From Amycolatopsis australiensis (lineage in GTDB: Bacteria > Actinomycetota > Actinomycetes > Mycobacteriales > Pseudonocardiaceae), in contig NZ_FPJG01000006.1 of assembly GCF_900119165.1 (NCBI RefSeq), positions 5,332,001 through 5,396,000 of the forward strand: a stretch of 64,000 nucleotides of DNA, written 5' to 3'. Positions 1 through 64,000 of the stretch are shown in pieces. Position 1 is the stretch's first letter, and the number at the start of each line of letters is the position of its first letter. The translations under genes and the position numbers were made by a program. The notes under the pieces were generated by a model. The model searched no databases. It saw only the letters and a list, made by a program, of their open reading frames with translations, and was not told where the DNA came from.

Positions 1-735
1 GTGGTCGCGCTGCGGCCCGAGGACGGCCACATCGCCTGCCGGCTGAACCTGACCGACCTGCGCGACCTCCCCGCGGCGACCAGCCGCTGCCGCCGCCTGC
101 TGGACCTCGACGCGGACCCGGTGGCCGTCGACGACCAGCTCGCCACCGACCCGCTGCTCGCCCCGCTCGTCGCGGCGGCGCCGGGCCGCCGGGTGCCGCG
201 CACGGTCGACGGGGCCGAGTTCGCCGTCCGCGCCGTCCTCGGCCAGCAGGTCTCGACCGCGGCGGCCCGCACGCACGCGGCCCGGCTCGTCGTCGCGCAC
301 GGTGAACCGGTCGACGACCCCGAAGGCGGCCTGACGCACCTGTTCCCGTCCCCGGAGGCGCTGGCCTCGCTCGACCCGGAGACGCTGGCCATGCCGCGCA
401 GCCGCCGCCGGACCCTGCTGGCGCTGGTCTCGGCGTTGACGGACGGCCTCGACCTCGGCGCGGGCAGCGACTGGGAAGCGGCCAGGGCCGCCCTCACCGC
501 GTTGCCCGGCTTCGGACCGTGGACGGTCGAGAGCATCGCGATGCGCGCGCTCGGCGACCCGGACGCGTTCCTGCCCACCGACCTAGGTATCAAGTACGCG
601 GCGGAGACCCTCGGCCTGGGCGGCCCGGCCGCCGTCGTCGCCCGGTCCGGGGCGTGGCGCCCCTGGCGCGCCTACGCCACCCAGCACCTGTGGGCCACCG
701 GTGACCACGCGATCAACCGGATGCCCGCCGCTTAG
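1..735 (+). CDS. alkA: DNA-3-methyladenine glycosylase AlkA, 3' part (gene enters the window from the left)
   Basis: Base-excision repair glycosylase of the HhH-GPD superfamily that removes alkylated purines. The helix-hairpin-helix LPGFGPWTVES starts near residue 168 and is followed by the catalytic Asp in LPTDLGIKYA (about residue 194). An upstream GQQVSTAAART stretch belongs to the same fold. The reading frame is open from base 1, so the visible GTG need not be the start; related actinobacterial proteins often carry an Ada-type regulatory domain ahead of this part. It is followed after 8 bp by a methylguanine methyltransferase, so the pair is probably an alkylation-repair operon. Family is confident, the N-terminus is unknown. 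Confidence 0.85.
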   Translation: MVALRPEDGHIACRLNLTDLRDLPAATSRCRRLLDLDADPVAVDDQLATDPLLAPLVAAAPGRRVPRTVDGAEFAVRAVLGQQVSTAAARTHAARLVVAHGEPVDDPEGGLTHLFPSPEALASLDPETLAMPRSRRRTLLALVSALTDGLDLGAGSDWEAARAALTALPGFGPWTVESIAMRALGDPDAFLPTDLGIKYAAETLGLGGPAAVVARSGAWRPWRAYATQHLWATGDHAINRMPAA

Positions 736-743
736 GAGATCCC

Positions 744-1262
744 ATGCGTTCCCACACCATCGTGGACAGTCCCTGCGGACCGCTGACGCTCGTGGCCGAG
801 GGTGCCGCGCTGTGCGGGCTGTACATGCACGAGCAGCGCCACCGGCCCGCCGAGCCGACGTTCGGCTCGCGCGGCGCCGGTGAGGTCTTCGAGGCCGCCG
901 AGGCACAGCTGGCGGAGTACTTCGCCGGGCGGCGACGCGAGTTCGACCTCCCGCTGGCCTTCCGCGGCACGCCGTTCCAGCGGTCGGTGTGGGCAGCGCT
1001 GCTCGACATCCCGTACGGCGAAACCGCGTCCTACGGCGAACTCGCGCGGCTGCTCGGCAACCCGGCGGCGTCCCGCGCGGTCGGGCTGGCCAACGGCAAG
1101 AACCCGATCTCGATCATCGTCCCGTGCCACCGGGTGGTCGGCTCGACCGGCGCGCTGACCGGCTACGGCGGCGGGCTGGAACGCAAGCGGTACCTGCTCG
1201 ACTTCGAGCGCGGCGCGGCCGCTGATCCCAGCAGCTGGGAGCCGGCGTCCACGGCCGTGTGA
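744..1262 (+). CDS. ogt: methylated-DNA--protein-cysteine S-methyltransferase
   Basis: Suicide repair protein that moves the O6-methyl group of guanine onto its own cysteine. The active-site motif IIVPCHRVVGS is complete, with the acceptor at about Cys128, and the following GALTGYGGGLERKRYLL is typical of the DNA-binding domain. The 172-residue length is normal for Ogt. The ATG is preceded by TAGGAGAT, a good ribosome site. It lies 8 bp behind the AlkA-type glycosylase and is probably cotranscribed with it. Confidence 0.93.
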   Translation: MRSHTIVDSPCGPLTLVAEGAALCGLYMHEQRHRPAEPTFGSRGAGEVFEAAEAQLAEYFAGRRREFDLPLAFRGTPFQRSVWAALLDIPYGETASYGELARLLGNPAASRAVGLANGKNPISIIVPCHRVVGSTGALTGYGGGLERKRYLLDFERGAAADPSSWEPASTAV

Positions 1263-1328
1263 GATGGACGGCAGCCGCGGCGGGGCGGGGCGGCGTGGCC
1301 GGGGCCGGGATGGAAGGATCTGCAGACC

Positions 1329-1592
1329 GTGAAGACCTTCGATGAGCTGTTCGCGGAGCTTGCCGAGCGCGCGCGTACCCGTCCCGACGGGTCCGGCACC
1401 GTCGCCGCCCTCGACGCCGGGGTGCACGCCCAGGGCAAGAAGGTGCTCGAGGAAGCCGGTGAGGTGTGGATCGCCGCCGAGCACGAATCCGACGAGCGCC
1501 TCGCCGAGGAGATCTCCCAGCTGCTGTACCGGGTGCAGGTGCTGATGCTCGGCCGCGGGCTGTCGACCGAGGACGTCTACCGCTACCTGTGA
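1329..1592 (+). CDS. hisE: phosphoribosyl-ATP pyrophosphatase HisE
   Basis: Second step of histidine biosynthesis: hydrolysis of PR-ATP to PR-AMP and pyrophosphate. The 87-residue all-alpha MazG-like protein shows [18 protein letters not shown] and [14 protein letters not shown], the acidic helices that hold Mg2+. The start is GTG. It lies directly before hisG with 32 bp between them, as in mycobacteria where hisE and hisG are separate from the main his operon. It is a stand-alone HisE, not fused to HisI. Confidence 0.93.
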
Positions 1593-1624
1593 CGGGTCGC
1601 TCCAACAACGAGGAGAGAAGCGAA

Positions 1625-2470
1625 ATGCTGCGTGTTGCCGTGCCGAACAAGGGAGCCCTCGCCGCCGCGGCGACGGAGATGCTCGGCGAAGCGGGCTACC
1701 GCAAGCGGCATGAGCAGCGCGACCTGACCGTGCTCGACCCGGTCAACGAGGTCGAGTTCTTCTTCCTGCGGCCCAAGGACATCGCGATCTACGTCGGCTC
1801 CGGCGAGCTGGACCTCGGCATCACCGGCCGCGACCTCGCGCTCGACTCCGGCGCCCCGGTGGAGGAGATCCAGGCGCTCGGCTTCGGCGGCTCGACGTTC
1901 CGCTACGCGGCCCCGGCGGGCAAGGACTGGAAGCCGGCGGACCTGCACGGCAAGCGCCTGGCGACGTCGTACCCGCGGCTGGTCCGCGACGACCTCGCCC
2001 GCCACGGCGTCGAAGCCGAGGTGATCCGGCTCGACGGCGCGGTGGAGATCTCGATCCAGCTGGGGGTCGCGGACGCGATCGCCGACGTCGTCGAGTCCGG
2101 CCGGTCGCTGCGCCAGCACAACCTGGTCGCGTTCGGCGACCCGATCTGCGTGTCCGAAGCGGTGTTGCTGCAGCGTCGCGGGACGCCCGAGAGCCGGGCG
2201 AAGTCGCAGCTGGCCGCGCGCCTGCGCGGGGTGGTGTTCGCGCAGCAGTACATGATGCTGGACTACGACTGCCCGCGGACGCTGCTGGAGCGGGCGATGG
2301 CGATCACGCCCGGCCTGGAGTCCCCGACGGTGGCGCCGCTGGCCGACGACGAGTGGGTGGCCGTGCGGGCGATGGTGCCGCGCAAGGAAGTCAACCGGAT
2401 CATGGACGAGCTGGCCGAGGTGGGCGCGAAGGCGATCCTGGCCTCGGACATCCGTTCCTGCCGCCTCTGA
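1625..2470 (+). CDS. hisG: ATP phosphoribosyltransferase HisG
   Basis: First, feedback-controlled step of histidine synthesis, joining ATP and PRPP. The protein begins [12 protein letters not shown] and shows [12 protein letters not shown] in the catalytic part and a C-terminal regulatory domain ending with the [20 protein letters not shown] region. At 281 residues it is the long form that binds histidine and needs no HisZ. The ATG at 1625 was chosen because GAGGAGAGAAG precedes it and the family starts here, although the frame is open further upstream. It ends at a large hairpin shared with the convergent ParA gene. Confidence 0.95.
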
Positions 2471-2477
2471 CCCGTCC

Positions 2478-2531
2478 GCCGGTCGTGAGCGGGAATCAGT
2501 GGCAGAACACTGCTTCCCATTCACGACCGGC
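2478..2531. terminator. large hairpin between convergent hisG and the ParA-like gene
   Basis: The outer arms GCCGGTCGTGA (2478-2488) and TCACGACCGGC (2521-2531) are perfect complements. Inside them GGGAA pairs with TTCCC (2491-2495 with 2514-2518) and CAGTG with CACTG (2497-2501 with 2508-2512). There is no T-tract. It fills the space between the two stop codons and probably ends transcription from both sides. Confidence 0.75.
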
Positions 2532-2532
2532 G

Positions 2533-3468
2533 TCAGCGTGGGCGGTTCGGCTTCTTCGGCAGCAGGTCGTAGAGCCCCTTGCGGGCGCCGTTGTCGTTGA
2601 CGTTGCGGGCCACCGCGACCTCCGAGATGAAGTCCTCGAAGACGAACTCCTCGTCGGCAGGCACCACCGCCGGGGCCTGGTTCTGCTCCAGGTAGCCGTC
2701 GAGGGTCGCCGCGATTTCGCGGAACGACAGCGCCTGCAACGTCTCCGGCGCGTAGGTCGTCACCGGGACGCCGTGGGCCGCCGCCTCGTTCATCACCACG
2801 CCCAGCGGCAGGTGCGAGAGCATCGGGATGCCGAACTCGTACATCTCCTGCAGCGCCGCGGCCGCGTAGTGCGAGATCGGCCGCCGGTACAGGCTCGGGA
2901 CCAGGCCGAACCACGACAGCGGCTGGCGCCCGACGGTCTGCTCGACGTAGCGCACCTGGTCGGCCAGCAGCCGCAGCGCGCGGATGCTCGTCTTGTCGGG
3001 CTGCACCGGCACCAGGATGCCGTGCGACGCCGCCAGCGCGTTGTTCGTCAGCACGTCCAGCGCCGGCGGGCAGTCGATGATGCAGTGGTCGTAGTTGGCG
3101 AACTGGATGACCCGCGCCAGCTGCCAGCCGGGCACGCGGAACGAGTCGAGCCGCCGGATCAGGTCGAACATCCCCGGCGAGGTCGGCACGACGTCGAGCG
3201 CGCCGCCGCGGCCGAGGTTGCTGCGCGGGTGCGGGACGACGAGTTCCTCGATCGGGCCCTTCCACGTCTTGGCCAGGGCTTTCGCGAGGCTCGGCTGGTC
3301 CGCGGCGACCTCGGACAGGCCGAGCATCTCGGTCGTCGCGTGGCCCTGCGGGTCGAGGTCGACCAGCAGCACCCGGCGGCCCCGCTCGGCCAGTGCGGCC
3401 GCGGCGCCGACGCTCAGTGAGGTCTTGCCGACCCCGCCTTTCTGGTTGACCACCGAAGTGATCTGCAT
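2533..3468 (-). CDS. ParA/MinD-family ATPase without a ParB partner
   Basis: P-loop ATPase of the ParA type, a family that moves or positions DNA or protein cargo by ATP-driven surface binding. The deviant Walker A KGGVGKTS is at residues 10-17, the Walker A' segment VLLVDLDPQGHAT follows, and IIDCPPALD forms Walker B. A KTSIRALRLL stretch and an acidic tail VPADEEFVFEDFI come later. Length is 311 residues. No parB-like gene or parS site is near; the upstream genes on the same strand are a thioesterase (64 bp away) and a RecB-like nuclease. The chromosomal ParA normally sits near the origin with ParB, so this is probably an orphan paralogue of unknown cargo. Confidence 0.85.
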   Translation of the reverse strand: MQITSVVNQKGGVGKTSLSVGAAAALAERGRRVLLVDLDPQGHATTEMLGLSEVAADQPSLAKALAKTWKGPIEELVVPHPRSNLGRGGALDVVPTSPGMFDLIRRLDSFRVPGWQLARVIQFANYDHCIIDCPPALDVLTNNALAASHGILVPVQPDKTSIRALRLLADQVRYVEQTVGRQPLSWFGLVPSLYRRPISHYAAAALQEMYEFGIPMLSHLPLGVVMNEAAAHGVPVTTYAPETLQALSFREIAATLDGYLEQNQAPAVVPADEEFVFEDFISEVAVARNVNDNGARKGLYDLLPKKPNRPR

Positions 3469-3532
3469 GCCGGAGCGCTCCTCAAGTCGGTCGTTCCGCG
3501 AAGGTTATTGGATGCGGGCCCGTTGTGGGTGG

Positions 3533-4323
3533 CTATCCGCCTCCGGCCTGTCGCGGGCGCACCAGCAGGGCCTGCGCGCCGGTGGCCACCGGGCCGTCGC
3601 CGTCGTGCAGGATGCTGGTCGCCGTGCCGATCCCGGACCGCCCCACCAGCGTGACCGCGTCGAGGCCGATCCACTCGCCCGACGGCGGCCGCCGCAGGTG
3701 CACGGTCAGCTCGGAGTTGATGAACCACCACTGCCGCGGGTCGAGGTAGTTCGACACGCCGTTGCCGGAGTCGGCGACGGTGAACAGCCGCTGCAGCCCG
3801 CTCGGCTCCTCGCCGTCGACCAGGGGCACCCGCTGGCGGGCCCAGACGGCGGCCGGGCCGGGCACGTCCATCCCGCCGCGCACCGCGCGCCACTCCATCG
3901 CGTCGAGGTAGCCGCTCTGCCAGCCCTCGGGCCACGGCGACTCCGTGACGCTGTCCGGGGCAGGCAGCAGCGGGCCGCCGTCGGTGGCGATCTCGGCCGT
4001 GGCGGACGTCGCGAGCCGCCACGCCGACGCCCGCGCCACGACGCGGCCGGCGGCGGCCAGCTCGGCCTGCAGCAGCTCGACCGACCGGCCCGGCCGCTCG
4101 ACGCGGGCCCGCACGGTGAGCTCGGCGACCGGTGCCGGGCCGAGGATCTCGACCGTCACCCGTGCCAGCTCGGCCGGGTGGGCGGGTTCGACGTGTTCGA
4201 GGGCGCGGACCAGCAACGCCGACGGCGGCCCGAAGTGCTGGGAGTCGGCGGACCACGGGCCGGCCGTGTGCCCGGTCGCGGAGAAGCGGTCGCCGCCGAG
4301 CGGGACGTAGAACGCGTCGGCCA

Positions 4324-4324
<1 letters not shown>
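3533..4324 (-). CDS. acyl-CoA thioesterase-like protein, double hotdog fold
   Basis: 263-residue protein of the TesB-like thioesterase family. It shows the N-terminal hotdog segment GPWSADSQHFGPPSALLVRA and the second-domain pattern WWFINSELTVHLRRPPSGEW with LVGRSGIGTATSILHD, which correspond to the two hotdog helices. The substrate cannot be read from the sequence. Its ATG shares one base with the stop codon of the upstream nuclease gene (TGATG), so the two are translationally coupled. Confidence 0.75.
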
Positions 4325-5226
<902 letters not shown>

Positions 5227-5348
5227 GGGCAGAGCGTAACGCCGGGGTCCGACAGTTCCGGCGACCGCAACGCCCGGGACCCGCGGCGGTGGCCGTCCGT
5301 GCGCGACACCACCCGGACCGGATCACCCGGTCCCCACACCGGGGGCTC

Positions 5349-5361
5349 TAGGCTCTCCGGC
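5349..5361 (+). promoter_or_regulatory. -10 hexamer for a leaderless transcript of the site-2 protease gene
   Basis: TAGGCT at 5349-5354 fits TANNNT and is followed by seven bases and then the ATG at 5362. Transcription would therefore begin at or next to the start codon, and no ribosome site is present. This spacing supports the chosen start. Confidence 0.55.
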
Positions 5362-6513
5362 ATGGCCGCGACCAGTGAGCAGGGCACCGGCGGCACCCGG
5401 CAGGCCGTCCGCTCGGACGGCGGCCTCGTGCTGTTCCGCGTCGCCGGCGTGCCGGTGCTGCTCGCGCCGTCGTGGTGGGTCGGCTCGCTGATCGTCGTCG
5501 TGCTCTACGCGCCGCTGGTCGGGCGGCTGCTCCCGGACGCGTCGACACTGACGTCGTGGCTGCTCGCGGCCGCGTTCGCGCTGCTGCTGGGGCTTTCGGT
5601 GCTCGCCCACGAGCTGGGGCACTGCCTGGCCGCGCTGCGGCTGGGGATCCCGGTGCGGCGGCTGCGCCTGTTCCTGCTCGGCGGCCTGTCCGAAGTGGCC
5701 CGCACGCCGAAGCGGCCCGTCCACGAAGGGCTCGTCGCCGCGGCGGGCCCGGCGGTGTCGCTGCTGCTGGGCGGGTTCTGCGGCCTGCTGATGTTCGCCG
5801 TCCCGCCGGACGGCGCGGTCTGGATGCTGGTCGCCGAGTGCGCGGTCGCGAACCTCGCCGTCGCCGTGTTCAACCTGCTGCCCGGCCTGCCGCTCGACGG
5901 CGGACGGCTGGTCCGCGCCGGCGTCTGGGCGGTCACCGGGGCCCGCGCGAAAGGCACGCGCGCCGCGGTCGCCGGCGGCGCGGTCGTCGCCGCCGGGCTG
6001 CTCGTGTGGGCGTTGTGGGGCCTGGCGACCGGGAGCCCGGACCGCTGGCTGCGGCTGGGTGTGTGCGTCGTCACAGCCTGGTTCGTGATCCTCGGCGCGC
6101 GGTCGGAGCTGGCCGCGGAAGCTCGCCGGACCTGGCCGGAAGGTCTGGACCTCGGTGAGCTGGTGCGGCCGGTGCTGCAGCTGCCCGCCGAGAGCCCGGT
6201 TTCGGACGCGCTGGCCGCGTCGGCGGGCCGGGGCGTGGTGCTGGTCCGCGCCGACGGCGTCGCGGCCGGCCTGCTCGACACGGGCGCGGCCGAGCGGCTG
6301 GCCGGCACGTCGCCGCACGCGCCGGCCGAACTGGCCGCCGAGCCGATCCGCGCCGAGACCGTGCTGCTGGCGTCGGAACCGGGGGAGGACGTCGTCGAGC
6401 GCGTCCGCGAAACCCCGGCGTGGCAGTTCCTCGTCGTCGACGACGAGGGCCGCCCGGCGGGCGTGCTGCGCCGGGACGACCTGCGGGCCGCGCTGAACCG
6501 CCGTACCCGCTGA
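5362..6513 (+). CDS. site-2 protease family membrane metalloprotease with C-terminal CBS-like domain
   Basis: Intramembrane zinc protease of family M50. HELGH at residues 83-87 gives two zinc ligands and the catalytic Glu; the third ligand is in LPLDGGRL (Asp about 179). About six hydrophobic segments lie between residues 35 and 250. The last 130 residues (PVLQLPAESPVSDALAAS onward, then FLVVDDEGRPAGVLRRDDL) form a CBS-pair-like cytoplasmic domain that may sense nucleotides. The ATG at 5362 was preferred over upstream in-frame codons because of the -10/start spacing. The substrate, often an anti-sigma factor or a membrane regulator, is unknown. Confidence 0.88.
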   Translation: MAATSEQGTGGTRQAVRSDGGLVLFRVAGVPVLLAPSWWVGSLIVVVLYAPLVGRLLPDASTLTSWLLAAAFALLLGLSVLAHELGHCLAALRLGIPVRRLRLFLLGGLSEVARTPKRPVHEGLVAAAGPAVSLLLGGFCGLLMFAVPPDGAVWMLVAECAVANLAVAVFNLLPGLPLDGGRLVRAGVWAVTGARAKGTRAAVAGGAVVAAGLLVWALWGLATGSPDRWLRLGVCVVTAWFVILGARSELAAEARRTWPEGLDLGELVRPVLQLPAESPVSDALAASAGRGVVLVRADGVAAGLLDTGAAERLAGTSPHAPAELAAEPIRAETVLLASEPGEDVVERVRETPAWQFLVVDDEGRPAGVLRRDDLRAALNRRTR

Positions 6514-6565
6514 GGTCACGGCACGGGCCGCCTGCGAAGATCTGTCGTCGGGCCAACCGGGGTAG

Positions 6566-7402
<837 letters not shown>

Positions 7403-7434
7403 GACAGCCCCCGCCAGCGTCGGAGCCGGCCGGT

Positions 7435-7884
7435 CTAACCCGGCACGCACCAGCGGCCGTTCTCCTTGTGCAGCGGGAACGGCGTGTCCTTGGTGCCGCC
7501 CGGCGCCACGACGTGGACTTTCGCGGTCGCGGACTCGCCGCGCAGCTGCGGCGGCTCCGCCAGCGTCGCCGTGACCGGGCCGGCCGCGTCCCACGTCCGC
7601 TGCAGCCCGGCCAGCGCTTCGGCGCTCTGCGGACGGCACGTCAGCTTCCCGAAGGCCGCCGAGTCGTGCGCGGCGATCGCGTCGACGATCGCCTTGGCCA
7701 GCACCTTCACCGCCGCCGTGTCGACCTCGTCCGGCGGGGCGGACGACGGCGGCCGGGACGGCGGCGGTGGTGTGCCCGTCGCCGCGGGCGGGGAGCCGGA
7801 CGGCGCGACGAGCAGCAGTCCCAGCACCACGCCCGCGGCGGCCACGCCGAGCAGCACCAGCCCGGCGACGAGCGCCCGCTTCAC
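7435..7884 (-). CDS. small membrane-anchored or secreted protein, unknown function
   Basis: 149 residues. An N-terminal hydrophobic segment (residues 4-27, ALVAGLVLLGVAAAG) acts as anchor or signal; there is no lipobox cysteine. A Pro/Ser/Thr linker follows, then a domain with VKVLAKAIVDAIAAHDSAAF, a cysteine in KLTCRPQ and HKENGRWCVPG at the end, so one disulfide is possible. The shape resembles small DUF4878/NTF2-like lumazine-type extracellular domains, but this is only a resemblance. It starts 13 bp behind the larger membrane gene on the same strand and has the same end layout (GRWC against GLWC), so the two are related and cotranscribed. Confidence 0.7.
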   Translation of the reverse strand: MKRALVAGLVLLGVAAAGVVLGLLLVAPSGSPPAATGTPPPPSRPPSSAPPDEVDTAAVKVLAKAIVDAIAAHDSAAFGKLTCRPQSAEALAGLQRTWDAAGPVTATLAEPPQLRGESATAKVHVVAPGGTKDTPFPLHKENGRWCVPG

Positions 7885-7897
7885 CGACGGCGCGGGC

Positions 7898-8743
7898 TCA
7901 CGAGCCGTCCGCCTTCACGTTGGACAGGCACCACAGGCCGGCTTCCTTCTGGGCCGACATCGTGCCGACCTTCGTCTTCGTGCCGTCGGTGGCCGAGTAG
8001 CGCACGGTGGACTTGTCACCGGTGTCCTGCGGCGCTCCGGTCAGCTTCACCGTGACCTTCGGGATCTCGCCGGTGGTGCCCTCGTAGACGCTGCGGCAGA
8101 TGACGTCGCCCAGCGCCTTCTCGTCGCCCGCGTTGTAGGCCTCGATCGTCGAGTCGAACAGTTCCTGCGAGCTCGGCTTGCCGCCCGGGGCGGGGCCGCC
8201 GGCCGGCTTGGTGCTCTTCGTCGACGGGCTGGTCGGCGAGCTGGGCTTGGGCTTGGACGCCGACGGCTTGGACGTGGGTGCCGGCGTCGCCGAGGTGCTG
8301 CTCGCCGGCGGCGCGGCGGTGTTGTCGTCGCCGCTGTTGAGGAGGACCAGCGCCGTCACACCGCCGCCGACGATGACCACCGCGGCGACCGCGATGCCGA
8401 CGATGAGGCCGGTTTTCTTCTTCTTGGGCGGCGGGGCGTCGCCGAAGCCACCGCCGCCGTACGGGTCGTAGCCGCCGAAGCCCGGCTGCTGCGGCGGCTG
8501 GCCCCACTGGTCCTGCTGCCCGTACTGCGGATAGCCCTGCTGGGGCTGAGAGCCCGTCTGCGGCGGGTAACCGCCCTGCTCGTAGGGCCCCGGCTGGCCG
8601 AACTGCTGGGTGCCGCCGTAGCCCGGCTGGGGCTGCGGACCGCTCTGGGGGTAGCCGCCCGGCTGTCCGTACGGCCCGGGCTGCTGCCCGTAACCGCCGG
8701 GCTGCTGGCCGTAGCCGCCCGGTTGCTGCGGCGGGTAGGTCAT
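7898..8743 (-). CDS. Gln/Gly/Pro/Tyr-rich single-pass membrane protein with extracellular NTF2-like domain
   Basis: 281 residues. Residues 1-105 are low-complexity repeats of [15 protein letters not shown] and QQGYPQ types, expected in the cytoplasm. KKKK then leads into one membrane helix ([19 protein letters not shown]), an extracellular Ser/Thr/Pro/Lys linker and a small C-terminal domain with [10 protein letters not shown] and [11 protein letters not shown], where two Cys may pair. The same architecture appears in the DUF4333 protein at 35290. It is divergent from mpa across 364 bp. Function is unknown; disordered N-tails of this kind are common in actinobacterial envelope proteins. Confidence 0.75.
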
Positions 8744-9107
8744 GAGTGGTGCCCCCTAGCGTTCCATCGACGGAGAAACCGGCCGTCGGGCGGCCGGCGT
8801 CGGCCCGATGCTAGCCATCGGGCGTGGCCGCCGCGCGGTTAGGGCGGAACTGGCCGCGAAAGCCCGGTCGCGGCAGGGTTGGCGCCTCCCGGACGCGGGT
8901 ACTCCGCCCGTGCTTGGTTCGTCCCGGTGCGGACAACCCCGCGACGCGCCCGTGCCACGGCACCGAAATGGCCGCTTGCGCTGCGGGAATGTCCGTGCTG
9001 GACCAGGCGAGGAAACCGCGACGCGCCGATCTTGTGATCCGGAAAGGGCTTTTCTTGTCGGTGATCGCCGGTACCGTGGAATGAAAAGCACTCCGAGGAG
9101 GTGCCCG
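8744..9107. promoter_or_regulatory. divergent intergenic region between the membrane-protein operon and mpa
   Basis: A 364-bp gap without a convincing gene. The short frames in it show no ribosome site and no recognisable protein. Its right end, 9055-9107, holds the DNA-damage-type promoter and ribosome site of mpa; the rest shows nothing I recognise. Confidence 0.6.
9055..9077 (+). promoter_or_regulatory. RecA-NDp / PafBC-type DNA-damage promoter in front of mpa
   Basis: TTGTCGGTG (9055-9063), exactly eight bases, then TACCGT (9072-9077). This fits every fixed position of the published mycobacterial motif TTGTCRGTG-N8-TAN3T, which marks LexA-independent DNA-damage promoters activated by PafBC. 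The start point would fall near 9084, giving a leader of about 24 nt that carries GAGGAGG (9097-9103 area) before the ATG at 9108. Confidence 0.75.
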
Positions 9108-10910
9108 ATGCATCATGACCTTCCCGGAGGTCGGCGCGAGGAGGCCGACCCTTCAGCAACATCCGGACCTGGGACGACGGCGGACGAGCAGGCTCGGCAG
9201 ATCCGTTTTCTCGAAGAGGAAGTGGCGCTGCTGCGCCGCAAACTGACCGACTCGCCACGGCAGAACCGCGTTCTCGAACAGCGGCTCGCCGAGGCCTCGG
9301 AACGGGTGAGCCAGCTCACCGAGCGGAACACCAAACTGGTCGAGACCCTGCGCGAAGCACGAGGACAGCTCCTCGCGCTCCGTGAGGAGGTCGACCGGCT
9401 GGCCCAGCCACCGTCCGGGTACGGCGTCTTCGTGGAGGCGTACGAGGACAACACGGTGGACGTCTTCACGGCCGGCCGGAAGATGCGGGTGTCCGTCTCG
9501 CCCGCGGTCGAGATCTCGTCGCTGCGGCGCGGACAGGCGCTGCGGCTCAACGAGGCGCTCACCGTCGTCGAAGGCGGTGGCTTCGAACGCACCGGCGAGG
9601 TGTGCGCGCTGCGCGAGGTGCTCGCCCCCGACGTCGAGGGCGGCAGCCCCCGCGCGCTGGTGGTCGGGCACGCGGACGAGGAGCGGGTGGTCCTGCTCTC
9701 CGACCTGCTGGCCGAGCAGACGCTCAAGCCGGGCGACTCGCTGCTGGTCGACTCCAAGGCCGGTTACGCGTACGAGCGCGTGCCGAAGGCGGAGGTCGAG
9801 GACCTGGTGCTGGAGGAGGTGCCGGACGTCCGCTACGAGGACATCGGCGGCCTGTCCCGGCAGATCGAGCAGATCCGCGACGCGGTGGAGCTGCCGTTCC
9901 TGCACGCCGACCTGTACCAGGAGTACCAGCTGCGGCCACCGAAGGGTGTCCTGCTCTACGGCCCGCCGGGCTGCGGCAAGACGCTCATCGCCAAGGCGGT
10001 GGCGAACTCGCTGGCCAAGAAGGTGGCCGAGGCCCGCGGCGACGCGGCGGACGGGAAGTCCTACTTCCTGAACATCAAGGGTCCCGAGCTGCTCAACAAG
10101 TTCGTCGGGGAGACCGAGCGGCACATCCGCCTGATCTTCCAGCGGGCGCGGGAGAAGGCCTCCGAGGGCACCCCGGTGATCGTGTTCTTCGACGAGATGG
10201 ACTCGATCTTCCGGACCCGCGGGTCGGGTGTTTCCTCCGACGTCGAGACGACGATCGTGCCGCAGCTGCTGTCGGAGATCGACGGTGTCGAAGGCCTGGA
10301 GAACGTCATCGTCATCGGCGCCTCCAACCGCGAGGACATGATCGACCCGGCGATCCTGCGGCCCGGCCGGCTCGACGTCAAGATCAAGATCGAGCGTCCG
10401 GACGCCGAAGGCGCGAAGGACATCTTCTCCAAGTACCTGCAGGAAGGCCTGCCGATCCACGCCGACGACCTCGCGGAGTTCGGCGGCGACCACAAGGCCA
10501 CGTTCGACGCGATGATCCAGCACACGGTCGAGCGCATGTACGAGGAGAGCGACGAGAACCGGTTCCTCGAGGTCACCTACGCCAACGGGGACAAGGAAGT
10601 CCTGTACTTCCGCGACTTCAACTCGGGCGCGATGATCCAGAACATCGTGGACCGGGCGAAGAAGTCGGCGATCAAGTCGGTGCTGGAGACCAAGCAGCCG
10701 GGTCTGCGCGTCCAGCACCTGCTCGACGCGATCGTCGACGAGTTCGCGGAGAACGAGGACCTGCCGAACACCACCAACCCGGACGACTGGGCCCGGATCT
10801 CCGGCAAGAAGGGCGAGCGGATCGTCTACATCCGCACGCTCGTCACCGGCAAGAACCAGGACTCGGGGCGGGCGATCGACACCGCCACGAACACCGGTCA
10901 GTACCTGTAG
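9108..10910 (+). CDS. mpa: proteasomal AAA ATPase Mpa/ARC
   Basis: Hexameric unfoldase that binds Pup and feeds tagged proteins into the 20S proteasome. Order: N-terminal coiled coil (about residues 25-90, [15 protein letters not shown] onward) that captures Pup, two OB folds (about 95-240), then the AAA domain with Walker A GPPGCGKT at 285-292 and Walker [11 protein letters not shown] ending with Asp362-Glu363. The last residues GQYL carry the penultimate Tyr that docks on the proteasome alpha ring. Length 600 residues matches Mpa (609 in M. tuberculosis). The ATG at 9108 has GAGGAGG upstream. It is transcribed alone, with its own damage-type promoter and terminator. Confidence 0.97.
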
Positions 10911-10920
10911 TTCCGACACG

Positions 10921-10952
10921 CGAAGGGGCGGTGCCGCGGCACCGCCCCTTCG
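10921..10952 (+). terminator. hairpin terminator of mpa
   Basis: Perfect 15-bp stem: CGAAGGGGCGGTGCC (10921-10935) with GGCACCGCCCCTTCG (10938-10952), two-base loop, 10 bp after the stop codon. No U-tract follows, as is usual in actinobacteria. Confidence 0.85.
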
Positions 10953-10965
10953 TCGTGTGTCAGGT

Positions 10966-10981
10966 GTATAACGCCCTATAC
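10966..10981 (+). repeat. intergenic palindrome, copy 1 (GTATAACGCCCTATAC)
   Basis: One of four copies of a 16-bp element with arms GTATA and TATAC. This copy has one change in the centre (ACGCCC for ACGACC). It lies behind the mpa terminator, between convergent genes, so it is unlikely to be a promoter site for either. Confidence 0.7.
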
Positions 10982-11064
10982 GTCTTGGCTGGATCAACCA
11001 CCGTACCGGTGCCCTGGGTTCCGGCTGCCGGTCGACGGGCTGTTCGGCGCCCGCGCGGTTCGGT

Positions 11065-11952
11065 CTACCCGTCGGCGGGTAGCAGCGCCTCGGCGAGCCG
11101 GCGCCAGTGCGGCATCGCCGCAGTGCCCGGAGCGAGCCCGATCACCTGGATGCCGACGTGGTCGGCACCCGCGTCGAGGTGGCCGCGCAGCTTCTCGGCG
11201 ATCGTGTCCAGGTCGCCCCAGAACACGAGGTCGTCGACCAGGCGGTCGCTGCCGCGGCCGCCGTCGATGTCCGCTTCCGTGTAGCCGAGGCGGCGGAACT
11301 TCGCGACGTTGTACTTCTGTGTGAGGTACGGGTGCAGGTGCTCGCGGGCGATCTCGCGCGCCCTGGCCGGATCCGTCTCGAAGAGCACGGCGTGCTCGAC
11401 GCCGAGGAACGGGCCGTCGCCGAGGATTTCGCGCGCCTGGGCGGTGTGTCCGGGTGTCACGTGGTAGGTGTGCGCGCCCGCCGAGCGGTCCCTGGCCAGT
11501 TCCAGCATCTTCGGGCCGTACGCGGCCAGCAGGCGGCGCATCGGTGCCCTCGGCGCGGGATTGGCGCTCGTGGTGGCGTCCATCGCGTCCAGGTAGCCGT
11601 GCATCGCCTGCAGCGGCTTGGCCCCGGGTTTTCCGGCGCCGAAGCCGAGGCCCAGCAGGTGGCGGTCCGGGTAGGCGTCGGCCAGCAGCACCGCTGCGCC
11701 CCGCGTCCAGCGTGGCTCGCGGGACCAGATCTGCGCGATCCCGTTGACGACGGTGAGGCGCTCGGTGACCGACAGCAGGAACCCGGCATGGGTAAGCGCT
11801 TCCCGGCCGTCGCGCTCGGGGATCCACACCGCCGGCCAGCCCAGTTCTTCCAGTTCCCGGACCGCGTCGCGGATGGCGGCCGCCGGCTGGTCCTCGAAGT
11901 CGAACGTCCAGATCCCGTAGCGGCCCAGCCGCATGCCCTCGATCGTGCTCAT
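11065..11952 (-). CDS. LLM-class F420-dependent oxidoreductase
   Basis: 295-residue TIM-barrel enzyme of the luciferase-like monooxygenase superfamily, subgroup using the deazaflavin F420. Seen: GRYGIWTFDFEDQPAAAIRD at the start, WPAVWIPERDGREALT, LLGLGFGAGKPG and a C-terminal VFWGDLDTIAEKLRGHLDAGADHVGIQ typical of the group. ATG at 11952 was chosen since the family begins with this GRYGIW stretch, although the frame runs 40 codons further. No ribosome site precedes it and a promoter with its -10 right in front suggests a leaderless mRNA. The ArsR-type gene just upstream and an operator-like palindrome suggest local control. The substrate is unknown. Confidence 0.85.
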   Translation of the reverse strand: MSTIEGMRLGRYGIWTFDFEDQPAAAIRDAVRELEELGWPAVWIPERDGREALTHAGFLLSVTERLTVVNGIAQIWSREPRWTRGAAVLLADAYPDRHLLGLGFGAGKPGAKPLQAMHGYLDAMDATTSANPAPRAPMRRLLAAYGPKMLELARDRSAGAHTYHVTPGHTAQAREILGDGPFLGVEHAVLFETDPARAREIAREHLHPYLTQKYNVAKFRRLGYTEADIDGGRGSDRLVDDLVFWGDLDTIAEKLRGHLDAGADHVGIQVIGLAPGTAAMPHWRRLAEALLPADG

Positions 11953-11959
11953 GGATCGA

Positions 11960-11987
11960 AGTATCGCAGATTTACGATATGAGTCAA
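11960..11987 (-). promoter_or_regulatory. promoter of the LLM oxidoreductase overlapped by an 18-bp palindrome (likely ArsR-family operator)
   Basis: On the minus strand TTGACT (11987-11982), 16 bases, then GATACT (11965-11960), which is a good sigma-70-type promoter whose start point falls on the ATG. The imperfect dyad TATCGCAGATTTACGATA (11962-11979) covers the spacer and the -10, so a bound repressor would block RNA polymerase. Confidence 0.6.
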
Positions 11988-12019
11988 CGTGGGCCTGCCG
12001 GGAACGGGGAGGGGAGAGA

Positions 12020-12361
12020 TCAGAGAGAGTGGCCGAGCGCGGCGACGAACTCGGCGATCCGCGCTTCGTCACGCTTGTAGTGCGTCCACTTGCCGACGCG
12101 CGTCGCGCGCACCAGGCCGGCCCGCTGCAGCGCCGCCATGTACGCCGACACCGTCGACTGCGCCAGCCCGAGCTTCGCCTGGATGTGACTCACGCACACC
12201 CCGACCTCGACCGGATCGGCGATGGCCTCCTCGACGGGGAAGTGCCGCTCCGGCTCCCGCAGCCAGCCGAGCACCTGCAGCCGGATCGGGTTCGCGAGCG
12301 CCTTGAACACGTCGAGCAGCTGCTCGACGTCCGGCTGCGGTTCCGCGCGTGTCGTGGTCAT
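12020..12361 (-). CDS. ArsR-family winged-helix repressor
   Basis: 113 residues. LLDVFKALANPIRLQVLGWL is the classical ArsR opening, and VCVSHIQAKLGLAQSTVSAYMAALQRAGLV is the helix-turn-helix with the recognition helix, followed by the wing TRVGKWTHYKRDE. There is no ELCVCDL metal site; a single Cys (VGVCVSH) remains, so it may not sense metals. The ATG at 12361 (MTTTRAEP) was preferred to upstream frames. It sits before the LLM oxidoreductase on the same strand and probably controls it. Confidence 0.88.
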   Translation of the reverse strand: MTTTRAEPQPDVEQLLDVFKALANPIRLQVLGWLREPERHFPVEEAIADPVEVGVCVSHIQAKLGLAQSTVSAYMAALQRAGLVRATRVGKWTHYKRDEARIAEFVAALGHSL

Positions 12362-12419
12362 GGGCCTCACGATCAGCATAGCCGCGACCCGCCACCGGCG
12401 CGTGCTGCCGGACCTTGGC

Positions 12420-12435
12420 GTATAACGACCTATAC
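12420..12435 (+). repeat. intergenic palindrome, copy 2 (GTATAACGACCTATAC)
   Basis: Same 16-bp element, here between the divergent ArsR gene and the small gene at 12445. Its right arm plus the next base reads TATACT (12431-12436), a perfect-looking -10 hexamer eight bases before the GTG start. A protein bound here would therefore sit on the promoter of that gene. Confidence 0.75.
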
Positions 12436-12444
12436 TCACCGGCT

Positions 12445-12780
12445 GTGAGCGAAAAAACCCGGCGCCGCGCGCCCATCACCGAATCGGACGTCCTCGCCTG
12501 GCTGGAGACGACAGCCGCCGCCGTCGAAGCGGGGGAGGTGAGCGCGCAGGAGCTGATCGACCTGCTCGGCGAGTTCCGCCGGGCCTCGGCGGCCTGCGCC
12601 GACGCGTCCGACTGGCTGCTGCTCGCCGCCCGCGAAGGCGGCGCCAGCCTCCGCCAGATCGCGCCGGTCTTCGGCAAGGGCTACGTCCGGGCGCCGGCGG
12701 CGCGCCTGGAGAAGCTGCACCGCCAGGCGCAGAACGCCGACCAGTGGCTGGCCATCCTCCGGCACAAGGCGACGGCATGA
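12445..12780 (+). CDS. small protein with a helix-turn-helix-like segment, function unknown
   Basis: 111 residues, helical throughout. The N-terminal half (ITESDVLAWLETTAAAVEAG, SAQELIDLLGEFRRASA) looks like a helical bundle; the C-terminal half has WLLLAAREGGASLRQIAPVF, KGYVRAPAARLEKLHRQAQ, similar in pattern to a helix-turn-helix (about residues 70-95) of the kind that reads sequence after an ASxxxIA helix. The GTG start is only nine bases from a palindromic repeat and follows a TATACT hexamer, which suggests a leaderless mRNA. The stop overlaps the next ATG (ATGA), so it is coupled to an aldo/keto reductase. I do not recognise the family. Confidence 0.7.
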   Translation: MSEKTRRRAPITESDVLAWLETTAAAVEAGEVSAQELIDLLGEFRRASAACADASDWLLLAAREGGASLRQIAPVFGKGYVRAPAARLEKLHRQAQNADQWLAILRHKATA

Positions 12781-13706
12781 ACCGCGTCGCGCTCGGCCTG
12801 GCCGCGCTGGGCCGCCCCGCGTACATCAACCTCGGCCGGGAGGGCGCGCTACCGCGGACACGGGACGTCGGTTCCATGCGGGCCGCGACTTTCGCCGTGC
12901 TCGACGACGCCTACGCGGCGGGCGTCCGGCACGTCGACGTCGCGCGGTCGTACGGCCGCTCGGAGGAATTCCTGGCGGCGTGGCTGGCCGAGCGCGGGCA
13001 CACCGACGTGGAGGTCTCCAGCAAGTGGGGCTACGCCTACGTCGGCGACTGGCGGCTGGACGCCGAGGTGCACGAGGTGAAGGAGCACTCGGCGGCGCGG
13101 TTCGCGGCGCAGTGGGCGGAAACCCTGGCGCTGCTGGGGGACCGGGTCGGTCTGTACCAGGTGCATTCGCTCACTGTGGACAGTCCCTTGTTCACCGACG
13201 AGCCGCTGGTCGAGGCGCTGGCGGAGCTGTCGGCGAACGGCGTGGCGGTCGGGTTCTCGACGTCGGGGCCGCGGCAGGCGGACGCGATCGAGCGGGCGTT
13301 CGGGCTCGAAGTCGCCGGGCGGCCGGTGTTTTCGGCGGTGCAGTCGACGTGGAACGTGCTGGAGCCGTCCGCGGGACCGGCGCTGACCGCCGCGCACGCG
13401 GCCGGGAACCGGGTGCTGGTCAAGGAAACCCTCGCCAACGGCAGGCTCGCGGTCGAAGCGCCGGCGGCGGTGCGGGAGATCGCCGCGGCGCACGGCACGG
13501 GGCCCGACGCGGTCGCGGTGGCCGCCGTGCTGGCCCAGGAGTGGGCCGACCGGGCGGTCATCGGCCCGGCGAGCCCGGCGCAGCTGGCGGCGAACCTGCG
13601 CGCCACGGCACTGGAACTCACCGCGGCCGAACGGGACGCGCTGGCCGTGCTCGCCGAGGAACCGGGCGAGTACTGGCGACACCGGTCCTCCTTGGCGTGG
13701 GACTGA
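12777..13706 (+). CDS. aldo/keto reductase
   Basis: 309-residue (alpha/beta)8 NAD(P)H-dependent reductase. The catalytic tetrad is visible: Asp in [12 protein letters not shown] together with its Tyr, Lys in [10 protein letters not shown] and His in [11 protein letters not shown]-terminal [22 protein letters not shown] is the usual cofactor-binding region. The ATG overlaps the stop of the upstream small protein by four bases. Substrate unknown. Confidence 0.88.
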
Positions 13707-13759
13707 CGGGCTGCACTACCCTTCGCTGGCACGCCACGGACGACAGGAGGCCGGAGCAG

Positions 13760-14380
13760 GTGCGTCATCGGCAGGCGATCGCGTTGGCCGCGGTCGCGTT
13801 GGTGGGCCTCACGGGCTGCGACGGGCCCGATCCGAACAACCTGGAGACGTACTACGACGATCCGGTGCCCACGTCCTCGGCGGTCCCGCGCGCTTCGGAC
13901 GCTCCGGTGAGTCCCGCGAAGGCGGCTCCGGTCACGCCTCCGCCGGCCGTGCCCGATGCCGGACGGCTCGCGGAGCGGGCGTTGCTGTCCGACGCCGACG
14001 TCGCCGAAGAAGGTGTGCGGCCGGCCTCGAACGAAGTCGCGGGGTGCCTGGCGGACGGGCCGTCGGCGGCCAGCCGGACGGCGACCTGGCGCTATTCCGG
14101 CGGGTCGGTGCTGAGCCACCGCGTCGTGGCGTTCGACGACCGGTCGGCCGCCCACGCCCTCGCGGACGACGAGTGCGCGGGCAAGACGGTGAGCGTCCCG
14201 GTCCAGCCCGGGGTCGAGCTGCAGCGGGCCCGGTGCGACGGCAAGACCTGCACCGTGTTGCTGGCCAAGGGAAGGCTCGTGTCCGAGCTGACGGTCTCGG
14301 CGAGCACCGAGGCCCGCGCGGTGGACGCCGCCAAGCGCCTGCTGCCGGCGATGACGGCGAAGCTCACCGCTCAGCCGTAG
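13760..14380 (+). CDS. lipoprotein of unknown function
   Basis: 206 residues starting at a GTG with AGGAGG ahead. The signal peptide is short and ends in the lipobox LTGC (Cys about 20). A Pro/Ala/Ser-rich spacer (about 25-65) leads to a globular domain with [12 protein letters not shown], three cysteines ([23 protein letters not shown]) and [11 protein letters not shown]. Probably anchored on the outer side of the cell membrane. The last ten bases overlap the convergent Nudix gene. No family recognised. Confidence 0.75.
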
Positions 14381-14889
14381 CGGCGGAACCACTCCTGGAC
14401 GCCTTCGCGGCCGTCGGGGATGAAGGGCAGCTCGGGGGCCGGGTCTTCGACCCAGGCGCGCAGCTCCGCCAAGGGGATCCAGCGGCCTTCGACGATCTCT
14501 TCGGGCTGGTGGCGGATGGGCCCGTCCCAGCGGACCTCGAAGGCGAAGTTGTGACAGCGGTTGCGGCCGTCGTCGTAGACCTTGGTGAACAGCGGCACGG
14601 GTTCCACCCCCTGGACGCCGAGCTCCTCGGCCAGCTCGCGGCGGGCGCACTCGGCCGGGGTCTCGCCGGCCGCGACCACGCCGCCGGCCCAGCAGTCCCA
14701 CGTCGACGGGAACACGTCCTTCACCGCGGTGCGGAGGTGCACGTAGACGGCCTTTCCGTCACCCGAACGGACCAGGACGACGCCGGCGGCGTGCCACAGG
14801 CCCTCGGCGCGGACGCGGGCGCGGGTGGCCGTGCCGACGACCGAGCCGGCCTGGTCATAGCGGGCAACGAGTTCGTCACTGCCTGGCAT
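14371..14889 (-). CDS. Nudix hydrolase
   Basis: 172 residues. The Nudix box [20 protein letters not shown] followed by LGV fits G-x5-E-x7-REUxEExGU without a missing residue. The surrounding sequence ([38 protein letters not shown]) resembles the YfcD/IPP-isomerase-like Nudix branch. It likely hydrolyses a nucleoside or prenyl diphosphate; the substrate is not determined. It is divergent from dop, 42 bp apart. Confidence 0.88.
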
Positions 14890-14918
14890 GGGTGCATCGT
14901 TCCACCAGTGCGACCCCG

Positions 14919-14931
14919 TAGGGTGGTGGAC
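14919..14931 (+). promoter_or_regulatory. -10 hexamer for a leaderless dop transcript
   Basis: TAGGGT (14919-14924) followed by seven bases and the ATG at 14932. In-frame GTG codons at 14923 and 14926 are possible alternatives, but the homologous protein starts at the ATG. Confidence 0.45.
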
Positions 14932-16434
14932 ATGCGGCGGATCATGGGAACCGAAGTCGAGTACGGCATCTCCGTGCCGGGCGACGCGACGGCGAACCCG
15001 GTACTCACCTCCACCCAGGTCGTCCTCGCCTACGCGGCGGCGGCCGACATCCCGCGCGCCCGGCGGGCGCGGTGGGACTACGAGGTGGAGTCCCCGCTGC
15101 GCGACGCGCGCGGGTTCGACCTCACCGGGCCCGGCGGGCCTGGCCACGACCCGGACGTCGAGGACCTGGGCGCGGCGAACGTCATCCTGACCAACGGGGC
15201 GCGGCTGTACGTCGACCACGCGCACCCGGAGTACTCGGCGCCCGAGGTGACCAACGCCCGGGACGCGGTCATCTGGGACAAGGCGGGCGAGCGGGTGATG
15301 GAGGAGGCGGCGATGAAGGCCGCGTCCGTGCCGGGCCAGCCGCAGCTGCAGCTGTACAAGAACAACGTGGACGGCAAGGGCGCCAGCTACGGCACGCACG
15401 AGAACTACCTGATGGCGCGGTCGACGCCGTTCACCGCGGTGATCGCGGGGCTGACGCCGTTCTTCGTCTCGCGCCAGGTCGTGACCGGCTCCGGCCGGGT
15501 CGGGATCGGGCCGCAGAGCGAGGAAGCCGGGTTCCAGCTCTCCCAGCGTGCGGACTACATCGAGGTCGAGGTCGGCCTGGAGACGACGCTGAAGCGCGGG
15601 ATCATCAACACCCGCGACGAGCCGCACGCGGACGCGGACAAGTACCGTCGGCTGCACGTCATCATCGGCGACGCGAACATGTCGGAGTACTCGACGTACC
15701 TCAAGGTCGGGACGACCGCGCTGGTGCTGGACCTGATCGAGGCGGGCATCCGCTTCGACGACCTGAAGCTGGACGAGCCGGTCAAGGCCGTGCACCAGAT
15801 CAGCCACGACCCGACGCTGAAGACGCAGGTCGCGCTGGCCAACGGCAAGAAGTACACCGGGCTGGACCTGCAGTTCGCCTACCACGAGATCGCTTCGCAG
15901 AACCTGGAGCGCACGGGTGCGGACCAGGCGTCGAAGGAGGTGCTGCGGGTCTGGGGCGAGATCCTGGACGCGCTGGCGCGCGATCCGCAGGAGTGCGCGG
16001 ACCGGCTGGACTGGCCGGCGAAGCTGCGGCTGCTCGAGGGCTACCGGCAGCGGGACAACCTCGCGTGGGGCGCGCCGCGGCTGCGGCTGGTCGACCTGCA
16101 GTACTCGGACGTGCGGCTGGCGAAGGGCCTGTACAACCGGCTGGTGACGCGCGGGTCGATGAAGCGGCTGGTGTCGGAGGAGGAAGTGCTGGCCGCGGTG
16201 ACGACGCCGCCGTCGGACACGCGGGCCTACTTCCGGGGCCGGGCGCTGGAGAAGTACGCGACGTCGATCGCGGCGGCGTCCTGGGATTCGGTCATCTTCG
16301 ACGTGGGCAAGGAGTCGCTGGTGCGGATCCCGACCCTGGAGCCGCTGCGCGGGACGAAGGCGCACGTCGGCAAGCTGCTGGACGAGGCCGCGACGGCGGA
16401 GGAGCTGGTGGAGGCGCTCACCGGTTCGGACTAG
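14932..16434 (+). CDS. dop: depupylase/deamidase of Pup, Dop
   Basis: Carboxylate-amine ligase-fold enzyme that cleaves Pup from its targets and, where needed, deamidates Pup-Gln. It opens with [14 protein letters not shown] (the Glu binds Mg-ATP), carries the Dop-specific loop region around [11 protein letters not shown], and shows [20 protein letters not shown] and [20 protein letters not shown]. 500 residues, as in mycobacteria. It is first in the dop-pup-prcB-prcA operon. Because Pup here ends in Glu, only the depupylase activity seems needed. Confidence 0.97.
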
Positions 16435-16485
16435 GCGGGACGCACCACCGATCGCGGCGTTGCCCCGAATGTCGGGGCCGCTGGG

Positions 16486-16491
16486 TAGGCT
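16486..16491 (+). promoter_or_regulatory. possible extra promoter (-10 TAGGCT) in front of pup
   Basis: TAGGCT lies 29 bp before the pup ATG, with GGGAGGCGAG as ribosome site after it. No clear -35 is seen. It would let pup-prcBA be made independently of dop. Confidence 0.35.
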
Positions 16492-16520
16492 AGGAAACAT
16501 CAGCCACACCGGGAGGCGAG

Positions 16521-16715
16521 ATGGCCCAGGAAAAGATCGAAAAGCACGGCGGCGGCGACTCCGACGAGGAGTTCGACGACACCGGCGCGGCGGGTCAGGA
16601 GCGGCGCGAGAAGCTCGGCGAGGACGTGGACACGATCCTCGACGAGATCGACGACGTGCTCGAGGAGAACGCCGAGGACTTCGTCCGGGCCTACGTGCAG
16701 AAGGGCGGCGAGTAA
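16521..16715 (+). CDS. pup: prokaryotic ubiquitin-like protein Pup
   Basis: 64-residue, mostly disordered acidic tag. The N-terminal part MAQEKIEKHGGGDSDEEFDD engages Mpa; the helix-forming segment REKLGEDVDTILDEIDDVLE binds the Mpa coiled coil; the C-terminal end is KGGE. The last residue is Glu, so the protein is made in its ligation-ready form and does not need deamidation, unlike mycobacterial GGQ forms. It has a strong ribosome site and follows dop by 86 bp. Confidence 0.97.
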   Translation: MAQEKIEKHGGGDSDEEFDDTGAAGQERREKLGEDVDTILDEIDDVLEENAEDFVRAYVQKGGE

Positions 16716-16847
16716 GCCGCTGGGGGCGCTGCGCCCTTGCCGACCGTTCAGCCGGCGGCCGGGGGTCCGCGCGGCGGTGGCCTGAGGGGCCGCCGGGCGC
16801 GGGGCCGCGGCCGTTCTGGCCCGCACAGATGGGATTTTTGAGCACGT

Positions 16848-17702
16848 ATGGACAACACCAGGGGCATCTCGGGTCCCGCGCTGCCCGCGGCGTACTTTTC
16901 GTCGGCGACGTCGTCGTTTTCGGACTTCCTGCGTGAGCAGGCGCCGGAGCTGCTGCCGCACCGGCGGGTGGCGCCGGGCGCGGCGGAGCTGGGCGTGCCG
17001 CACGGCACCACGATCGTCGCGTGCACGTTCGCGGGCGGCGTGCTGATCGCGGGTGACCGGCGGGCGACGTCGGGCAACCTGATCGCGAGCCGCGACATCG
17101 AGAAGGTGCACGTCACCGACGAGTACTCGGCGGTGGGCATCGCGGGCACGGCGGGGCTGGCCGTGGAGATGGTGCGGCTGTACGCGGTGGAGCTGGCGCA
17201 CTACGAGAAGATCGAGGGCGTTTCGCTGTCGCTGGACGGCAAGACGAACAAGCTGGCCGGGATGGTCAAGGCCAACCTCGAGATGGCGATGGCGGGGCTG
17301 GCGGCGATTCCGCTGTTCGTGGGGTACGACCTGGAGGCCGAGGACGCCAAGCACGCGGGGCGGATCGTGTCGTACGACGCCGCGGGCGGCCGGTACGAGG
17401 AGCACGGCGGCTACGCGTCGATCGGTTCGGGTTCGCTGTTCGCGAAATCCGCGCTCAAGAAGCTGCACGACCCGGACGCCGACGCCGAGGGCGCCGTGCG
17501 GGTCGCGGTGGAGGCGCTGTACGACGCGGCGGACGACGACACCGCGTCGGGCGGGCCGGACCTGGTGCGCCGGATCTTCCCGAGCGTCGTGACGGTCACC
17601 GCGGAGCAGGGTGCGGTGCAGCTGCCGGAGTCGGAGACGGCCGCGGTGGCCGAGGCCGTCGTGCAGGGGCGCATCGAGCGCCACCAGCGCCGGCTCTCCT
17701 GA
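16848..17702 (+). CDS. prcB: 20S proteasome beta subunit PrcB
   Basis: Catalytic subunit, 284 residues. A propeptide of about 53 residues with [15 protein letters not shown] ends at PHG; the mature N-terminal nucleophile is Thr54 in TTIVACTF. Lys in [11 protein letters not shown] region and the [13 protein letters not shown] segment are conserved. Ends [10 protein letters not shown]. The ATG at 16848 lacks a clear ribosome site; the 132 bp behind pup are GC-rich and may fold. It forms the inner rings of the 20S core together with PrcA. Confidence 0.96.
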
Positions 17703-17754
17703 CCGGAGCTGAACCAGTGAACGTTGGAACACCGGAAGACCTGGAGCGCACACC

Positions 17755-18555
17755 GTGACGATGCCGTTGTATGCCTCTCCCGAGCAGCTGATGCGGGAGC
17801 GTTCCGAGCTGGCGCGCAAGGGCATCGCGCGCGGCCGGAGCGTGGTGGTGCTGAAGTACGCGGGCGGCGTGCTGTTCGTGGCGGAGAACCCGTCGGCGAC
17901 GTTGCACAAGGTGTCCGAGATCTACGACCGGATCGGGTTCGCCGCGGTCGGGCGCTACAGCGAGTTCGAGAACCTGCGCGTGGCGGGTATCCGGCACGCG
18001 GACCTGAAGGGCTACCAGTACGACCGGCGTGACGTGAGCGCGCGGGCGCTGGCGAACGCGTACGCGGCGACGCTGGGCAGCATCTTCACCGAGCAGCTGA
18101 AGCCGTTCGAGGTGGAGATCTGCGTGGCGGAGGTGGGGACGACCGCGGCGGAGGACCAGCTGTACCGGCTGACCTACGACGGGTCGATCTTCGACGAGCC
18201 GCAGTACGTGGTGATGGGCGGCCAGACGGACAAGATCTCGGCGAAGCTGAAGGAGACGTTCGAGGACGGCCTGGAGCTGCAGGCGGCGCTGAGCGTGGCG
18301 GTGAAGGCCCTGCGGGCCCCGAGCCAGCCGCAGGCTTCGTCGTCGGCGTCTTCGTCGGGCTCTGCGTCTTCGTCGTCGAACGCGGCGGCGAACGGCAACG
18401 GCGACGGCGACCCGATCAAGCTGGAGGTGGCGGTCCTCGACCGCGACCGCCCGCGGCGTTCGTTCCGGCGCCTCACCGGCGCGGCCCTGGACTCGCTGCT
18501 GCCGGTGCCGGACCCGAAGGTCGACGAGCCGGAGGCCAAGCCCGAAGGCGAGTGA
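17755..18555 (+). CDS. prcA: 20S proteasome alpha subunit PrcA
   Basis: Outer-ring subunit, 266 residues. It begins with [20 protein letters not shown], the gating N-terminus, and shows [20 protein letters not shown] and [19 protein letters not shown]. Between the folded part and the terminal [18 protein letters not shown] block there is a Ser/Ala/Asn/Gly linker (about residues 180-210), longer than in M. tuberculosis. Starts at GTG, 52 bp behind prcB. Its pockets receive the C-terminal Tyr-Leu of Mpa. Confidence 0.95.
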
Positions 18556-18567
18556 GCCCCGCGTCCG

Positions 18568-19345
18568 TCATCCCGGCCGGTAGGCGACGGCCAGCAGGTG
18601 GGCGGAAGCGTCGATGAGCCGCGGGTCCCGCTCGACGAGCCGGGCGGCGCGCAGGGCCGATCGAGCACGGTCCGGGAACGCGCCGGTCCCGGCGGCGTCG
18701 AGCGCGGGCCACGCGGGGCCTTCGACCCCGAACACCTCGGGGCCCGGGAAGCCTGCCGCGGCGACTTCCTCGCGCAGCTCGGTGGCCGTGTGCCAGTGCG
18801 TGGGCACGAAACCGATGTGGCCGTCGTACGCGCCGGTCTCGATGACCTGCCCCACCGGTCCGGCGACGTCGGCGGTCAGCGTGCCGGCCGCGCCCGTCTC
18901 CAGCAGCGAGAGGTAACGGCTGATGCCCGCGGCGGCGAGCAGCCCACCCGGACGCAGCACCCGCCGGGCTTCGGCCAGTGCGCGAGCGCGGTCTGCAACG
19001 TCGACGAGGTGGTAGAGCGGGCCGAGCAGCAGGACCGCGTCGGCGGACGAGTCCGCCGCGGCCAACGCGCGGGCGTCCCCGGCGGAGGCCGTGACGCCGG
19101 GCAGCGTCGCGGCCCGGGCGGCGTGGGCGGGGACGAGGTCGATCAGGTGGACCGAGTGGCCGTCGGCGGCGAGCCAGGCCGCGTGCACCCCCCGTGCCGC
19201 CTCCGACGTCCAGCACACGGGCGCGGGCAGGCAGGAAGCGCCGAAGCAGCTCCTGGGTGCGCAGGAACTCGAGCCTGCCGTGCGGGCTCCGGGCGAGCCG
19301 GGTGTCCTCGACGGGCCCGGTGGCGTAGTGGGTCGCGAGGTCCAT
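18568..19345 (-). pseudogene. SAM-dependent methyltransferase interrupted by a one-base frameshift
   Basis: Two overlapping frames together make a class I methyltransferase of about 258 residues. The first (from ATG 19345) reads MDLATHYATGPVEDTRLARS to ARVLDVGGGTG, the SAM motif I. The second continues as VHAAWLAADGHSVHLIDLVP through ARRVLRPGGLLAAAGISRYL to LIDASAHLLAVAYRPG. They join at a run of six C (19188-19193; six G on the coding strand); five would restore the frame. It may be a real pseudogene, slippage-controlled, or a sequencing error. Substrate unknown. It is inserted between prcA and pafA relative to mycobacteria. Confidence 0.8.
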
Positions 19346-19377
19346 GCCTCACTGTCCCGGATGCCGCAACCGGATTT

Positions 19378-20598
19378 TCAGGACGTCGGCGGTGAAGCCC
19401 GGAAGTTCTGGTCGGCGAACGCCAGCAGGTACGGCAGTGTCGCCCGCGCGGTGTGCCACGTGTGGTTGAAGCCGCGTTCGGCGTGGACCACCGCTTCCTG
19501 CCCGCGGGCGCGGAGGGCTGTGGCGATCCGGTTGGCCGTCTTGACGTCGGTCGGCGCGCCCGTGCCGACCGCGAGCATCACCGCGATCTTCGCCGGGAAG
19601 TCCATGGTCGGCAGGTACCGCCGCGGGGTGTTCGCCGCGATCGCGGCCTGGTTGCCGTCGAGGACGCCGACGGAGTCGTTGAGGTCGTCGTACGGCAGGG
19701 AGATCACCAGCGTGCCGAACTCGTCGACGTGGTGGAGCCCGATGTTGAGCGCGCCGAAGCCGCCGCCGGACATGCCGCCCAGTGCCCGGTGGCCGCGGTC
19801 GGCCAGGGTGCGGTAGCGCTTGTCGATCGCCGGGACGACCGTGCGGGCGAGGTAGGTCTCCAGCTGCGGGCCGCCGGGGACGTCGAGGCACTCCCAGTCG
19901 GTGGCCGGGTTGCCCGCGGTCATGTCGACGCTGACCACGATCATCGGCTCGGTCACGTTGTGCTGCTGGAGCGCCAGGAGCGTCCCTGGCGCGTCGCCGG
20001 AGGTCAGCCAGTCGCGGGGACCGCCGAACGGGTAGCCGTGGATCAGGTAGACCACGGGGTAGCGGCGGGCGGCGTTGGCGGGGTCGAAGTAACCGGGCGG
20101 CAGGATCACGTAGTTGCTGCCGGAGGGGACGCCGTGCGCGGGGTCGGCGATCTGGACGACGTCGATCTTCTGGCCGGGGGCCGCGGTGGCGGGGCGGGAG
20201 GATGCCGCCGCCGCGCTGTCGTCGTCGTCCGACGGGTCCGGGGCTCCCTTGCCGTCGTCGAGCAGGCGGCCGGCGAGGTTGGCGATGCCGGGGCCTTTCT
20301 GGAGCAGGCGCGCGAAGTCGTCGGAGGTCCGCACGTAGCCGACGTAGCTGTTCAGGGCAGTGACTGCCGCGAGCAGCAGCAGGACGCCGAAGGCGGTGAA
20401 GCCCCAGCGGCGGACCCGGCGCCGGTACCACAGCGCGATCACCGCGGCCAGGACCGCGACGGCGGCCGAGGCGAAGGTGAGCCAGATCAGCGGCGACTCG
20501 AACGGGCCGAGGTCGCGGGCGCGGGCGGTGACGTCGCCGGGCAGCACGGGGTCGGCCGCGACCCGGTGGATGACGCTCGCCAGGCCGTGTCCGTCCAT
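19378..20598 (-). CDS. membrane-anchored esterase of the Ag85/esterase-D type
   Basis: 406 residues. Two hydrophobic segments near the N-terminus (PLIWLTFASAAVAVLAAVIA and GFTAFGVLLLLAAVTALN) anchor it, then an Asp/Ser/Ala-rich linker (about 115-145) leads to an alpha/beta hydrolase domain outside the cell. YPVVYLIHGYPFGGPRDW gives the oxyanion region, RALGGMSGGGFGALN the nucleophile Ser, and GFNHTWHTARATLPY the His. The architecture resembles mycolyltransferase-like esterases. Substrate not determined. Confidence 0.82.
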   Translation of the reverse strand: MDGHGLASVIHRVAADPVLPGDVTARARDLGPFESPLIWLTFASAAVAVLAAVIALWYRRRVRRWGFTAFGVLLLLAAVTALNSYVGYVRTSDDFARLLQKGPGIANLAGRLLDDGKGAPDPSDDDDSAAAASSRPATAAPGQKIDVVQIADPAHGVPSGSNYVILPPGYFDPANAARRYPVVYLIHGYPFGGPRDWLTSGDAPGTLLALQQHNVTEPMIVVSVDMTAGNPATDWECLDVPGGPQLETYLARTVVPAIDKRYRTLADRGHRALGGMSGGGFGALNIGLHHVDEFGTLVISLPYDDLNDSVGVLDGNQAAIAANTPRRYLPTMDFPAKIAVMLAVGTGAPTDVKTANRIATALRARGQEAVVHAERGFNHTWHTARATLPYLLAFADQNFRASPPTS

Positions 20599-20701
20599 TG
20601 ACTCCCCGCTCGTCGCCTGGCCGCGGGCAGGGTCGCCCGCATCTCGGTTGCGAAGCTAGCCAGAAGTGGCTGTGGGTTCGTTGAGAGTGGGTAAAGAAAC
20701 C

Positions 20702-22249
20702 TTAAAGGCGGTAGATGGTCAGCGCGCTGGGCCGGGACCGGAAGCGGAACCGGTTGCCGAGCGGGCCGACCTCGCCGTCGGTGGCGACGCGGCGGTGGCC
20801 GTCGAGCAGCTCGACGTCCAGCTCGGGCAGGTCGAGCTCCTGGTAGACGTGGCTGGCGGCGAGGCTGCGGGTGATCATCGCCGCCAGGAACCGGGCCCGC
20901 GAGTAGGGCAGGTCGGCACGCAGGTAGCGGATGTCGAGGAGGCCGGTGTCGAGCGCGGGCCGGCGGCTGGGGGCGAAGCCCTTGGGCGCGTACGTGCCGT
21001 TGCCGACGAACAGCAGCCAGACCTGGGTGCGCCTGCCGTTGAGCCGGACGTTCAGCGGCTTGGCGTGCCGCAGCGTGCGGGCCAGCGCGATCGCGGCCGA
21101 GGGCCACTTCGGGTGCTTCTCCTGCAGCTTCTCGCGCAGCCGGACCATCTCCGGGTAGCCGCCGAGGCTGGCGGTGTTGACGAACCAGCGGTGGGCGGTG
21201 CCGTCGGCCCCGGCGATTTCGACCTCGCCGAGGTCGATGCCGACGGCGTTGCCGGTCTCGGTCGCCGCGTCGGCGTCGGACATGGCGTGGACGCCGACGT
21301 CGCGGGCGAAGTGGTTGAGCGTTCCGGCCGGGATCAGCGCGAGCGGCAGGTCGCGTTCGGCGGCGACGGAGGCGACCGCGGCCACGGTGCCGTCCCCGCC
21401 CGCGACGCCCAGCGCGCGGACCGTCCCGCGCGCGTCGATCTCCGCTTCGAGCTGGGCGCGCAGGTCGCGATCGGGGTCCGGGTAGAGGATCTCGGCCTTG
21501 GGCCAGGCGTAGCGGGCCTCCTCGGTCGGGTCCTGCCCGTCGATCCCGGACTTCGGGTTGACCAGCACGAGCATGTCTTCCCCGTCGGCCATCTCGGGCG
21601 CCTCGGCGTCGTGGGCGGTCCGGCCCGGGACGTCGTCGTGCAGCGGCCACCAGTGCCGGGTCGCGAGGCCCACGCCGACGCCGATGCCCAGGCCGACACC
21701 CACGTCCGAGGGCCAGTGCACGCCGGTGTGGACGCGGGAGTAGGCGACGGCCAGCGCGAGCGGCGCCACGGCGAGACCGGCGCGGGGCGACTCCATCGCC
21801 ACCGCCGTCGCGAAGGCCGCCGCGGAGGCGGAGTGGCCGGACGGGAACGACGAGGACGTCGGGCGTTTCCGCAGGCGGCGGCGCACGGGCGTCTCTTCCT
21901 CGGCCGGGCGGCGGCGGGGGAACAGCGGCTTGCCGATCAGGTTGGCCGCGGCGCTGGCCCCGGCGATCGCGACGACCCCGCGCAGCGCGCCGCGGCGGGT
22001 CGCGCCCTGGCGCGTGGCCAGCAGCGCGGCGACGGCCCACCAGAGCCGGGACTTGTTGGCCGATCTCGACAGGGCCTTCAGGGCGTCGTCGGCGCGCGAG
22101 GCGGGGATCGCCGCGCTGCGCCGCATCAGGGCGCGATCGGTCCGGCCGACCCGCCGGAAGGCCCGGATGAGCTGATGTGACAAAAGGTCCGCCTTCCGCG
22201 TGCCGTCAAGAGCCGTGCTCCAATCGTGCCTGATTCGGGGACTTTTCAC
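20702..22249 (-). CDS. fusion of PAP2 lipid phosphatase and diacylglycerol-kinase-like domain
   Basis: 515 residues from a GTG. First half: membrane PAP2 phosphatase with the three motifs [19 protein letters not shown] and [12 protein letters not shown]. Second half: NAD/DAG-kinase fold with [11 protein letters not shown], the ATP motif [11 protein letters not shown] and [16 protein letters not shown], ending in the C-terminal beta domain ([15 protein letters not shown]). One polypeptide could dephosphorylate one lipid phosphate and phosphorylate another lipid at the membrane. Such fusions are known in actinobacteria. Divergent from pafA. Confidence 0.88.
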
Positions 22250-22314
22250 CGTCTGTGGCCTACTGGGGGCGTGTCGACGCCCGAACGGCGCACCGTCGAC
22301 GGGGGTGCAGCGCC

Positions 22315-22326
22315 TACTCTGGTGAG
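22315..22326 (+). promoter_or_regulatory. -10 hexamer for pafA
   Basis: TACTCT (22315-22320) followed by GGTGAG and the ATG at 22327. GGTGAG could also act as a weak ribosome site on a longer mRNA, but the spacing favours a leaderless one. The 77-bp region also serves the divergent PAP2-kinase gene. Confidence 0.45.
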
Positions 22327-23685
22327 ATGCAGCGGCGGATCTTTGGCATCGAGACCGAGTTCGGGGTCACGTGCACCTTCCACGGACAGCGCAGGCTCTC
22401 GCCCGACGAGGTGGCGCGCTACCTGTTCCGGCGAGTCGTCTCGTGGGGACGCTCCTCCAACGTGTTCCTGTCGAACGGCTCCCGGCTCTACCTCGACGTC
22501 GGCTCGCACCCCGAGTACGCGACGGCCGAGTGCGACGACCTGGTCCAGCTGGTCACGCACGACAAGGCCGGGGAGCGGATCCTCGAGGACCTGCTGGTCG
22601 ACGCCGAACGGCGGCTCGCCGACGAGGGCATCGGCGGCGACATCTTCCTCTTCAAGAACAACACCGACTCAGCGGGCAACTCCTACGGCTGTCACGAGAA
22701 CTACCTGGTGACCCGTGCGGGTGAGTTCTCCCGGATCGCGGACGTGCTGCTGCCGTTCCTGGTGACCCGGCAGCTCATCTGCGGCGCCGGCAAGGTGCTG
22801 CAGACCCCGCGCGGCGCGGTCTACTGCCTCTCCCAGCGTGCGGAGCACATCTGGGAGGGCGTCTCGAGCGCGACCACCCGGTCGCGGCCCATCATCAACA
22901 CCCGCGACGAGCCGCACGCCGACGCCGAGCGCTACCGGCGGCTGCACGTCATCGTCGGCGACTCGAACATGGCCGAGCCGACGACGATGCTCAAGGTCGG
23001 CTCGGCGAACCTGGTGCTCGAGATGATCGAGGCCGGCGTCCAGTTCCGCGACTTCACCCTGGACAACCCGATCCGGGCGATCCGCGAGATCAGCCACGAC
23101 CTCACCGGCCGCCGCCAGGTGCGGCTGGCCGGCGGCCGCGAGGCCTCGGCGCTGGACATCCAGCGCGAGTACCACGCCCGCGCCGTCCAGCACCTCAAGG
23201 ACAACGGGTCGACGGCGGCCAACGAGCGCGTCGTCGAGCTGTGGGGCCGGGCGCTGGACGCGGTCGAGCAGCAGGACTTCGGCAAGATCGACACCGAGAT
23301 CGACTGGGCGATCAAGCACCGGCTGGTCGAGCGCTACCGGCACAAGCACGACCTGGACCTGTCCAGCCCGCGCATCGCGCAGCTGGACCTGGCCTACCAC
23401 GACATCCGCCGTGGCCGGGGCATCTTCGACCTGCTCCAGCGCAAGGGCCTGGTCCGCCGGGTCACCGACGACGGCGAGATCGAGGCGGCCAAGGACACCC
23501 CGCCCCAGACGACCCGCGCGAAGCTGCGCGGCGACTTCATCGCCGCCGCCCAGGCCGCGGGCCGTGACTTCACGGTCGACTGGGTGCACCTGAAGCTGAA
23601 CGACCAGGCCCAGCGCACGGTCCTGTGCAAGGACCCGTTCCGCTCGGTCGACGAGCGCGTGGAGCGCCTGATCAGCTCGCTGTGA
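22327..23685 (+). CDS. pafA: Pup--protein ligase PafA
   Basis: Joins the C-terminal Glu of Pup to lysines of target proteins using ATP. Same fold as Dop: [17 protein letters not shown] with the Mg-binding Glu, [39 protein letters not shown]. It lacks the Dop loop near residues 40-60, which separates it from Dop. 452 residues, the same as in M. tuberculosis. Transcribed alone, ending in a hairpin. Confidence 0.96.
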
Positions 23686-23693
23686 CCGGCCCG

Positions 23694-23729
23694 CCCGCCC
23701 GGCGTTCCCGACGAAAGTCGCCGGGCGGG
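23694..23729 (+). terminator. hairpin terminator behind pafA
   Basis: CCCGCCCGGCG (23694-23704) pairs fully with CGCCGGGCGGG (23719-23729), 14-nt loop, starting 8 bp after the stop codon. Confidence 0.7.
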
Positions 23730-23746
23730 TGCGGCAGGATCGGCGC

Positions 23747-24772
23747 ATGCGTGTGGTTCTGCTCGTGTGCGCCCTGCTCGTCTCGGTGGCGGTCCCCGCG
23801 TCGGCGGGGGAGCACCCGCCCAGGTGGGAACTGAAGCCGACCGGCGTCACGGCGCAGTTCCGGGGCCTGTCGGCGGTCAGCTCCCACGTCGCGTGGGTGA
23901 GCGGCACCCAGGGCACGGTCCTGCGCACCACCGACGGCGGTGCTACCTGGGCCGCCGTCGGGCCGCCCGGGACCGGGAACCTCCAGTTCCGGGACATCGA
24001 AGCCTTCGACGCCGAGCGCGCGGTGGTGCTCTCGATCGGCTCAGGCACGGACTCGCGCGTCTACCGGACCGACGACGGCGGCGCGCACTGGCGCCTGACG
24101 TTCCAGAACACCGACGCGGCGGCGTTCTACGACTGCCTGGCCTTCTTCGACCCGTGGCGGGGCCTGGCGGTGAGCGACCCGGTGGACGGGCGGTTCCGCG
24201 TGCAGGCGACCTTCGACGGCGGCCGCAGCTGGCAGCCGGTTCCCGGCAGCGGCTTCCCGCCCGCGTTGCCGGGTGAGGCCGGGTTCGCGGCGAGCGGCCA
24301 GTGCGTGACGACGTCCGGGCCGTTCGACGCGTGGCTGGCCACCGGCGGCGGCGCCACGGCCCGCGTCCTGCACTCCGGCGACGGCGGCCGCCACTGGACG
24401 GCGTCGGACACGCCGTTGCCGAGCAGCCCGTCGGCCGGCGTGTTCGCCGTGGCGTTCCGGTCCCCGGCGTACGGTCTCGCGATCGGTGGCGACTACGCGA
24501 ACCCGGCCGCGCCCGGCCCGGCCGTGGCGTTGAGCCGCGACCGCGGCCGGACCTGGGCCACGCCGGAGCAGTACCCGGCCGGGTACCGGTCCGGGCTGGC
24601 CTGGCGCGGCGGCGGTGTGCTGGCGGTCGGCCCCGGCGGCAGCGACTACAGCCCCGACGGCGGACGGCACTGGACACCGTTCGACACCGGCAGCTTCGAC
24701 ACCGTGGACTGCACGCCCGCGGGCGCGTGCTGGGCGAGCGGCGTCCAGGGCCGCGTGGCCCGCCTTCGCTAG
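23747..24772 (+). CDS. secreted beta-propeller protein (YCF48/sialidase-like repeats)
   Basis: 341 residues. A signal peptide (VVLLVCALLVSVAVPASAGE) is followed by six or seven propeller blades marked by repeated Asp-box-like motifs: RTTDGGATW, RTDDGGAHW, TFDGGRSW, SGDGGRHW, SRDRGRTW, SPDGGRHW. The catalytic residues of a sialidase are not recognisable, so it is more likely a binding or assembly protein of the YCF48 type. Exported, role unknown. The last four bases overlap the convergent SDR gene. Confidence 0.8.
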   Translation: MRVVLLVCALLVSVAVPASAGEHPPRWELKPTGVTAQFRGLSAVSSHVAWVSGTQGTVLRTTDGGATWAAVGPPGTGNLQFRDIEAFDAERAVVLSIGSGTDSRVYRTDDGGAHWRLTFQNTDAAAFYDCLAFFDPWRGLAVSDPVDGRFRVQATFDGGRSWQPVPGSGFPPALPGEAGFAASGQCVTTSGPFDAWLATGGGATARVLHSGDGGRHWTASDTPLPSSPSAGVFAVAFRSPAYGLAIGGDYANPAAPGPAVALSRDRGRTWATPEQYPAGYRSGLAWRGGGVLAVGPGGSDYSPDGGRHWTPFDTGSFDTVDCTPAGACWASGVQGRVARLR

Positions 24773-25467
24773 AGGACCTGGCCGGTGGGGCGGATCATGA
24801 TCTCGTTGACGTCGACCGACGGCGGCTGCGAGAGCGCGTAGAGCACGGCGCGGGCGATGTCGTCGGGTTGCAGGTTGGGCTTCTTGCGCTGCTCGTCGCT
24901 GAGGATGTCGGTGTCGGTCATGCCGGGGTTGATGAGGGTGACGCGCACGCCGGTGCCGACGGCCTCCTCGCGGATGGCGCCGGCCATGCCGGTGACGGCC
25001 CACTTGGTGACGGAGTAGAGGCTGGCGTTGCGGATGTAGCGGCCGGCGACCGAGCCGGTGATCAGCAGGTGCCCGGCGGTCTCCTTGAGGGCGGGCAGGG
25101 TGGCGCGGGCGGTGTAGGCCGCGCCGAGGACGTTGGTGCGGACCATCTCGTCCCACTGCCGCGGGTCGGGGTCGTCGGTGCCGAAGAACGAGGTCCCGAC
25201 CCCGACCCCGGCGTTGGCGAAGGCGGCGTCGAGCCGCCCGAACCGCTCGACGGCCGCGTCGACGGCGCCCGAGATGCCGGGCCAGTCGCCGACGTCCGCG
25301 CCGAGGGCGAGGGCCCGGTCGGCGCCCAGCTCGTCGACGAGGTGCTGGGCGGATTCGGCCTTGCGGGCGACGAGGGCGACCTTGAACCCGGAGGCGGCGG
25401 CCAGCCGTGCGGTGGCGGCCCCGAGACCGCGGGAGGCGCCGGTGACGAGAAGAACGCGATCATCCAT
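24769..25467 (-). CDS. short-chain dehydrogenase/reductase
   Basis: 232 residues. Cofactor motif TGASRGLG at 9-16, NAG in FANAGVGVG, catalytic Ser in LLITGSVAG and YSVTK with the Tyr/Lys pair. Arg17-like positions suggest NADP. Substrate not deducible. Behind its start lies a repeat-rich hairpin that ends the next minus-strand gene. Confidence 0.88.
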   Translation of the reverse strand: MDDRVLLVTGASRGLGAATARLAAASGFKVALVARKAESAQHLVDELGADRALALGADVGDWPGISGAVDAAVERFGRLDAAFANAGVGVGTSFFGTDDPDPRQWDEMVRTNVLGAAYTARATLPALKETAGHLLITGSVAGRYIRNASLYSVTKWAVTGMAGAIREEAVGTGVRVTLINPGMTDTDILSDEQRKKPNLQPDDIARAVLYALSQPPSVDVNEIMIRPTGQVL

Positions 25468-25499
25468 GGCCCCAGGCTAGAGCGATCGCCCGGCTCACC

Positions 25500-25586
25500 A
25501 GCGCCCCAAGGCGGCCTTGGTTGCGTGTGACGCACCCAAGGCGGCCTTCGGTGCGTCCGACGCACCGAAGGCCGCCTTGGGGCGCT
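25500..25586. repeat. triple AAGGC-type inverted repeat, likely terminator hairpin
   Basis: The outer arms AGCGCCCCAAGGCGGCCTT (from 25500) and its complement (ending 25586) match in 24 of 26 positions; a third unit AAGGCGGCCTT with flanks ACGCACC and GGTGCGT folds inside. All three share the core AAGGCSGCCTT. It is placed 7 bp behind the stop of the oxidoreductase at 25593 and in front of the SDR gene. Similar intergenic stem-loops are common in Amycolatopsis genomes as far as I recall. Confidence 0.7.
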
Positions 25587-25592
25587 CGGCTC

Positions 25593-26510
25593 CTACGGGG
25601 TCAGCACCAGCCGGCCGCGCAGGCCGCCCGCGGCCAGGCGTTCGTGGGCGGCCGCCGCCTCCGCCAGGGGCAACACCCCGGCCACGCGCAGCGGCAGCAC
25701 TCCCTTCTCCGCCAGTTTCGCCAGCTCGGCCAGCTTCTCCCCGTCGGCGCGGATCCACACGCTCCGGACCCGGATTCCGCGCAGCGGGATCGGTGCGGCC
25801 CCGGCGGCGAAAGCCACGAACTCGCCGCCACCCCGTACCGCGTCGAGCGCGTCCAGGCCGAGCAGCGCCGTGTCGAGCGCCGCGTCCACTCCACCCGGCA
25901 CCAGTGCCCGCACGCGATCACCCAGGTCCGGGCCGCGCGGGACGAACTCATCCGCGCCGAATCCCCGCACCGCTGCCTCGTCGGCGGCCGAAGCCACCGC
26001 CACCACCCGCAGCCCACGCAGGCGGGCCAGCGCGACGGCGTACCCGCCCACCGCGCCCGCCGCCCCCGTCACCAGGACCGTCCCGTCGGTCCCGACCAGA
26101 TCCAGCGCCTGGGCCGCGGTCAGCGCGTTGAGCGGCAGGGTCGCCGCGGCCACGGGGGAGACGCCCGCGGGCGCCACCGCGACCGCCGAGGCGTCCAGCA
26201 CGATCTGCTCCGCGTACGCGCCCAGCGGGGTGCCGATCCGGTCGCGCAGGCCGATCACCTCCTCGCCCACGCGGAAGCCCTCGCCCGCCTCGACCGTGCC
26301 GGCCACGTCCCAGCCCAGGCCCAGCACCTCCCGTGGCGGCACCACCCCGGCCTCGGTCAGCACGCCGGCCCGGGTGGCGACGTCGACCGGGTTGACCGCG
26401 GCCGCCGCCACGCGGATCCGCACCTGTCCCGGGCCGGGCTCGGGGACCGGCACCTCGACGGACTCCAGCACCTCCGGATCACCGAACCGGCGGACCACCA
26501 TCGCACGCAT
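25593..26510 (-). CDS. zinc-independent quinone oxidoreductase-like MDR protein
   Basis: 305 residues of the medium-chain dehydrogenase/reductase superfamily. N-terminal GroES-like domain (MRAMVVRRFGDPEVLESVEV, VNPVDVATRAG) and a Rossmann domain with VLVTGAAGAVGGYAVALARL. Zinc-binding cysteines are absent, as in quinone oxidoreductases. The ATG at 26510 starts at the conserved MRAMVV. Divergent from an HxlR regulator that probably represses it. Confidence 0.85.
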   Translation of the reverse strand: MRAMVVRRFGDPEVLESVEVPVPEPGPGQVRIRVAAAAVNPVDVATRAGVLTEAGVVPPREVLGLGWDVAGTVEAGEGFRVGEEVIGLRDRIGTPLGAYAEQIVLDASAVAVAPAGVSPVAAATLPLNALTAAQALDLVGTDGTVLVTGAAGAVGGYAVALARLRGLRVVAVASAADEAAVRGFGADEFVPRGPDLGDRVRALVPGGVDAALDTALLGLDALDAVRGGGEFVAFAAGAAPIPLRGIRVRSVWIRADGEKLAELAKLAEKGVLPLRVAGVLPLAEAAAAHERLAAGGLRGRLVLTP

Positions 26511-26580
26511 CGAACACTCCCGGTTGATCGGAAACCTTCCGGAACGAACGTATGGGGAGCTACTCTCCGACGGGAAGTAC

Positions 26581-26594
26581 GCACCTGAAGGTGC
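26581..26594. promoter_or_regulatory. possible HxlR operator (GCACCTGAAGGTGC)
   Basis: A 14-bp dyad with perfect 6-bp arms in the 108-bp region between the divergent oxidoreductase and HxlR genes, 24 bp before the HxlR start. Its link to HxlR is inferred from position only. Confidence 0.35.
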
Positions 26595-26618
26595 CCATCG
26601 CACGAGGAGGTTCGCCCG

Positions 26619-27050
26619 GTGCCCACGCGCACGGCGGAACAGCGGCGCAAAGCCGAGAAGGCCGCCTACGACGCCTACCTGGCCGCGTGCCCGACACGGA
26701 AGCTGCTCGACGAGATCGCCGGCAAGTGGGTCAGCCTGATCCTCGTCGCGCTCGGTGACGGCCCGCAGCGCTACAGCGACCTTTCGCGGCGCATCGCCGG
26801 GGTCAGCCAGAAGATGCTCACCCAGACCCTGCGGGTGCTCGAACGCGACGGCCTGGTGCGCCGGGAGGTGACCGCGTCGGTGCCCGTCCGCGTCGACTAT
26901 TCCCTTACGCCGCTGGGCGAAAGCCTGCGCGCACTGATGGCGGGCTTCAAGGAGTGGGCCGAGGCCAACTTCGACGCCGTCCGCGCCGCGCGGGCCGACT
27001 ACGACGCGCGCACGCCGGACCTCACGATCGGGCCGGACGGCGCGAGCTAG
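26619..27050 (+). CDS. HxlR-family winged-helix regulator
   Basis: 143 residues from a GTG with GAGGAGG upstream. CPTRKLLDEIAGKWVSLILV is the HxlR opening; the single Cys is the position used for redox or electrophile sensing in several relatives. RYSDLSRRIAGVSQKMLTQTLRVLERDGLV is the helix-turn-helix and DYSLTPLGESL closes the wing. Divergent from the quinone oxidoreductase-like gene, a common pairing for stress by quinones or aldehydes. Confidence 0.88.
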   Translation: MPTRTAEQRRKAEKAAYDAYLAACPTRKLLDEIAGKWVSLILVALGDGPQRYSDLSRRIAGVSQKMLTQTLRVLERDGLVRREVTASVPVRVDYSLTPLGESLRALMAGFKEWAEANFDAVRAARADYDARTPDLTIGPDGAS

Positions 27051-27060
27051 GCTCTACCGG
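27048..27060 (+). promoter_or_regulatory. -10 hexamer for a leaderless pafBC transcript
   Basis: TAGGCT (27048-27053), which overlaps the TAG stop of the HxlR gene, then seven bases and the GTG of pafB at 27061. No ribosome site is present. Confidence 0.5.
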
Positions 27061-28044
27061 GTGTCCACCGCACGCGCCGAACGGCTGGTCAATCTGGTGC
27101 TGGCCCTCCTGTCCACCCGGCAGTACCTCACTGCCGAGCGGATCCGCGGCATCGTGCCCGGCTACGGCGACGCGGCCAGCGACGACGCCTACTTCCGCAT
27201 GTTCGAACGCGACAAGACCGAGCTGCGCGAGCTGGGCATCCCCCTCGAAACCGGCCGCAACTCCGCCTTCGACGCGATCGAGGGCTACCGCATCGCCCGC
27301 CGCGACTACGAGCTCGGCGAGATCGACCTCGCCCCCGACGAAGCCGCCGCCGTCGCGCTGGCGTCCCGGCTGTGGGACTCGCCGGAGCTGACCGGGCAGG
27401 CGCAGGGCGCGCTCGTCAAGCTGCGCGCCGCCGGACTGGAGGTCGACGACCAGGCACCCACCGTCGTGGAGCCGCGCGTGCGCGCCGAACCGGCGTTCGG
27501 GCCGCTGCTGGCCGCGGTGCAGAACGGCCAGGCCGTGCGCTTCGAGTATCGCCGCAGCGGCTCGCCGGAGCGGATGATGCGCACGCTGGAGCCGTGGGGC
27601 GTGGTCTCGTGGCGGGCCCGCTGGTACGTCGTCGGGCACGACCGCGACCGCGGCGCCACCCGCTGCTTCCGGCTCTCCCGCGTCATCGGCCAGGTCCGGC
27701 CCGTCGGCAAGCCCGGCGCCGTGCAGCGCCCCGAGGGTGTAAACCTGCTCAAGCTCGTGTCGGTGACGGGGGAGTCCGAGCCGTCGCCGGTGACCACCGC
27801 CCAGCTCTGGGTCGCCGACGGCCGCGCCGCCGGGGTCCGCCGCCGGGGCACGGTCGTCGGGCGCCGCACCCTCGACGGCGAAGAGGGCGACGTCGTCGAG
27901 GTCGGGCTGTACTTCCCGGAGTCGGCCGCCGACTGGATCGCCGCACAGGGCCCCGACGTCGTCGTGCTGGAGCCCGACGTGCTGGCCAAGACCGTCCAGG
28001 ACCGGCTCGAAGCCGTCGTGGCCCGGCAGGGGAGCGGCCGGTGA
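27061..28044 (+). CDS. pafB: WYL-domain transcriptional regulator PafB
   Basis: 327 residues. N-terminal winged helix (ERLVNLVLALLSTRQYLTAE, FERDKTELRELGIPLET), then a WYL domain with RFEYRRSGSPERMMRTLEPW and VVSWRARWYVVGHDRDR, and a C-terminal WCX part. With PafC it activates the LexA-independent DNA-damage response in mycobacteria by binding RNA polymerase at RecA-NDp promoters. Its stop overlaps the pafC start (GTGA). Confidence 0.93.
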   Translation: MSTARAERLVNLVLALLSTRQYLTAERIRGIVPGYGDAASDDAYFRMFERDKTELRELGIPLETGRNSAFDAIEGYRIARRDYELGEIDLAPDEAAAVALASRLWDSPELTGQAQGALVKLRAAGLEVDDQAPTVVEPRVRAEPAFGPLLAAVQNGQAVRFEYRRSGSPERMMRTLEPWGVVSWRARWYVVGHDRDRGATRCFRLSRVIGQVRPVGKPGAVQRPEGVNLLKLVSVTGESEPSPVTTAQLWVADGRAAGVRRRGTVVGRRTLDGEEGDVVEVGLYFPESAADWIAAQGPDVVVLEPDVLAKTVQDRLEAVVARQGSGR

Positions 28045-29021
28045 GCGCGTCCACCGACCGGATGCCGAGACTGCTCGCGCTCGTGCCCTACCTGCTCGCG
28101 CGCCCGGGCATCCGCATCGACGAGGCGGCGCAGGACTTCGACGTCACGCCGAAGCAGCTGCGCAAGGACCTCGAGCTGCTGTGGATGTGCGGGCTGCCCG
28201 GCTACGGGCCCGGCGACCTGATCGACCTGTCCTTCGAGGGCGACACGATCGTCGTGACGCACGACGCCGGCATGAACCGGCCCCTGCGGCTCACCGGCGG
28301 GGAGGCCACCGCGCTGCTGGTCGCGCTGCGGGCGCTGGCCGAGACACCGGGCGTCGTCGACGCCGACGCCGTGCGCCGCGCCATCGCCAAGATCGAGGCC
28401 GCCGCCGGGCAGGCCCAGCCCGCCGGGGTGGTCGTCGGCGGCGGCGTGCGCGAGGGCAAGAAGACCGCGCGGACCCGCGAGGAGGTCGCCCGCGCCCTGC
28501 GGGACGGGCGCGCCCTGCGGATCCGCTACTACACCGCGTCCAAGGACCAGATCACCGAGCGCACGGTCGATCCGATGCGGCTGCTGATCGTCCAGGCGGT
28601 CGGCTATCTCGAGGCGTGGTGCCGCCGTGCCGAAGGCGTGCGGCTGTTCCGGCTCGACCGGATCGACGAGCTGGAGATCCTCGGCGAGCCGTCGCGCCCG
28701 CCCGCGCACGCCCACCCGACCGACATCTCCGACGGCGTCTTCCGCGAGCGTCCCGACCAGCGGGAGGCGGTCCTGGTCCTCGACCCGGACGCACGCTGGG
28801 TAGCCGAGTACTACCCGTGCGAGGAGCTCGACGAGCTCGACGGCGGCCGGCTGCGGATCCGGATGCGCTACGCCGACCAGTCCTGGATGGTGCGGCTCGT
28901 GCTGGGCCTGGGCGGGGAAGCACTGGTCGAGAGCCCGGCGGACCTGGCGTCCGACGTTGCTCGCCGGGCCGCCGGCGCGGTTGCCCGAGCCCGTCACCTT
29001 CCGTCAACCTGCGACCACTAG
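28041..29021 (+). CDS. pafC: WYL-domain transcriptional regulator PafC
   Basis: 326 residues from a GTG overlapping pafB by four bases. It has the same winged-helix/WYL layout: MPRLLALVPYLLARPGIRID, FDVTPKQLRKDLELLWMCGL, then ALRIRYYTASKDQITERTVD and RLLIVQAVGYLEAWCRRAEG in the WYL domain. It forms the functional pair with PafB. An exact match to their target motif stands upstream of mpa in this window. Confidence 0.93.
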   Translation: MSASTDRMPRLLALVPYLLARPGIRIDEAAQDFDVTPKQLRKDLELLWMCGLPGYGPGDLIDLSFEGDTIVVTHDAGMNRPLRLTGGEATALLVALRALAETPGVVDADAVRRAIAKIEAAAGQAQPAGVVVGGGVREGKKTARTREEVARALRDGRALRIRYYTASKDQITERTVDPMRLLIVQAVGYLEAWCRRAEGVRLFRLDRIDELEILGEPSRPPAHAHPTDISDGVFRERPDQREAVLVLDPDARWVAEYYPCEELDELDGGRLRIRMRYADQSWMVRLVLGLGGEALVESPADLASDVARRAAGAVARARHLPSTCDH

Positions 29022-29031
29022 GCTGGGCCGC
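29019..29031 (+). promoter_or_regulatory. -10 hexamer for the small membrane gene before tatA
   Basis: TAGGCT (29019-29024), seven bases, GTG at 29032; the hexamer overlaps the pafC stop codon. Same layout as in front of pafB. Confidence 0.45.
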
Positions 29032-29244
29032 GTGCCGTACCTGCCCGCGATCGTGCTCGCCGCGCTCGGTGTCCTGCTGCTGCTGGTCCTGCTGGCCCGG
29101 ACCGGCAAGGTCTTGCGTGGCTTCCGGCGGACCGCAAGCATGGTGGCTACGAACACCCAGGACCGGGCCGGGATGCTCCGCGCGCGGTCGGCCGCGCTGC
29201 GCGTCGCCTTCGCGGAGCGCCGCCGGAAGCCGGAAAACCAGTAA
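29032..29244 (+). CDS. 70-residue single-pass membrane protein
   Basis: One N-terminal membrane helix (AIVLAALGVLLLLVLLARTG) followed by a basic, amphipathic tail (KVLRGFRRTASMVATNTQDR, LRARSAALRVAFAERRRK). It sits between pafC and tatA, where small proteins of this kind also occur in related genomes. The layout resembles TatA in miniature, but there is no hinge FG motif. Function unknown. Confidence 0.65.
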   Translation: MPYLPAIVLAALGVLLLLVLLARTGKVLRGFRRTASMVATNTQDRAGMLRARSAALRVAFAERRRKPENQ

Positions 29245-29275
29245 CATCCCTACCAGACGCAGATAGGAGGCCATC

Positions 29276-29596
29276 TTGTTCGCCAACGGATTGCAGGGAT
29301 GGCATTTGATCATCTTGGTGCTGCTCGTCGTGCTGCTGTTCGGGGCCAAGCGGCTTCCCGATGCGGCGCGGTCGATCGGCAAGTCCATGAAGATCTTCAA
29401 GGCCGAGACCAAGGACCTCGCGGGCGACAAGAGCGCCTCGCACGAGGACGCCGAGCCCGCCGAGACGAAGCAGATCCCGGCGACGCCCGCCCCGGCCGCC
29501 GCGACCGACCAGCAGGTCGCCGACCTCCAGCGGCAGCTCGACGAGCTGAAGAAGCAGCAGGCCGCCGCCGACCAGCCGCAGAAGAACGCCAGCTGA
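29276..29596 (+). CDS. tatA: twin-arginine translocase subunit TatA
   Basis: 106 residues from a TTG start with AGGAGG five bases upstream. Membrane helix [20 protein letters not shown] with the FGAKRLP hinge, then the amphipathic helix [20 protein letters not shown] and a Pro/Ala/Gln tail with a short coiled-coil stretch ([19 protein letters not shown]). Forms the export pore for folded proteins. A hairpin between it and tatC may lower tatC expression. Confidence 0.95.
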
Positions 29597-29629
29597 CGCG
29601 GCAGGCGCTCCACCCGGTCCCTGGTCCTC

Positions 29630-29656
29630 GGAGCGCGCCTTGAGCCGGCGCGCTCC
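29630..29656 (+). terminator. hairpin between tatA and tatC (partial terminator or mRNA processing stem)
   Basis: GGAGCGCGCC (29630-29639) and GGCGCGCTCC (29647-29656) form a perfect 10-bp stem with a 7-nt loop, 33 bp after the tatA stop and 29 bp before the tatC start. No U-tract. Confidence 0.6.
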
Positions 29657-29685
29657 GGCGGACTCCGACGAGAACGGAACATCCC

Positions 29686-30657
29686 GTGGCGGAACCCGCC
29701 TCCGGAAACGGTGACAGCCGCCGGTCGAAGCGGCGCAAGCGCAGCCGTCGCGCCAACCCCGACGGCACGATGACGCTCATCGAGCACATCTACGAGTTCC
29801 GCCGCCGCCTGGGCTTCGCGCTGCTCGCGGTCGTCGTCGGCGGCATCCTCGGGTTCTTCTGGTTCAGCACCAAGGTGGGCTCGATCCCGTCGCTCGGCGA
29901 GATCATCAAGGACCCCTACTGCGCCATCCCGGCGAACCGGCGGCTCAACGGCGCCCAGGGCTGCCAGCTGCTGCAGACCGTGCCGTTCGAAGCGTTCATG
30001 ATCCAGTTGAAGGTCGGGCTCGCCGCCGGCGCGGTGCTGTTCTCACCCGTGTGGCTGTACCAGATCTGGGCCTTCATCGCCCCCGGCCTGTACTCGAAGG
30101 AACGCAAGTACGCGCTGACGTTCGTCGGGTTCGCGTCGGTGCTGTTCGCCGCGGGCGCCGTGCTCGCCTACATCCTGTTCCCGCACGCGCTGCAGCTGCT
30201 CATGGGCTTCGGCCAGGGCGAGTTCATCACCGCGCTCACCGCGGACAAGTACATCTCGTTCATGCTGTCGCTGCTGATCATCTTCGGGATCAGCTTCGAG
30301 CTGCCGCTGCTGGTGGTGATGCTCAACCGCGTCGGCGTGGTCAAGTACCGGCAGCTGAAGAAGTGGCGCCGCGGCATCGTGTTCGCGCTGTTCGTGTTCG
30401 CCGCCTTCGCCACCCCCGGTTCCGACCCGTTCTCCATGCTCGGCCTGGCCGGCGCGCTGACGGTGCTGTTCGAGGTCGCCGTGCAGCTCGCCAGGCTCCA
30501 CGACCGCAGGAAGGACCGCGAACGCGAAGACGAGGGCTGGGACCAGCTCGCCGACGACGAAGCGGCGCCGTTCAACTACACGCCGAGCACGATCGACGAC
30601 GAGCCGTCCACGCCGACCGCGTCCGGCGGCCGGTCGAGCACCGACGACATCACGTAG
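29686..30657 (+). CDS. tatC: Sec-independent translocase subunit TatC
   Basis: 323 residues from a GTG. A basic N-terminus (RRSKRRKRSRRANPDGTM) precedes MTLIEHIYEFRRRLGFALL, where the Glu contacts the twin-Arg signal. Six membrane helices follow, including SPVWLYQIWAFIAPGLYSKE and FELPLLVVMLNRVGVVKY; an acidic cytoplasmic tail ends it. Recognises Tat substrates and works with TatA. Its stop shares one base with the next gene start (TAGTG). Confidence 0.96.
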   Translation: MAEPASGNGDSRRSKRRKRSRRANPDGTMTLIEHIYEFRRRLGFALLAVVVGGILGFFWFSTKVGSIPSLGEIIKDPYCAIPANRRLNGAQGCQLLQTVPFEAFMIQLKVGLAAGAVLFSPVWLYQIWAFIAPGLYSKERKYALTFVGFASVLFAAGAVLAYILFPHALQLLMGFGQGEFITALTADKYISFMLSLLIIFGISFELPLLVVMLNRVGVVKYRQLKKWRRGIVFALFVFAAFATPGSDPFSMLGLAGALTVLFEVAVQLARLHDRRKDREREDEGWDQLADDEAAPFNYTPSTIDDEPSTPTASGGRSSTDDIT

Positions 30658-31538
30658 TGGGGCTCCACGCCGCGCTCGCCGTGCACCCGGCGTCCGGGCA
30701 CGGCGCCGCCGCCCGGATCGCGGACACCGTCGCCGGCCGCCTGCGCGCCGCCGTCGACCGCCTCGACGTCCTGGTGGCCAACACGGTCGAGGAGTCCCGC
30801 GAGCTGATGCGGACCTCCCACGACGCGGGCCTCGACGTCCTGGTCGTCCTGGGCGGTGACGGCGCCGCCCACCAGGGCGTCCAGTTCTGCGCGAACCGCG
30901 ACGTCGCCCTCGGGCTCGTCCCGGCCGGCACCGGAAACGACTTCGCCCGCGCCCTCGGCGTCCCCGGCGAGCCGCTGGCGGCGGTCGACGCGCTGGTCGC
31001 CGCCCTGCGCTCGGGTGCCCGGCGCCGCATCGACCTCGGCCGCGTCGGCGACACGTGGTTCGCGACAGTGCTGTGCGCCGGCTTCGACGCGAGTGTCAAC
31101 GAACGCGCCAACCGGATGCGCTGGCCGTCCGGGCCACGCCGCTACGACCTCGCGATCCTGGCCGAGCTGGCCGCGTTCCGCTCCCGCCCGGTGGTCGTCG
31201 ACACCGGCACCGAACGCCACGAGCTCGACGCGACCCTGGTGGCGGTGGGCAACACCCGCTTCTACGGCGGGGGAGTACCGATCTGCCCGACCGCCGACCC
31301 CGAGGACGGCGTCTTCGACGTCACGATCATCGGCCACGCCACCCGCCGCGGCCTGATCCGGATGCTGCCGGGCCTGCGCACCGGAAGGCACCTCACCCAC
31401 CCGGCGGTCCGCACCCTGCGCGCCCGCTCGGTCAGCCTCACCGGCAACAGCTGGCCCGCCTACGCCGACGGCGAGCCGCAGGGCAGCGTCCCGGTGACCG
31501 TCAGCTGCGTCCCCGGCGCGCTGACTGTGCTGGCCTAA
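30657..31538 (+). CDS. diacylglycerol/sphingosine-kinase-like lipid kinase
   Basis: 293 residues from a GTG coupled to the tatC stop. ATP motif VVLGGDGAAHQGV, then LGLVPAGTGNDFARALG, VLCAGFDASVNERANRM and FYGGGVPICPTADPEDGVFD, ending with SWPAYADGEPQGSVPVTV of the C-terminal beta domain. All are hallmarks of the DagK/YegS family. It phosphorylates a membrane lipid, probably diacylglycerol. This is the second such domain in the window. Confidence 0.88.
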   Translation: MGLHAALAVHPASGHGAAARIADTVAGRLRAAVDRLDVLVANTVEESRELMRTSHDAGLDVLVVLGGDGAAHQGVQFCANRDVALGLVPAGTGNDFARALGVPGEPLAAVDALVAALRSGARRRIDLGRVGDTWFATVLCAGFDASVNERANRMRWPSGPRRYDLAILAELAAFRSRPVVVDTGTERHELDATLVAVGNTRFYGGGVPICPTADPEDGVFDVTIIGHATRRGLIRMLPGLRTGRHLTHPAVRTLRARSVSLTGNSWPAYADGEPQGSVPVTVSCVPGALTVLA

Positions 31539-32110
31539 CGGTCGTACCCGCCCGCGCGCGCCACGAGCTGGCGGAAGTGCGCAGGCGTCAGCAGCCGTCC
31601 CGAGTCGGCGAAGTACACGCCGCCACAGCGGTGGCAGAACCAGCCCTGCTCCCACACCTGCTTCGCGGCCGGCACCCCGCGCCGCTGCCGCCGAGCCGCC
31701 CGCAGCCGCCGCACGTACAGCCACGTCAGCACACCGACCGCCACGTACACGCACGCCGACGGCAGCGAGAGGACCGCGAACCCCAGCGCGGCCGCGCCGG
31801 CACCACCCGGCGGCGGATCCTCGGACGCCCAGAACGGCAGCAGCAGGAAACAGCTCCCCACCAACGCCAGCACGACCGCCGCCGCGAGCAGGCCACCGCC
31901 ACGGCGCGGAGGCGGGAACGGATCGAGCGCACGGGCGACCGCGGTGACCGAAACCCCGTGCACCTGACTCCTCGTGACGACGACACTGTCCCCGGCGGGC
32001 ACCGCGACCACCGGGCCACGCCCGCGGTAGTACGAGTGCCCACCCGAGTACACCGCGGGCACGTGCTGCACCCGGTCCAGCAGCCCGCAGCTCGGACACG
32101 GTTCCGTCAT
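31535..32110 (-). CDS. two-helix membrane protein with zinc-ribbon-type cysteine pairs
   Basis: 191 residues starting MTEPCPSCGLL. A CPSC knuckle at the N-terminus and a FCHRCGGVYF knuckle near the C-terminus could together bind one zinc on the same side of the membrane. Between them are two hydrophobic hairpins (GGLLAAAVVLALVGSCFLLL and ALGFAVLSLPSACVYVAVGV). Found in actinobacteria as a hypothetical protein. The ATG at 32110 was chosen because CPSC begins the conserved part. Role unknown. Confidence 0.7.
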   Translation of the reverse strand: MTEPCPSCGLLDRVQHVPAVYSGGHSYYRGRGPVVAVPAGDSVVVTRSQVHGVSVTAVARALDPFPPPRRGGGLLAAAVVLALVGSCFLLLPFWASEDPPPGGAGAAALGFAVLSLPSACVYVAVGVLTWLYVRRLRAARRQRRGVPAAKQVWEQGWFCHRCGGVYFADSGRLLTPAHFRQLVARAGGYDR

Positions 32111-32278
32111 GCCCGCTCCGACGCACCCCGCACCCACCCGGTTCCCGGCCTTCCGGCGCCTCCAGCCGAAGGCATGATCCAGGCGCACCGGGGCCACGGC
32201 CACCGTCGGGTGGGTCTCGCAGGTGAGGGTGCCGGCCATCGATGCGGCCGGCCTGGCGCCGCGGTTCCCTCGACTACC

Positions 32279-32294
32279 GTATAACGACCTATAC
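32279..32294 (+). repeat. intergenic palindrome, copy 3 (GTATAACGACCTATAC)
   Basis: Third copy, in front of helY (57 bp before its GTG). The flanks CC and GG extend the inverted arms to seven bases, giving a 20-bp dyad CCGTATA...TATACGG. Confidence 0.75.
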
Positions 32295-32351
32295 GGCGAC
32301 CATCGGTCACGCGACGTGCGGACCGCCGGACGGATGTGAAACCCTGACGAC

Positions 32352-35129
32352 GTGGCCAGTAGCCCTTCTCCCTCCCCGGCCGAGGCCTATGCGGCCTCCG
32401 CGCGTCGCGGGAAGTACCCCCAGCTGACCCGCTTCGCCGCGGAGGCGTCCTTCGAGTTCGACGAGTTCCAGATCCGCGGGTGCGAGGCCCTCGAGGGCGG
32501 TCACGGCGTGCTCGTCTGCGCGCCGACCGGCGCGGGCAAGACCGTCGTCGGCGAGTTCGCCGTGCACCTGGCGCTGGCCGAGGGCCGCAAGTGCTTCTAC
32601 ACCACGCCGATCAAGGCGTTGTCGAACCAGAAGTACGCCGATCTCGTCGCCCGGTACGGCACCGACGCCGTCGGCCTGCTGACCGGCGACACCTCGATCA
32701 ACGGCAACGCCCAGGTGGTCGTGATGACGACCGAGGTGCTGCGCAACATGCTCTACGCGGGCTCTTCGACCATCACCGACCTCGGCTACGTGGTCATGGA
32801 CGAGGTCCACTACCTCGCCGACCGGTTCCGCGGCGCGGTGTGGGAAGAGGTGATCCTGCACCTCCCGGAATACGTGCGCGTGGTCGGGCTGTCGGCCACC
32901 GTGAGCAACGCCGAGGAGTTCGGCGAGTGGCTGGTCGAGGTGCGCGGGGACACCACCGTCGTCGTCGACGAGCACCGGCCGGTGCCCCTGTGGCAGCACA
33001 TGCTCGTCGGGAGCCGGCTGCTGGACCTGTTCGCCGGCGAGGACACCCACGCGCCGGGCGCGGAGCTGAAGATCAACCCGACGCTGCTGCGCCGCACCGA
33101 AGAGGTCGGCAGGCTGCACGCGCCCGCCGGGTTCCAGCGGCCGCGCGGGCGCCGGGGCGCGCCGTCGCGGATGCCGCGGTACCGGCCGCCGTCGCGGGTG
33201 GACGTCGTCGAGCAGCTGGACCGGGCCGGGCTGCTGCCCGCGATCGTGTTCATCTTCTCCCGCGCCGGCTGTGACGCCGCCGTCGGCCAGTGCGTCCGGT
33301 CGGGGCTGCGGCTCAACGGGCCGGGCGAGGTCGAGGAGATCCGCCGGATCATCGACGAGCGCACGGCCGACCTGCCCGAGGGCGATCTCGGCGTGCTCGG
33401 CTACTGGGAGTGGCGCGAGGCGCTGGAACGCGGGATCGCGGGCCATCACGCCGGGCTGCTGCCGGCGTTCAAAGAGACCGTCGAGGAGCTGTTCGTCCGT
33501 GGCCTGGTGAAGGTCGTGTTCGCGACCGAGACGCTCGCGCTGGGCATCAACATGCCGGCCCGCACGGTCGTGCTCGAGCGGCTGGTCAAGTACAACGGCG
33601 AGGCGCACGTCGACCTGACGCCCGGGGAGTACACGCAGCTCACCGGCCGGGCCGGGCGGCGCGGGATCGACGTCGAGGGGCACGCGGTCGTCGTGTGGCA
33701 GCCGGGGATCGACCCGAAGCAGGTGGCCGGGCTCGCCTCGACGCGGACCTACCCGCTGCGCTCGTCGTTCCGGCCCGGCTACAACATGGCCGTCAACCTG
33801 GTCGCCCAGGTCGGTGCCGCCGAGGCGCGTGAGCTGCTGGAACAGTCGTTCGCGCAGTTCCAGGCCGACCGGTCGGTGGTCGGCACGGCCCGGCGGATCG
33901 AGCGGAACAAGGAAGCGCTGAAGGGCTACGCGTCCGCGGTGACCGGCGACTTCGACGAGATGCTGGACTACGTGGAGCTGCGCGCGAAGATCTCGGCGCG
34001 GGAAAAGGCGTTGTCGCGGCAGAACACGGCCGCGCGCCGGGCCGGCACCGCCGAGTCGCTGGAGAAGCTGCGCAAGGGGGACGTCATCGCGGTGCCGGCT
34101 GGCCGTCGTGCCGGGCTGGCCGTCGTCGTCGACCCCGGGCTGGACCCGATCCGCGAGCCGCGGCCGGTCGTGGTGACCGAGGACCGGTGGTCCGGGCCGT
34201 TGTCGGTGGCCGACTTCCCGGCGCCGGTGGAGGCGCTGGGGCGGATCAAGCTGCCCAAGCACGTCGAGCTGCGTTCGCCGAAGACGCGCCGGGACATCGC
34301 CTCGACGCTGCGCAACGCCGGGATTTCGCTGCCCGGCAGGCAGAAGCGGCGTTCGGGGGCGAACGAGGACGGCGAGCTTTCGGCGTTGCGGCGGGCGCTG
34401 CGCGCGCACCCGTGTCACGGGCTGGCCGAGCGTGAGGCGAACCTGCGCTGGGTGGAGCGGTACCAGCGGCTGGCGGCGGAGACCCAGCAGCTGGAGCGGA
34501 AGGTCGCCGCGACGACCCACTCGCTGGCGCGCGCGTTCGATCGGATCCTGGCACTGCTGGGCGAGCGCGGCTATCTGGGGCCGGAGTCGGCTGGAGACGG
34601 CGGGGACCGCGTCACCGAGCACGGCCGGCGCCTGACCCGCCTCTACAGCGAGTCCGACCTGCTGGCCGCGGAATGCATCCGGCACGGCGTGTGGCGCAAG
34701 CTCGGTCCGGCCGAGCTGGCCGCCGTCGTCTCCACGCTGGTGTTCGAAGCCCGCCGGGACACCGCGGGCGAGCCGCGGCTGCCGGGTGGCGCCGTGCCGG
34801 AGGCGTGGCAGGAGACGGTGAAGCTGTGGGTCGACCTCACCGAGGACGAGCGGCGGCACCGGCTCGACCGCACCCGCGAGCCCGACGCCGGTTTCGCGTG
34901 GCCGGTCTACCGCTGGGCACGCGGCGAGTCGCTGGAGAAGGTGCTCACCGCGGCCGAGGCCAACGGGCAGGAACTGTCGGCCGGTGACTTCGTGCGCTGG
35001 TCGCGGCAGGTCATCGACCTGCTGGACCAGATCCGCGACGTGCTCGGCAAGGCCGACCCGGTGGGCGCGGCGGCCGCCGACGCGGTGAAGGCGCTGCGCC
35101 GGGGAGTCGTGGCCGCCGGAGCCGCGTGA
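32352..35129 (+). CDS. helY: Ski2/Mtr4-like DEAD/DEAH-box helicase HelY
   Basis: 925 residues from a GTG. Walker A APTGAGKT (about 57-64), TTPIKALSNQK (Ia), DEVHYL box II, VGLSATVSN (III), then ETLALGINMPARTVV and QLTGRAGRRGID (V, VI). C-terminal beta-barrel and DSHCT-like helical parts (GLAEREANLRWVERYQRL, WVDLTEDERRHRLD). The closest named relative is mycobacterial HelY. It probably unwinds RNA with secondary structure. It lies right behind the tat genes, as in mycobacteria. Promoter control by palindrome copy 3 is possible. Confidence 0.93.
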   Translation: MASSPSPSPAEAYAASARRGKYPQLTRFAAEASFEFDEFQIRGCEALEGGHGVLVCAPTGAGKTVVGEFAVHLALAEGRKCFYTTPIKALSNQKYADLVARYGTDAVGLLTGDTSINGNAQVVVMTTEVLRNMLYAGSSTITDLGYVVMDEVHYLADRFRGAVWEEVILHLPEYVRVVGLSATVSNAEEFGEWLVEVRGDTTVVVDEHRPVPLWQHMLVGSRLLDLFAGEDTHAPGAELKINPTLLRRTEEVGRLHAPAGFQRPRGRRGAPSRMPRYRPPSRVDVVEQLDRAGLLPAIVFIFSRAGCDAAVGQCVRSGLRLNGPGEVEEIRRIIDERTADLPEGDLGVLGYWEWREALERGIAGHHAGLLPAFKETVEELFVRGLVKVVFATETLALGINMPARTVVLERLVKYNGEAHVDLTPGEYTQLTGRAGRRGIDVEGHAVVVWQPGIDPKQVAGLASTRTYPLRSSFRPGYNMAVNLVAQVGAAEARELLEQSFAQFQADRSVVGTARRIERNKEALKGYASAVTGDFDEMLDYVELRAKISAREKALSRQNTAARRAGTAESLEKLRKGDVIAVPAGRRAGLAVVVDPGLDPIREPRPVVVTEDRWSGPLSVADFPAPVEALGRIKLPKHVELRSPKTRRDIASTLRNAGISLPGRQKRRSGANEDGELSALRRALRAHPCHGLAEREANLRWVERYQRLAAETQQLERKVAATTHSLARAFDRILALLGERGYLGPESAGDGGDRVTEHGRRLTRLYSESDLLAAECIRHGVWRKLGPAELAAVVSTLVFEARRDTAGEPRLPGGAVPEAWQETVKLWVDLTEDERRHRLDRTREPDAGFAWPVYRWARGESLEKVLTAAEANGQELSAGDFVRWSRQVIDLLDQIRDVLGKADPVGAAAADAVKALRRGVVAAGAA

Positions 35130-35289
35130 ACTCCGTGTTAGCCCTGCTCGGCCGCGGCGGAAGCGGTGAGCGTGGACACGTGTGCTCGGCTCCGACCTGT
35201 GGTTGGATTTCGTGCGACACCGTGCGTACGCGGCTTGACGGCGCTTTCGGGGTGGACAGCGACATGAGCGAAGCAGGCGGAGGCAGACG

Positions 35290-36045
35290 ATGAGCACGCC
35301 GTATGGCGGCAACGACCCACAGCAGCCCCAGTACGGGCAGCAGCCGGGCGGCGCGTACCCGCCGAGCGGCCCGCAGGAACAACCCCAGTGGGGCCAGCAG
35401 CCGCCTGCGTACGACCCCAGCCAGCAGCAGTGGGGTCAGCCGCAGCAGCCCCAGCAGTGGGGTCAGCAGCCGGGCGGGTACACGCCGCCGCAGCAGCCGC
35501 AGTGGGGTCAGCAGCCGCCGCCCTACGGCCAGCAGCCCGGGGGTGGCTACCCGCAGAGCGGCCCGCAGGCGCAGCCCCAGTACGGCCAGCAGCCCGGCGG
35601 CGGCTACCCGCAGAGCGGCCCGCAGGCGCAGCCCCAGTACGGCCAGCAGCCGCCGGGCCAGTACGACTACGGCCAGCAGCAGTTCCCCGGCCAGTCTTCC
35701 CCGGAGGGGGAGAAGCCGGCGAAGTCGAAGAAGGGCCTGCTGATCGGCATCATCGCGCTGGTCGTGGTGGTCGCGGTCGTCGGCATCCTCGGCTTCGTCA
35801 CGCCCGGGTTCTTCAAGACGCAGGTGTTCAACAACACCCAGATGCAGGCCGACGTGCAGAAGCTGCTCACCGACACCTACAAGATCGAGGGCGTCACCGG
35901 CGTGACCTGCCCGGCCGACCAGAAGGTCGAGGACGGCGCGAAGTTCGAGTGCACCGCGACCATCGCCGGCAAGCCGCAGCAGGTGCCGATCACGGTGAAG
36001 GGCGACGGCGGCAACTACGAGGTCTCCCCGCCCGTCGGCAAGTAG
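35290..36045 (+). CDS. Gln/Pro/Gly-rich membrane protein with DUF4333 domain
   Basis: 251 residues with a ribosome site GGAGG before the ATG. Residues 1-145 are low-complexity Gln/Pro/Gly/Tyr repeats, including two almost identical 19-residue units. A KSKKG anchor and one membrane helix (LLIGIIALVVVVAVVGILGF) follow. The extracellular C-terminal DUF4333 carries the Cys pair of VTCPADQKVEDG and KFECTATI and ends YEVSPPVGK. Same place as Rv2091c of M. tuberculosis. Function unknown; exported by Sec as a type II membrane protein. Confidence 0.85.
   Translation: MSTPYGGNDPQQPQYGQQPGGAYPPSGPQEQPQWGQQPPAYDPSQQQWGQPQQPQQWGQQPGGYTPPQQPQWGQQPPPYGQQPGGGYPQSGPQAQPQYGQQPGGGYPQSGPQAQPQYGQQPPGQYDYGQQQFPGQSSPEGEKPAKSKKGLLIGIIALVVVVAVVGILGFVTPGFFKTQVFNNTQMQADVQKLLTDTYKIEGVTGVTCPADQKVEDGAKFECTATIAGKPQQVPITVKGDGGNYEVSPPVGK
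35530..35643 (+). repeat. two 57-bp tandem repeats inside the DUF4333 protein gene
   Basis: Copies at 35530-35586 and 35587-35643 differ at two or three bases; a partial third begins at 35644. Each codes for [19 protein letters not shown]. Unit length is a multiple of three, so copy changes would keep the frame. Confidence 0.8.
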
Positions 36046-36119
36046 CGCCGGGCACGCGGGTCCGGCCGTCGCGGAATTGCGGTGGCCGGACCCGCTCGTC
36101 TACGGCCATGATCCGGGTC

Positions 36120-37322
36120 ATGAGCGACTTCGAGATCCGGACCCTGCGTACCGACGAGCACCGCGCGGCGAGCGACCTGTTCCGGGGCAGCCTGCACGTG
36201 CCGCCGAGCGACGACGCCGACTGGGAACGCGCGGCCCGCGCCTACCAGCCGGGCGGGACGATCGGCGCGTTCGACCCGGACCTCATCGGCACCGCGCGCT
36301 CGTTCGACGCCGAGCTGACCGTCCCCGGCGGCGCGCGGCTGCCGATGGCCGGGGTCACCGGCGTCGGTGTCCGGGCCGACCGGACGCGCCGCGGCGTGCT
36401 GCGCGCGCTGATGACCACGCAGCTCGAGGACTTCGCGGCCCGCGGCGTCGTGTTCGCGAACCTGCTGGCCTCCGAGGCCGTGATCTACGGCCGGTTCGGC
36501 TACGGCCTGGCCGCGCGGAACCGCACCTACGGTGTCGACCGGCATCGCGCGCGGCTGCGCCCGGACCTGCCGTCGAGCGGCCGGGTCGAGCTGCTGGACG
36601 TCGACGCCGCGGTCGCCGAGCTGCCCGGGGTCTACGAGCGCATCCCGCACCGGCCCGGCATGATGACCCGGCCCGAAGTGGTGTGGCGGCAGTACGAGAA
36701 CCACCTCCGCCGCAGCACCGACCCCGTCCGGGCCGTCGTGCACCACGGCCCGGACGGGCCGGACGGCTTCGCGACCTACGTCGTTTCCGGCCTGCACCAG
36801 CACCCGTGGACCAAGACGCTCGACGTGGGCGACATGTTCGCCGCCACCCCGGCCGCCTTCGCCGGGCTGTGGCGGTTCCTGCTCGGCGTCGACCTCGTGG
36901 ACCGGGTCGTCGCCGGGGCGCGGGCCATGGACGAGCCGATCGAGCTGCTGCTCGCCGACCACCGGCAGAGCGCCGTCGACCGGATCGGTGACGACCACTG
37001 GGTCCGGATCGTCGACGTGCCGCGGGCGCTCGCCGCGCGCGCCTACGGTCCCGGTGAGCCGGTCGTCGTCGAGGTCACCGATCCGGTGCTGCCGGGCAAC
37101 GCCGGCCGGTACCGCGTCACCGCGGGCGGTGCCGAACGCACCGACGCACCCGCCGCGCTGACTCTTGACGCCGCCACGCTCGCGATGGCCTACTTCGGCA
37201 CGTGGCGGCCCTCGGCGCTCGCGGCGGCCGGCCGGATCGTCGTCCGCGACGCGGCCGCCGCCGAGGCCGCCGACACGCTGTTCGCCACGCGGCAGCCGGC
37301 GTGGAGCGGGACGTACTTCTGA
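36120..37322 (+). CDS. Eis-like GNAT N-acetyltransferase, first of a tandem pair
   Basis: 400 residues. Eis-family layout: N-terminal GNAT domain with GVTGVGVRADRTRRGVLRAL as acetyl-CoA loop and EAVIYGRFGYGLAARN, a second GNAT-like domain (about 170-290, FRFLLGVDLV-type segment near 270), and a C-terminal SCP2-like domain ending in Phe, whose carboxylate takes part in catalysis in mycobacterial Eis. Eis acetylates aminoglycosides and lysines. The ATG at 36120 was chosen since the conserved part begins MSDFEIRTL. Its natural substrate is not known. Confidence 0.88.
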   Translation: MSDFEIRTLRTDEHRAASDLFRGSLHVPPSDDADWERAARAYQPGGTIGAFDPDLIGTARSFDAELTVPGGARLPMAGVTGVGVRADRTRRGVLRALMTTQLEDFAARGVVFANLLASEAVIYGRFGYGLAARNRTYGVDRHRARLRPDLPSSGRVELLDVDAAVAELPGVYERIPHRPGMMTRPEVVWRQYENHLRRSTDPVRAVVHHGPDGPDGFATYVVSGLHQHPWTKTLDVGDMFAATPAAFAGLWRFLLGVDLVDRVVAGARAMDEPIELLLADHRQSAVDRIGDDHWVRIVDVPRALAARAYGPGEPVVVEVTDPVLPGNAGRYRVTAGGAERTDAPAALTLDAATLAMAYFGTWRPSALAAAGRIVVRDAAAAEAADTLFATRQPAWSGTYF

Positions 37323-37374
37323 CGACCGGAAAATCCGGATGCCCCGGCCGGGGCAGGGCGGCAGGATCGGCGGC

Positions 37375-38592
37375 ATGACCGACTTCGACGTCCGCCCCGT
37401 GACCGACGACGAGCGCCGCAGCACGTTCGACCTGCTCGGCCGTTCGCTGCACGCCCAGCCCGTCAGCGACCAGGCCTGGTCGCGCTTCGGGAGCTCGTGG
37501 CCCGCGGCGCACAAGTTCGGCGCGTTCGACGGCGGCACCCCGATCGGGATCGCCAGCTCCTTCGACACGCGGATCGCCGTGCCCGGCGGCGGGACCGTGA
37601 CGCTCGGCGCGGTCGACGGTGTCGGCGTCCGGGCCGACCGGACGCGGCGCGGAGTGCTCACCGCGATGATGGCGGCACAGCTGGAAGACTTCGCCGCCCG
37701 CGGCATCCCGCTGGCTGCCCTGCACGCCAGCGAGCCGACGATCTACGGCCGGTTCGGCTACGGCTCGGCCGCGCTGGGCAAGACGCTGCGCGTGGCACGG
37801 CCCGCCGCCCGGCTCGACGAGCGCGTCGCGGCCGGCGGGGACGTCCGGATGCTCACGCCCGAGGAGGCCGTGGAAGCGGTTCCCGCGCTGTACGAGCGGA
37901 TCGGGCTGCACCGCGCCGGGATGATCGGCCGGCCGGCCGCGTGGTGGCCGAACATGCACGACCGGCACGCCGGTCCGCACGGCCGCCACATCACCGCCGT
38001 CCACAGTGGACCGGACGGGGACGACGGCTTCGTCGTCTACGACACGGTCGAGCGCCGGTCCTTCGACGCACCCGACGAGGGAGCGGTGCTCGACGTCCGT
38101 GACCTGCACGCCGCCGACCCGGTCGCGCGGGCCGCGCTGTGGCGGTTCCTGTTGTCGGTGGACCTGGTCTCCGGCGTGCGGGCCCGGCACCGCCCGGTCG
38201 ACGAGCCGCTGGCGCTGCTGCTGACCGACCACCGGCACGCGCGCACCTGCGAGGTCGAAGACGATCTGTGGTTGCGTCCGGTCGACGTCGCCGCCGCGCT
38301 GCGGGCCCGCACCTACCGCGCGGCCGACCCGGTGGTGCTGGCGGTGCGTGACCGGATGCTGCCGGCCAACACCGGGCACTACGAGGTCGGCCCCGGCGGT
38401 GCCCGCCGCACGGACGCGGCCGCGCATCTCGCCCTCGACGTCGACACGCTCGGGATGCTCTACCTCGGCCAGTGGAGCGCGACCGCGCTGGCCCAGGCCG
38501 GCCGGATCGAGGTCCACGACCCGGCCGCCCCGGACCGCGCGGACGAGCTGTTCACCACGGTCACCGCGCCGTGGTGCGGCACGCACTTCTAG
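37375..38592 (+). CDS. Eis-like GNAT N-acetyltransferase, second of a tandem pair
   Basis: 405 residues and clearly a paralogue of the preceding gene: MTDFDVRPVTDDERRSTF, DGVGVRADRTRRGVLTAMM, EPTIYGRFGYGSAALGKT, RFLLSVDLVSGV, and the terminal WCGTHF with the C-terminal Phe. The copies have diverged widely outside these motifs, which suggests an old duplication and different substrates. The last four bases overlap the convergent exonuclease gene. Confidence 0.88.
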   Translation: MTDFDVRPVTDDERRSTFDLLGRSLHAQPVSDQAWSRFGSSWPAAHKFGAFDGGTPIGIASSFDTRIAVPGGGTVTLGAVDGVGVRADRTRRGVLTAMMAAQLEDFAARGIPLAALHASEPTIYGRFGYGSAALGKTLRVARPAARLDERVAAGGDVRMLTPEEAVEAVPALYERIGLHRAGMIGRPAAWWPNMHDRHAGPHGRHITAVHSGPDGDDGFVVYDTVERRSFDAPDEGAVLDVRDLHAADPVARAALWRFLLSVDLVSGVRARHRPVDEPLALLLTDHRHARTCEVEDDLWLRPVDVAAALRARTYRAADPVVLAVRDRMLPANTGHYEVGPGGARRTDAAAHLALDVDTLGMLYLGQWSATALAQAGRIEVHDPAAPDRADELFTTVTAPWCGTHF

Positions 38593-39536
38593 GCGCCGGG
38601 CAGGGCCTTCAGCAGCCGCTCGACGGAGTTGCCGAGGTTCCACCGCTCGGCCAGCTCGGCCACACGTGCGGGGTCGGCGGGCGCCGTGGGCACGGTGTCG
38701 GGGCGGGACTGCTCGACGGGCGCGTCGACGGCGACCCGGACCACGGTCGGCGCGACGGCCAGGTAGCCGGCGGCCTCCGAAAGCCGCAGCCGCGTCTTGA
38801 GCGGGACGCGGGAGTCGCTGGCCGCGGACGCCGCCAGCAGCGCCTCGAGCGACCCGAACTGGGTGATCAGCTTGGCGGCGGTCTTCTCGCCGATCCCGGC
38901 GACGCCGGGCAGCCCGTCGGAGGGGTCGCCGCGCAGGGCCGCCATGTCCGCGTAGGCGGGACCGGCGGTTTCGCGGGGGAGCCCGTAGCGCTCGGCGATC
39001 TCGGCCGGGCCGAGCACCTCCGCCTTGGCCCAGCCCTTCCCGACGTAGACGACGGAGGCGGGCGTCGGCTCACTGCGCACCAGCTGGAACAGGTCGCGGT
39101 CGCCGGTGATCACCTCGACCGGATCGGTCTTCTCGCGGGTGGCCAGCGCGCCGATGACGTCGTCGGCCTCGTAGCCCGCCGCCTCCGCGGTGGCGAACCC
39201 GAACGCGGCCAGCAGGTCGAGGATGATCGGCACCTGCGGGGTGAGCGTGTCGGGCACCTCTTCGACGTCGGGGCTGCCACCGCCGGTCTCCTCGGCCACC
39301 CGGTGCGCCTTGTAGCTGGGCAGCAGGTCGGTGCGGAACTTCGGCCGCCAGTCGGCGTCGAGGCAGCAGACCAGGCGTGCGGGCCGCCGGTCGGTGAGGA
39401 TCCGCGCGATCGTGTCGGCGAACCCCCGCACGGCGTTGACCTGCGTCCCGTCGGCGGCGCGCATCGAGTCGGGCAGGGCGAAGAACGAGCGGAAGTACAG
39501 GCTCGCGGAGTCGAGCAGGGCAAGTGGTCCGGTCAC
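38589..39536 (-). CDS. 5'-3' exonuclease of the FEN/PolA-N type
   Basis: 315 residues from a GTG. Starts with LALLDSASLYFRSFFALP (first Asp), shows DADWRPKFRTDLLPSYKAHR, GYEADDVIGALA and VITGDRDLFQLV for the acidic metal-binding cluster, and DGLPGVAGIGEKTAAKLI as the helix-3-turn DNA grip. Stand-alone version of the PolI 5' nuclease domain, acting on flaps or RNA primers. Same place as Rv2090. Its start region borders a minisatellite. Confidence 0.93.
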   Translation of the reverse strand: MTGPLALLDSASLYFRSFFALPDSMRAADGTQVNAVRGFADTIARILTDRRPARLVCCLDADWRPKFRTDLLPSYKAHRVAEETGGGSPDVEEVPDTLTPQVPIILDLLAAFGFATAEAAGYEADDVIGALATREKTDPVEVITGDRDLFQLVRSEPTPASVVYVGKGWAKAEVLGPAEIAERYGLPRETAGPAYADMAALRGDPSDGLPGVAGIGEKTAAKLITQFGSLEALLAASAASDSRVPLKTRLRLSEAAGYLAVAPTVVRVAVDAPVEQSRPDTVPTAPADPARVAELAERWNLGNSVERLLKALPGA

Positions 39537-39880
39537 CCGCACAGCCTGCCACGCCGGGCTGCCGGTGCGGGGCAAGCCACGCACCCTCGGGCACGCCGGG
39601 AGAGGGGCGGGCGCGCTGCCGGAACCGGCGGGGAGTGTGGCCGGGGGCCTCGTGGGTGGCGGCCCGGCCGTGGTCGGGTCGGCAGCCGCGGGCCGGTGAG
39701 TGGCAGCCGGCCCTGCCGGTCAGGCGGCACCGGAGACGGCCGGGTGGCGGCCGGCCGTGGCCGGTCGGGTAGTGGGGGAGGTGGCGGGGCGGTCCCGAGG
39801 TGTGGCTGCCCGCCCTGGCCGGTCGCGCGGCGGGGGAGTGGCCGGGTGAGCCCGGGCGGCTGCCCGGCGCTGGCCGGGCA

Positions 39881-40216
39881 GCGCGGGAGATGGCCGGGCG
39901 GCGCCGGTGGGTGGCGGCCGGCCGGGCAGCGCGGGAGATGGCCGGGCGGCGCCGGTGGGTGGCGGCCGGCCGGGCAGCGCGGGAGATGGCCGGGCGGCGC
40001 CGGTGGGTGGCGGCCGGCCGGGCAGCGCGGGAGATGGCCGGGCGGCGCCGGTGGGTGGCGGCCGGCCGGGCAGCGCGGGAGATGGCCGGGCGGCGCCGGT
40101 GGGTGGCGGCCGGCCGGGCAGCGCGGGAGATGGCCGGGCGGCGCCGGTGGGTGGCGGCCGGCCGGGCAGCGCGGGAGATGGCCGGGCGGCGCCGGTGGGT
40201 GGCGGCCGGCCGGGCA
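39881..40216. repeat. 48-bp minisatellite, seven exact copies plus a partial one
   Basis: Unit starts GCGCGGGAGATGGCCGGGCG and repeats every 48 bp from 39881; the seven full copies look identical by eye and an eighth begins at 40217 before diverging. No spacers, so not CRISPR. Since 48 is a multiple of three and the unit has no A/T-rich stops, several frames stay open on both strands, for example MAGRRRWVAAGRAARE on the plus strand, but none looks like a protein. Confidence 0.9.
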
Positions 40217-40340
40217 GCGCGGGAGATGGCCGGATGGTCCCGGGCCGGCCGGCCAGGGAGAACCCACGGTGGCAGGGGAGTGCGTCACCCGGCCCGGCAT
40301 GTCGTGGGCCCGGGCGAGCCGGTCACCGTGGGGCGCGGAC

Positions 40341-40353
40341 TAGGCTCGGCCTC
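40341..40353 (+). promoter_or_regulatory. -10 hexamer for a leaderless pepE transcript
   Basis: TAGGCT (40341-40346), seven bases, ATG at 40354. It fixes the start codon despite the long open frame coming from the minisatellite. Confidence 0.55.
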
Positions 40354-41496
40354 ATGTCGCGCCGTTCCCTCCACACGCCCGCCCCCGACGCCGCCGCTCT
40401 TCGTGCTCGCCTCGACCGGGCCCGCTCCGCCGCGGCCGCCGCGGACACCGATGCCCTGCTCATCGCGCCCGGCTCCGACCTGCGGTACCTGCTCGGCCAG
40501 GCCGGTGGCTCGTTCGAGCGGCTCACCACCCTCGTCGTCCCGGCCGACGGTGTGCCGGCGCTGGTCGTGCCCAAGCTGGAGGCGCCCGGCTACGCCGACG
40601 TCCCCACCGGCGACCTCGGCATCGAGCTGCTCACCTGGGTGGACGGCGAAGACCCCTACAAGCTCGTCGCGGACCGGCTCGGCAAGCCCGGCCGCGTCGC
40701 GGTCAGCGACTTCACCCCGGCCCTGCACGTGCTGGCCCTGCGTGCCGCGCTCGGTGACGCCGAGCAGACCCTCGCCGGCCCGGTCGTGCGGGAGCTGCGG
40801 ATGCGCAAGGACGCCGCGGAGATCGCGTCGCTGCGCGAGGCCGGTGCGGCCATCGACCGGGTGCACGCCCGGGTCCACGAGTGGCTGCGCCCCGGGCGCA
40901 CCGAGGCCGAGGTCGGCGCCGACATCGCCGCGGCCATCGTCGAGGAGGGCCACGAGCGGGCCGACTTCGTGATCGTCGGCTCGGGCCCGAACGGCGCCAG
41001 CCCGCACCACGACGTCTCCGGCCGCGTCATCGAGAAGGGTGACGTCGTGGTCGTCGACATCGGTGGTCCGCTGCCGGCCGGCTACAACTCCGACTCCACC
41101 CGCACCTACGCGGTCGGCACCCCGCGCGACGCCGACGTGGCCGAGACGTACGCGGTCCTGCAGCGCGCCCAGGCCGCCGCCGTGGCCGCGGTCAAGCCGG
41201 GCGTCACGGCCGAGCAGGTGGACGCCGCCGCGCGGGACGTCATCGCCGAGGCCGGGTACGGCGAGTACTTCATCCACCGCACCGGCCACGGCATCGGCCT
41301 GGACGTGCACGAGGAGCCGTACATCATCGCCGGGAACGCATTGCCGCTGGAGCCGGGCATGGCCTTCAGCGTGGAGCCGGGCATCTACCAGCCGGGCCGG
41401 TGGGGCGCCCGGATCGAGGACATCGTCGTCGTCACCGAAGACGGGGTCGAGTCCGTCAACAACCAGCCGCACGAGCTCGTCGTGCTGGACGCATGA
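40354..41496 (+). CDS. pepE: Xaa-Pro dipeptidase/aminopeptidase P-family metallopeptidase
   Basis: 380 residues, creatinase N-domain followed by a pita-bread M24 domain. Metal ligands: Asp in VVVVDIGGPLPAGYNSDSTR (two Asp), His in FIHRTGHGIGLDVHEEP, Glu in FSVEPGIY and ARIEDIVVVTED. Probably removes N-terminal residues before proline in the cytoplasm. Same place as Rv2089c (pepE). The stop overlaps the next ATG (ATGA). Confidence 0.93.
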   Translation: MSRRSLHTPAPDAAALRARLDRARSAAAAADTDALLIAPGSDLRYLLGQAGGSFERLTTLVVPADGVPALVVPKLEAPGYADVPTGDLGIELLTWVDGEDPYKLVADRLGKPGRVAVSDFTPALHVLALRAALGDAEQTLAGPVVRELRMRKDAAEIASLREAGAAIDRVHARVHEWLRPGRTEAEVGADIAAAIVEEGHERADFVIVGSGPNGASPHHDVSGRVIEKGDVVVVDIGGPLPAGYNSDSTRTYAVGTPRDADVAETYAVLQRAQAAAVAAVKPGVTAEQVDAAARDVIAEAGYGEYFIHRTGHGIGLDVHEEPYIIAGNALPLEPGMAFSVEPGIYQPGRWGARIEDIVVVTEDGVESVNNQPHELVVLDA

Positions 41497-41948
41497 CGGC
41501 CGGTGGCCTGGAGCCGCTCGACCAGGCGATCGTCCAGGAGCTGGCGGCCGACGGGCGGCGCAGCTTCACCGACCTCGCCGAGCGCGTCGGGCTGTCGGTG
41601 TCGGCGGTGCACCAGCGGGTGCGCCGCCTCGAGCAACGCGGGGTCATCCTCGGCTACACCGCGCGGCTCGACGGCGAGCAGATCGGCCTGCCGCTGACGG
41701 CACTGATCTCGCTGACGCCGAACGACCCGGCCGCGCCGGACGACTACCCGCAGCGGATCCAGCACATCAAGGAGATCGAGTCCTGCTACTCGGTGGCCGG
41801 CGACGAGTCCTACATCCTGCTGGTGCGCGTCGCCTCGCCGCTGGCCCTGGAGGACCTGCTGCGCCGGATCCGGGAGGCCGCGAAGGTGTCGACGAGGACC
41901 ACAGTGGTGCTCTCTACGCCGTTTGAGGGACGTTCACCGACGTTCTGA
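41493..41948 (+). CDS. Lrp/AsnC-family regulator
   Basis: 151 residues. Helix-turn-helix LDQAIVQELAADGRRSFTDL then VGLSVSAVHQRVRRLEQRGV, and a C-terminal RAM domain (GLPLTALISL, SCYSVAGDESYILLVRV) that binds amino acids. Coupled to the dipeptidase by a four-base overlap, so it may sense products of peptide breakdown and control the pair. Confidence 0.92.
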   Translation: MTAGGLEPLDQAIVQELAADGRRSFTDLAERVGLSVSAVHQRVRRLEQRGVILGYTARLDGEQIGLPLTALISLTPNDPAAPDDYPQRIQHIKEIESCYSVAGDESYILLVRVASPLALEDLLRRIREAAKVSTRTTVVLSTPFEGRSPTF

Positions 41949-41981
41949 CGCCGGCCCGCCGCCCGGCGGCCGGGGCGCTGG

Positions 41982-41994
41982 TACGGTAAAAGGT
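41982..41994 (+). promoter_or_regulatory. -10 hexamer for the toxin-antitoxin operon
   Basis: TACGGT (41982-41987), seven bases, ATG at 41995. A likely leaderless transcript; AGGT before the ATG is a weak ribosome site at best. Confidence 0.5.
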
Positions 41995-42219
41995 ATGGCA
42001 ACACGTAAGGTGACTCTTTCGCTGGACAGCGGCGCCCTGGAATTCGCCGAGCGCGCCGCGAAAGCACACGGGATCTCGGTCTCGTCCTGGCTGTCGAAGG
42101 CGGCCCGGCGCGAGGCGGTGCGCACCGGCTACACCCCGCAGAAGCCGGACCCGGCCGCCGCGGAATCGGACGAGGCCGAGCGCAGCGCGGCGGAAAAGGA
42201 TCTGCGTGCGCAGGGGTGA
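41995..42219 (+). CDS. antitoxin-like protein with ribbon-helix-helix-type N-terminus
   Basis: 74 residues. RKVTLSLDSGALEFAERAAKAHGISVSSWLSKAARREA has the strand-helix-helix pattern of RHH DNA-binding antitoxins; the C-terminal part (PDPAAAESDEAERSAAEKDL) is charged and probably disordered until it wraps the toxin. The toxin gene overlaps its 3' end by 14 bp. It would repress its own operon. Confidence 0.75.
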   Translation: MATRKVTLSLDSGALEFAERAAKAHGISVSSWLSKAARREAVRTGYTPQKPDPAAAESDEAERSAAEKDLRAQG

Positions 42220-42505
42220 AGTCTGGACGTACCACCCCCCGACCGAACCGGCCCGGCAGCGCACGGTCGTCCTGCTGTCCTCGGACGGGGTGAACGAGTC
42301 CGAGCGGCCCTGGCTGCTCGGTACCGAACTGCTCGACCGCGACCCGATGGACATCCTCGGCGTGGCGATCGACGCCCGCTACTGGGTGTCGACGCTCAAC
42401 CTGACCCGGCTCTACCGCCCCTGGTTCGACGAGCGCGTAGCGGAAATCGACCAGGACGTCCAGGAGCGCATCGACATCGCGCTCCGGGCGGCCCTCGACC
42501 TCTGA
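42206..42505 (+). CDS. MazF/PemK-like toxin (putative endoribonuclease)
   Basis: 99 residues from a GTG inside the antitoxin gene. MRRGEVWTYHPP and RQRTVVLLSSDGVNESERPW resemble the RRGEIW and RPVLIVS opening of PemK/MazF; the middle (ILGVAIDARYWVSTLNLTRL) matches strand pairs of that fold. Catalytic residues cannot be assigned with certainty, so the toxin role rests on fold pattern, size and the operon. Directly behind its stop codon is palindrome copy 4. Confidence 0.65.
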   Translation: MRRGEVWTYHPPTEPARQRTVVLLSSDGVNESERPWLLGTELLDRDPMDILGVAIDARYWVSTLNLTRLYRPWFDERVAEIDQDVQERIDIALRAALDL

Positions 42506-42507
42506 CT

Positions 42508-42523
42508 GTATAACGACCTATAC
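42508..42523 (+). repeat. intergenic palindrome, copy 4 (GTATAACGACCTATAC)
   Basis: Fourth copy, two bases after the toxin stop codon and before the convergent SGNH gene end. The flanks CT and AG extend it to CTGTATAACGACCTATACAG. The flank change relative to copy 3 keeps pairing. Confidence 0.75.
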
Positions 42524-42587
42524 AGCGGGGTTAGTTCGAAAAACAGTTGCTGCACAAACAAAACCAGCTCAGAAGCAGGAGGGGCGA

Positions 42588-43667
42588 TCAGCGGGCGACG
42601 ACTTCCGGGGCCGCGTGGAGCTTGCCGTCCGCGCCCGCCAGGCAGGAGGCGTTTCCGTCGCGGGTCGCGATGAACTCCGTCAGGCAGTTCGCGATCGCCG
42701 TGTGGCCGGCCGCGTTGGGGTGGAACGACTCCTGCAGCGCGTGACCCGCCCGGTCGGCCTGGCTGAGGTCGGCCAGCTGCAGCGTCAGCCGCGTGAACCA
42801 CTCCGTCGCCGGGTTGGCGCCGCCGCTGCACGCCTCGTGCTTCACGCCTGCCTTCGCCAGGTCCAGGAACCGGGCGCCGGTCTGCTGCGCGGCCGCCTTG
42901 AGGCCGGCGGACAGGACACCGATGCCGGTCTGTGAGATCCAGCGCAGGTCTTCCACGCGGAACGGGCAGCCGTTGAGGGTGCGCAGGTCCTCCGGGAGGT
43001 CCGGGCCGATCGGGGCGGCGTAGGACTGCAGGATCAGCTGGTAGTCGGCGGGCACGTAGCCGGCCTGGGCCAGGACCTTCTTCACGTCCGAGACGGCGGC
43101 CGCCACCTTCGGCACCATGGCGTCCACTTTGGACTGCCAGGTTTGCTTCAGCGCTTCGCTGCAGGACGGGCCGCCGGCGTTGAACCACGCCTTGAAGCAC
43201 TCGGTCACCTGGGTGGAGAACTTCGGCTCGTCGTTGGCGCCCACCGCGATCACGACCACGGCGACCCGGTGGTCTTTCACGAGCGCGGCCAGCTGCTGCG
43301 CCTGCGAAGGTTCGGTCCACTGCTTGACGTCGCCGAGCGCTACCTGTTCGGCGGGCGCGCCGGAGCAGCCGAGGTTGACGTGGGCGGTGATGCCGGGGAC
43401 GGCGATCTTCTCGACGAAGGCGTTGGGCGAGCGGTGGCACCAGTTGCCGCCCTGTCCGTTGGTGGCGGGGGTGTACTGGCCGGCGCCTTCGCCGGAGACG
43501 GTGCTGTCGCCCATCGCGACGACGGTGAGGGGGCCGGTGCCGGGTGGGCCTTGCCGGGGTTGGGGGTGTCCGGGCCGGCTTTCGGAGCCGAAGAAGACGA
43601 AGAACCCGGCCAGTACGGCCACGCAGGCGAGGACCAGTGCCCCCCAGTACCACTTGAGACGTCGCAT
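42588..43667 (-). CDS. secreted or membrane-anchored SGNH/GDSL hydrolase
   Basis: 359 residues. An N-terminal membrane segment (WGALVLACVAVLAGFFVFFG), then block I VVAMGDSTVSGEGAG with the nucleophile Ser, Gly in LGCSGAPAEQV, block III VIAVGANDEPKF and block V SFHPNAAGH with the catalytic His. Six cysteines suggest disulfides outside the cell. Likely a lipase or polysaccharide esterase. The substrate is unknown. Confidence 0.87.
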   Translation of the reverse strand: MRRLKWYWGALVLACVAVLAGFFVFFGSESRPGHPQPRQGPPGTGPLTVVAMGDSTVSGEGAGQYTPATNGQGGNWCHRSPNAFVEKIAVPGITAHVNLGCSGAPAEQVALGDVKQWTEPSQAQQLAALVKDHRVAVVVIAVGANDEPKFSTQVTECFKAWFNAGGPSCSEALKQTWQSKVDAMVPKVAAAVSDVKKVLAQAGYVPADYQLILQSYAAPIGPDLPEDLRTLNGCPFRVEDLRWISQTGIGVLSAGLKAAAQQTGARFLDLAKAGVKHEACSGGANPATEWFTRLTLQLADLSQADRAGHALQESFHPNAAGHTAIANCLTEFIATRDGNASCLAGADGKLHAAPEVVAR

Positions 43668-43707
43668 CGCCGTCGATTCTACGGACAGGCCGGGAGTGCG
43701 GTGCCGG

Positions 43708-44892
43708 TCACGCCGACCGCGCGACGGCCGGGTGGGGAACCAGTTCGACGGGCAGTTCGCGGACGCCGAAGATCATGGGGGACGGGTAGCCGACCTGGAT
43801 GCCGTCGCGGACGCGGATTTCGGCGAAGCGGTCGAGGAGGAGGTCGAACACGACGCGGCCTTCGAGGCGGGCGAGCGGTGCGCCGAGGCAGAAGTGGACG
43901 CCGCCGCCGAAGGCGAGGTGGGCTTCGCGGCGTGGGCGCGGGTCGAACGCGGTGGGGTCGGTGTAGTGACGTGGGTCGCGGTTGGCGCCGAGCAGCCACG
44001 GAGTGACCATGGAGCGGGCGGGGATCGCGACGCCGCCGAGTTCGACGTCGGTGGTGGTGATGCGCAGCAGCCGCATGATCGGGGGGCGGTGGCGGAGGAC
44101 TTCTTCGAGCAGGCCGGGCAGGAGTGCGCGGTCGCGGCGGACGGCGGTTTCGGCGGCGGGGAATTCGTGCAGGGAAAGCACGGTGTTGCCGAGCATCATG
44201 GTGGTGGTGATGTGGCCGGCGGCGAGCAGGAGTGAGGCGAAGTTGAGGACTTCGTGGTCGGCGAGGCGTTCGCCGTCGACTTCGGCGTGGGCGAGTGCGC
44301 TGAAGAGGTCGTTTTCGGGGTTTCGGCGGCGTTGGCCGAGCAGGTCGGCGAGGTAGGTCTCCATCACGTCGGTGAGTGAGGTGCCGTCTTCGCGGGGGCC
44401 GCCGCCGCTGAGGAGGGCGTCGGCCCAGCTGCGGTAGAGGGTGCGGTCTTCGGGTGGGATGCCGATCAGTTCGCCGATGACGACGACCGGGAGTGCGTAG
44501 GCGAGGTCGCGGATGAGGTCGGGGGCGTCGTGTTCGGCCATCGCGGTGATCAGGGTGTCGGCGGCGGTGACGATGCGTGGTTCGAGGTCGGCGACGACTT
44601 TGGGGGTGAAGGCCTTGCTGACGAGCTTGCGGAGGCGGTGGTGGACGGGCGGGTCGACGGCGGCCATGTTGCCGCGGACGGCTTCGGCGGTGTCCGGGAG
44701 CAGGAGTCCGGGGTCGGAGGAGAATGTCCGGTGATCGGTGAAGATGCGGTGGACGTCGGCGTGGCGGAATACGTGCCAGGTGCCGTCTTCGTCGACGGTG
44801 ACGGGATTGTTCTCGCGCATCCGGTCGACCCAGGCGAAGAGGGCCGATCCGCCGTCTGCCAGGGATGGTGGGCGGGCTTCGGGCGAGGTCAT
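43708..44892 (-). CDS. cytochrome P450
   Basis: 394 residues, soluble bacterial P450. I-helix LLLAAGHITTTMMLGNTVL (AGHIT in place of the usual AGxDT; the acid of the proton relay is missing), K-helix EEVLRHRP, and heme loop FGGGVHFCLGAPLARLEG with Cys about 335. Its leader is AT-richer than the surroundings and carries a perfect palindrome. No ferredoxin gene is adjacent. It may belong with the LysR/SDR genes next to it; the substrate is unknown. Confidence 0.92.
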   Translation of the reverse strand: MTSPEARPPSLADGGSALFAWVDRMRENNPVTVDEDGTWHVFRHADVHRIFTDHRTFSSDPGLLLPDTAEAVRGNMAAVDPPVHHRLRKLVSKAFTPKVVADLEPRIVTAADTLITAMAEHDAPDLIRDLAYALPVVVIGELIGIPPEDRTLYRSWADALLSGGGPREDGTSLTDVMETYLADLLGQRRRNPENDLFSALAHAEVDGERLADHEVLNFASLLLAAGHITTTMMLGNTVLSLHEFPAAETAVRRDRALLPGLLEEVLRHRPPIMRLLRITTTDVELGGVAIPARSMVTPWLLGANRDPRHYTDPTAFDPRPRREAHLAFGGGVHFCLGAPLARLEGRVVFDLLLDRFAEIRVRDGIQVGYPSPMIFGVRELPVELVPHPAVARSA

Positions 44893-44930
44893 CCCGCGGC
44901 TCCTTTGCTGGAATGGATTGCCGGAACTGT

Positions 44931-44946
44931 TTTTCCGGCCGGAAAA
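44931..44946. promoter_or_regulatory. perfect palindrome TTTTCCGGCCGGAAAA in the P450 leader
   Basis: A 16-bp exact dyad, 39 bp before the P450 start and just downstream of its predicted start point, inside an AT-rich stretch. Position fits a repressor operator. Confidence 0.55.
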
Positions 44947-44968
44947 GAATGGTTAGTTTACTTTGCAC

Positions 44969-44998
44969 AGGCTATGGTCGGTGTCGGTTGGTTGTCAA
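44969..44998 (-). promoter_or_regulatory. predicted promoter of the P450 gene
   Basis: On the minus strand TTGACA (44998-44993), 18 bases, TAGCCT (44974-44969). The -35 is the full consensus. It predicts a leader of about 70 nt that contains the palindrome at 44931. The 195-bp gap (44893-45087) has no gene; GGTTG/CAACC half-sites recur around 44985-45050. Confidence 0.55.
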
Positions 44999-45087
44999 CA
45001 AGAAAAGGGGGTGCGGGTTCGTCAACCAAATGCGCTTCTGGATCAACTTCGGTTGTGAATGCGCCGGAACCGGGCATCGCGCGGGGT

Positions 45088-45990
45088 TCAGCCGGCTTCG
45101 GTCAGGTCGGTGGTCGCGGCGAGTTCGAGGGCGACGGTGGTGATCGTGGTCAGTGCCGGGTTGTCGTTGCCGGGCAGCCAGACGAGTTCGGTGCGGGCGA
45201 TGTCGTTTTCGAGCGGCACAAAGGTGACGCCGGTGCGGCGGAGGCTGTGGGAGGAGCGGGTCAGCCGGGTGACGCCGACTCCGGCGGCGACGAGGCCGAG
45301 CAGTCCTTGCACGGTGGCGGCCCGCTGGACGACCCGTGGGGTGAAGCCGGCGGCGGCGAAGTCGGCGTCGTAGCTGCGGTGCCAGGGTTCCCAGGTGGCG
45401 CGTGGGGTCAGTACCCAGGGTTCGCCGGCGAGGTCGGCCAGTGTCAGCGAGGTGCGGGTGGCGAGCGGGTGGTCGGCCGGGAGGACGGCGCAGACTTCTT
45501 CGGTGAGCAGTGTCCGTGACGCCAGGCCGGGGACGAGCGGGGGCCGGGTGAACGCAAGGTCGAAGCGGCGGGTGCGGAGGCCGTCGACGAGTTCGGCGAT
45601 CGGTGCTTCGGCGGTGGTGACGTCGAGGTCGGGGAAGCGTTCGCGGACCGCGCGGACGACCGGGGGCAGCAGGTAGTTGGCGGTGGTGGCGAGGAAGGCC
45701 AGCGACACGCGGCCGATTTCGCCGCGTGCGGCGCGGCCGAGGGTGGCGACGGCCTGGTCGGCGCGGGCGAGGACGGCGCGTGCTTCGGGGAGGAAGAGCT
45801 TGCCGAGGGCGGTGAGGCGGGTGCCGCGGGGGTCGCGGTCGAACAGGCGGGCGCCGAGGCCGCGTTCGAGGACGGTGATCTGCTGGGAGAGGGATTGCTG
45901 GGCGATGTGCAGGCCGGCGGCGGCGCGGGTGAAGCTGGTTTCGTCGGCGACGGCGACGAAATAGCGAAGCTGCCGCAGCTCGGGGGTCAC
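45088..45990 (-). CDS. LysR-family transcriptional regulator
   Basis: 300 residues from a GTG. N-terminal helix-turn-helix LRQLRYFVAVADETSFTRAA then LHIAQQSLSQQITVLERGLG, followed by a two-lobed effector domain (VSLAFLATTANYLLPPVV, LAFTRPPLVPGLASRTLL). Divergent from an SDR gene across 98 bp, which is the normal place for its target. A CTG-N9-CAG box with T-N11-A spacing sits at 46000-46014. Confidence 0.9.
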   Translation of the reverse strand: MTPELRQLRYFVAVADETSFTRAAAGLHIAQQSLSQQITVLERGLGARLFDRDPRGTRLTALGKLFLPEARAVLARADQAVATLGRAARGEIGRVSLAFLATTANYLLPPVVRAVRERFPDLDVTTAEAPIAELVDGLRTRRFDLAFTRPPLVPGLASRTLLTEEVCAVLPADHPLATRTSLTLADLAGEPWVLTPRATWEPWHRSYDADFAAAGFTPRVVQRAATVQGLLGLVAAGVGVTRLTRSSHSLRRTGVTFVPLENDIARTELVWLPGNDNPALTTITTVALELAATTDLTEAG

Positions 45991-45999
45991 AGGCTCAGA

Positions 46000-46014
46000 C
46001 TGTAGCCGTGGCAG
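46000..46014. promoter_or_regulatory. possible LysR box (T-N11-A) between LysR and SDR genes
   Basis: CTGTAGCCGTGGCAG has the T-N11-A pattern with CTG/CAG arms, ten bases upstream of the LysR start. Such a pattern is short and may arise by chance. Confidence 0.3.
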
Positions 46015-46088
46015 GGGATCGGTGTTGGCGGCCCGGTGGTGATCGTCTCCAGGATGGGTGGCGGAAGTCCACTGGGAGGAACACGGAG

Positions 46089-46928
46089 ATGACGAACACC
46101 GACGGCCGGGTCTGGTTGATCACCGGTTGTTCAGCCGGCTTCGGCCGGGAGATCGCGCTGGCCGCGCTGGCGGCGGGTGATCGGGTGCTGGCCACGGCGC
46201 GCCGGCCGGAGACGTTGGCCGCGCTGCGGGAGCGGGGTGGTGAGCGGGTCCGGACGGCGGCGCTGGACGTGACCGACGCCGGGCAGGCCGAGGCGGCGGT
46301 GCGGACGGCGCTGGACGAGTTCGGCCGGATCGACGTCGTGGTGAACAACGCCGGCTACGGCTCGGTCGGCGCGGTCGAGGAGCTCACGATGGACGAGCTG
46401 CGGGACCTGATGGAGGTGATGTTCTTCGGCGCGGTGGCGGTGACGAAGGCGGTGCTGCCGCACCTGCGTGCGCAGGGCAGCGGCACGATCGTGCAGCTGA
46501 GCTCGATGGGCGGGCAGCTGGCCCCGCCCGGGTTCGGTGCCTACTGTGCGGCGAAGTTCGCGCTGGAGGGCATTTCCGAGGCGCTGGCCGCGGAGGTGAA
46601 GCCGTTCGGGGTGCGGGTGCTGATCGTGGAGCCGGGTGCGTTCCGGACGGAGTTCGGGGGCGGCCGGATGCATCGTTCCCGGACGATCGGCGCGTATGCG
46701 GTGTCGACGTCGGGGACGCGGGAGGCGGTCGAGACGATGGACGGCACGCAGCCCGGTGACCCGGCGAAGGCGGCCGCGGCGATCGTGCGGGCGGTGGGCA
46801 GTGAGGACGCGCCGCTGCGCCTGGCGCTGGGCGCGGATGCCGTGGCGGCGATCCGGGCCCAGCACCGGGCGCGGGCGGCGGACCTGGCGGCTTGGGAGGA
46901 GGTCAGCCGGGCGACCGCGCTGGACTAG
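46089..46928 (+). CDS. short-chain dehydrogenase/reductase
   Basis: 279 residues. VWLITGCSAGFGREIA is the cofactor loop, VVNNAGYGSVGAVEEL the NNAG motif, LSSMGG the catalytic Ser and YCAAKFALE the Tyr/Lys pair (Y-x3-K). Closest pattern is the oxidoreductase group of classical SDRs that act on ketones. GGAGGAACACGGAG precedes the ATG. Likely controlled by the divergent LysR protein. Confidence 0.9.
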   Translation: MTNTDGRVWLITGCSAGFGREIALAALAAGDRVLATARRPETLAALRERGGERVRTAALDVTDAGQAEAAVRTALDEFGRIDVVVNNAGYGSVGAVEELTMDELRDLMEVMFFGAVAVTKAVLPHLRAQGSGTIVQLSSMGGQLAPPGFGAYCAAKFALEGISEALAAEVKPFGVRVLIVEPGAFRTEFGGGRMHRSRTIGAYAVSTSGTREAVETMDGTQPGDPAKAAAAIVRAVGSEDAPLRLALGADAVAAIRAQHRARAADLAAWEEVSRATALD

Positions 46929-47278
46929 GCGGGGTCCTGCAGGAGGCCGAGGACGTTGCCGTCGGCGTCGGTGAAGGTCGCGACGAGGCGGCCGTTGCCG
47001 ACGTCCTTCGGTTCGTCCTTGACCTTCCCGCCGGCGGCGGTGACCTCGGTGAGCTTCGCGGCGATGTCGGTGACCTCCCAATAGGTGACCGGCGAGGTCA
47101 TGCCCTGCCCGCCGCCGTTGGGGACGAGGCCGATGTGCTGGCCTTCGGCGATGTCGTAGCCGACGTAGTAGGGCGAATCGGCCTGCGGTTCGAGGCCGAG
47201 CAGGGCGGTGTAGACGGCCTTGGCGGCGGCCAGGTCGGTGACGGGGTGCAGGACGGTCTTGATCCCCTTGGTGCTCAT
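46925..47278 (-). CDS. VOC-superfamily (glyoxalase/bleomycin-resistance-like) protein
   Basis: 117 residues, one vicinal-oxygen-chelate unit of two beta-alpha-beta-beta-beta modules: IKTVLHPVTDLAAAKAVYTALL, HIGLVPNGGG, TYWEVTDIAAKLTEVTAAGG and VATFTDADGNVLGLLQDPA. A likely metal or ligand site is formed by the first-module His and the glutamate in YWEV. Activity cannot be assigned. Four bases overlap the convergent SDR end. Confidence 0.83.
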   Translation of the reverse strand: MSTKGIKTVLHPVTDLAAAKAVYTALLGLEPQADSPYYVGYDIAEGQHIGLVPNGGGQGMTSPVTYWEVTDIAAKLTEVTAAGGKVKDEPKDVGNGRLVATFTDADGNVLGLLQDPA

Positions 47279-47394
47279 CGTGGTGCTCCTGAAGTCGTGG
47301 TGTGCGGTACGGCGATCACGCTATTCGCGGCCCGCTGACCAGCGCTTCTCGATTCCTGATCGGTTGGCGGGTGGCCACCTCCGGCGGGCACCGC

Positions 47395-48063
47395 CTAGTC
47401 GAGCAGGGCGGTGAGCACGCCGTCGAGGAGGCGGACGCGGCGGTCGGCGATGCGGTGGACCTCGTCGTCGTGGGTGGCCACGATGACCGCCGCGCCTTCT
47501 TCGGCGCAGCGGCGCAGCAGCCGGAGGACGCGGGGGGTGGAGCCGGCGTCGAGGTGGGCCGTCGGTTCGTCCGTCAGCAGGACCCTGGGGCGGCCGGCGA
47601 CCGCGCGGGCGAGGGCGACGCGCTGCTGCTGGCCGAACGAGACTTCGAGGGGGTAGCGGTCGCCGAGGTCGCCGATGCCCAGCTCCTCGAGCAGTTCCGT
47701 GACGCGGGCGGCGATTTCGGCCGGGGACGGGCGCGGGACGTCGGAGCGCAGGCGCAGCGGGAGGGCGACGTTCTCCGCGATGGTCAGCTCGTTGGCCAGC
47801 CCGAGTGCCTGCGGCAGGACGGCGCAGGTGTGCCAGGGCGGGGCGCCGCTGATGGGGACGCCGTCGAGCAGCACGCAGCCGGAGTCGGGGGAGTCGAATC
47901 CGCACAGCAGGGCCAGCAGGGCGCTCTTGCCGGAGCCTGACCGGCCGGAGACCGTGACCAGTTCGCCCGCGCCGACGCGCAGTTCCAGGCCGCGCAGTAC
48001 TTCGATGTCGCCGCTGGGGTGGGCGAAGCTGCGACGCAGGCCGACGGCTTCGACGAGGGTCAT
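47395..48063 (-). CDS. ABC transporter ATP-binding protein (MacB/LolD-type)
   Basis: 222 residues. Walker A GRSGSGKSA, signature VSFGQQQRVALARAVAG, Walker B VLLTDEPTAHLD, switch His in VIVATHDDEV. The LSGGQ is changed to VSFGQ. It is the last gene of the three-gene operon and its ATG overlaps the stop of the other ATPase gene (ATGA). The two ATPases may form a heterodimer. Confidence 0.9.
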   Translation of the reverse strand: MTLVEAVGLRRSFAHPSGDIEVLRGLELRVGAGELVTVSGRSGSGKSALLALLCGFDSPDSGCVLLDGVPISGAPPWHTCAVLPQALGLANELTIAENVALPLRLRSDVPRPSPAEIAARVTELLEELGIGDLGDRYPLEVSFGQQQRVALARAVAGRPRVLLTDEPTAHLDAGSTPRVLRLLRRCAEEGAAVIVATHDDEVHRIADRRVRLLDGVLTALLD

Positions 48064-48752
48064 GGGCGGTGCTCCCGTTCTTCGATGCCTTGGAGGGTGC
48101 CTTTGTGCAGGCGGGCCACGCGGGTGCCGAGGTCGATGAGGCGTTCGTCGTGGGAGGCGACCAGCACCGCGAAGTCCTGGTCGACCAGGTAGCGGAGCGT
48201 GTCGAGCACGAGGTCGGCGGAGGCTTCGTCCAGCTGGGAGGTCGGTTCGTCGGCGAGGACGACCGTGGAGCGGGCGGCGAGGACGCAGCCGAAGGCCAGG
48301 CGCTGCTGCTGGCCGCCGGAGAGGGCGGAGATCTTCCAGCCGCCGGTGCCGTGCAGGCCGAGCCGGCCGAGGATGTCTTCCGGGGTGCACTCGGTTCCGG
48401 CGGCTTCCGCGGCGGCGCGGAGGTTGTCGGCGACGCTGAGGTAGCCCAGGAGGTTGTCGCCGGGGTTCTGGAAGACCAGGCCGAGGTGGTGGCGCCGCAG
48501 CGCGCGCCGTTCGCGGTGCTTGAGCTTGCGGACGTCGGCGCCTTGGAAGGTGAGCGTGCCGCGGGCGGGGTGCTCGAACAGGCCGAGCACGCGCAGCAGG
48601 GTCGATTTCCCGGAGCCGGACGGTCCGGCGAGGACGGTCATGCCGCGGGCGGGGATGTCGATGCTGACGTCGTCGACGCCGGTGACGAGGCCGGCGGGGG
48701 TCGGGTAGTCGACGCCGATGCCGCGGAGGGTGAAGATCGGTTTGTCAGGCAC
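48060..48752 (-). CDS. ABC transporter ATP-binding protein (MacB/LolD-type)
   Basis: 230 residues from a GTG. Walker A AGPSGSGKSTLLRVLG, Q-loop LGLVFQNPGDNLLGYLS, signature ALSGGQQQRLAFGCVLA, Walker B VVLADEPTSQLDE and the switch His in LVASHDERLI. It keeps the standard LSGGQ. It overlaps the permease stop by eight bases and the next ATPase by four. Confidence 0.92.
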   Translation of the reverse strand: MPDKPIFTLRGIGVDYPTPAGLVTGVDDVSIDIPARGMTVLAGPSGSGKSTLLRVLGLFEHPARGTLTFQGADVRKLKHRERRALRRHHLGLVFQNPGDNLLGYLSVADNLRAAAEAAGTECTPEDILGRLGLHGTGGWKISALSGGQQQRLAFGCVLAARSTVVLADEPTSQLDEASADLVLDTLRYLVDQDFAVLVASHDERLIDLGTRVARLHKGTLQGIEEREHRP

Positions 48753-51321
48753 GGATCAGCTCCGCGGTCCGGGCGGTGCGCACCGAGCGCACCGCGATCC
48801 AGCCGGCCAGTGCGACGACGAGGGCGCCGATGGCCAGCACGGTCAGCACGAACGGGAGCGGGTCGGGCAGCTCCGAGCGTGGTGCGAGGAAGGTCGCGGG
48901 GTCGAAGCGGGGTACCGACAGGCCGGCGACGGAGAGCCCGCAGGCGACGCCGACGACGATGGCGAGGCCGCTGAGGGCGCCGAGTTCCATCAGGTGGCTG
49001 GCCAGCAGTGCGCGTGGCCGCATGCCCATCCGCAGCACGAGTGCGCCGGCGAGGGCGTTCTGGCGTCGCCGGACTTCGACGGCGACGAGCAGGGCGAGGA
49101 CGGCCACGACCCCGAGCACGGCGCCGAGCAGGGCGACGAACGAGAACGTCCAGGACACGACGAAGAACGGCAGGCCGTCGAGTGCGGTTTCGCGGCTGAT
49201 CCGGTTCGGGATGTAGACGCCGGCGGCGCGCAGGGCGGCGGTGGCGTCGGCCAGCGGCGCGGTGGTCAGCACGCTCCACTTCGGGATGCGGTCGAGCTGG
49301 TCGTGGTCGAGGGCGGTGCGGGAGACGACGTAGCCGGGTGAGGTGCCGATCATGGGGAACACGGGCAGGTCGGCGACGGGGACGGCGTCGCGGAGCCCGC
49401 CGGGCAGCCGGGCGCTCTGCTTGGCGGTGTGGCCGATGCGCAGGACCGGTGTGCCGCGCGGGTCGGGCTGGGAGATCCGGTGCAGGAGGCCGGCGAGGTC
49501 GTCGGCGGGGACGTCGGCGACGGCGGCGCCCTGGGTGAAGGTGGCGGGGTCGACGACCAGTACCACGCTGCCGGTGCCGGTGAGCTCGCCGACGACGGTG
49601 CTGGTGCCGGCCAGTGCGGCGGGCATGGCGACCTGGCCCATGCCGATGGGACTGTCGGTGTCGAGGCGGGCGTTGCTGCCGACGAAGATGGCCGACTTGG
49701 TGTCGAGGGCTTCTTCCTGGCCGCGGGCGATGCCGATGCCGGTGGCGAGCGTGCCGATGGCGAGGGTGCCGATGACCAGGACGCCGGTGACCGGGGCGCG
49801 GGCGCCGGCCAGCCGCCGGATCGCCAGCTGCAGGGCCGGGTGGGACCAGAGCCGGGCGCGGTGCGAGGCGTGCAGGGCCAGCCAGGCGAGCCGGGCGGTC
49901 AGCAGGCCCACGGTGAGCACGACGAACACCGGGTAGGTGAGGGCGAGCGGGTCGACCTGCGGTAATGGATTTCCGAGCCGGGAGGCGGTGCCGTAGCGGG
50001 CCAGGCGGGTCCAGCCGAGCCAGGCCATGCCGGCGGTGAGCAGTTCCCAGGGGAAGTAGCCCAGCAGCCGCATCCGCCGGCCGGTGCGGCGGATACGGCC
50101 GAGCTCGAACTCCCGGTGGGCCCGGACGGCGACGAGGAGGGCCAGCAGCGCCAGCGACACCGCGAGCACGCCGGCGGCGACGGCGAGGGCGCCCAGCTGT
50201 GCCTCGGGGTCGGGGGCGCCGGGTGGGCCGTAGCCGCCGAGCAGGAGCCGGGCTGCGCCCGCGCCCGCGACGCCGCCGAGCAGGATCGGCAGGCCCAGCT
50301 CGGCGACGGCGAGGCCGCCGAGGGCGCCCGGTCCGCTGCCGCGGGCGGAGAGCAGCCGCAGCTGGGCGTGCCGCCGCTGGTACCACTGGAGGGCGACCGT
50401 GCCGAGGCCGGCGCAGCCGACGAGGACGCTGATGAGCGCGAGCGGCAGGATGGACACGAAGACGTTGTCCTGGGCCTGGCGGGCGATCTGCACGGAGCGG
50501 TCGAAGGTCGGGACGTCGGCGGCGACGAGGTTCCCGAGGCCCTGGGCGGTCAGGTCCGCGCGGACGTCGGCGACGAGGTCGCGGGAGCGCTGGAGCAGGT
50601 CCTCGGCCGCGCTGAGGGTGGCGGGCGGCGGTTCGTAGAACGAGATGGTGAAGTTCTGCACGGTGGGCAGGCCGAGCGCCGTGATCGTGGTGTCGAAGGT
50701 GGCGCGGTCGGTGGCGAACACGATGGAGTCGATGGGGTCGTTGACGAGCCGGTCGATGACGGCGCCGGATTGCTGCGAGCACCACCACCGCGGCGGCGGG
50801 TCGAGCAGGTCGCGGTAGATGCCGGTGACCGGCGGCAGCGCGACCCCGCGGATGCTGGGCCGGGTGCCGACGCCGATGTGCTCGGCGTCGGCGACGACGT
50901 TGCCCAGCCACAGGCCGGGGGCGCGGGTGCCCTGCTGCAGCGTCAGGTTGTCCAGGCCGGCCTGGTCGCGGTAGGCGAGGCGGATCTTGTAGTGGGGGTC
51001 GCCGTTGAACTGGGTGCCGGTGAGAACGGTGGTGTACTGGCCGACGACGGGGGTGCCGAACCCGTGGGCGGGGGCGTGCCGCTGGACGGCGCCGGTCAGT
51101 GCCGGGATGGCCTGGACGGGGATGTTGCCCTTGCCGAACACCGGCCCGTAGCTGTCGGGGCAGGTGATGCCGGTCTGGTAGGTGACGGCCGCGCCGCCCG
51201 CGGCGGAGGCCTGCAGGACCGCCGCGGTGCCGAGGAAGCAGGCCAGCAGTGCGGTCACCGCCGCCACGATCAGGGTGAGCGGGCTGGAGAGGGCGGCCTT
51301 CGGCGCCGCACGCCACGGCAT
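48745..51321 (-). CDS. FtsX/MacB-like ABC permease with large extracytoplasmic parts
   Basis: 858 residues if started at the ATG 51321 (a GTG at 51327 and an ATG at 51363 are in frame). A first membrane segment LTLIVAAVTALLACFLGTAA is followed by a long extracytoplasmic domain (about 45-310), a block of membrane helices in the middle, a second external part and four terminal helices (LLGAVLGVVAVLALLVAVEV, LVVALAGWIAVRSV). This is the type VII mechanotransmission layout, usually used to move lipoproteins, peptides or antibiotics across the envelope or to activate cell-wall enzymes. The cargo is unknown. Confidence 0.85.
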   Translation of the reverse strand: MPWRAAPKAALSSPLTLIVAAVTALLACFLGTAAVLQASAAGGAAVTYQTGITCPDSYGPVFGKGNIPVQAIPALTGAVQRHAPAHGFGTPVVGQYTTVLTGTQFNGDPHYKIRLAYRDQAGLDNLTLQQGTRAPGLWLGNVVADAEHIGVGTRPSIRGVALPPVTGIYRDLLDPPPRWWCSQQSGAVIDRLVNDPIDSIVFATDRATFDTTITALGLPTVQNFTISFYEPPPATLSAAEDLLQRSRDLVADVRADLTAQGLGNLVAADVPTFDRSVQIARQAQDNVFVSILPLALISVLVGCAGLGTVALQWYQRRHAQLRLLSARGSGPGALGGLAVAELGLPILLGGVAGAGAARLLLGGYGPPGAPDPEAQLGALAVAAGVLAVSLALLALLVAVRAHREFELGRIRRTGRRMRLLGYFPWELLTAGMAWLGWTRLARYGTASRLGNPLPQVDPLALTYPVFVVLTVGLLTARLAWLALHASHRARLWSHPALQLAIRRLAGARAPVTGVLVIGTLAIGTLATGIGIARGQEEALDTKSAIFVGSNARLDTDSPIGMGQVAMPAALAGTSTVVGELTGTGSVVLVVDPATFTQGAAVADVPADDLAGLLHRISQPDPRGTPVLRIGHTAKQSARLPGGLRDAVPVADLPVFPMIGTSPGYVVSRTALDHDQLDRIPKWSVLTTAPLADATAALRAAGVYIPNRISRETALDGLPFFVVSWTFSFVALLGAVLGVVAVLALLVAVEVRRRQNALAGALVLRMGMRPRALLASHLMELGALSGLAIVVGVACGLSVAGLSVPRFDPATFLAPRSELPDPLPFVLTVLAIGALVVALAGWIAVRSVRTARTAELIRA

Positions 51322-51485
51322 GGTCACTCTGTGTTGTCCAATCTTCCCCCGCGTCACCCGCATGGACGCGCACGCTACCGTGCGATCCCAGCGTTCGGCA
51401 CCTTTTTGTATCCGATTGTTGCTCACTGGCGGTTATCGGCGGTGGTCCGGGCAGCGAGCAACGCCTGCCGCCATCCGGCCGGTTT

Positions 51486-51504
51486 AGTGGTCTAGACCTT
51501 GACG
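51486..51504 (+). promoter_or_regulatory. DasR-type operator (dre) overlapping the chitinase promoter
   Basis: AGTGGTCTAGACCTTG contains the palindrome GGTCTAGACC (51489-51498), the core of the dre site bound by DasR, the GlcNAc-responsive GntR regulator. TTGACG (51499-51504) overlaps its right end as a -35. A second dyad GATTGG-N6-CCAATC (51509-51526) follows. No clear -10 is seen. Confidence 0.75.
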
Positions 51505-51586
51505 GACCGATTGGTCTGATCCAATCCTGAAACCGTTCTCGCCGTGCACCGCCGCGGCACGGCCTCCCGCCGGCACTGGAGCGCAG

Positions 51587-53329
51587 ATGCGTCGACGCAG
51601 ACCTTTCTCCCGATTGTCCGTTTCCCTTGCCCTGGCGGCATTCTCGGCCGGCTCGCTGGTCGCCGCCGCCGGGACCGCCCAAGCCGCGACGCCGCTGCCC
51701 GCGCACGTCTTCGCGCCGTACTTCGAAGCCTGGACCGGCGAGAGCCCGGCCGCGCTGGCCCAGCAGTCGGGCGCCAAGCACCTCACGATGGCGTTCATCC
51801 AGGCCGCCACCAAGGGCTCCTGCACCGTCTACTGGAACGGTGACACCGGGATGCCGATCGCGAACTCGACGTTCGGGGCCGACATCGCCACCATCCGCTC
51901 GCGCGGCGGGGACGTCATCCCGTCCTTCGGCGGCTACACCGCCGACAACACCGGCACCGAGATCGCCGACAGCTGCACCAGCGTCGACTCCATCGCCGCC
52001 GCCTACGAGTCGGTGATCACCACCTACGACGTCCCCCGCCTCGACATGGACATCGAGGACAACTCCCTGACCAACACCGCCGGCATCGACCGCCGCAACA
52101 AGGCGATCAAGAAGGTCCAGGACTGGGCGGCGGCGTCCGGGCGGTCCCTGCAGATCTCCTACACGCTGCCCACCACCACCCACGGCCTCGCCGACAGCGG
52201 CCTCGCCGTGCTGCGCAACGCCGTCAGCAACGGCACCCGCGTCGACGTCGTCAACATGATGACCTTCGACTACTACGACAACGCCGCCCACGAGATGGCC
52301 ACCGACACCCAGACCGCCGCCACCGGCCTGGTCGGCCAGCTCGCCGGGCTGTACCCGGGCAAGACACAGGCGCAGCTGTGGGCCATGGTCGGCATCACCG
52401 AGATGATCGGCGTCGACGACTTCGGCCCGGCCGAGACGTTCACGACCGCCGACGCCTCGACCGTCTACAACTGGGCCGTCTCGAAGGGCATCAACACGCT
52501 CTCGTTCTGGGCACTGCAGCGCGACAACGGCAGCTGCGCCGGCGGGGCCGCCGCCGACAACTGCTCCGGCATCGCCCAGGACACGTGGTTCTTCAGCCAC
52601 GCCTTCGAGCCGTTCACCGGCGGCACCACCGTGCCCGGCAACGACTTTTCCGTCGCGGCCAGCCCCGCTTCGGCCGCGGTCGACCCGGGCAAGGCGGCCA
52701 CCGCGACCGTCAGCACCGCCGTCACGTCCGGCTCGGCCCAGCAGGTGACGCTGTCGGTCACCGGCGCGCCCGCGGGTGTCACCGCCTCCGTCAGCCCCGC
52801 CACGGTGACCGCGGGCGGCAGCGCGACGCTGTCGGTCAGCACCACCTCGGCGGCCGTTCCCGGCGTCTACCCGCTGACGATCACCGGGACCGGCGCCTCC
52901 GGCAGCCACAGCGCCACCTTCACCCTCACCGTCAACGGCACCGCGCCGGCCGGCGGCGTCGTCAACGGCGGCTTCGAGACCGGCGCGCTGAGCCCGTGGA
53001 CCGCCCCGGGCGACGCCGTCGTCGGGTCACCGGCCCATTCGGGCACGCACGCGCTGCAGGTCGTGCCGACGTCCTCGGCCACCGGTGAGGCGGCGCAGGA
53101 CGTCACGCTCGCCCCGAACCACTCCTACACCCTCAAGGCGTGGGTGCAGGGCAGCTACGCCTACGTCGGCGTCCGGGGCGGCGCGAACGCGTCCACGTGG
53201 ACCTCGAGCAGCGGCTGGACGCAGCTGTCGGTGCCGTTCACGACCGGCGCTTCGGGCGCGGTGACGGTGTACGTCCACGGCTGGTACGGCCAAAGTGCCG
53301 TCTACGCCGACGATTTCACGATCAGCTGA
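51587..53329 (+). CDS. secreted GH18 chitinase with Ig-like and carbohydrate-binding domains
   Basis: 580 residues. Signal peptide with twin arginines (RRRRPFSRLSVSLALAAFSA, cut after AQA about 33), so Sec or Tat export. Catalytic GH18 barrel (about 35-345) with LDMDIEDN, Glu157 the proton donor, and the family signature FGGYTADNTG. An immunoglobulin-like linker (about 350-455) and a jelly-roll carbohydrate-binding module (GGFETGALSPWTAPGDAV to the end). A dre site in the promoter fits control by chitin breakdown products. It degrades chitin outside the cell. Confidence 0.93.
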   Translation: MRRRRPFSRLSVSLALAAFSAGSLVAAAGTAQAATPLPAHVFAPYFEAWTGESPAALAQQSGAKHLTMAFIQAATKGSCTVYWNGDTGMPIANSTFGADIATIRSRGGDVIPSFGGYTADNTGTEIADSCTSVDSIAAAYESVITTYDVPRLDMDIEDNSLTNTAGIDRRNKAIKKVQDWAAASGRSLQISYTLPTTTHGLADSGLAVLRNAVSNGTRVDVVNMMTFDYYDNAAHEMATDTQTAATGLVGQLAGLYPGKTQAQLWAMVGITEMIGVDDFGPAETFTTADASTVYNWAVSKGINTLSFWALQRDNGSCAGGAAADNCSGIAQDTWFFSHAFEPFTGGTTVPGNDFSVAASPASAAVDPGKAATATVSTAVTSGSAQQVTLSVTGAPAGVTASVSPATVTAGGSATLSVSTTSAAVPGVYPLTITGTGASGSHSATFTLTVNGTAPAGGVVNGGFETGALSPWTAPGDAVVGSPAHSGTHALQVVPTSSATGEAAQDVTLAPNHSYTLKAWVQGSYAYVGVRGGANASTWTSSSGWTQLSVPFTTGASGAVTVYVHGWYGQSAVYADDFTIS

Positions 53330-53339
53330 TCCGTTCGGT

Positions 53340-53379
53340 GGCGGCCCGGTTGCGCAAGACGGAGGTTGGCCGGGCCGCC
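53340..53379 (+). terminator. hairpin terminator of the chitinase gene
   Basis: GGCGGCCCGG (53340-53349) and CCGGGCCGCC (53370-53379) pair perfectly, 20-nt loop, 10 bp after the stop codon. Confidence 0.65.
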
Positions 53380-53430
53380 GCCCGCGGAAAGACTTCGCGG
53401 GACGATCACCGCCCCGCGAGGAGGACTTCG

Positions 53431-53964
53431 ATGCCGCACATCCCGCTCGACCCGCAGCTGCCCGGGATCCGGTCGCTGATGGCCTACCGCCCGGAGACCG
53501 CGGTGCCGCTCAACGCGCTGGCGCAGACCCTCCTGCGCGGTCCGAGCACGCTGGCCGTCGGCGAACGCGAGCTGATCGCGACCGTGGTGTCGCACGGCAA
53601 CGAATGCCGCTTCTGCACCGGCAGCCACGCCGCCGCGGCCGCCGAGACCATCGACGGCGGCCGGCCCGTCGTCGAGGCGGCCTGCGCGAGCATCGACGAC
53701 GCACCCGTTTCGGACAAGCTCAAGGCACTGCTGCGGATCGCGCTCGCGGTCCGGGAGACCGGCCGGGCCGTCACCGAAGAGCTCGTGGCCGCGGCCCGCG
53801 CCGTAGGCGCCACCGACCTCGAACTGCACGACACCGTGCTGATCGCCGCCGCGTTCTGCATGTACAACCGGTACGTCGACGGCCTCGCCACGGTCGCGCC
53901 CGAAGACCCCGCCGCCTACGAGCAGATGGGGAAGGTGCTGGCCGCCGAAGGCTACGGCCGCTGA
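53431..53964 (+). CDS. AhpD-like carboxymuconolactone-decarboxylase-family protein
   Basis: 177 residues with GAGGAGG ahead of the ATG. NALAQTLLRGPSTLAVGERE then SHGNECRFCTGSHAAAA gives the C-x2-C-x3-H redox motif of alkylhydroperoxidase AhpD-type proteins. Probably a peroxidase helper that reduces organic peroxides with thiols. It directly abuts the stop of the next, convergent gene. Confidence 0.88.
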   Translation: MPHIPLDPQLPGIRSLMAYRPETAVPLNALAQTLLRGPSTLAVGERELIATVVSHGNECRFCTGSHAAAAAETIDGGRPVVEAACASIDDAPVSDKLKALLRIALAVRETGRAVTEELVAAARAVGATDLELHDTVLIAAAFCMYNRYVDGLATVAPEDPAAYEQMGKVLAAEGYGR

Positions 53965-54900
53965 TCACGGCACCAGCACGACCCGGCCCGGCCGCGTCCA
54001 CGCCCGGCCCGCCTCCGCCAGCGGGACCCGGTCGTAGCCGGCGGTGAGCGCGCCCGCCATCGCGTGTCCCACCACGGTCAGCAGGGCCTCGCGGCGCTCG
54101 CCGGCGGTGAGCTCGTTGTTCGTGTAGCCGTGGACGTGCAGTGACCGGCTGCGCAGCACGGCCGACGGGACGGCGAACTCCTCGCCGGCCGCGCCGCCGA
54201 GGTTGACCAGCCGCCCGCCCGGCCGCAGGCTGCGCAGCGCCGCCGCGGCCGGGATCCCGCACACCGGATCGATCACCAGGTCGGCCGGCACCTGCGCGAG
54301 CCGCGCGGCCAGCCGCTCGACGTCGTCGGCGGCGTCGAGCCGGACCGTGCTGTCCGCGCCGAGCTCGCGCGCCCGCTCCAGCGCGGCCGCCGACCGCGCG
54401 CACGCGACGACGTGCCGGGCCCCGGCCACCCGCGCCAGCTGGACGGCCGACTGGCCGACCACCCCGCCGGCGCCCAGCACGAGCACCGTCTCCCCGGCTG
54501 CCAGCTTTCCCTTGCCGGTCAGGCACATCCAGGCCGCCACCGCCGACAGCCCGAGCGCCGCGACCAGCGCGTGGTCGGCCCCCGCCGGCAGCTCCACGAC
54601 GTCCTCGGGCGCGGCCACGGCGTACTCGGCCATGCTGCCGTCACCGGGCCGCATGCCCGCGGCCGTGGCGAACCAGACCGGCGGCCCGGCCGGCGCCACC
54701 ACGCCCACCCCCTGCACCCCCGGCACGTACGGCAGCTCGGGCACCCCGAAGTAGGACGTGCCCGACGCGCAAAGCCGGTCCAGCGGCGTGATGGGCGCGG
54801 CCGTGACCCGCACCGCGAGCGCGCCCGGCCCGGGCTCGGGGTCGGGCCGCTCGGTCACCACCGGGGCGCGGCCCGCCGTCCGGATCTCCGCCGCGCGCAC
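53965..54900 (-). CDS. MDR-family oxidoreductase (zinc-free alcohol dehydrogenase-like)
   Basis: 311 residues from a GTG. GroES-like half MRAAEIRTAGRAPVVTERPD, VPGVQGVGVV and a Rossmann half with VLVLGAGGVVGQSAVQLARV. No structural zinc cysteines. Last gene on the minus-strand catabolic operon, six bases behind the dioxygenase stop. It could reduce or oxidise an intermediate of the pathway; the substrate is unknown. Confidence 0.83.
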   Translation of the reverse strand: MRAAEIRTAGRAPVVTERPDPEPGPGALAVRVTAAPITPLDRLCASGTSYFGVPELPYVPGVQGVGVVAPAGPPVWFATAAGMRPGDGSMAEYAVAAPEDVVELPAGADHALVAALGLSAVAAWMCLTGKGKLAAGETVLVLGAGGVVGQSAVQLARVAGARHVVACARSAAALERARELGADSTVRLDAADDVERLAARLAQVPADLVIDPVCGIPAAAALRSLRPGGRLVNLGGAAGEEFAVPSAVLRSRSLHVHGYTNNELTAGERREALLTVVGHAMAGALTAGYDRVPLAEAGRAWTRPGRVVLVP

Positions 54901-54906
54901 CGGCGG

Positions 54907-55767
54907 TCACGCCGGCTGCAGGACGAAGTTGTACCGGGCTTCCAGCCACGGCCGGTCCGACTCGCCGCCGCCGGGGGTCGGCCCGGGCTCGCGCGGCTCG
55001 AACGCCACGACCAGCTCCTGCTTGGTGCCGAACACCACGTCGCTGTCGAGGTATTCGGCACCCTCCTGGAACAGGTGCGTGATGAGCGGCTCGAAGCCGG
55101 CGGCGTTGATCAGGAAGTGGACGTGGGCGGGCCGGAAGTGGCTGATGTCGGTGCCGCGGACGAGGTCGCCGACCGGGCCGTCCATCGGGATCGAATAGCC
55201 TTTCGGCGCGATGGTGCGCAGGCAGTAGGTTCCGTCGGGACGCGTGGTGTACTTCGCGCGCAGCCGGGCCTCGTCGACGTCGGGGATCTGCGACTCGTAG
55301 GCGCCGTCCTGGTCGGCCTGCCACACATCGAGGACCGCGCCGCCGACGGGGGAGCCGTCGAGACCGCGGACCGTGCCGGTGATGTAGAGCGGCGTGCCCG
55401 GCAGGTCGTCGGACATGTCGCCGCCGAACTCCTTCTCCGGCGAGCCCTCGATGTGGAACGGGCCGAGGACGGTGGCCGGGGTGGCCCCGGCGGCGAAGGC
55501 GTGGTTCATCTGCACCACCAGCATGCTCAGGCCGAGCACGTCCGAGGCGAGGATGAACTCTTCGCGCTTGTCGTCGCTGATCTGCCCGGTGGCGGTCAGC
55601 CACCGCATCGCGGCCATCCACTCCGGCTCGGTCAGCCGCACTTCGCGGGCGAAGGCGTGCAGGTGCCGGACCAGCGCGGACATCAGCTGCGCCGTGCGCG
55701 GGTCGTGCGCGCTCGCCCAGCGCCGCGCGGCGAGCTCGGTGATGTTGTCCTCGGTGACGAGCTGCAT
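54907..55767 (-). CDS. intradiol ring-cleavage dioxygenase (catechol/hydroxyquinol 1,2-dioxygenase type)
   Basis: 286 residues. N-terminal dimer domain ITELAARRWASAHDPRTAQL, LVRHLHAFAREVRLTEPEWM. The Fe(III) ligands are visible: Tyr in WQADQDGAYESQ, Tyr in KGYSIPMDG, and both His in FRPAHVHFLI. EGSPEKEFGGDMS is typical of hydroxyquinol dioxygenases. It opens an aromatic diol ring between the hydroxyls. The substrate, a catechol, hydroxyquinol or carboxylated variant, cannot be read from sequence. Confidence 0.9.
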   Translation of the reverse strand: MQLVTEDNITELAARRWASAHDPRTAQLMSALVRHLHAFAREVRLTEPEWMAAMRWLTATGQISDDKREEFILASDVLGLSMLVVQMNHAFAAGATPATVLGPFHIEGSPEKEFGGDMSDDLPGTPLYITGTVRGLDGSPVGGAVLDVWQADQDGAYESQIPDVDEARLRAKYTTRPDGTYCLRTIAPKGYSIPMDGPVGDLVRGTDISHFRPAHVHFLINAAGFEPLITHLFQEGAEYLDSDVVFGTKQELVVAFEPREPGPTPGGGESDRPWLEARYNFVLQPA

Positions 55768-55778
55768 CGGCGTTCCTC

Positions 55779-56573
55779 TCAGCGGTGCGGGTCCGGGGCG
55801 ACCGAGCGGTTGTTCAGGTCGACCGACCGGAAGATGGCGTCGGCGACCGGGTGGCGCAGCTCCTCGGCGAGCTGGCCGATCAGCCCGGCGGCGCGGGCCA
55901 GCAGGGCGAACCCGCGCAGCAGCGGCAGCGGCAGCCCCAGGTCGGCCAGCGCCGCCCCGCAGACCCCGGCGCCGTTGAGCGGCAGCGTCTTGCCGAGCAC
56001 ACGCGGGTGCACCCGGCCGATGGCGGCGAACAGCTCCAGGTGCGGGCCGCGCAGGTGCTCTTCGGCGGCGATGGCGAACAGCCGCCGGGTGCGCGGGTCG
56101 CCGTCCTTGTGCACGTGGTGCCCGAGCCCCGGCACGAACTTCCCTTGCCGGCGCAGGTCTTCCACGGTCCGCAGGGCCAGCGCGTCCCAGCCGTCCTCAT
56201 CGGAGGGCTGGGTGCCCCCCGCGGTCAGGACGTCGTGCAGGAACCGGCCGCAGTCCTCGGTGACGCCGAGGAACCGCGACCCGCCGCCGAGCAGTCCCGC
56301 GGCGAGCGCGCCCTGCACCGAGTCGGGCGCGGACAGGTAGGTCAGCCGGGTCACGATCGCGGTCGGGGTGAAGCCGTGGTCGGCCAGCGCGGCCAGCACC
56401 GCCTCGAAGACCCGTGTTTCGCCCTTGCCCGGCCGGCGTTGGGTGGCCAGCCAGAACGCCAGCTCGCCGAACCCGACCGTGCCCATGACGTCCTCGGCGA
56501 GGTCCTGGCCGAGCAGGGTGATCGTGTCCTTCGTGGACGCGCCGAGCGCGGTTTCGTAGACCCGGTCAGGCAT
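55779..56573 (-). CDS. citryl-CoA-lyase-like protein (citrate synthase fold)
   Basis: 264 residues from ATG 56573 (MPDRVYETALGAS). It keeps only the citrate-synthase core: TITLLGQDLAEDVMGTVGFG, PNAQR-like RRPGKGETRV, VPGLGHHVHKDGDPRTRR with the catalytic His pair region, and VHPRVLGKTLPLNGAGVCGA. Such shortened proteins are annotated as citryl-CoA lyases. It may split a 3-hydroxyacyl-CoA into acetyl-CoA and an oxoacid. Eight bases overlap the upstream CoA-transferase. Confidence 0.82.
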   Translation of the reverse strand: MPDRVYETALGASTKDTITLLGQDLAEDVMGTVGFGELAFWLATQRRPGKGETRVFEAVLAALADHGFTPTAIVTRLTYLSAPDSVQGALAAGLLGGGSRFLGVTEDCGRFLHDVLTAGGTQPSDEDGWDALALRTVEDLRRQGKFVPGLGHHVHKDGDPRTRRLFAIAAEEHLRGPHLELFAAIGRVHPRVLGKTLPLNGAGVCGAALADLGLPLPLLRGFALLARAAGLIGQLAEELRHPVADAIFRSVDLNNRSVAPDPHR

Positions 56574-57738
56574 GCCCGTCCTCCGTGAGCCAGGCGCGCA
56601 GTTCGGCGCCGTGTTCGTCCAGCTCCGGCGGCGGCAGCCGGTAGCCGGCGGGGGTCGCGGAGAACCGGATCGGGTGCCGGGTCGTCGGGACGGCGCGGTT
56701 GCCGTCGCCGACCTCGACGATCGGGGCGAGCCCGAACCGCTCGGCCATCGCGAACCCGCCGTCGATGGTGTTGATCGGTCCACACGGGACACCGACCTGG
56801 GTCAGCGCGTCGAACCACGCCACGGCGCCACGCGTCTTCAGCCGCTCGACCAGCAGCGGCCGCAGCTGTTCGCGGTGGCGCGTGCGGTCGGCGTTGCGGG
56901 CGAACCGCGGGTCGTCGGGGACCTCCGGCAGGTCCAGCACCTCGCACAACCGGCGGAACTGACCGTCGTTGGCCGCGGCGACGATCAGGTCCGCGTCCGC
57001 GGTCGGCAGCGGCTCGTACGGGAAGACGCTGGGGTGCGCGTTGCCCATCCGGTACGGCACCACCCCGCCGGCGGCGTAGGCCGAACTGTGGTTGACCAGC
57101 CCGGTCAGCGCCGAGGACAGCAGGTTGACCTCGACGTGCTGCCCCGCACCGGTCGCGTCGCGGTGGCGCAGCGCGGCGAGGATGCCGATCACCGCGTGGT
57201 TGCCCGCCATCACGTCGAACACCGAGATCCCGGCCCGGTACGGCGGGCCGTCCGGGTCGCCGGTCAGGCTCATCAGGCCCGAGATCGCCTGCACCATCAG
57301 GTCGTAGCCCGGCACGTGCCGTCCCGCGCCGGAGCCGAAGCCGCTGATCGAGGCGTAGACCGCGCGCGGGTTGGCCGTGCGGATGCTGTCGTAGTCCAAT
57401 CCGTACTTGGCCAGGCCGCCGGGCTTGAAGTTCTCGATCACCACGTCCGCGCGCGAAGCCAGCTCGCGGGCGACGGCGGCGTCGGCCGCGTCGCGCAGGT
57501 CGAGCGCGATCGACCGCTTCCCCCGGTTGACCCCGAGGTAGTAGGTGGAGACGTCGCCGCGGACCGGCGGCATCCACGTGCGCGTCTCGTCGCCCTGCGG
57601 CCCTTCGACCTTGACCACGTCGGCGCCCATGTCGGCGAGCAGCATCGTGGCGTACGGGCCCGCGAGCACCCGGGAGAAGTCCGCGACCAGCAACCCGGCC
57701 AGCGGGCCCGCTGCGCTCTCGTCCACCCGGACCCTCAC
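56566..57738 (-). CDS. CaiB/BaiF-type (class III) CoA-transferase
   Basis: 390 residues. LAGLLVADFSRVLAGPYATM, GADVVKVEGPQGDETRTWMP, FGSGAGRHVPGYDLMVQAIS with the catalytic Asp in GYDLM, and GISVFDVMAGNHAVIGILAA are class III marks. Starts at GTG 57738; a second in-frame GTG at 57726 would cut four residues. First gene of the minus operon with the lyase, dioxygenase and oxidoreductase. It would activate an acid to its CoA ester for the lyase. Confidence 0.92.
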   Translation of the reverse strand: MRVRVDESAAGPLAGLLVADFSRVLAGPYATMLLADMGADVVKVEGPQGDETRTWMPPVRGDVSTYYLGVNRGKRSIALDLRDAADAAVARELASRADVVIENFKPGGLAKYGLDYDSIRTANPRAVYASISGFGSGAGRHVPGYDLMVQAISGLMSLTGDPDGPPYRAGISVFDVMAGNHAVIGILAALRHRDATGAGQHVEVNLLSSALTGLVNHSSAYAAGGVVPYRMGNAHPSVFPYEPLPTADADLIVAAANDGQFRRLCEVLDLPEVPDDPRFARNADRTRHREQLRPLLVERLKTRGAVAWFDALTQVGVPCGPINTIDGGFAMAERFGLAPIVEVGDGNRAVPTTRHPIRFSATPAGYRLPPPELDEHGAELRAWLTEDGHA

Positions 57739-57742
57739 CTTC

Positions 57743-57759
57743 TGTCCGTCTGACGGACG
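57743..57759. promoter_or_regulatory. IclR-type operator candidate, site A (TGTCCGTCTGACGGACG)
   Basis: Inverted repeat GTCCG-N5-CGGAC just upstream of the CoA-transferase start. A third half-site (TGTCCG, 57763-57768) follows. Site B at 58697 has the same outer bases, TGTCCGTC-N3-CGGACG. Both flank genes next to the IclR regulator. Confidence 0.65.
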
Positions 57760-57793
57760 TCTGTCCGCAGTGTCCTCCCGCGGGCGGCGGCGG

Positions 57794-58603
57794 TCAAGGC
57801 GCCGCGGGCAGCGTGACGTGCGGGGCGGCGTCCAGGCGGGCGAAGTCGGCGCTGATCTCCCCGGCGGTCTGCAGCAGCAGCGGCAGGTGGTGGTCCAGCA
57901 GCTTCTCCACCGGCGTCTCGGCGGCGTGGCAGTTGACGTTGACCCCGGCGATCACCCGCCCGGACCCGTCGCGCAGCGGCGCGGCCACCGACCGGATGCC
58001 CAGCGCGAGCTGCTCGTCGGTGAGCGCCCAGCCGCGGGCGCGGACCTCCCGCAGCTCGGCGTCGCGCTCGGCCCGGTCCGGCTGCCAGCGCGGCACCAGC
58101 CCCGACCGGCTCGGCTGGGCCAGCACCGTCTCCAGCTCCGCCGGCGCCAGCGCGGCCAGCTGGACCTTGCCCAGCGACGTCGGCAGGGCCGGGAAGCGGG
58201 TGCCGATCTGCACGCTCAGCCCGACGATCTTCGGCACCGCGACGCGGGCGACGTAGACGATGTCCGAGCCGTCGAGCTGGGCGATCGAGCACGACTCGTT
58301 CGTGCGCGCGACCAGGCGTTCCAGGTGCGGCCGGGCGACCTCCCACAGGCCCGTCGACCGGACGTAGGCGACGCCGAGGTCGAGCACGCGCGGGGTCAGG
58401 GCGTAGCCGCGCCCGTCGCTGCGGACGTACCCCAGCTCCTCGAGCGTGAGCAGGATCCGGCGGGCGGTCGGACGGGCCAGGCCGGTCTCGGCGGCCACCT
58501 CCGCCAGCGTCAGCTCCCGCTGCCGCGGCCCGAACGCCGTGATCACCTCGAGCCCGCGCGCCAGCGCTTCGATGAAGTCGGGACCCGTTCCCTCGCGTGG
58601 CAT
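57794..58603 (-). CDS. IclR-family regulator
   Basis: 269 residues from an ATG with GGAGGAGG upstream. N-terminal winged helix LARGLEVITAFGPRQRELTL, VAAETGLARPTARRILLTLE and a ligand domain with SLGKVQLAALAPAELETVL and RSVAAPLRDGSGRVIAGVNV. The layout fits the PcaR/PobR subgroup that activates aromatic degradation when bound to its substrate. It lies between the minus operon and the plus-strand amidohydrolase and probably controls both. Confidence 0.9.
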   Translation of the reverse strand: MPREGTGPDFIEALARGLEVITAFGPRQRELTLAEVAAETGLARPTARRILLTLEELGYVRSDGRGYALTPRVLDLGVAYVRSTGLWEVARPHLERLVARTNESCSIAQLDGSDIVYVARVAVPKIVGLSVQIGTRFPALPTSLGKVQLAALAPAELETVLAQPSRSGLVPRWQPDRAERDAELREVRARGWALTDEQLALGIRSVAAPLRDGSGRVIAGVNVNCHAAETPVEKLLDHHLPLLLQTAGEISADFARLDAAPHVTLPAAP

Positions 58604-58696
58604 GCGCGGCCTCCTCCTGCAGTGGGTCTGACCGCAGCGTAGCGGCGGGGATTGACACCGGCGCGGCATCGGACGAAAGTGGCGGCACCCCACCGA

Positions 58697-58713
58697 TGTC
58701 CGTCAGGCGGACG
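58697..58713. promoter_or_regulatory. IclR-type operator candidate, site B (TGTCCGTCAGGCGGACG)
   Basis: Inverted repeat GTCCG-N5-CGGAC, 23 bp before the amidohydrolase start and 93 bp before the IclR start, in the divergent region. It shares 14 of 17 bases with site A. Confidence 0.65.
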
Positions 58714-58736
58714 AGTGTACGCAAGCGGAGGCCGTG

Positions 58737-60158
58737 ATGTCCGGTTCGATCGTCCTGCGCGGCGGCACGGTGCTGACCCTCGACGACACGCACCGGGTGC
58801 TGCCCGGCGCAGACGTCTTGGTCGAAGGCGACCGGATCACCGCGATCGGGCCGGCGCTGGCCGTCCCGCCGGGCACGACCGAGATCGACGCGACCGGCGG
58901 CATCGTCCTGCCCGGCATGATCGACACCCACCGCCACCTGTGGCAGACCGCGATGCGCGGGTACGGCGCCGACTGGACGCTGACGCAGTACTTCGTCTGG
59001 TACTACCTCGAATGGGGCAAGGTGTTCCGGCCCGAGGACATCTACGCGGGCAACCTGCTCGGCGCGTGGGAGGCGCTCGAAGCCGGCGTCACGACCACAG
59101 TGGACTGGTCGCACGGCCTGCAGACCACCGAGCACGCCGACGCCGCCGCCGACGCGCTGGAGGCGGTGCCCGGCCGGTTCGTGCTGGCCTACGGCAACAT
59201 CCAGGACTCGCCGGCGAACTGGACCGCCACGCCGGAGTTCCGCGACTTCGTCGCCCGCCGCATCACCGGCGACGACCGGCTCGGCTTCCAGATCGCCTTC
59301 GACGTCGCCGGCGACCCGGCCTTCCCCGAGAAGCCGGCGTTCGAGGTGGCCCGCGAACTCGGCGTGCCGGTGACCACGCACGCCGGCGTGTGGGGCGCCA
59401 CCGGCGACGACGGCATCCGCCTCATGCACGACCACGGCTTCATGACGCCCGAAACGATCTACGTGCACAGCGCGTCACTCTCGCCCGACTCCTACCACCG
59501 GATCGCCGCGACCGGCGGGTCGGTGTCGGTCTCGACCGAAAGCGAACAGAGCGCCGGCCAGGGCTACCCGCCCACCTGGGCGCTGCGCAAGTACGGCATC
59601 CCGGTGTCGCTGTCGATGGACACGTCGGTCTGGTGGAGCGGCGACCTGTTCACGGCGATGCGCGCGACCCTGGGCGCGGACCGCTCCCGCGAGCACCTGG
59701 AAGCCCACGCGAAAGGCGAAACGGTGACCCATGCGGCGTTGCGGGCGGAGCAGGTGGTGGAGTGGGCCACCCGCGGCGGCGCCGCCGCGTTGGGCCGCTC
59801 GGACATCGGCAGTCTCGAGGTCGGCAAGAAGGCGGACGTGGTGCTGCTCAAGAACGACCACTCGCCGGTCTCGTTCCCGCTGCTGAACCCGTACGGCCAC
59901 GTGGCGTTCCAGGCCCAGCGCGGCGACGTCGACACGGTGCTGGTGAACGGCCGCGTCGTCAAGCGCGACGGCCGCCTGGTCGGCGTGGACCTGCCGGCGG
60001 TCCGGCGCCGCGTCGAGGAGACGGTCGGGTACCTGCGCGGCCGGCTGGGCGAAGAGGCGTGGCGGCAGGGCATGAACCCGGACGTGCCGGAGACGAAGAT
60101 CCTGGACAACCCGTACACGTACACCGACTACCAAAGCGACGCCACCCACGGCGGCTGA
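58737..60158 (+). CDS. amidohydrolase-superfamily metal-dependent deaminase/hydrolase
   Basis: 473 residues. Metal ligands: HRH at 65-67 (DTHRHLWQTAMRGYG), His in VTTHAGVWGA, His in YVHSASLS and Asp in SLSMDTSVWW. The layout is that of the subtype III group (cytosine/guanine-deaminase and chlorohydrolase-like). GDRITAIGPALAVPPGTTEI and VEVGKKADVVLL of the beta-sandwich frame the barrel. ATG 58737 has GGAG six bases before it; a GTG at 58734 is too close. It may open or deaminate a heterocycle that feeds the dioxygenase cluster. Substrate unknown. Confidence 0.9.
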   Translation: MSGSIVLRGGTVLTLDDTHRVLPGADVLVEGDRITAIGPALAVPPGTTEIDATGGIVLPGMIDTHRHLWQTAMRGYGADWTLTQYFVWYYLEWGKVFRPEDIYAGNLLGAWEALEAGVTTTVDWSHGLQTTEHADAAADALEAVPGRFVLAYGNIQDSPANWTATPEFRDFVARRITGDDRLGFQIAFDVAGDPAFPEKPAFEVARELGVPVTTHAGVWGATGDDGIRLMHDHGFMTPETIYVHSASLSPDSYHRIAATGGSVSVSTESEQSAGQGYPPTWALRKYGIPVSLSMDTSVWWSGDLFTAMRATLGADRSREHLEAHAKGETVTHAALRAEQVVEWATRGGAAALGRSDIGSLEVGKKADVVLLKNDHSPVSFPLLNPYGHVAFQAQRGDVDTVLVNGRVVKRDGRLVGVDLPAVRRRVEETVGYLRGRLGEEAWRQGMNPDVPETKILDNPYTYTDYQSDATHGG

Positions 60159-60173
60159 GTACCGTACTGCAGC

Positions 60174-60665
60174 GTGGTCCAGGTTTTCATCCAGCCCGCG
60201 TACGGCACCCCGGAAGCTCGCCGCTACGGCGCGGAGACCCTGGACCGGACGGTCGCGTTCGCCGGGTACGCCGACCTCCTCGACCCGGCCGACTTGGCCC
60301 GCCTGCGCGCCCTGCACCCGGGCGGCCGCGCCCGCTTCTGGGGCGCCAAGGACAAGTACGACCGCCGCATGGACACGGTGGCCACGGGCGACATCGTGCT
60401 GTTCACCGGCCGCAAGCACGTCCAGGCCACCGCGGAGGTGGGCCACGGCTTCCGCAACCCGGCCTTCGCCCGCCGGCTCTGGCGCCCACCACCGGGGAAG
60501 TGCCTGTTCAGCAACGTCTACAGCCTGCGCCACTACCGGCGCGTGGGCCTGCCGTACGAGGCGATCTGGGCCCTGCCGGGCTTCACCACCGGCGACAACT
60601 TCATGGGCTTGCGGTTCCTCGACGAGTCCAAGTCCGCCGCGGTAATCGATTTACTGCGCTCGTAG
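60174..60665 (+). CDS. hypothetical protein, possible EVE/PUA-like domain
   Basis: 163 residues from a GTG with TACCGT eight bases upstream (leaderless). VQVFIQPAYGTPEARRYGAE opens it; GDIVLFTGRKHVQATAEVGH and NPAFARRLWRPPPGKCLFSN then YSLRHYRRVGLPYEAIWALP resemble the EVE/PUA-like modules that bind modified bases in restriction or RNA-binding proteins. The match is by pattern only and could be wrong. It is a single-domain protein between two hydrolase genes. Confidence 0.6.
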   Translation: MVQVFIQPAYGTPEARRYGAETLDRTVAFAGYADLLDPADLARLRALHPGGRARFWGAKDKYDRRMDTVATGDIVLFTGRKHVQATAEVGHGFRNPAFARRLWRPPPGKCLFSNVYSLRHYRRVGLPYEAIWALPGFTTGDNFMGLRFLDESKSAAVIDLLRS

Positions 60666-60674
60666 AGTCGGATC
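60663..60674 (+). promoter_or_regulatory. -10 hexamer for the epoxide hydrolase gene
   Basis: TAGAGT (60663-60668), six bases, ATG at 60675; it overlaps the TAG stop of the preceding gene. Suggests a leaderless transcript. Confidence 0.45.
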
Positions 60675-61805
60675 ATGACGCCTCGTCCCTTCGTCTCGCA
60701 CACCGATCCGGCCGTCCTCGACGACCTTCGCGCGCGGATTCGGGCCACGCGCTGGCCCGATGCTCCCGAGGACGCCGGGTGGTCCGCCGGTGCCGACGTC
60801 GGGTACCTGCGGGAACTCTGCGCCTACTGGGCCGACGGGTTCGACTGGCCCGCCCGGGAAGCCGAGCTCAACGCCATCCCGCGGTTCCGCCTCACCGTGG
60901 ACGGGCACGCCATCCACTTCGCGCACGTCCGGGCCGCCGCGCCGGCCGGGAACGCGTTGCCGCTCGTGCTCAGCCACGGCTGGCCCGACTCCTTCTGGCG
61001 GTACACCAAGGTGATCCCGCTGCTGACCGACCCCGGCGCGCACGGCGGCGACCCCGCCGACGCCTTCGACGTCATCGTTCCCGACCTGCCCGGCTTCGGG
61101 TACTCCGCCCGGCCCGCGACGCCGCTGGACTCCGTCGCCGTCGCGGGCCTGTGGGCGCGGCTGATGGACCAGCTCGGCTACCCGCGGTTCGGCGCCGCCG
61201 GCGGGGACCTGGGCAGCCACGTCAGCCGCTACCTCGCGCTCGACCACCCCGAGCGGGTGGTCGCCGTCCACCGCACCGACGCCGGCCTGCCCATCTTCAC
61301 CGGCGACCCCGCCGAGCTGACCGCCGAGGAACGCGAGTGGATGGCGACCGTGGCCGCGTGGGGTGCCTCCGAGGGTGCGTACGCGGCGATGCACCGCACG
61401 AAACCGCAGACCGCGGCGGTCGGGCTGACCGACTCGCCCGCCGGGCTGGCCGCGTGGATCGTCGAGAAGCTGCGGGACTGGAGCGACGGCTTCCCCTTCA
61501 CCCGCGACGAGATCCTCACCAACATCACGATCTACTGGCTGACCGCGACGATCGGCTCGTCGATGCGGATGTACCGCGCCAACGCCGCGATCCCGCCGGC
61601 CCAGCTGGCCCGCCGCGTGGAAGTGCCGTCGGGGTTCGCGCTGTTCCAGGGCGACGTCGTCCGGCCCCCGCGCGCCTGGCTGGAACGCACGGCCAACACG
61701 GTCCGGGTGACCGAGCCACCGCGCGGCGGCCACTTCGCGGCCTTCGAGGAGCCGGAAAGCTACGCCCAGGAGCTGCGCGAGTTCTTCCGTCCGTTCCGCA
61801 GCTGA
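60675..61805 (+). CDS. epoxide hydrolase (EHN-type alpha/beta hydrolase)
   Basis: 376 residues. N-terminal EHN segment (LDDLRARIRATRWPDAP, YLRELCAYWADGFDWPAREA), oxyanion motif SHGWPDSFW, nucleophile Asp178 in AAGGDLGSHVSRYLA, and the catalytic His in PPRGGHFAAFEEP. These match soluble epoxide hydrolases of the juvenile-hormone hydrolase type. It opens epoxides with water in the cytoplasm. Substrate unknown. Confidence 0.92.
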   Translation: MTPRPFVSHTDPAVLDDLRARIRATRWPDAPEDAGWSAGADVGYLRELCAYWADGFDWPAREAELNAIPRFRLTVDGHAIHFAHVRAAAPAGNALPLVLSHGWPDSFWRYTKVIPLLTDPGAHGGDPADAFDVIVPDLPGFGYSARPATPLDSVAVAGLWARLMDQLGYPRFGAAGGDLGSHVSRYLALDHPERVVAVHRTDAGLPIFTGDPAELTAEEREWMATVAAWGASEGAYAAMHRTKPQTAAVGLTDSPAGLAAWIVEKLRDWSDGFPFTRDEILTNITIYWLTATIGSSMRMYRANAAIPPAQLARRVEVPSGFALFQGDVVRPPRAWLERTANTVRVTEPPRGGHFAAFEEPESYAQELREFFRPFRS

Positions 61806-61878
61806 CGGGAGCTGACAAAAACCGGTCAGTTGCGCGCCGCCGGTCCCCGGGTGCCCGGATCGCCCCGATGATGAACGG

Positions 61879-62601
61879 GTGGGGCGGTGGATCACCAAGG
61901 ACGGCAAGCGCATCTACATCGGCGCCAAGGGAACGGGGGCCGTCGCCGCGGCGGCGGCCGGCCTGGCGATCGCCGCAGGAGCGGGCGGCGGGGTGTTCGG
62001 GGGTGCGGCAGGCGAGGCCGGGACGGCTGGTGCGGCGGCGGAGGCGCTGGCCGGGAACACCGCCGGCGACGTCGCCGACGCGCTGCCGGGCCGCTCGCTC
62101 GAAACCCGCCGCGCCCAGGCGCGTGACTCGGCCGAGCGCGGCAAGGCGAAGGAGGCCTGGAGCCGGCTGAAGCTCAAGGAGCTCAAGCGCGAGGTCCGGC
62201 GGCTGGAACGCGAAGGCGACTGCGTCGCGGCCGCCTCGGGCAAGGTGCGCGACTTCCTGGCCAGGACGCCGTGCACCTCGCTGGACCGCATGCTGCTGGC
62301 GGTCGGGGACGGCCACGGCAACGCCGCGGTCGTCTCGGTCGTGCGCGTCGGGTTCCGGTCGGCGAAGCAGGCCCGCGACTTCGAGAAGGTCGAGGCGGTG
62401 CAGGGCAGCGGCGACGTGCGGCCACTGGAGATCGCCGCCGTCCTCGGGATCGCCGGGGTGCGGATGAGCGGGCTGCACTACCGGTCCCGCCCGGACGGCC
62501 ACGCCATGGTCGTCGCCGAGGCGGACACCGCCACCGGCCACTTCGACGGACCCACCCTGGACGCGCTCGCCGACGTGGCCGCGTACCTGCCCGTGCGGTA
62601 G
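61879..62601 (+). CDS. hypothetical protein with glycine/alanine-rich N-terminal segment
   Basis: 240 residues from a GTG. Residues 1-16 (MGRWITKDGKRIYIGAK) precede a Gly/Ala stretch (VAAAAAGLAIAAGAGGGVFG) that may be a membrane segment. The middle is helical and basic (KEAWSRLKLKELKREVRRLE). The C-terminal half (CVAAASGKVRDFLARTPCTS, AAVVSVVRVGF, RSAKQARDFEKVEAVQGSGD) looks like a compact alpha/beta domain. The opening resembles tails of proteins that start with GRWITxxGRRIYIG, but I do not recognise the family. Confidence 0.65.
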   Translation: MGRWITKDGKRIYIGAKGTGAVAAAAAGLAIAAGAGGGVFGGAAGEAGTAGAAAEALAGNTAGDVADALPGRSLETRRAQARDSAERGKAKEAWSRLKLKELKREVRRLEREGDCVAAASGKVRDFLARTPCTSLDRMLLAVGDGHGNAAVVSVVRVGFRSAKQARDFEKVEAVQGSGDVRPLEIAAVLGIAGVRMSGLHYRSRPDGHAMVVAEADTATGHFDGPTLDALADVAAYLPVR

Positions 62602-62667
62602 CGGGTGTATCCGGCGGCCCTTTCGCGGCTCTGATCGGGCAGAGCTCCCACAGCGGAAGGAACGACC

Positions 62668-63501
62668 ATGCCGGAACACCAGACCTACCACGCCCGCGCG
62701 AACGCCGAGCGCGCGCTGCTGCTGGCGGACACCGCCTCGCCGTTCACCATCACCGTCCGGTTCGTCGGCGGCCTGACCCCGTCCCAGATGGACGCCTTCG
62801 CCGCCGCGGCCGACCGGTGGGCGAAGGTCATCGTCGGCGACCTGCCCGACGTCGTGCTCGACGGCGAGCCGATCGACGACGTACTGATCCTCGCCCAGGG
62901 CGCCGACATCGACGGCGAAGGCCACATCCTCGGCCAGGCGCACATCACCCATGTGCGGCCGGCGGGCCCCGAGCCGTGGGCGCTGCTGCCCGTCCGCGGC
63001 GAGATGACGTTCGACAAGGCCGACCTGGCCAAGATGGAGACCCAGGGCATCATCGGGGACGTGATCACCCACGAGATGGGACACGTCCTCGGCGTCGGCT
63101 CGCTCTGGGCCCCCAAGGGGCTGCTGGTCGGCAAGGGCACCACCGATCCGGTGTTCTCCGGGCCCGCGGCGCTGGCCGAGTACCGCAAGCTGGGCGGACC
63201 CGCCGACGCGACGGGGGTGCCGGTGGAGAACACCGGCGGCCCGGGCACCCGGGACGTGCACTGGCGCGAGCGCACCTTCGGCAACGAGCTGATGACCGGC
63301 TTCGTCAACCCCGCGCCGAACCCGCTGAGCCGGGTCACCGTCGCCTCGCTCGGCGACCTCGGCTACCAGGTCGACCTCGACGCGGCCGACCACTACGAGC
63401 TGCCGACCGCGACCACGGCGCCGGCGGCGAGCGTCGCGGTACACGCCCTCGCGGTCACACCCGCACCGATCGAGCTGCCCCGCGACGCCGTACGCGGCTG
63501 A
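62668..63501 (+). CDS. leishmanolysin-like (M8-type) metalloprotease
   Basis: 277 residues with GGAAGGAACG ahead of the ATG. Zinc motif HEMGH at 135-139, third ligand probably His198 in TRDVHWRERTF, and Met-turn NELMTGFVNP, an order and spacing close to leishmanolysin. FTITVRFVGGLTPSQMDAFAA starts the catalytic domain. No signal peptide is present, so it would stay inside or leave by a non-Sec route. Its target is unknown. Confidence 0.8.
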   Translation: MPEHQTYHARANAERALLLADTASPFTITVRFVGGLTPSQMDAFAAAADRWAKVIVGDLPDVVLDGEPIDDVLILAQGADIDGEGHILGQAHITHVRPAGPEPWALLPVRGEMTFDKADLAKMETQGIIGDVITHEMGHVLGVGSLWAPKGLLVGKGTTDPVFSGPAALAEYRKLGGPADATGVPVENTGGPGTRDVHWRERTFGNELMTGFVNPAPNPLSRVTVASLGDLGYQVDLDAADHYELPTATTAPAASVAVHALAVTPAPIELPRDAVRG

Positions 63502-63511
63502 CCATCCGGGC

Positions 63512-63547
63512 GAGGGGCCGGTTCCGTCTCGGCGGGACCGGCCCCTC
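63512..63547. terminator. hairpin terminator between two convergent genes
   Basis: GAGGGGCCGGT (63512-63522) pairs with ACCGGCCCCTC (63537-63547), 14-nt loop, between the stop of the metalloprotease and that of the minus-strand gene. Probably serves both. Confidence 0.75.
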
Positions 63548-63551
63548 GCCG

Positions 63552-63953
63552 TCAGCAGCTGGAGTACATCTTCAGGTGCGCGACGCGGCCGCAGAGGCCC
63601 GCGTCGAAGTGCGCCCGCGCCCGGAACCGGTAGCGCCGCGCGCCGGCCGGCATGTCCCGCACGAACGTGCGCCAGTCCCCGGCCACGGGCTGCTCGGTGG
63701 TGAGCGAGCCGAGGATCGCCCCGCCGGCACCGAGCAGGTCGACGTGCCGCATCACCCAGGCGTCGCCGTCGCGACGGCTGATCACCGTGCCGTCGAAGGC
63801 CGCGGTGCCGTCCGGGTGGAGCGTCCAGGTGGCGCCGGCCAGCATCGTGGCATCGCCCTTCCTGATCACGTCCCAGGTGAACACCCACGGCGGCCGGCCG
63901 GCGCGCCGCCGCGCCGGAGCGCTGACCGCCTGCACGATGACCGAAGGGTCCAT
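63552..63953 (-). CDS. small hypothetical protein (DUF6294-like)
   Basis: 133 residues. FTWDVIRKGDATMLAGATWT, LHPDGTAAFDGTVISRRDGD and YRFRARAHFDAGLCGRVAHL form a beta-rich domain with two cysteines, the last at the C-terminus (KMYSSC). The pattern resembles actinobacterial DUF6294 proteins, recalled and not checked. Its start lies near the window edge. Function unknown. Confidence 0.6.
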   Translation of the reverse strand: MDPSVIVQAVSAPARRRAGRPPWVFTWDVIRKGDATMLAGATWTLHPDGTAAFDGTVISRRDGDAWVMRHVDLLGAGGAILGSLTTEQPVAGDWRTFVRDMPAGARRYRFRARAHFDAGLCGRVAHLKMYSSC

Positions 63954-64000
63954 GGCCGCACCTTTCCGTCCGCCCGGTCAACAGAGGCACGGACACCGCT

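Follow-up and report, generated by a model that had tools for sequence, protein, structure and literature searches.

A short polar sequence pointing towards dif in Amycolatopsis and related genera, a candidate replication-terminator site with its own HTH-like protein

The window analysed here is a 64,000-nucleotide stretch of the Amycolatopsis australiensis chromosome (C6:5332001-5396000 of a 9.31-Mb genome). It holds four copies of a 16-bp imperfect palindrome, all in one orientation, together with a small gene that starts just past the second copy. The features are listed below.

10966..10981, + strand: site copy 1 (GTATAACGCCCTATAC), with T at -1 and GGC at +22 to +24
12420..12435, + strand: site copy 2, followed after 9 bp by the GTG start codon of the small HTH-like gene, with GGC at +22 to +24
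12431..12436, + strand: TATACT, a putative -10 promoter element made up of the last bases of copy 2 and the T that follows them
12445..12780, + strand: gene for a 111-aa all-helical HTH-like protein, the proposed binder of the terminator site (stop codon included)
32279..32294, + strand: site copy 3, upstream of a HelY-like (DEAD/DSHCT) helicase gene, without GGC at +22 to +24
42508..42523, + strand: site copy 4, between convergent gene ends

A search for the 16-mer GTATAACGNCCTATAC gave four matches in the window at up to three mismatches, against 0.01 expected from 100 shuffles, and the gapped pattern GTATA-N6-TATAC found the same four copies. The positions, common orientation and gene contexts given in the preliminary description were all confirmed. 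Copy 1 lies where a proteasomal-type AAA ATPase gene and a luciferase-like gene converge, while copy 4 is the innermost exact copy on the + strand, with a dif-like site 47 kb away.

Across 142 non-redundant sites, core positions 1-6, 11-13 and 16 were invariant and position 9 was free (A 54, C 19, T 18 and G 10%), so the single central change that had been pointed out in copy 1 is real and leaves it an ordinary member of the set. Since the two half-sites differ at the invariant positions 6 and 11, the core is polar. Conservation extended outside the 16-mer to a pyrimidine at -1 (C or T in 142/142 sites, and in 34/35 sites of a later set, with one A) and to an asymmetric GC-rich tail from about +17 to +24. 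We examined this tail in three sets that overlap partly in homologous sites: 54 non-redundant sites unlinked to the small gene (+19 C 78%, +23 G 67%, +24 C 65%), 35 further stretches (+22 G 83%, +23 G 80%, +24 C 74%) and 99 sites (+22 G 77%, +23 G 74%, +24 C 79%). The 35 stretches were 36 non-exception stretches minus one, L270, which began at the site itself. Complementary flanks in copies 3 and 4 had been offered as support for a dyad-based function, a pattern that failed beyond these two copies: positions -1 and +17 were complementary in 34 of the 142 sites against 34.3 expected, and the next four position pairs showed no clear excess (48 observed for 39.5 expected, 45 for 48.5, 29 for 32.7 and 41 for 38.3). 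Flank complementarity was therefore rejected as evidence for a dyad.

Genome-wide, the exact 16-mer occurred 11 times, always on the 9.1-Mb contig. The + strand carried seven of them, spanning 4.158-5.375 Mb, and the - strand four, spanning 5.489-6.958 Mb. This count was far above chance, the reversed pattern giving no exact match. Allowing one mismatch added three chromosomal copies that obeyed the same polarity rule and one more on a small contig; at three mismatches the pattern matched 32 times and the reversed control 22 times, so matches at that level are mostly noise. The gene dnaA maps to 1.00 Mb and the sole dif-like site, recognised here and below by what we take to be the dif consensus, to 5.4215 Mb, inside the strand switch.

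We then extended the polarity analysis to a sample of 27 further genomes plus that of A. australiensis, with sites listed at up to one mismatch; dnaA and a dif-like site were each located in 28/28. The tally was made on the 25 genomes, from four genera, with complete site lists, leaving out G008, G126 and G158 as well as a one-mismatch copy on a small non-chromosomal contig (G000:C1:29168). Rounded lengths were used for G077, G026, G206 and G097, and in G013, where two dif candidates had two mismatches each, we took the candidate opposite dnaA. In these genomes, which are related so that their sites are not independent, 211/214 exact and 93/94 one-mismatch copies pointed from dnaA to dif. The exact copies numbered 5 to 11 per genome (median 9); 138 of the 211 correctly pointing ones fell within the dif-proximal tenth of the arm, and 0/214 exact copies lay in the origin-proximal 40% of the arms. 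The consensus-derived dif lay between the innermost opposed sites in 25/25 genomes, unequal arms included, and the innermost exact sites bracketing it were 86-449 kb apart (median 180 kb). The idea of a chromosome-organising site had thus pointed in the right direction, and the strand bias relative to replication that had been put forward as a check was found, the strand of the copies switching at dif and 304/308 copies pointing from origin to dif.

An inert very short repeat family, also among the initial options, leaves this polarity unexplained. A mobile or selfish short repeat would account for the presence of one short word in many copies, yet it is scarcely credible next to a flank conservation that ends at the tail, a strict association with a single gene in several genera, and the polarity rule itself. 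We also weighed a non-polar terminus organiser resembling MatP/matS, whose apparent polarity would be a side effect. Such an organiser would suit the dyad-like arms and the concentration of sites in the terminus half of the chromosome, and it shares with the present sites their restriction to the terminus and a dedicated binder, here a proposed one. However, matS is palindromic and non-polar, whereas the present sites are polar and asymmetric, with a single polarity in 304/308 copies, dyad-breaking positions 6 and 11 invariant in 142 sites and a conserved tail on one side only. An organiser of this type is therefore very unlikely.

The layout nevertheless has features that sit uneasily with replication-fork arrest. 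Four copies ran against the polarity rule. Two were exact copies in G064, some 2.0 Mb from dif; the others, an exact copy and a one-mismatch copy, were in G077, 1.1-1.2 Mb from dif. These copies count against a trap because a strong universal block at such positions would stop the incoming fork. A tight trap is also awkward because some chromosomes have very unequal arms (3.0 and 6.8 Mb in G031, 2.4 and 7.3 Mb in G077). GC skew switched near dif, yet the skew of the left arm was mixed, giving weak support. The tail bears on the same question. GGC at +22 to +24 was present in 0/4 wrong-way copies versus 54/99 others (p 0.048, post hoc), and in 42/60 sites within 300 kb of dif versus 12/39 beyond (p 0.0002), the 300-kb split and the trinucleotide both having been picked post hoc. 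A tail graded by distance from dif was rejected, as the tail score did not fall significantly with that distance (Spearman -0.13, p 0.19). The local arrangement of the window recurred in relatives. From the site at the small gene, further sites follow at 19.9 and 30.1 kb in A. australiensis. The corresponding distances, worked out by hand from the site positions, are 19.7 and 29.3 kb (G061), 19.9 and 29.6 kb (G079), 19.1 and 29.1 kb (G030), and 18.1 and 29.5 kb (G071).

Placement relative to genes was assessed for 40 copies, using gene calls from our own codon-usage script without annotation. As the preliminary description had anticipated, the sites favoured intergenic DNA: 30/40 were intergenic, compared with 15.8% of the surrounding sequence. 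Another eight merely touched a gene end, overlapping the predicted gene by exactly 6 bases, where GTATAA or GTATAG would give a stop; 2/40 lay inside predicted genes. Neighbouring genes were convergent for 17 copies (11 intergenic and 6 touching a gene), co-directional for 16 and divergent for 7. Site orientation is thus independent of transcription, and an artefact of gene direction was rejected, all four neighbour arrangements being found among the 40 copies. These counts also bear on an ordinary regulon, in which operators of a transcription regulator would have come to be arranged in this way by chance. In its favour, a site is always present in the promoter region of the regulator's own gene, and some copies do lie upstream of genes. 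Against it, convergent genes flank 17 of the 40 copies and divergent genes just 7, and the strand switches at dif in 25/25 tallied genomes, leaving this reading highly improbable.

The link between site and small gene was consistent throughout. The gene was present in 60/60 genomes of the genus, with one match each, and the exact motif was found in 36/36 genus genomes (that of A. australiensis included) and in 0/24 genomes from other families of the order. Among 150 genomes of the family, 37 encoded a close homologue (E 9e-35 or better). The motif, at up to one mismatch, occurred in the same 37 and in 0/113 genomes without a close homologue, so that the expected conservation in relatives was borne out. 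Across 71 loci, the gene-bearing genera were Amycolatopsis, Prauserella, Saccharomonospora and Qaidamihabitans, plus one actinomycete bin; the nearest hits, at 94% identity, pointed to Amycolatopsis. A profile search of 397 genomes of the order matched 33, all within the family and in 7/85 genera, although weak relatives may be missed in this search because 11 candidates per genome were scored. A site lay upstream of the gene, in the orientation of the gene, in 57/57 loci, often with a second site just downstream. It was likewise upstream in 102/102 distinct gene copies, with 8-10 bp separating it from the first in-frame start in 94. The regulator operator proposed initially is therefore partly right, since this one copy is always found in the small gene's promoter region, but a plain operator family leaves the polarity unexplained. 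The base after the core was T in 75/102 gene-upstream sites versus 0/54 non-redundant unlinked sites. Because this T creates TATACT, the sequence suggests that the gene-linked site may double as a -10 promoter element.

To characterize the protein, we compared 62 members with Pfam-A at E ≤1. Neither Tus (PF05472) nor RTP (PF02334) was among the 12 families listed, and searches of Pfam, NCBIfam, PHROGs and PDB sequences gave weak scattered matches that passed no family cut-off. The best of them, aspartate-semialdehyde dehydrogenase at E 0.005 and FliX at E 0.0035, fell well short of the NCBIfam cut-off. None of the 120 proteins listed, out of 136, carried a functional name; they were called hypothetical or uncharacterised, and a few were labelled DUF222, an assignment without Pfam support here. 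The predicted structure (mean pLDDT 92) is all-helical, with helices at residues 13-28, 34-64, 69-76, 82-94 and 98-110. In this model the C-terminal half is HTH-like, and an invariant stretch crosses the last HTH-like helix pair. Foldseek and VIA-align returned no match covering the protein and no close structural match. The RTP and Tus folds were not listed by either tool, an absence that excludes nothing. Residues of about 50-105 weakly resembled LuxR/NarL-type HTH domains, a sigma factor and DnaA domain IV, which is consistent with a putative role in DNA binding only.

Two weak homologues within the family, in G204 (E 1.4e-9) and G088 (E 1.7e-8), lacked the motif and had other palindromes upstream. 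The G088 palindrome occurred at a single place in its genome at up to three mismatches, and the homologue adjoins ORFs that we read by eye as a conjugation-type peptidoglycan hydrolase and a tyrosine recombinase. Since this homologue neighbours mobile-type ORFs and has a unique palindrome of its own, we offer, as a lead only, that the ancestor may have been a self-repressing regulator of a mobile element. A plasmid origin has been proposed for tus in the available part of PMC6549158.

Together, these observations make it likely, in our analysis, that a polar replication-terminator site of about 24-25 bp has this 16-mer as its core and, we propose, the 111-aa HTH-like protein as its binder. The full site would consist of Y-GTATAACGNCCTATAC and the GC-rich tail, roughly GGCNNGGC. 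Each chromosome carries 5-11 exact copies distributed over both arms around dif, with the 5' to 3' direction of each leading to dif. A fork on its way from the origin would reach such a site by its 5' face and go through, whereas one that had already gone beyond dif would run into the 3' face, with its GC tail, and be held there until the other fork comes. The 111-aa protein would limit its own synthesis, since one site overlaps its promoter. We propose a fork trap, with the tail side blocking, because the layout features of Tus and RTP are shared here by an unrelated protein and site.

According to the accessible text of PMC6549158, only two unrelated fork traps, Tus/Ter and RTP/Ter, have been described, in four clades, and the reason why such traps are kept is unsettled in the portion available of PMC10331603. 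Our search of open-access journal papers found no description of fork traps or Ter sites in the genera studied here. We lean, with less assurance than for the site itself, towards a broader reading: a third, independently evolved bacterial fork trap, the first in Actinobacteria, in which a 111-aa HTH-like protein of the Amycolatopsis/Prauserella/Saccharomonospora group, domesticated from self-repressing mobile-element regulators, would act as an autoregulated terminator on polar sites of about 24 bp, with the dif-facing GC tail as the blocking face. If true, a third unrelated trap in large-genome antibiotic producers would mean repeated convergent evolution of one layout, including even the site some 10 bp ahead of the binder's start codon. 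With so tiny a protein, so short a site and harmless organisms, it would become possible to test directly whether forks are arrested in a polar manner, how this works and what it is for, and the unequal arms and wrong-way copies would be natural variants already at hand.

Several known systems share parts of this layout. KOPS, the 8-bp motifs read by FtsK, are far more numerous than 5-11 per chromosome. Like them, the present sites are polar and point to dif, and they could instead guide or block a translocase or segregation machine (FtsK/SpoIIIE-like, or SMC), and not the replisome, with the small protein marking the terminus for segregation. The clustering around dif would fit such a role, and KOPS, too, have a polarity towards dif (KOPS-guided FtsK, PMC2680272). 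However, a frequent 8-bp motif along whole arms is not what we found: exact copies were far below KOPS numbers and absent from the origin-proximal 40% of the arms (0/214), and a few long sites with a binder gene of their own contrast with many short ones that FtsK reads directly. The pattern of tus and rtp is instead a dedicated, autoregulated binder next to a site, and we regard a translocase guide as unlikely.

The proposed fork trap finds closer counterparts in the two known terminator systems. RTP of Bacillus subtilis is a protein of about 110-120 aa, and RTP/Ter resembles the present system in its small helical HTH-type protein, its imperfect dyad sites and their polarity towards the terminus. 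Unlike RTP/Ter, the protein described here matched no RTP model and had no close fold match, and its site would comprise one 16-bp dyad plus a GC tail rather than paired A and B half-sites. Autoregulation, which the available part of PMC10331603 reports for both tus and rtp through a ter site in the promoter, would apply here as well. With Tus/Ter of Escherichia coli and its relatives, the differences lie in the protein (111 aa, HTH-like, and with no match to a Tus model among 62 members), in the site (a GC tail on one side of an imperfect dyad versus the Ter sequence) and in the phylum. The likeness is in the layout: roughly ten polar sites spread over the two arms and directed at dif, a single small set per chromosome, and dif between the innermost of them, as it also lies between the innermost ter sites in the accessible portion of PMC10331603. 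In both E. coli and B. subtilis, Ter sites are oriented toward dif and halt forks that have come from it (available text of PMC6549158). Finally, the gene of the binder sits beside a site in its promoter region about 10 bp from its start, much as TerB lies 11 bp upstream of tus (parts available of PMC8707476 and PMC10331603).

Four copies of the palindromic site, two in genome G064 and two in G077, were found to face away from the terminus marker dif, opposite to the polarity proposed for a replication-terminator site:

G064:C1:3432220 and 3478353; G077:C1:634462 and 784273: wrong-way site copies (loci L254-L257)

None of the four carries GGC at +22 to +24, within the one-sided GC-rich tail, and they may be marks of inversions or inactive sites.

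Near-copies with 1-3 mismatches were also detected in the genome of A. australiensis itself, on two short contigs of 73 and 106 kb:

G000:C1:29168 and 29695; G000:C2:29493, 63740, 68405: site near-copies (loci L012, L020, L016-L018)

A close copy of the 111-aa HTH-like protein was not found beside them, and they are perhaps plasmid terminator or operator sites.

Weak homologues of this protein occur in G088 (L192), seemingly in an integrative element, and in G204 (L191), and their upstream palindromes differ from the site. The gene match in G078 (G078:C49:190329-190649) contains one internal TAG, which none of the remaining 59 matches within the genus has.

In the window, copy 1 (10966-10981, +) is adjoined by:

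8808-10907: proteasomal ATPase gene (Mpa/ARC type)

Proteasome genes therefore lie near the replication terminus here.

Judging from dnaA and dif positions, chromosome arms are strongly unequal in G031 (3.0/6.8 Mb), G077 (2.4/7.3 Mb) and G019 (3.7/5.3 Mb), making these chromosomes naturally suited to testing a fork trap.
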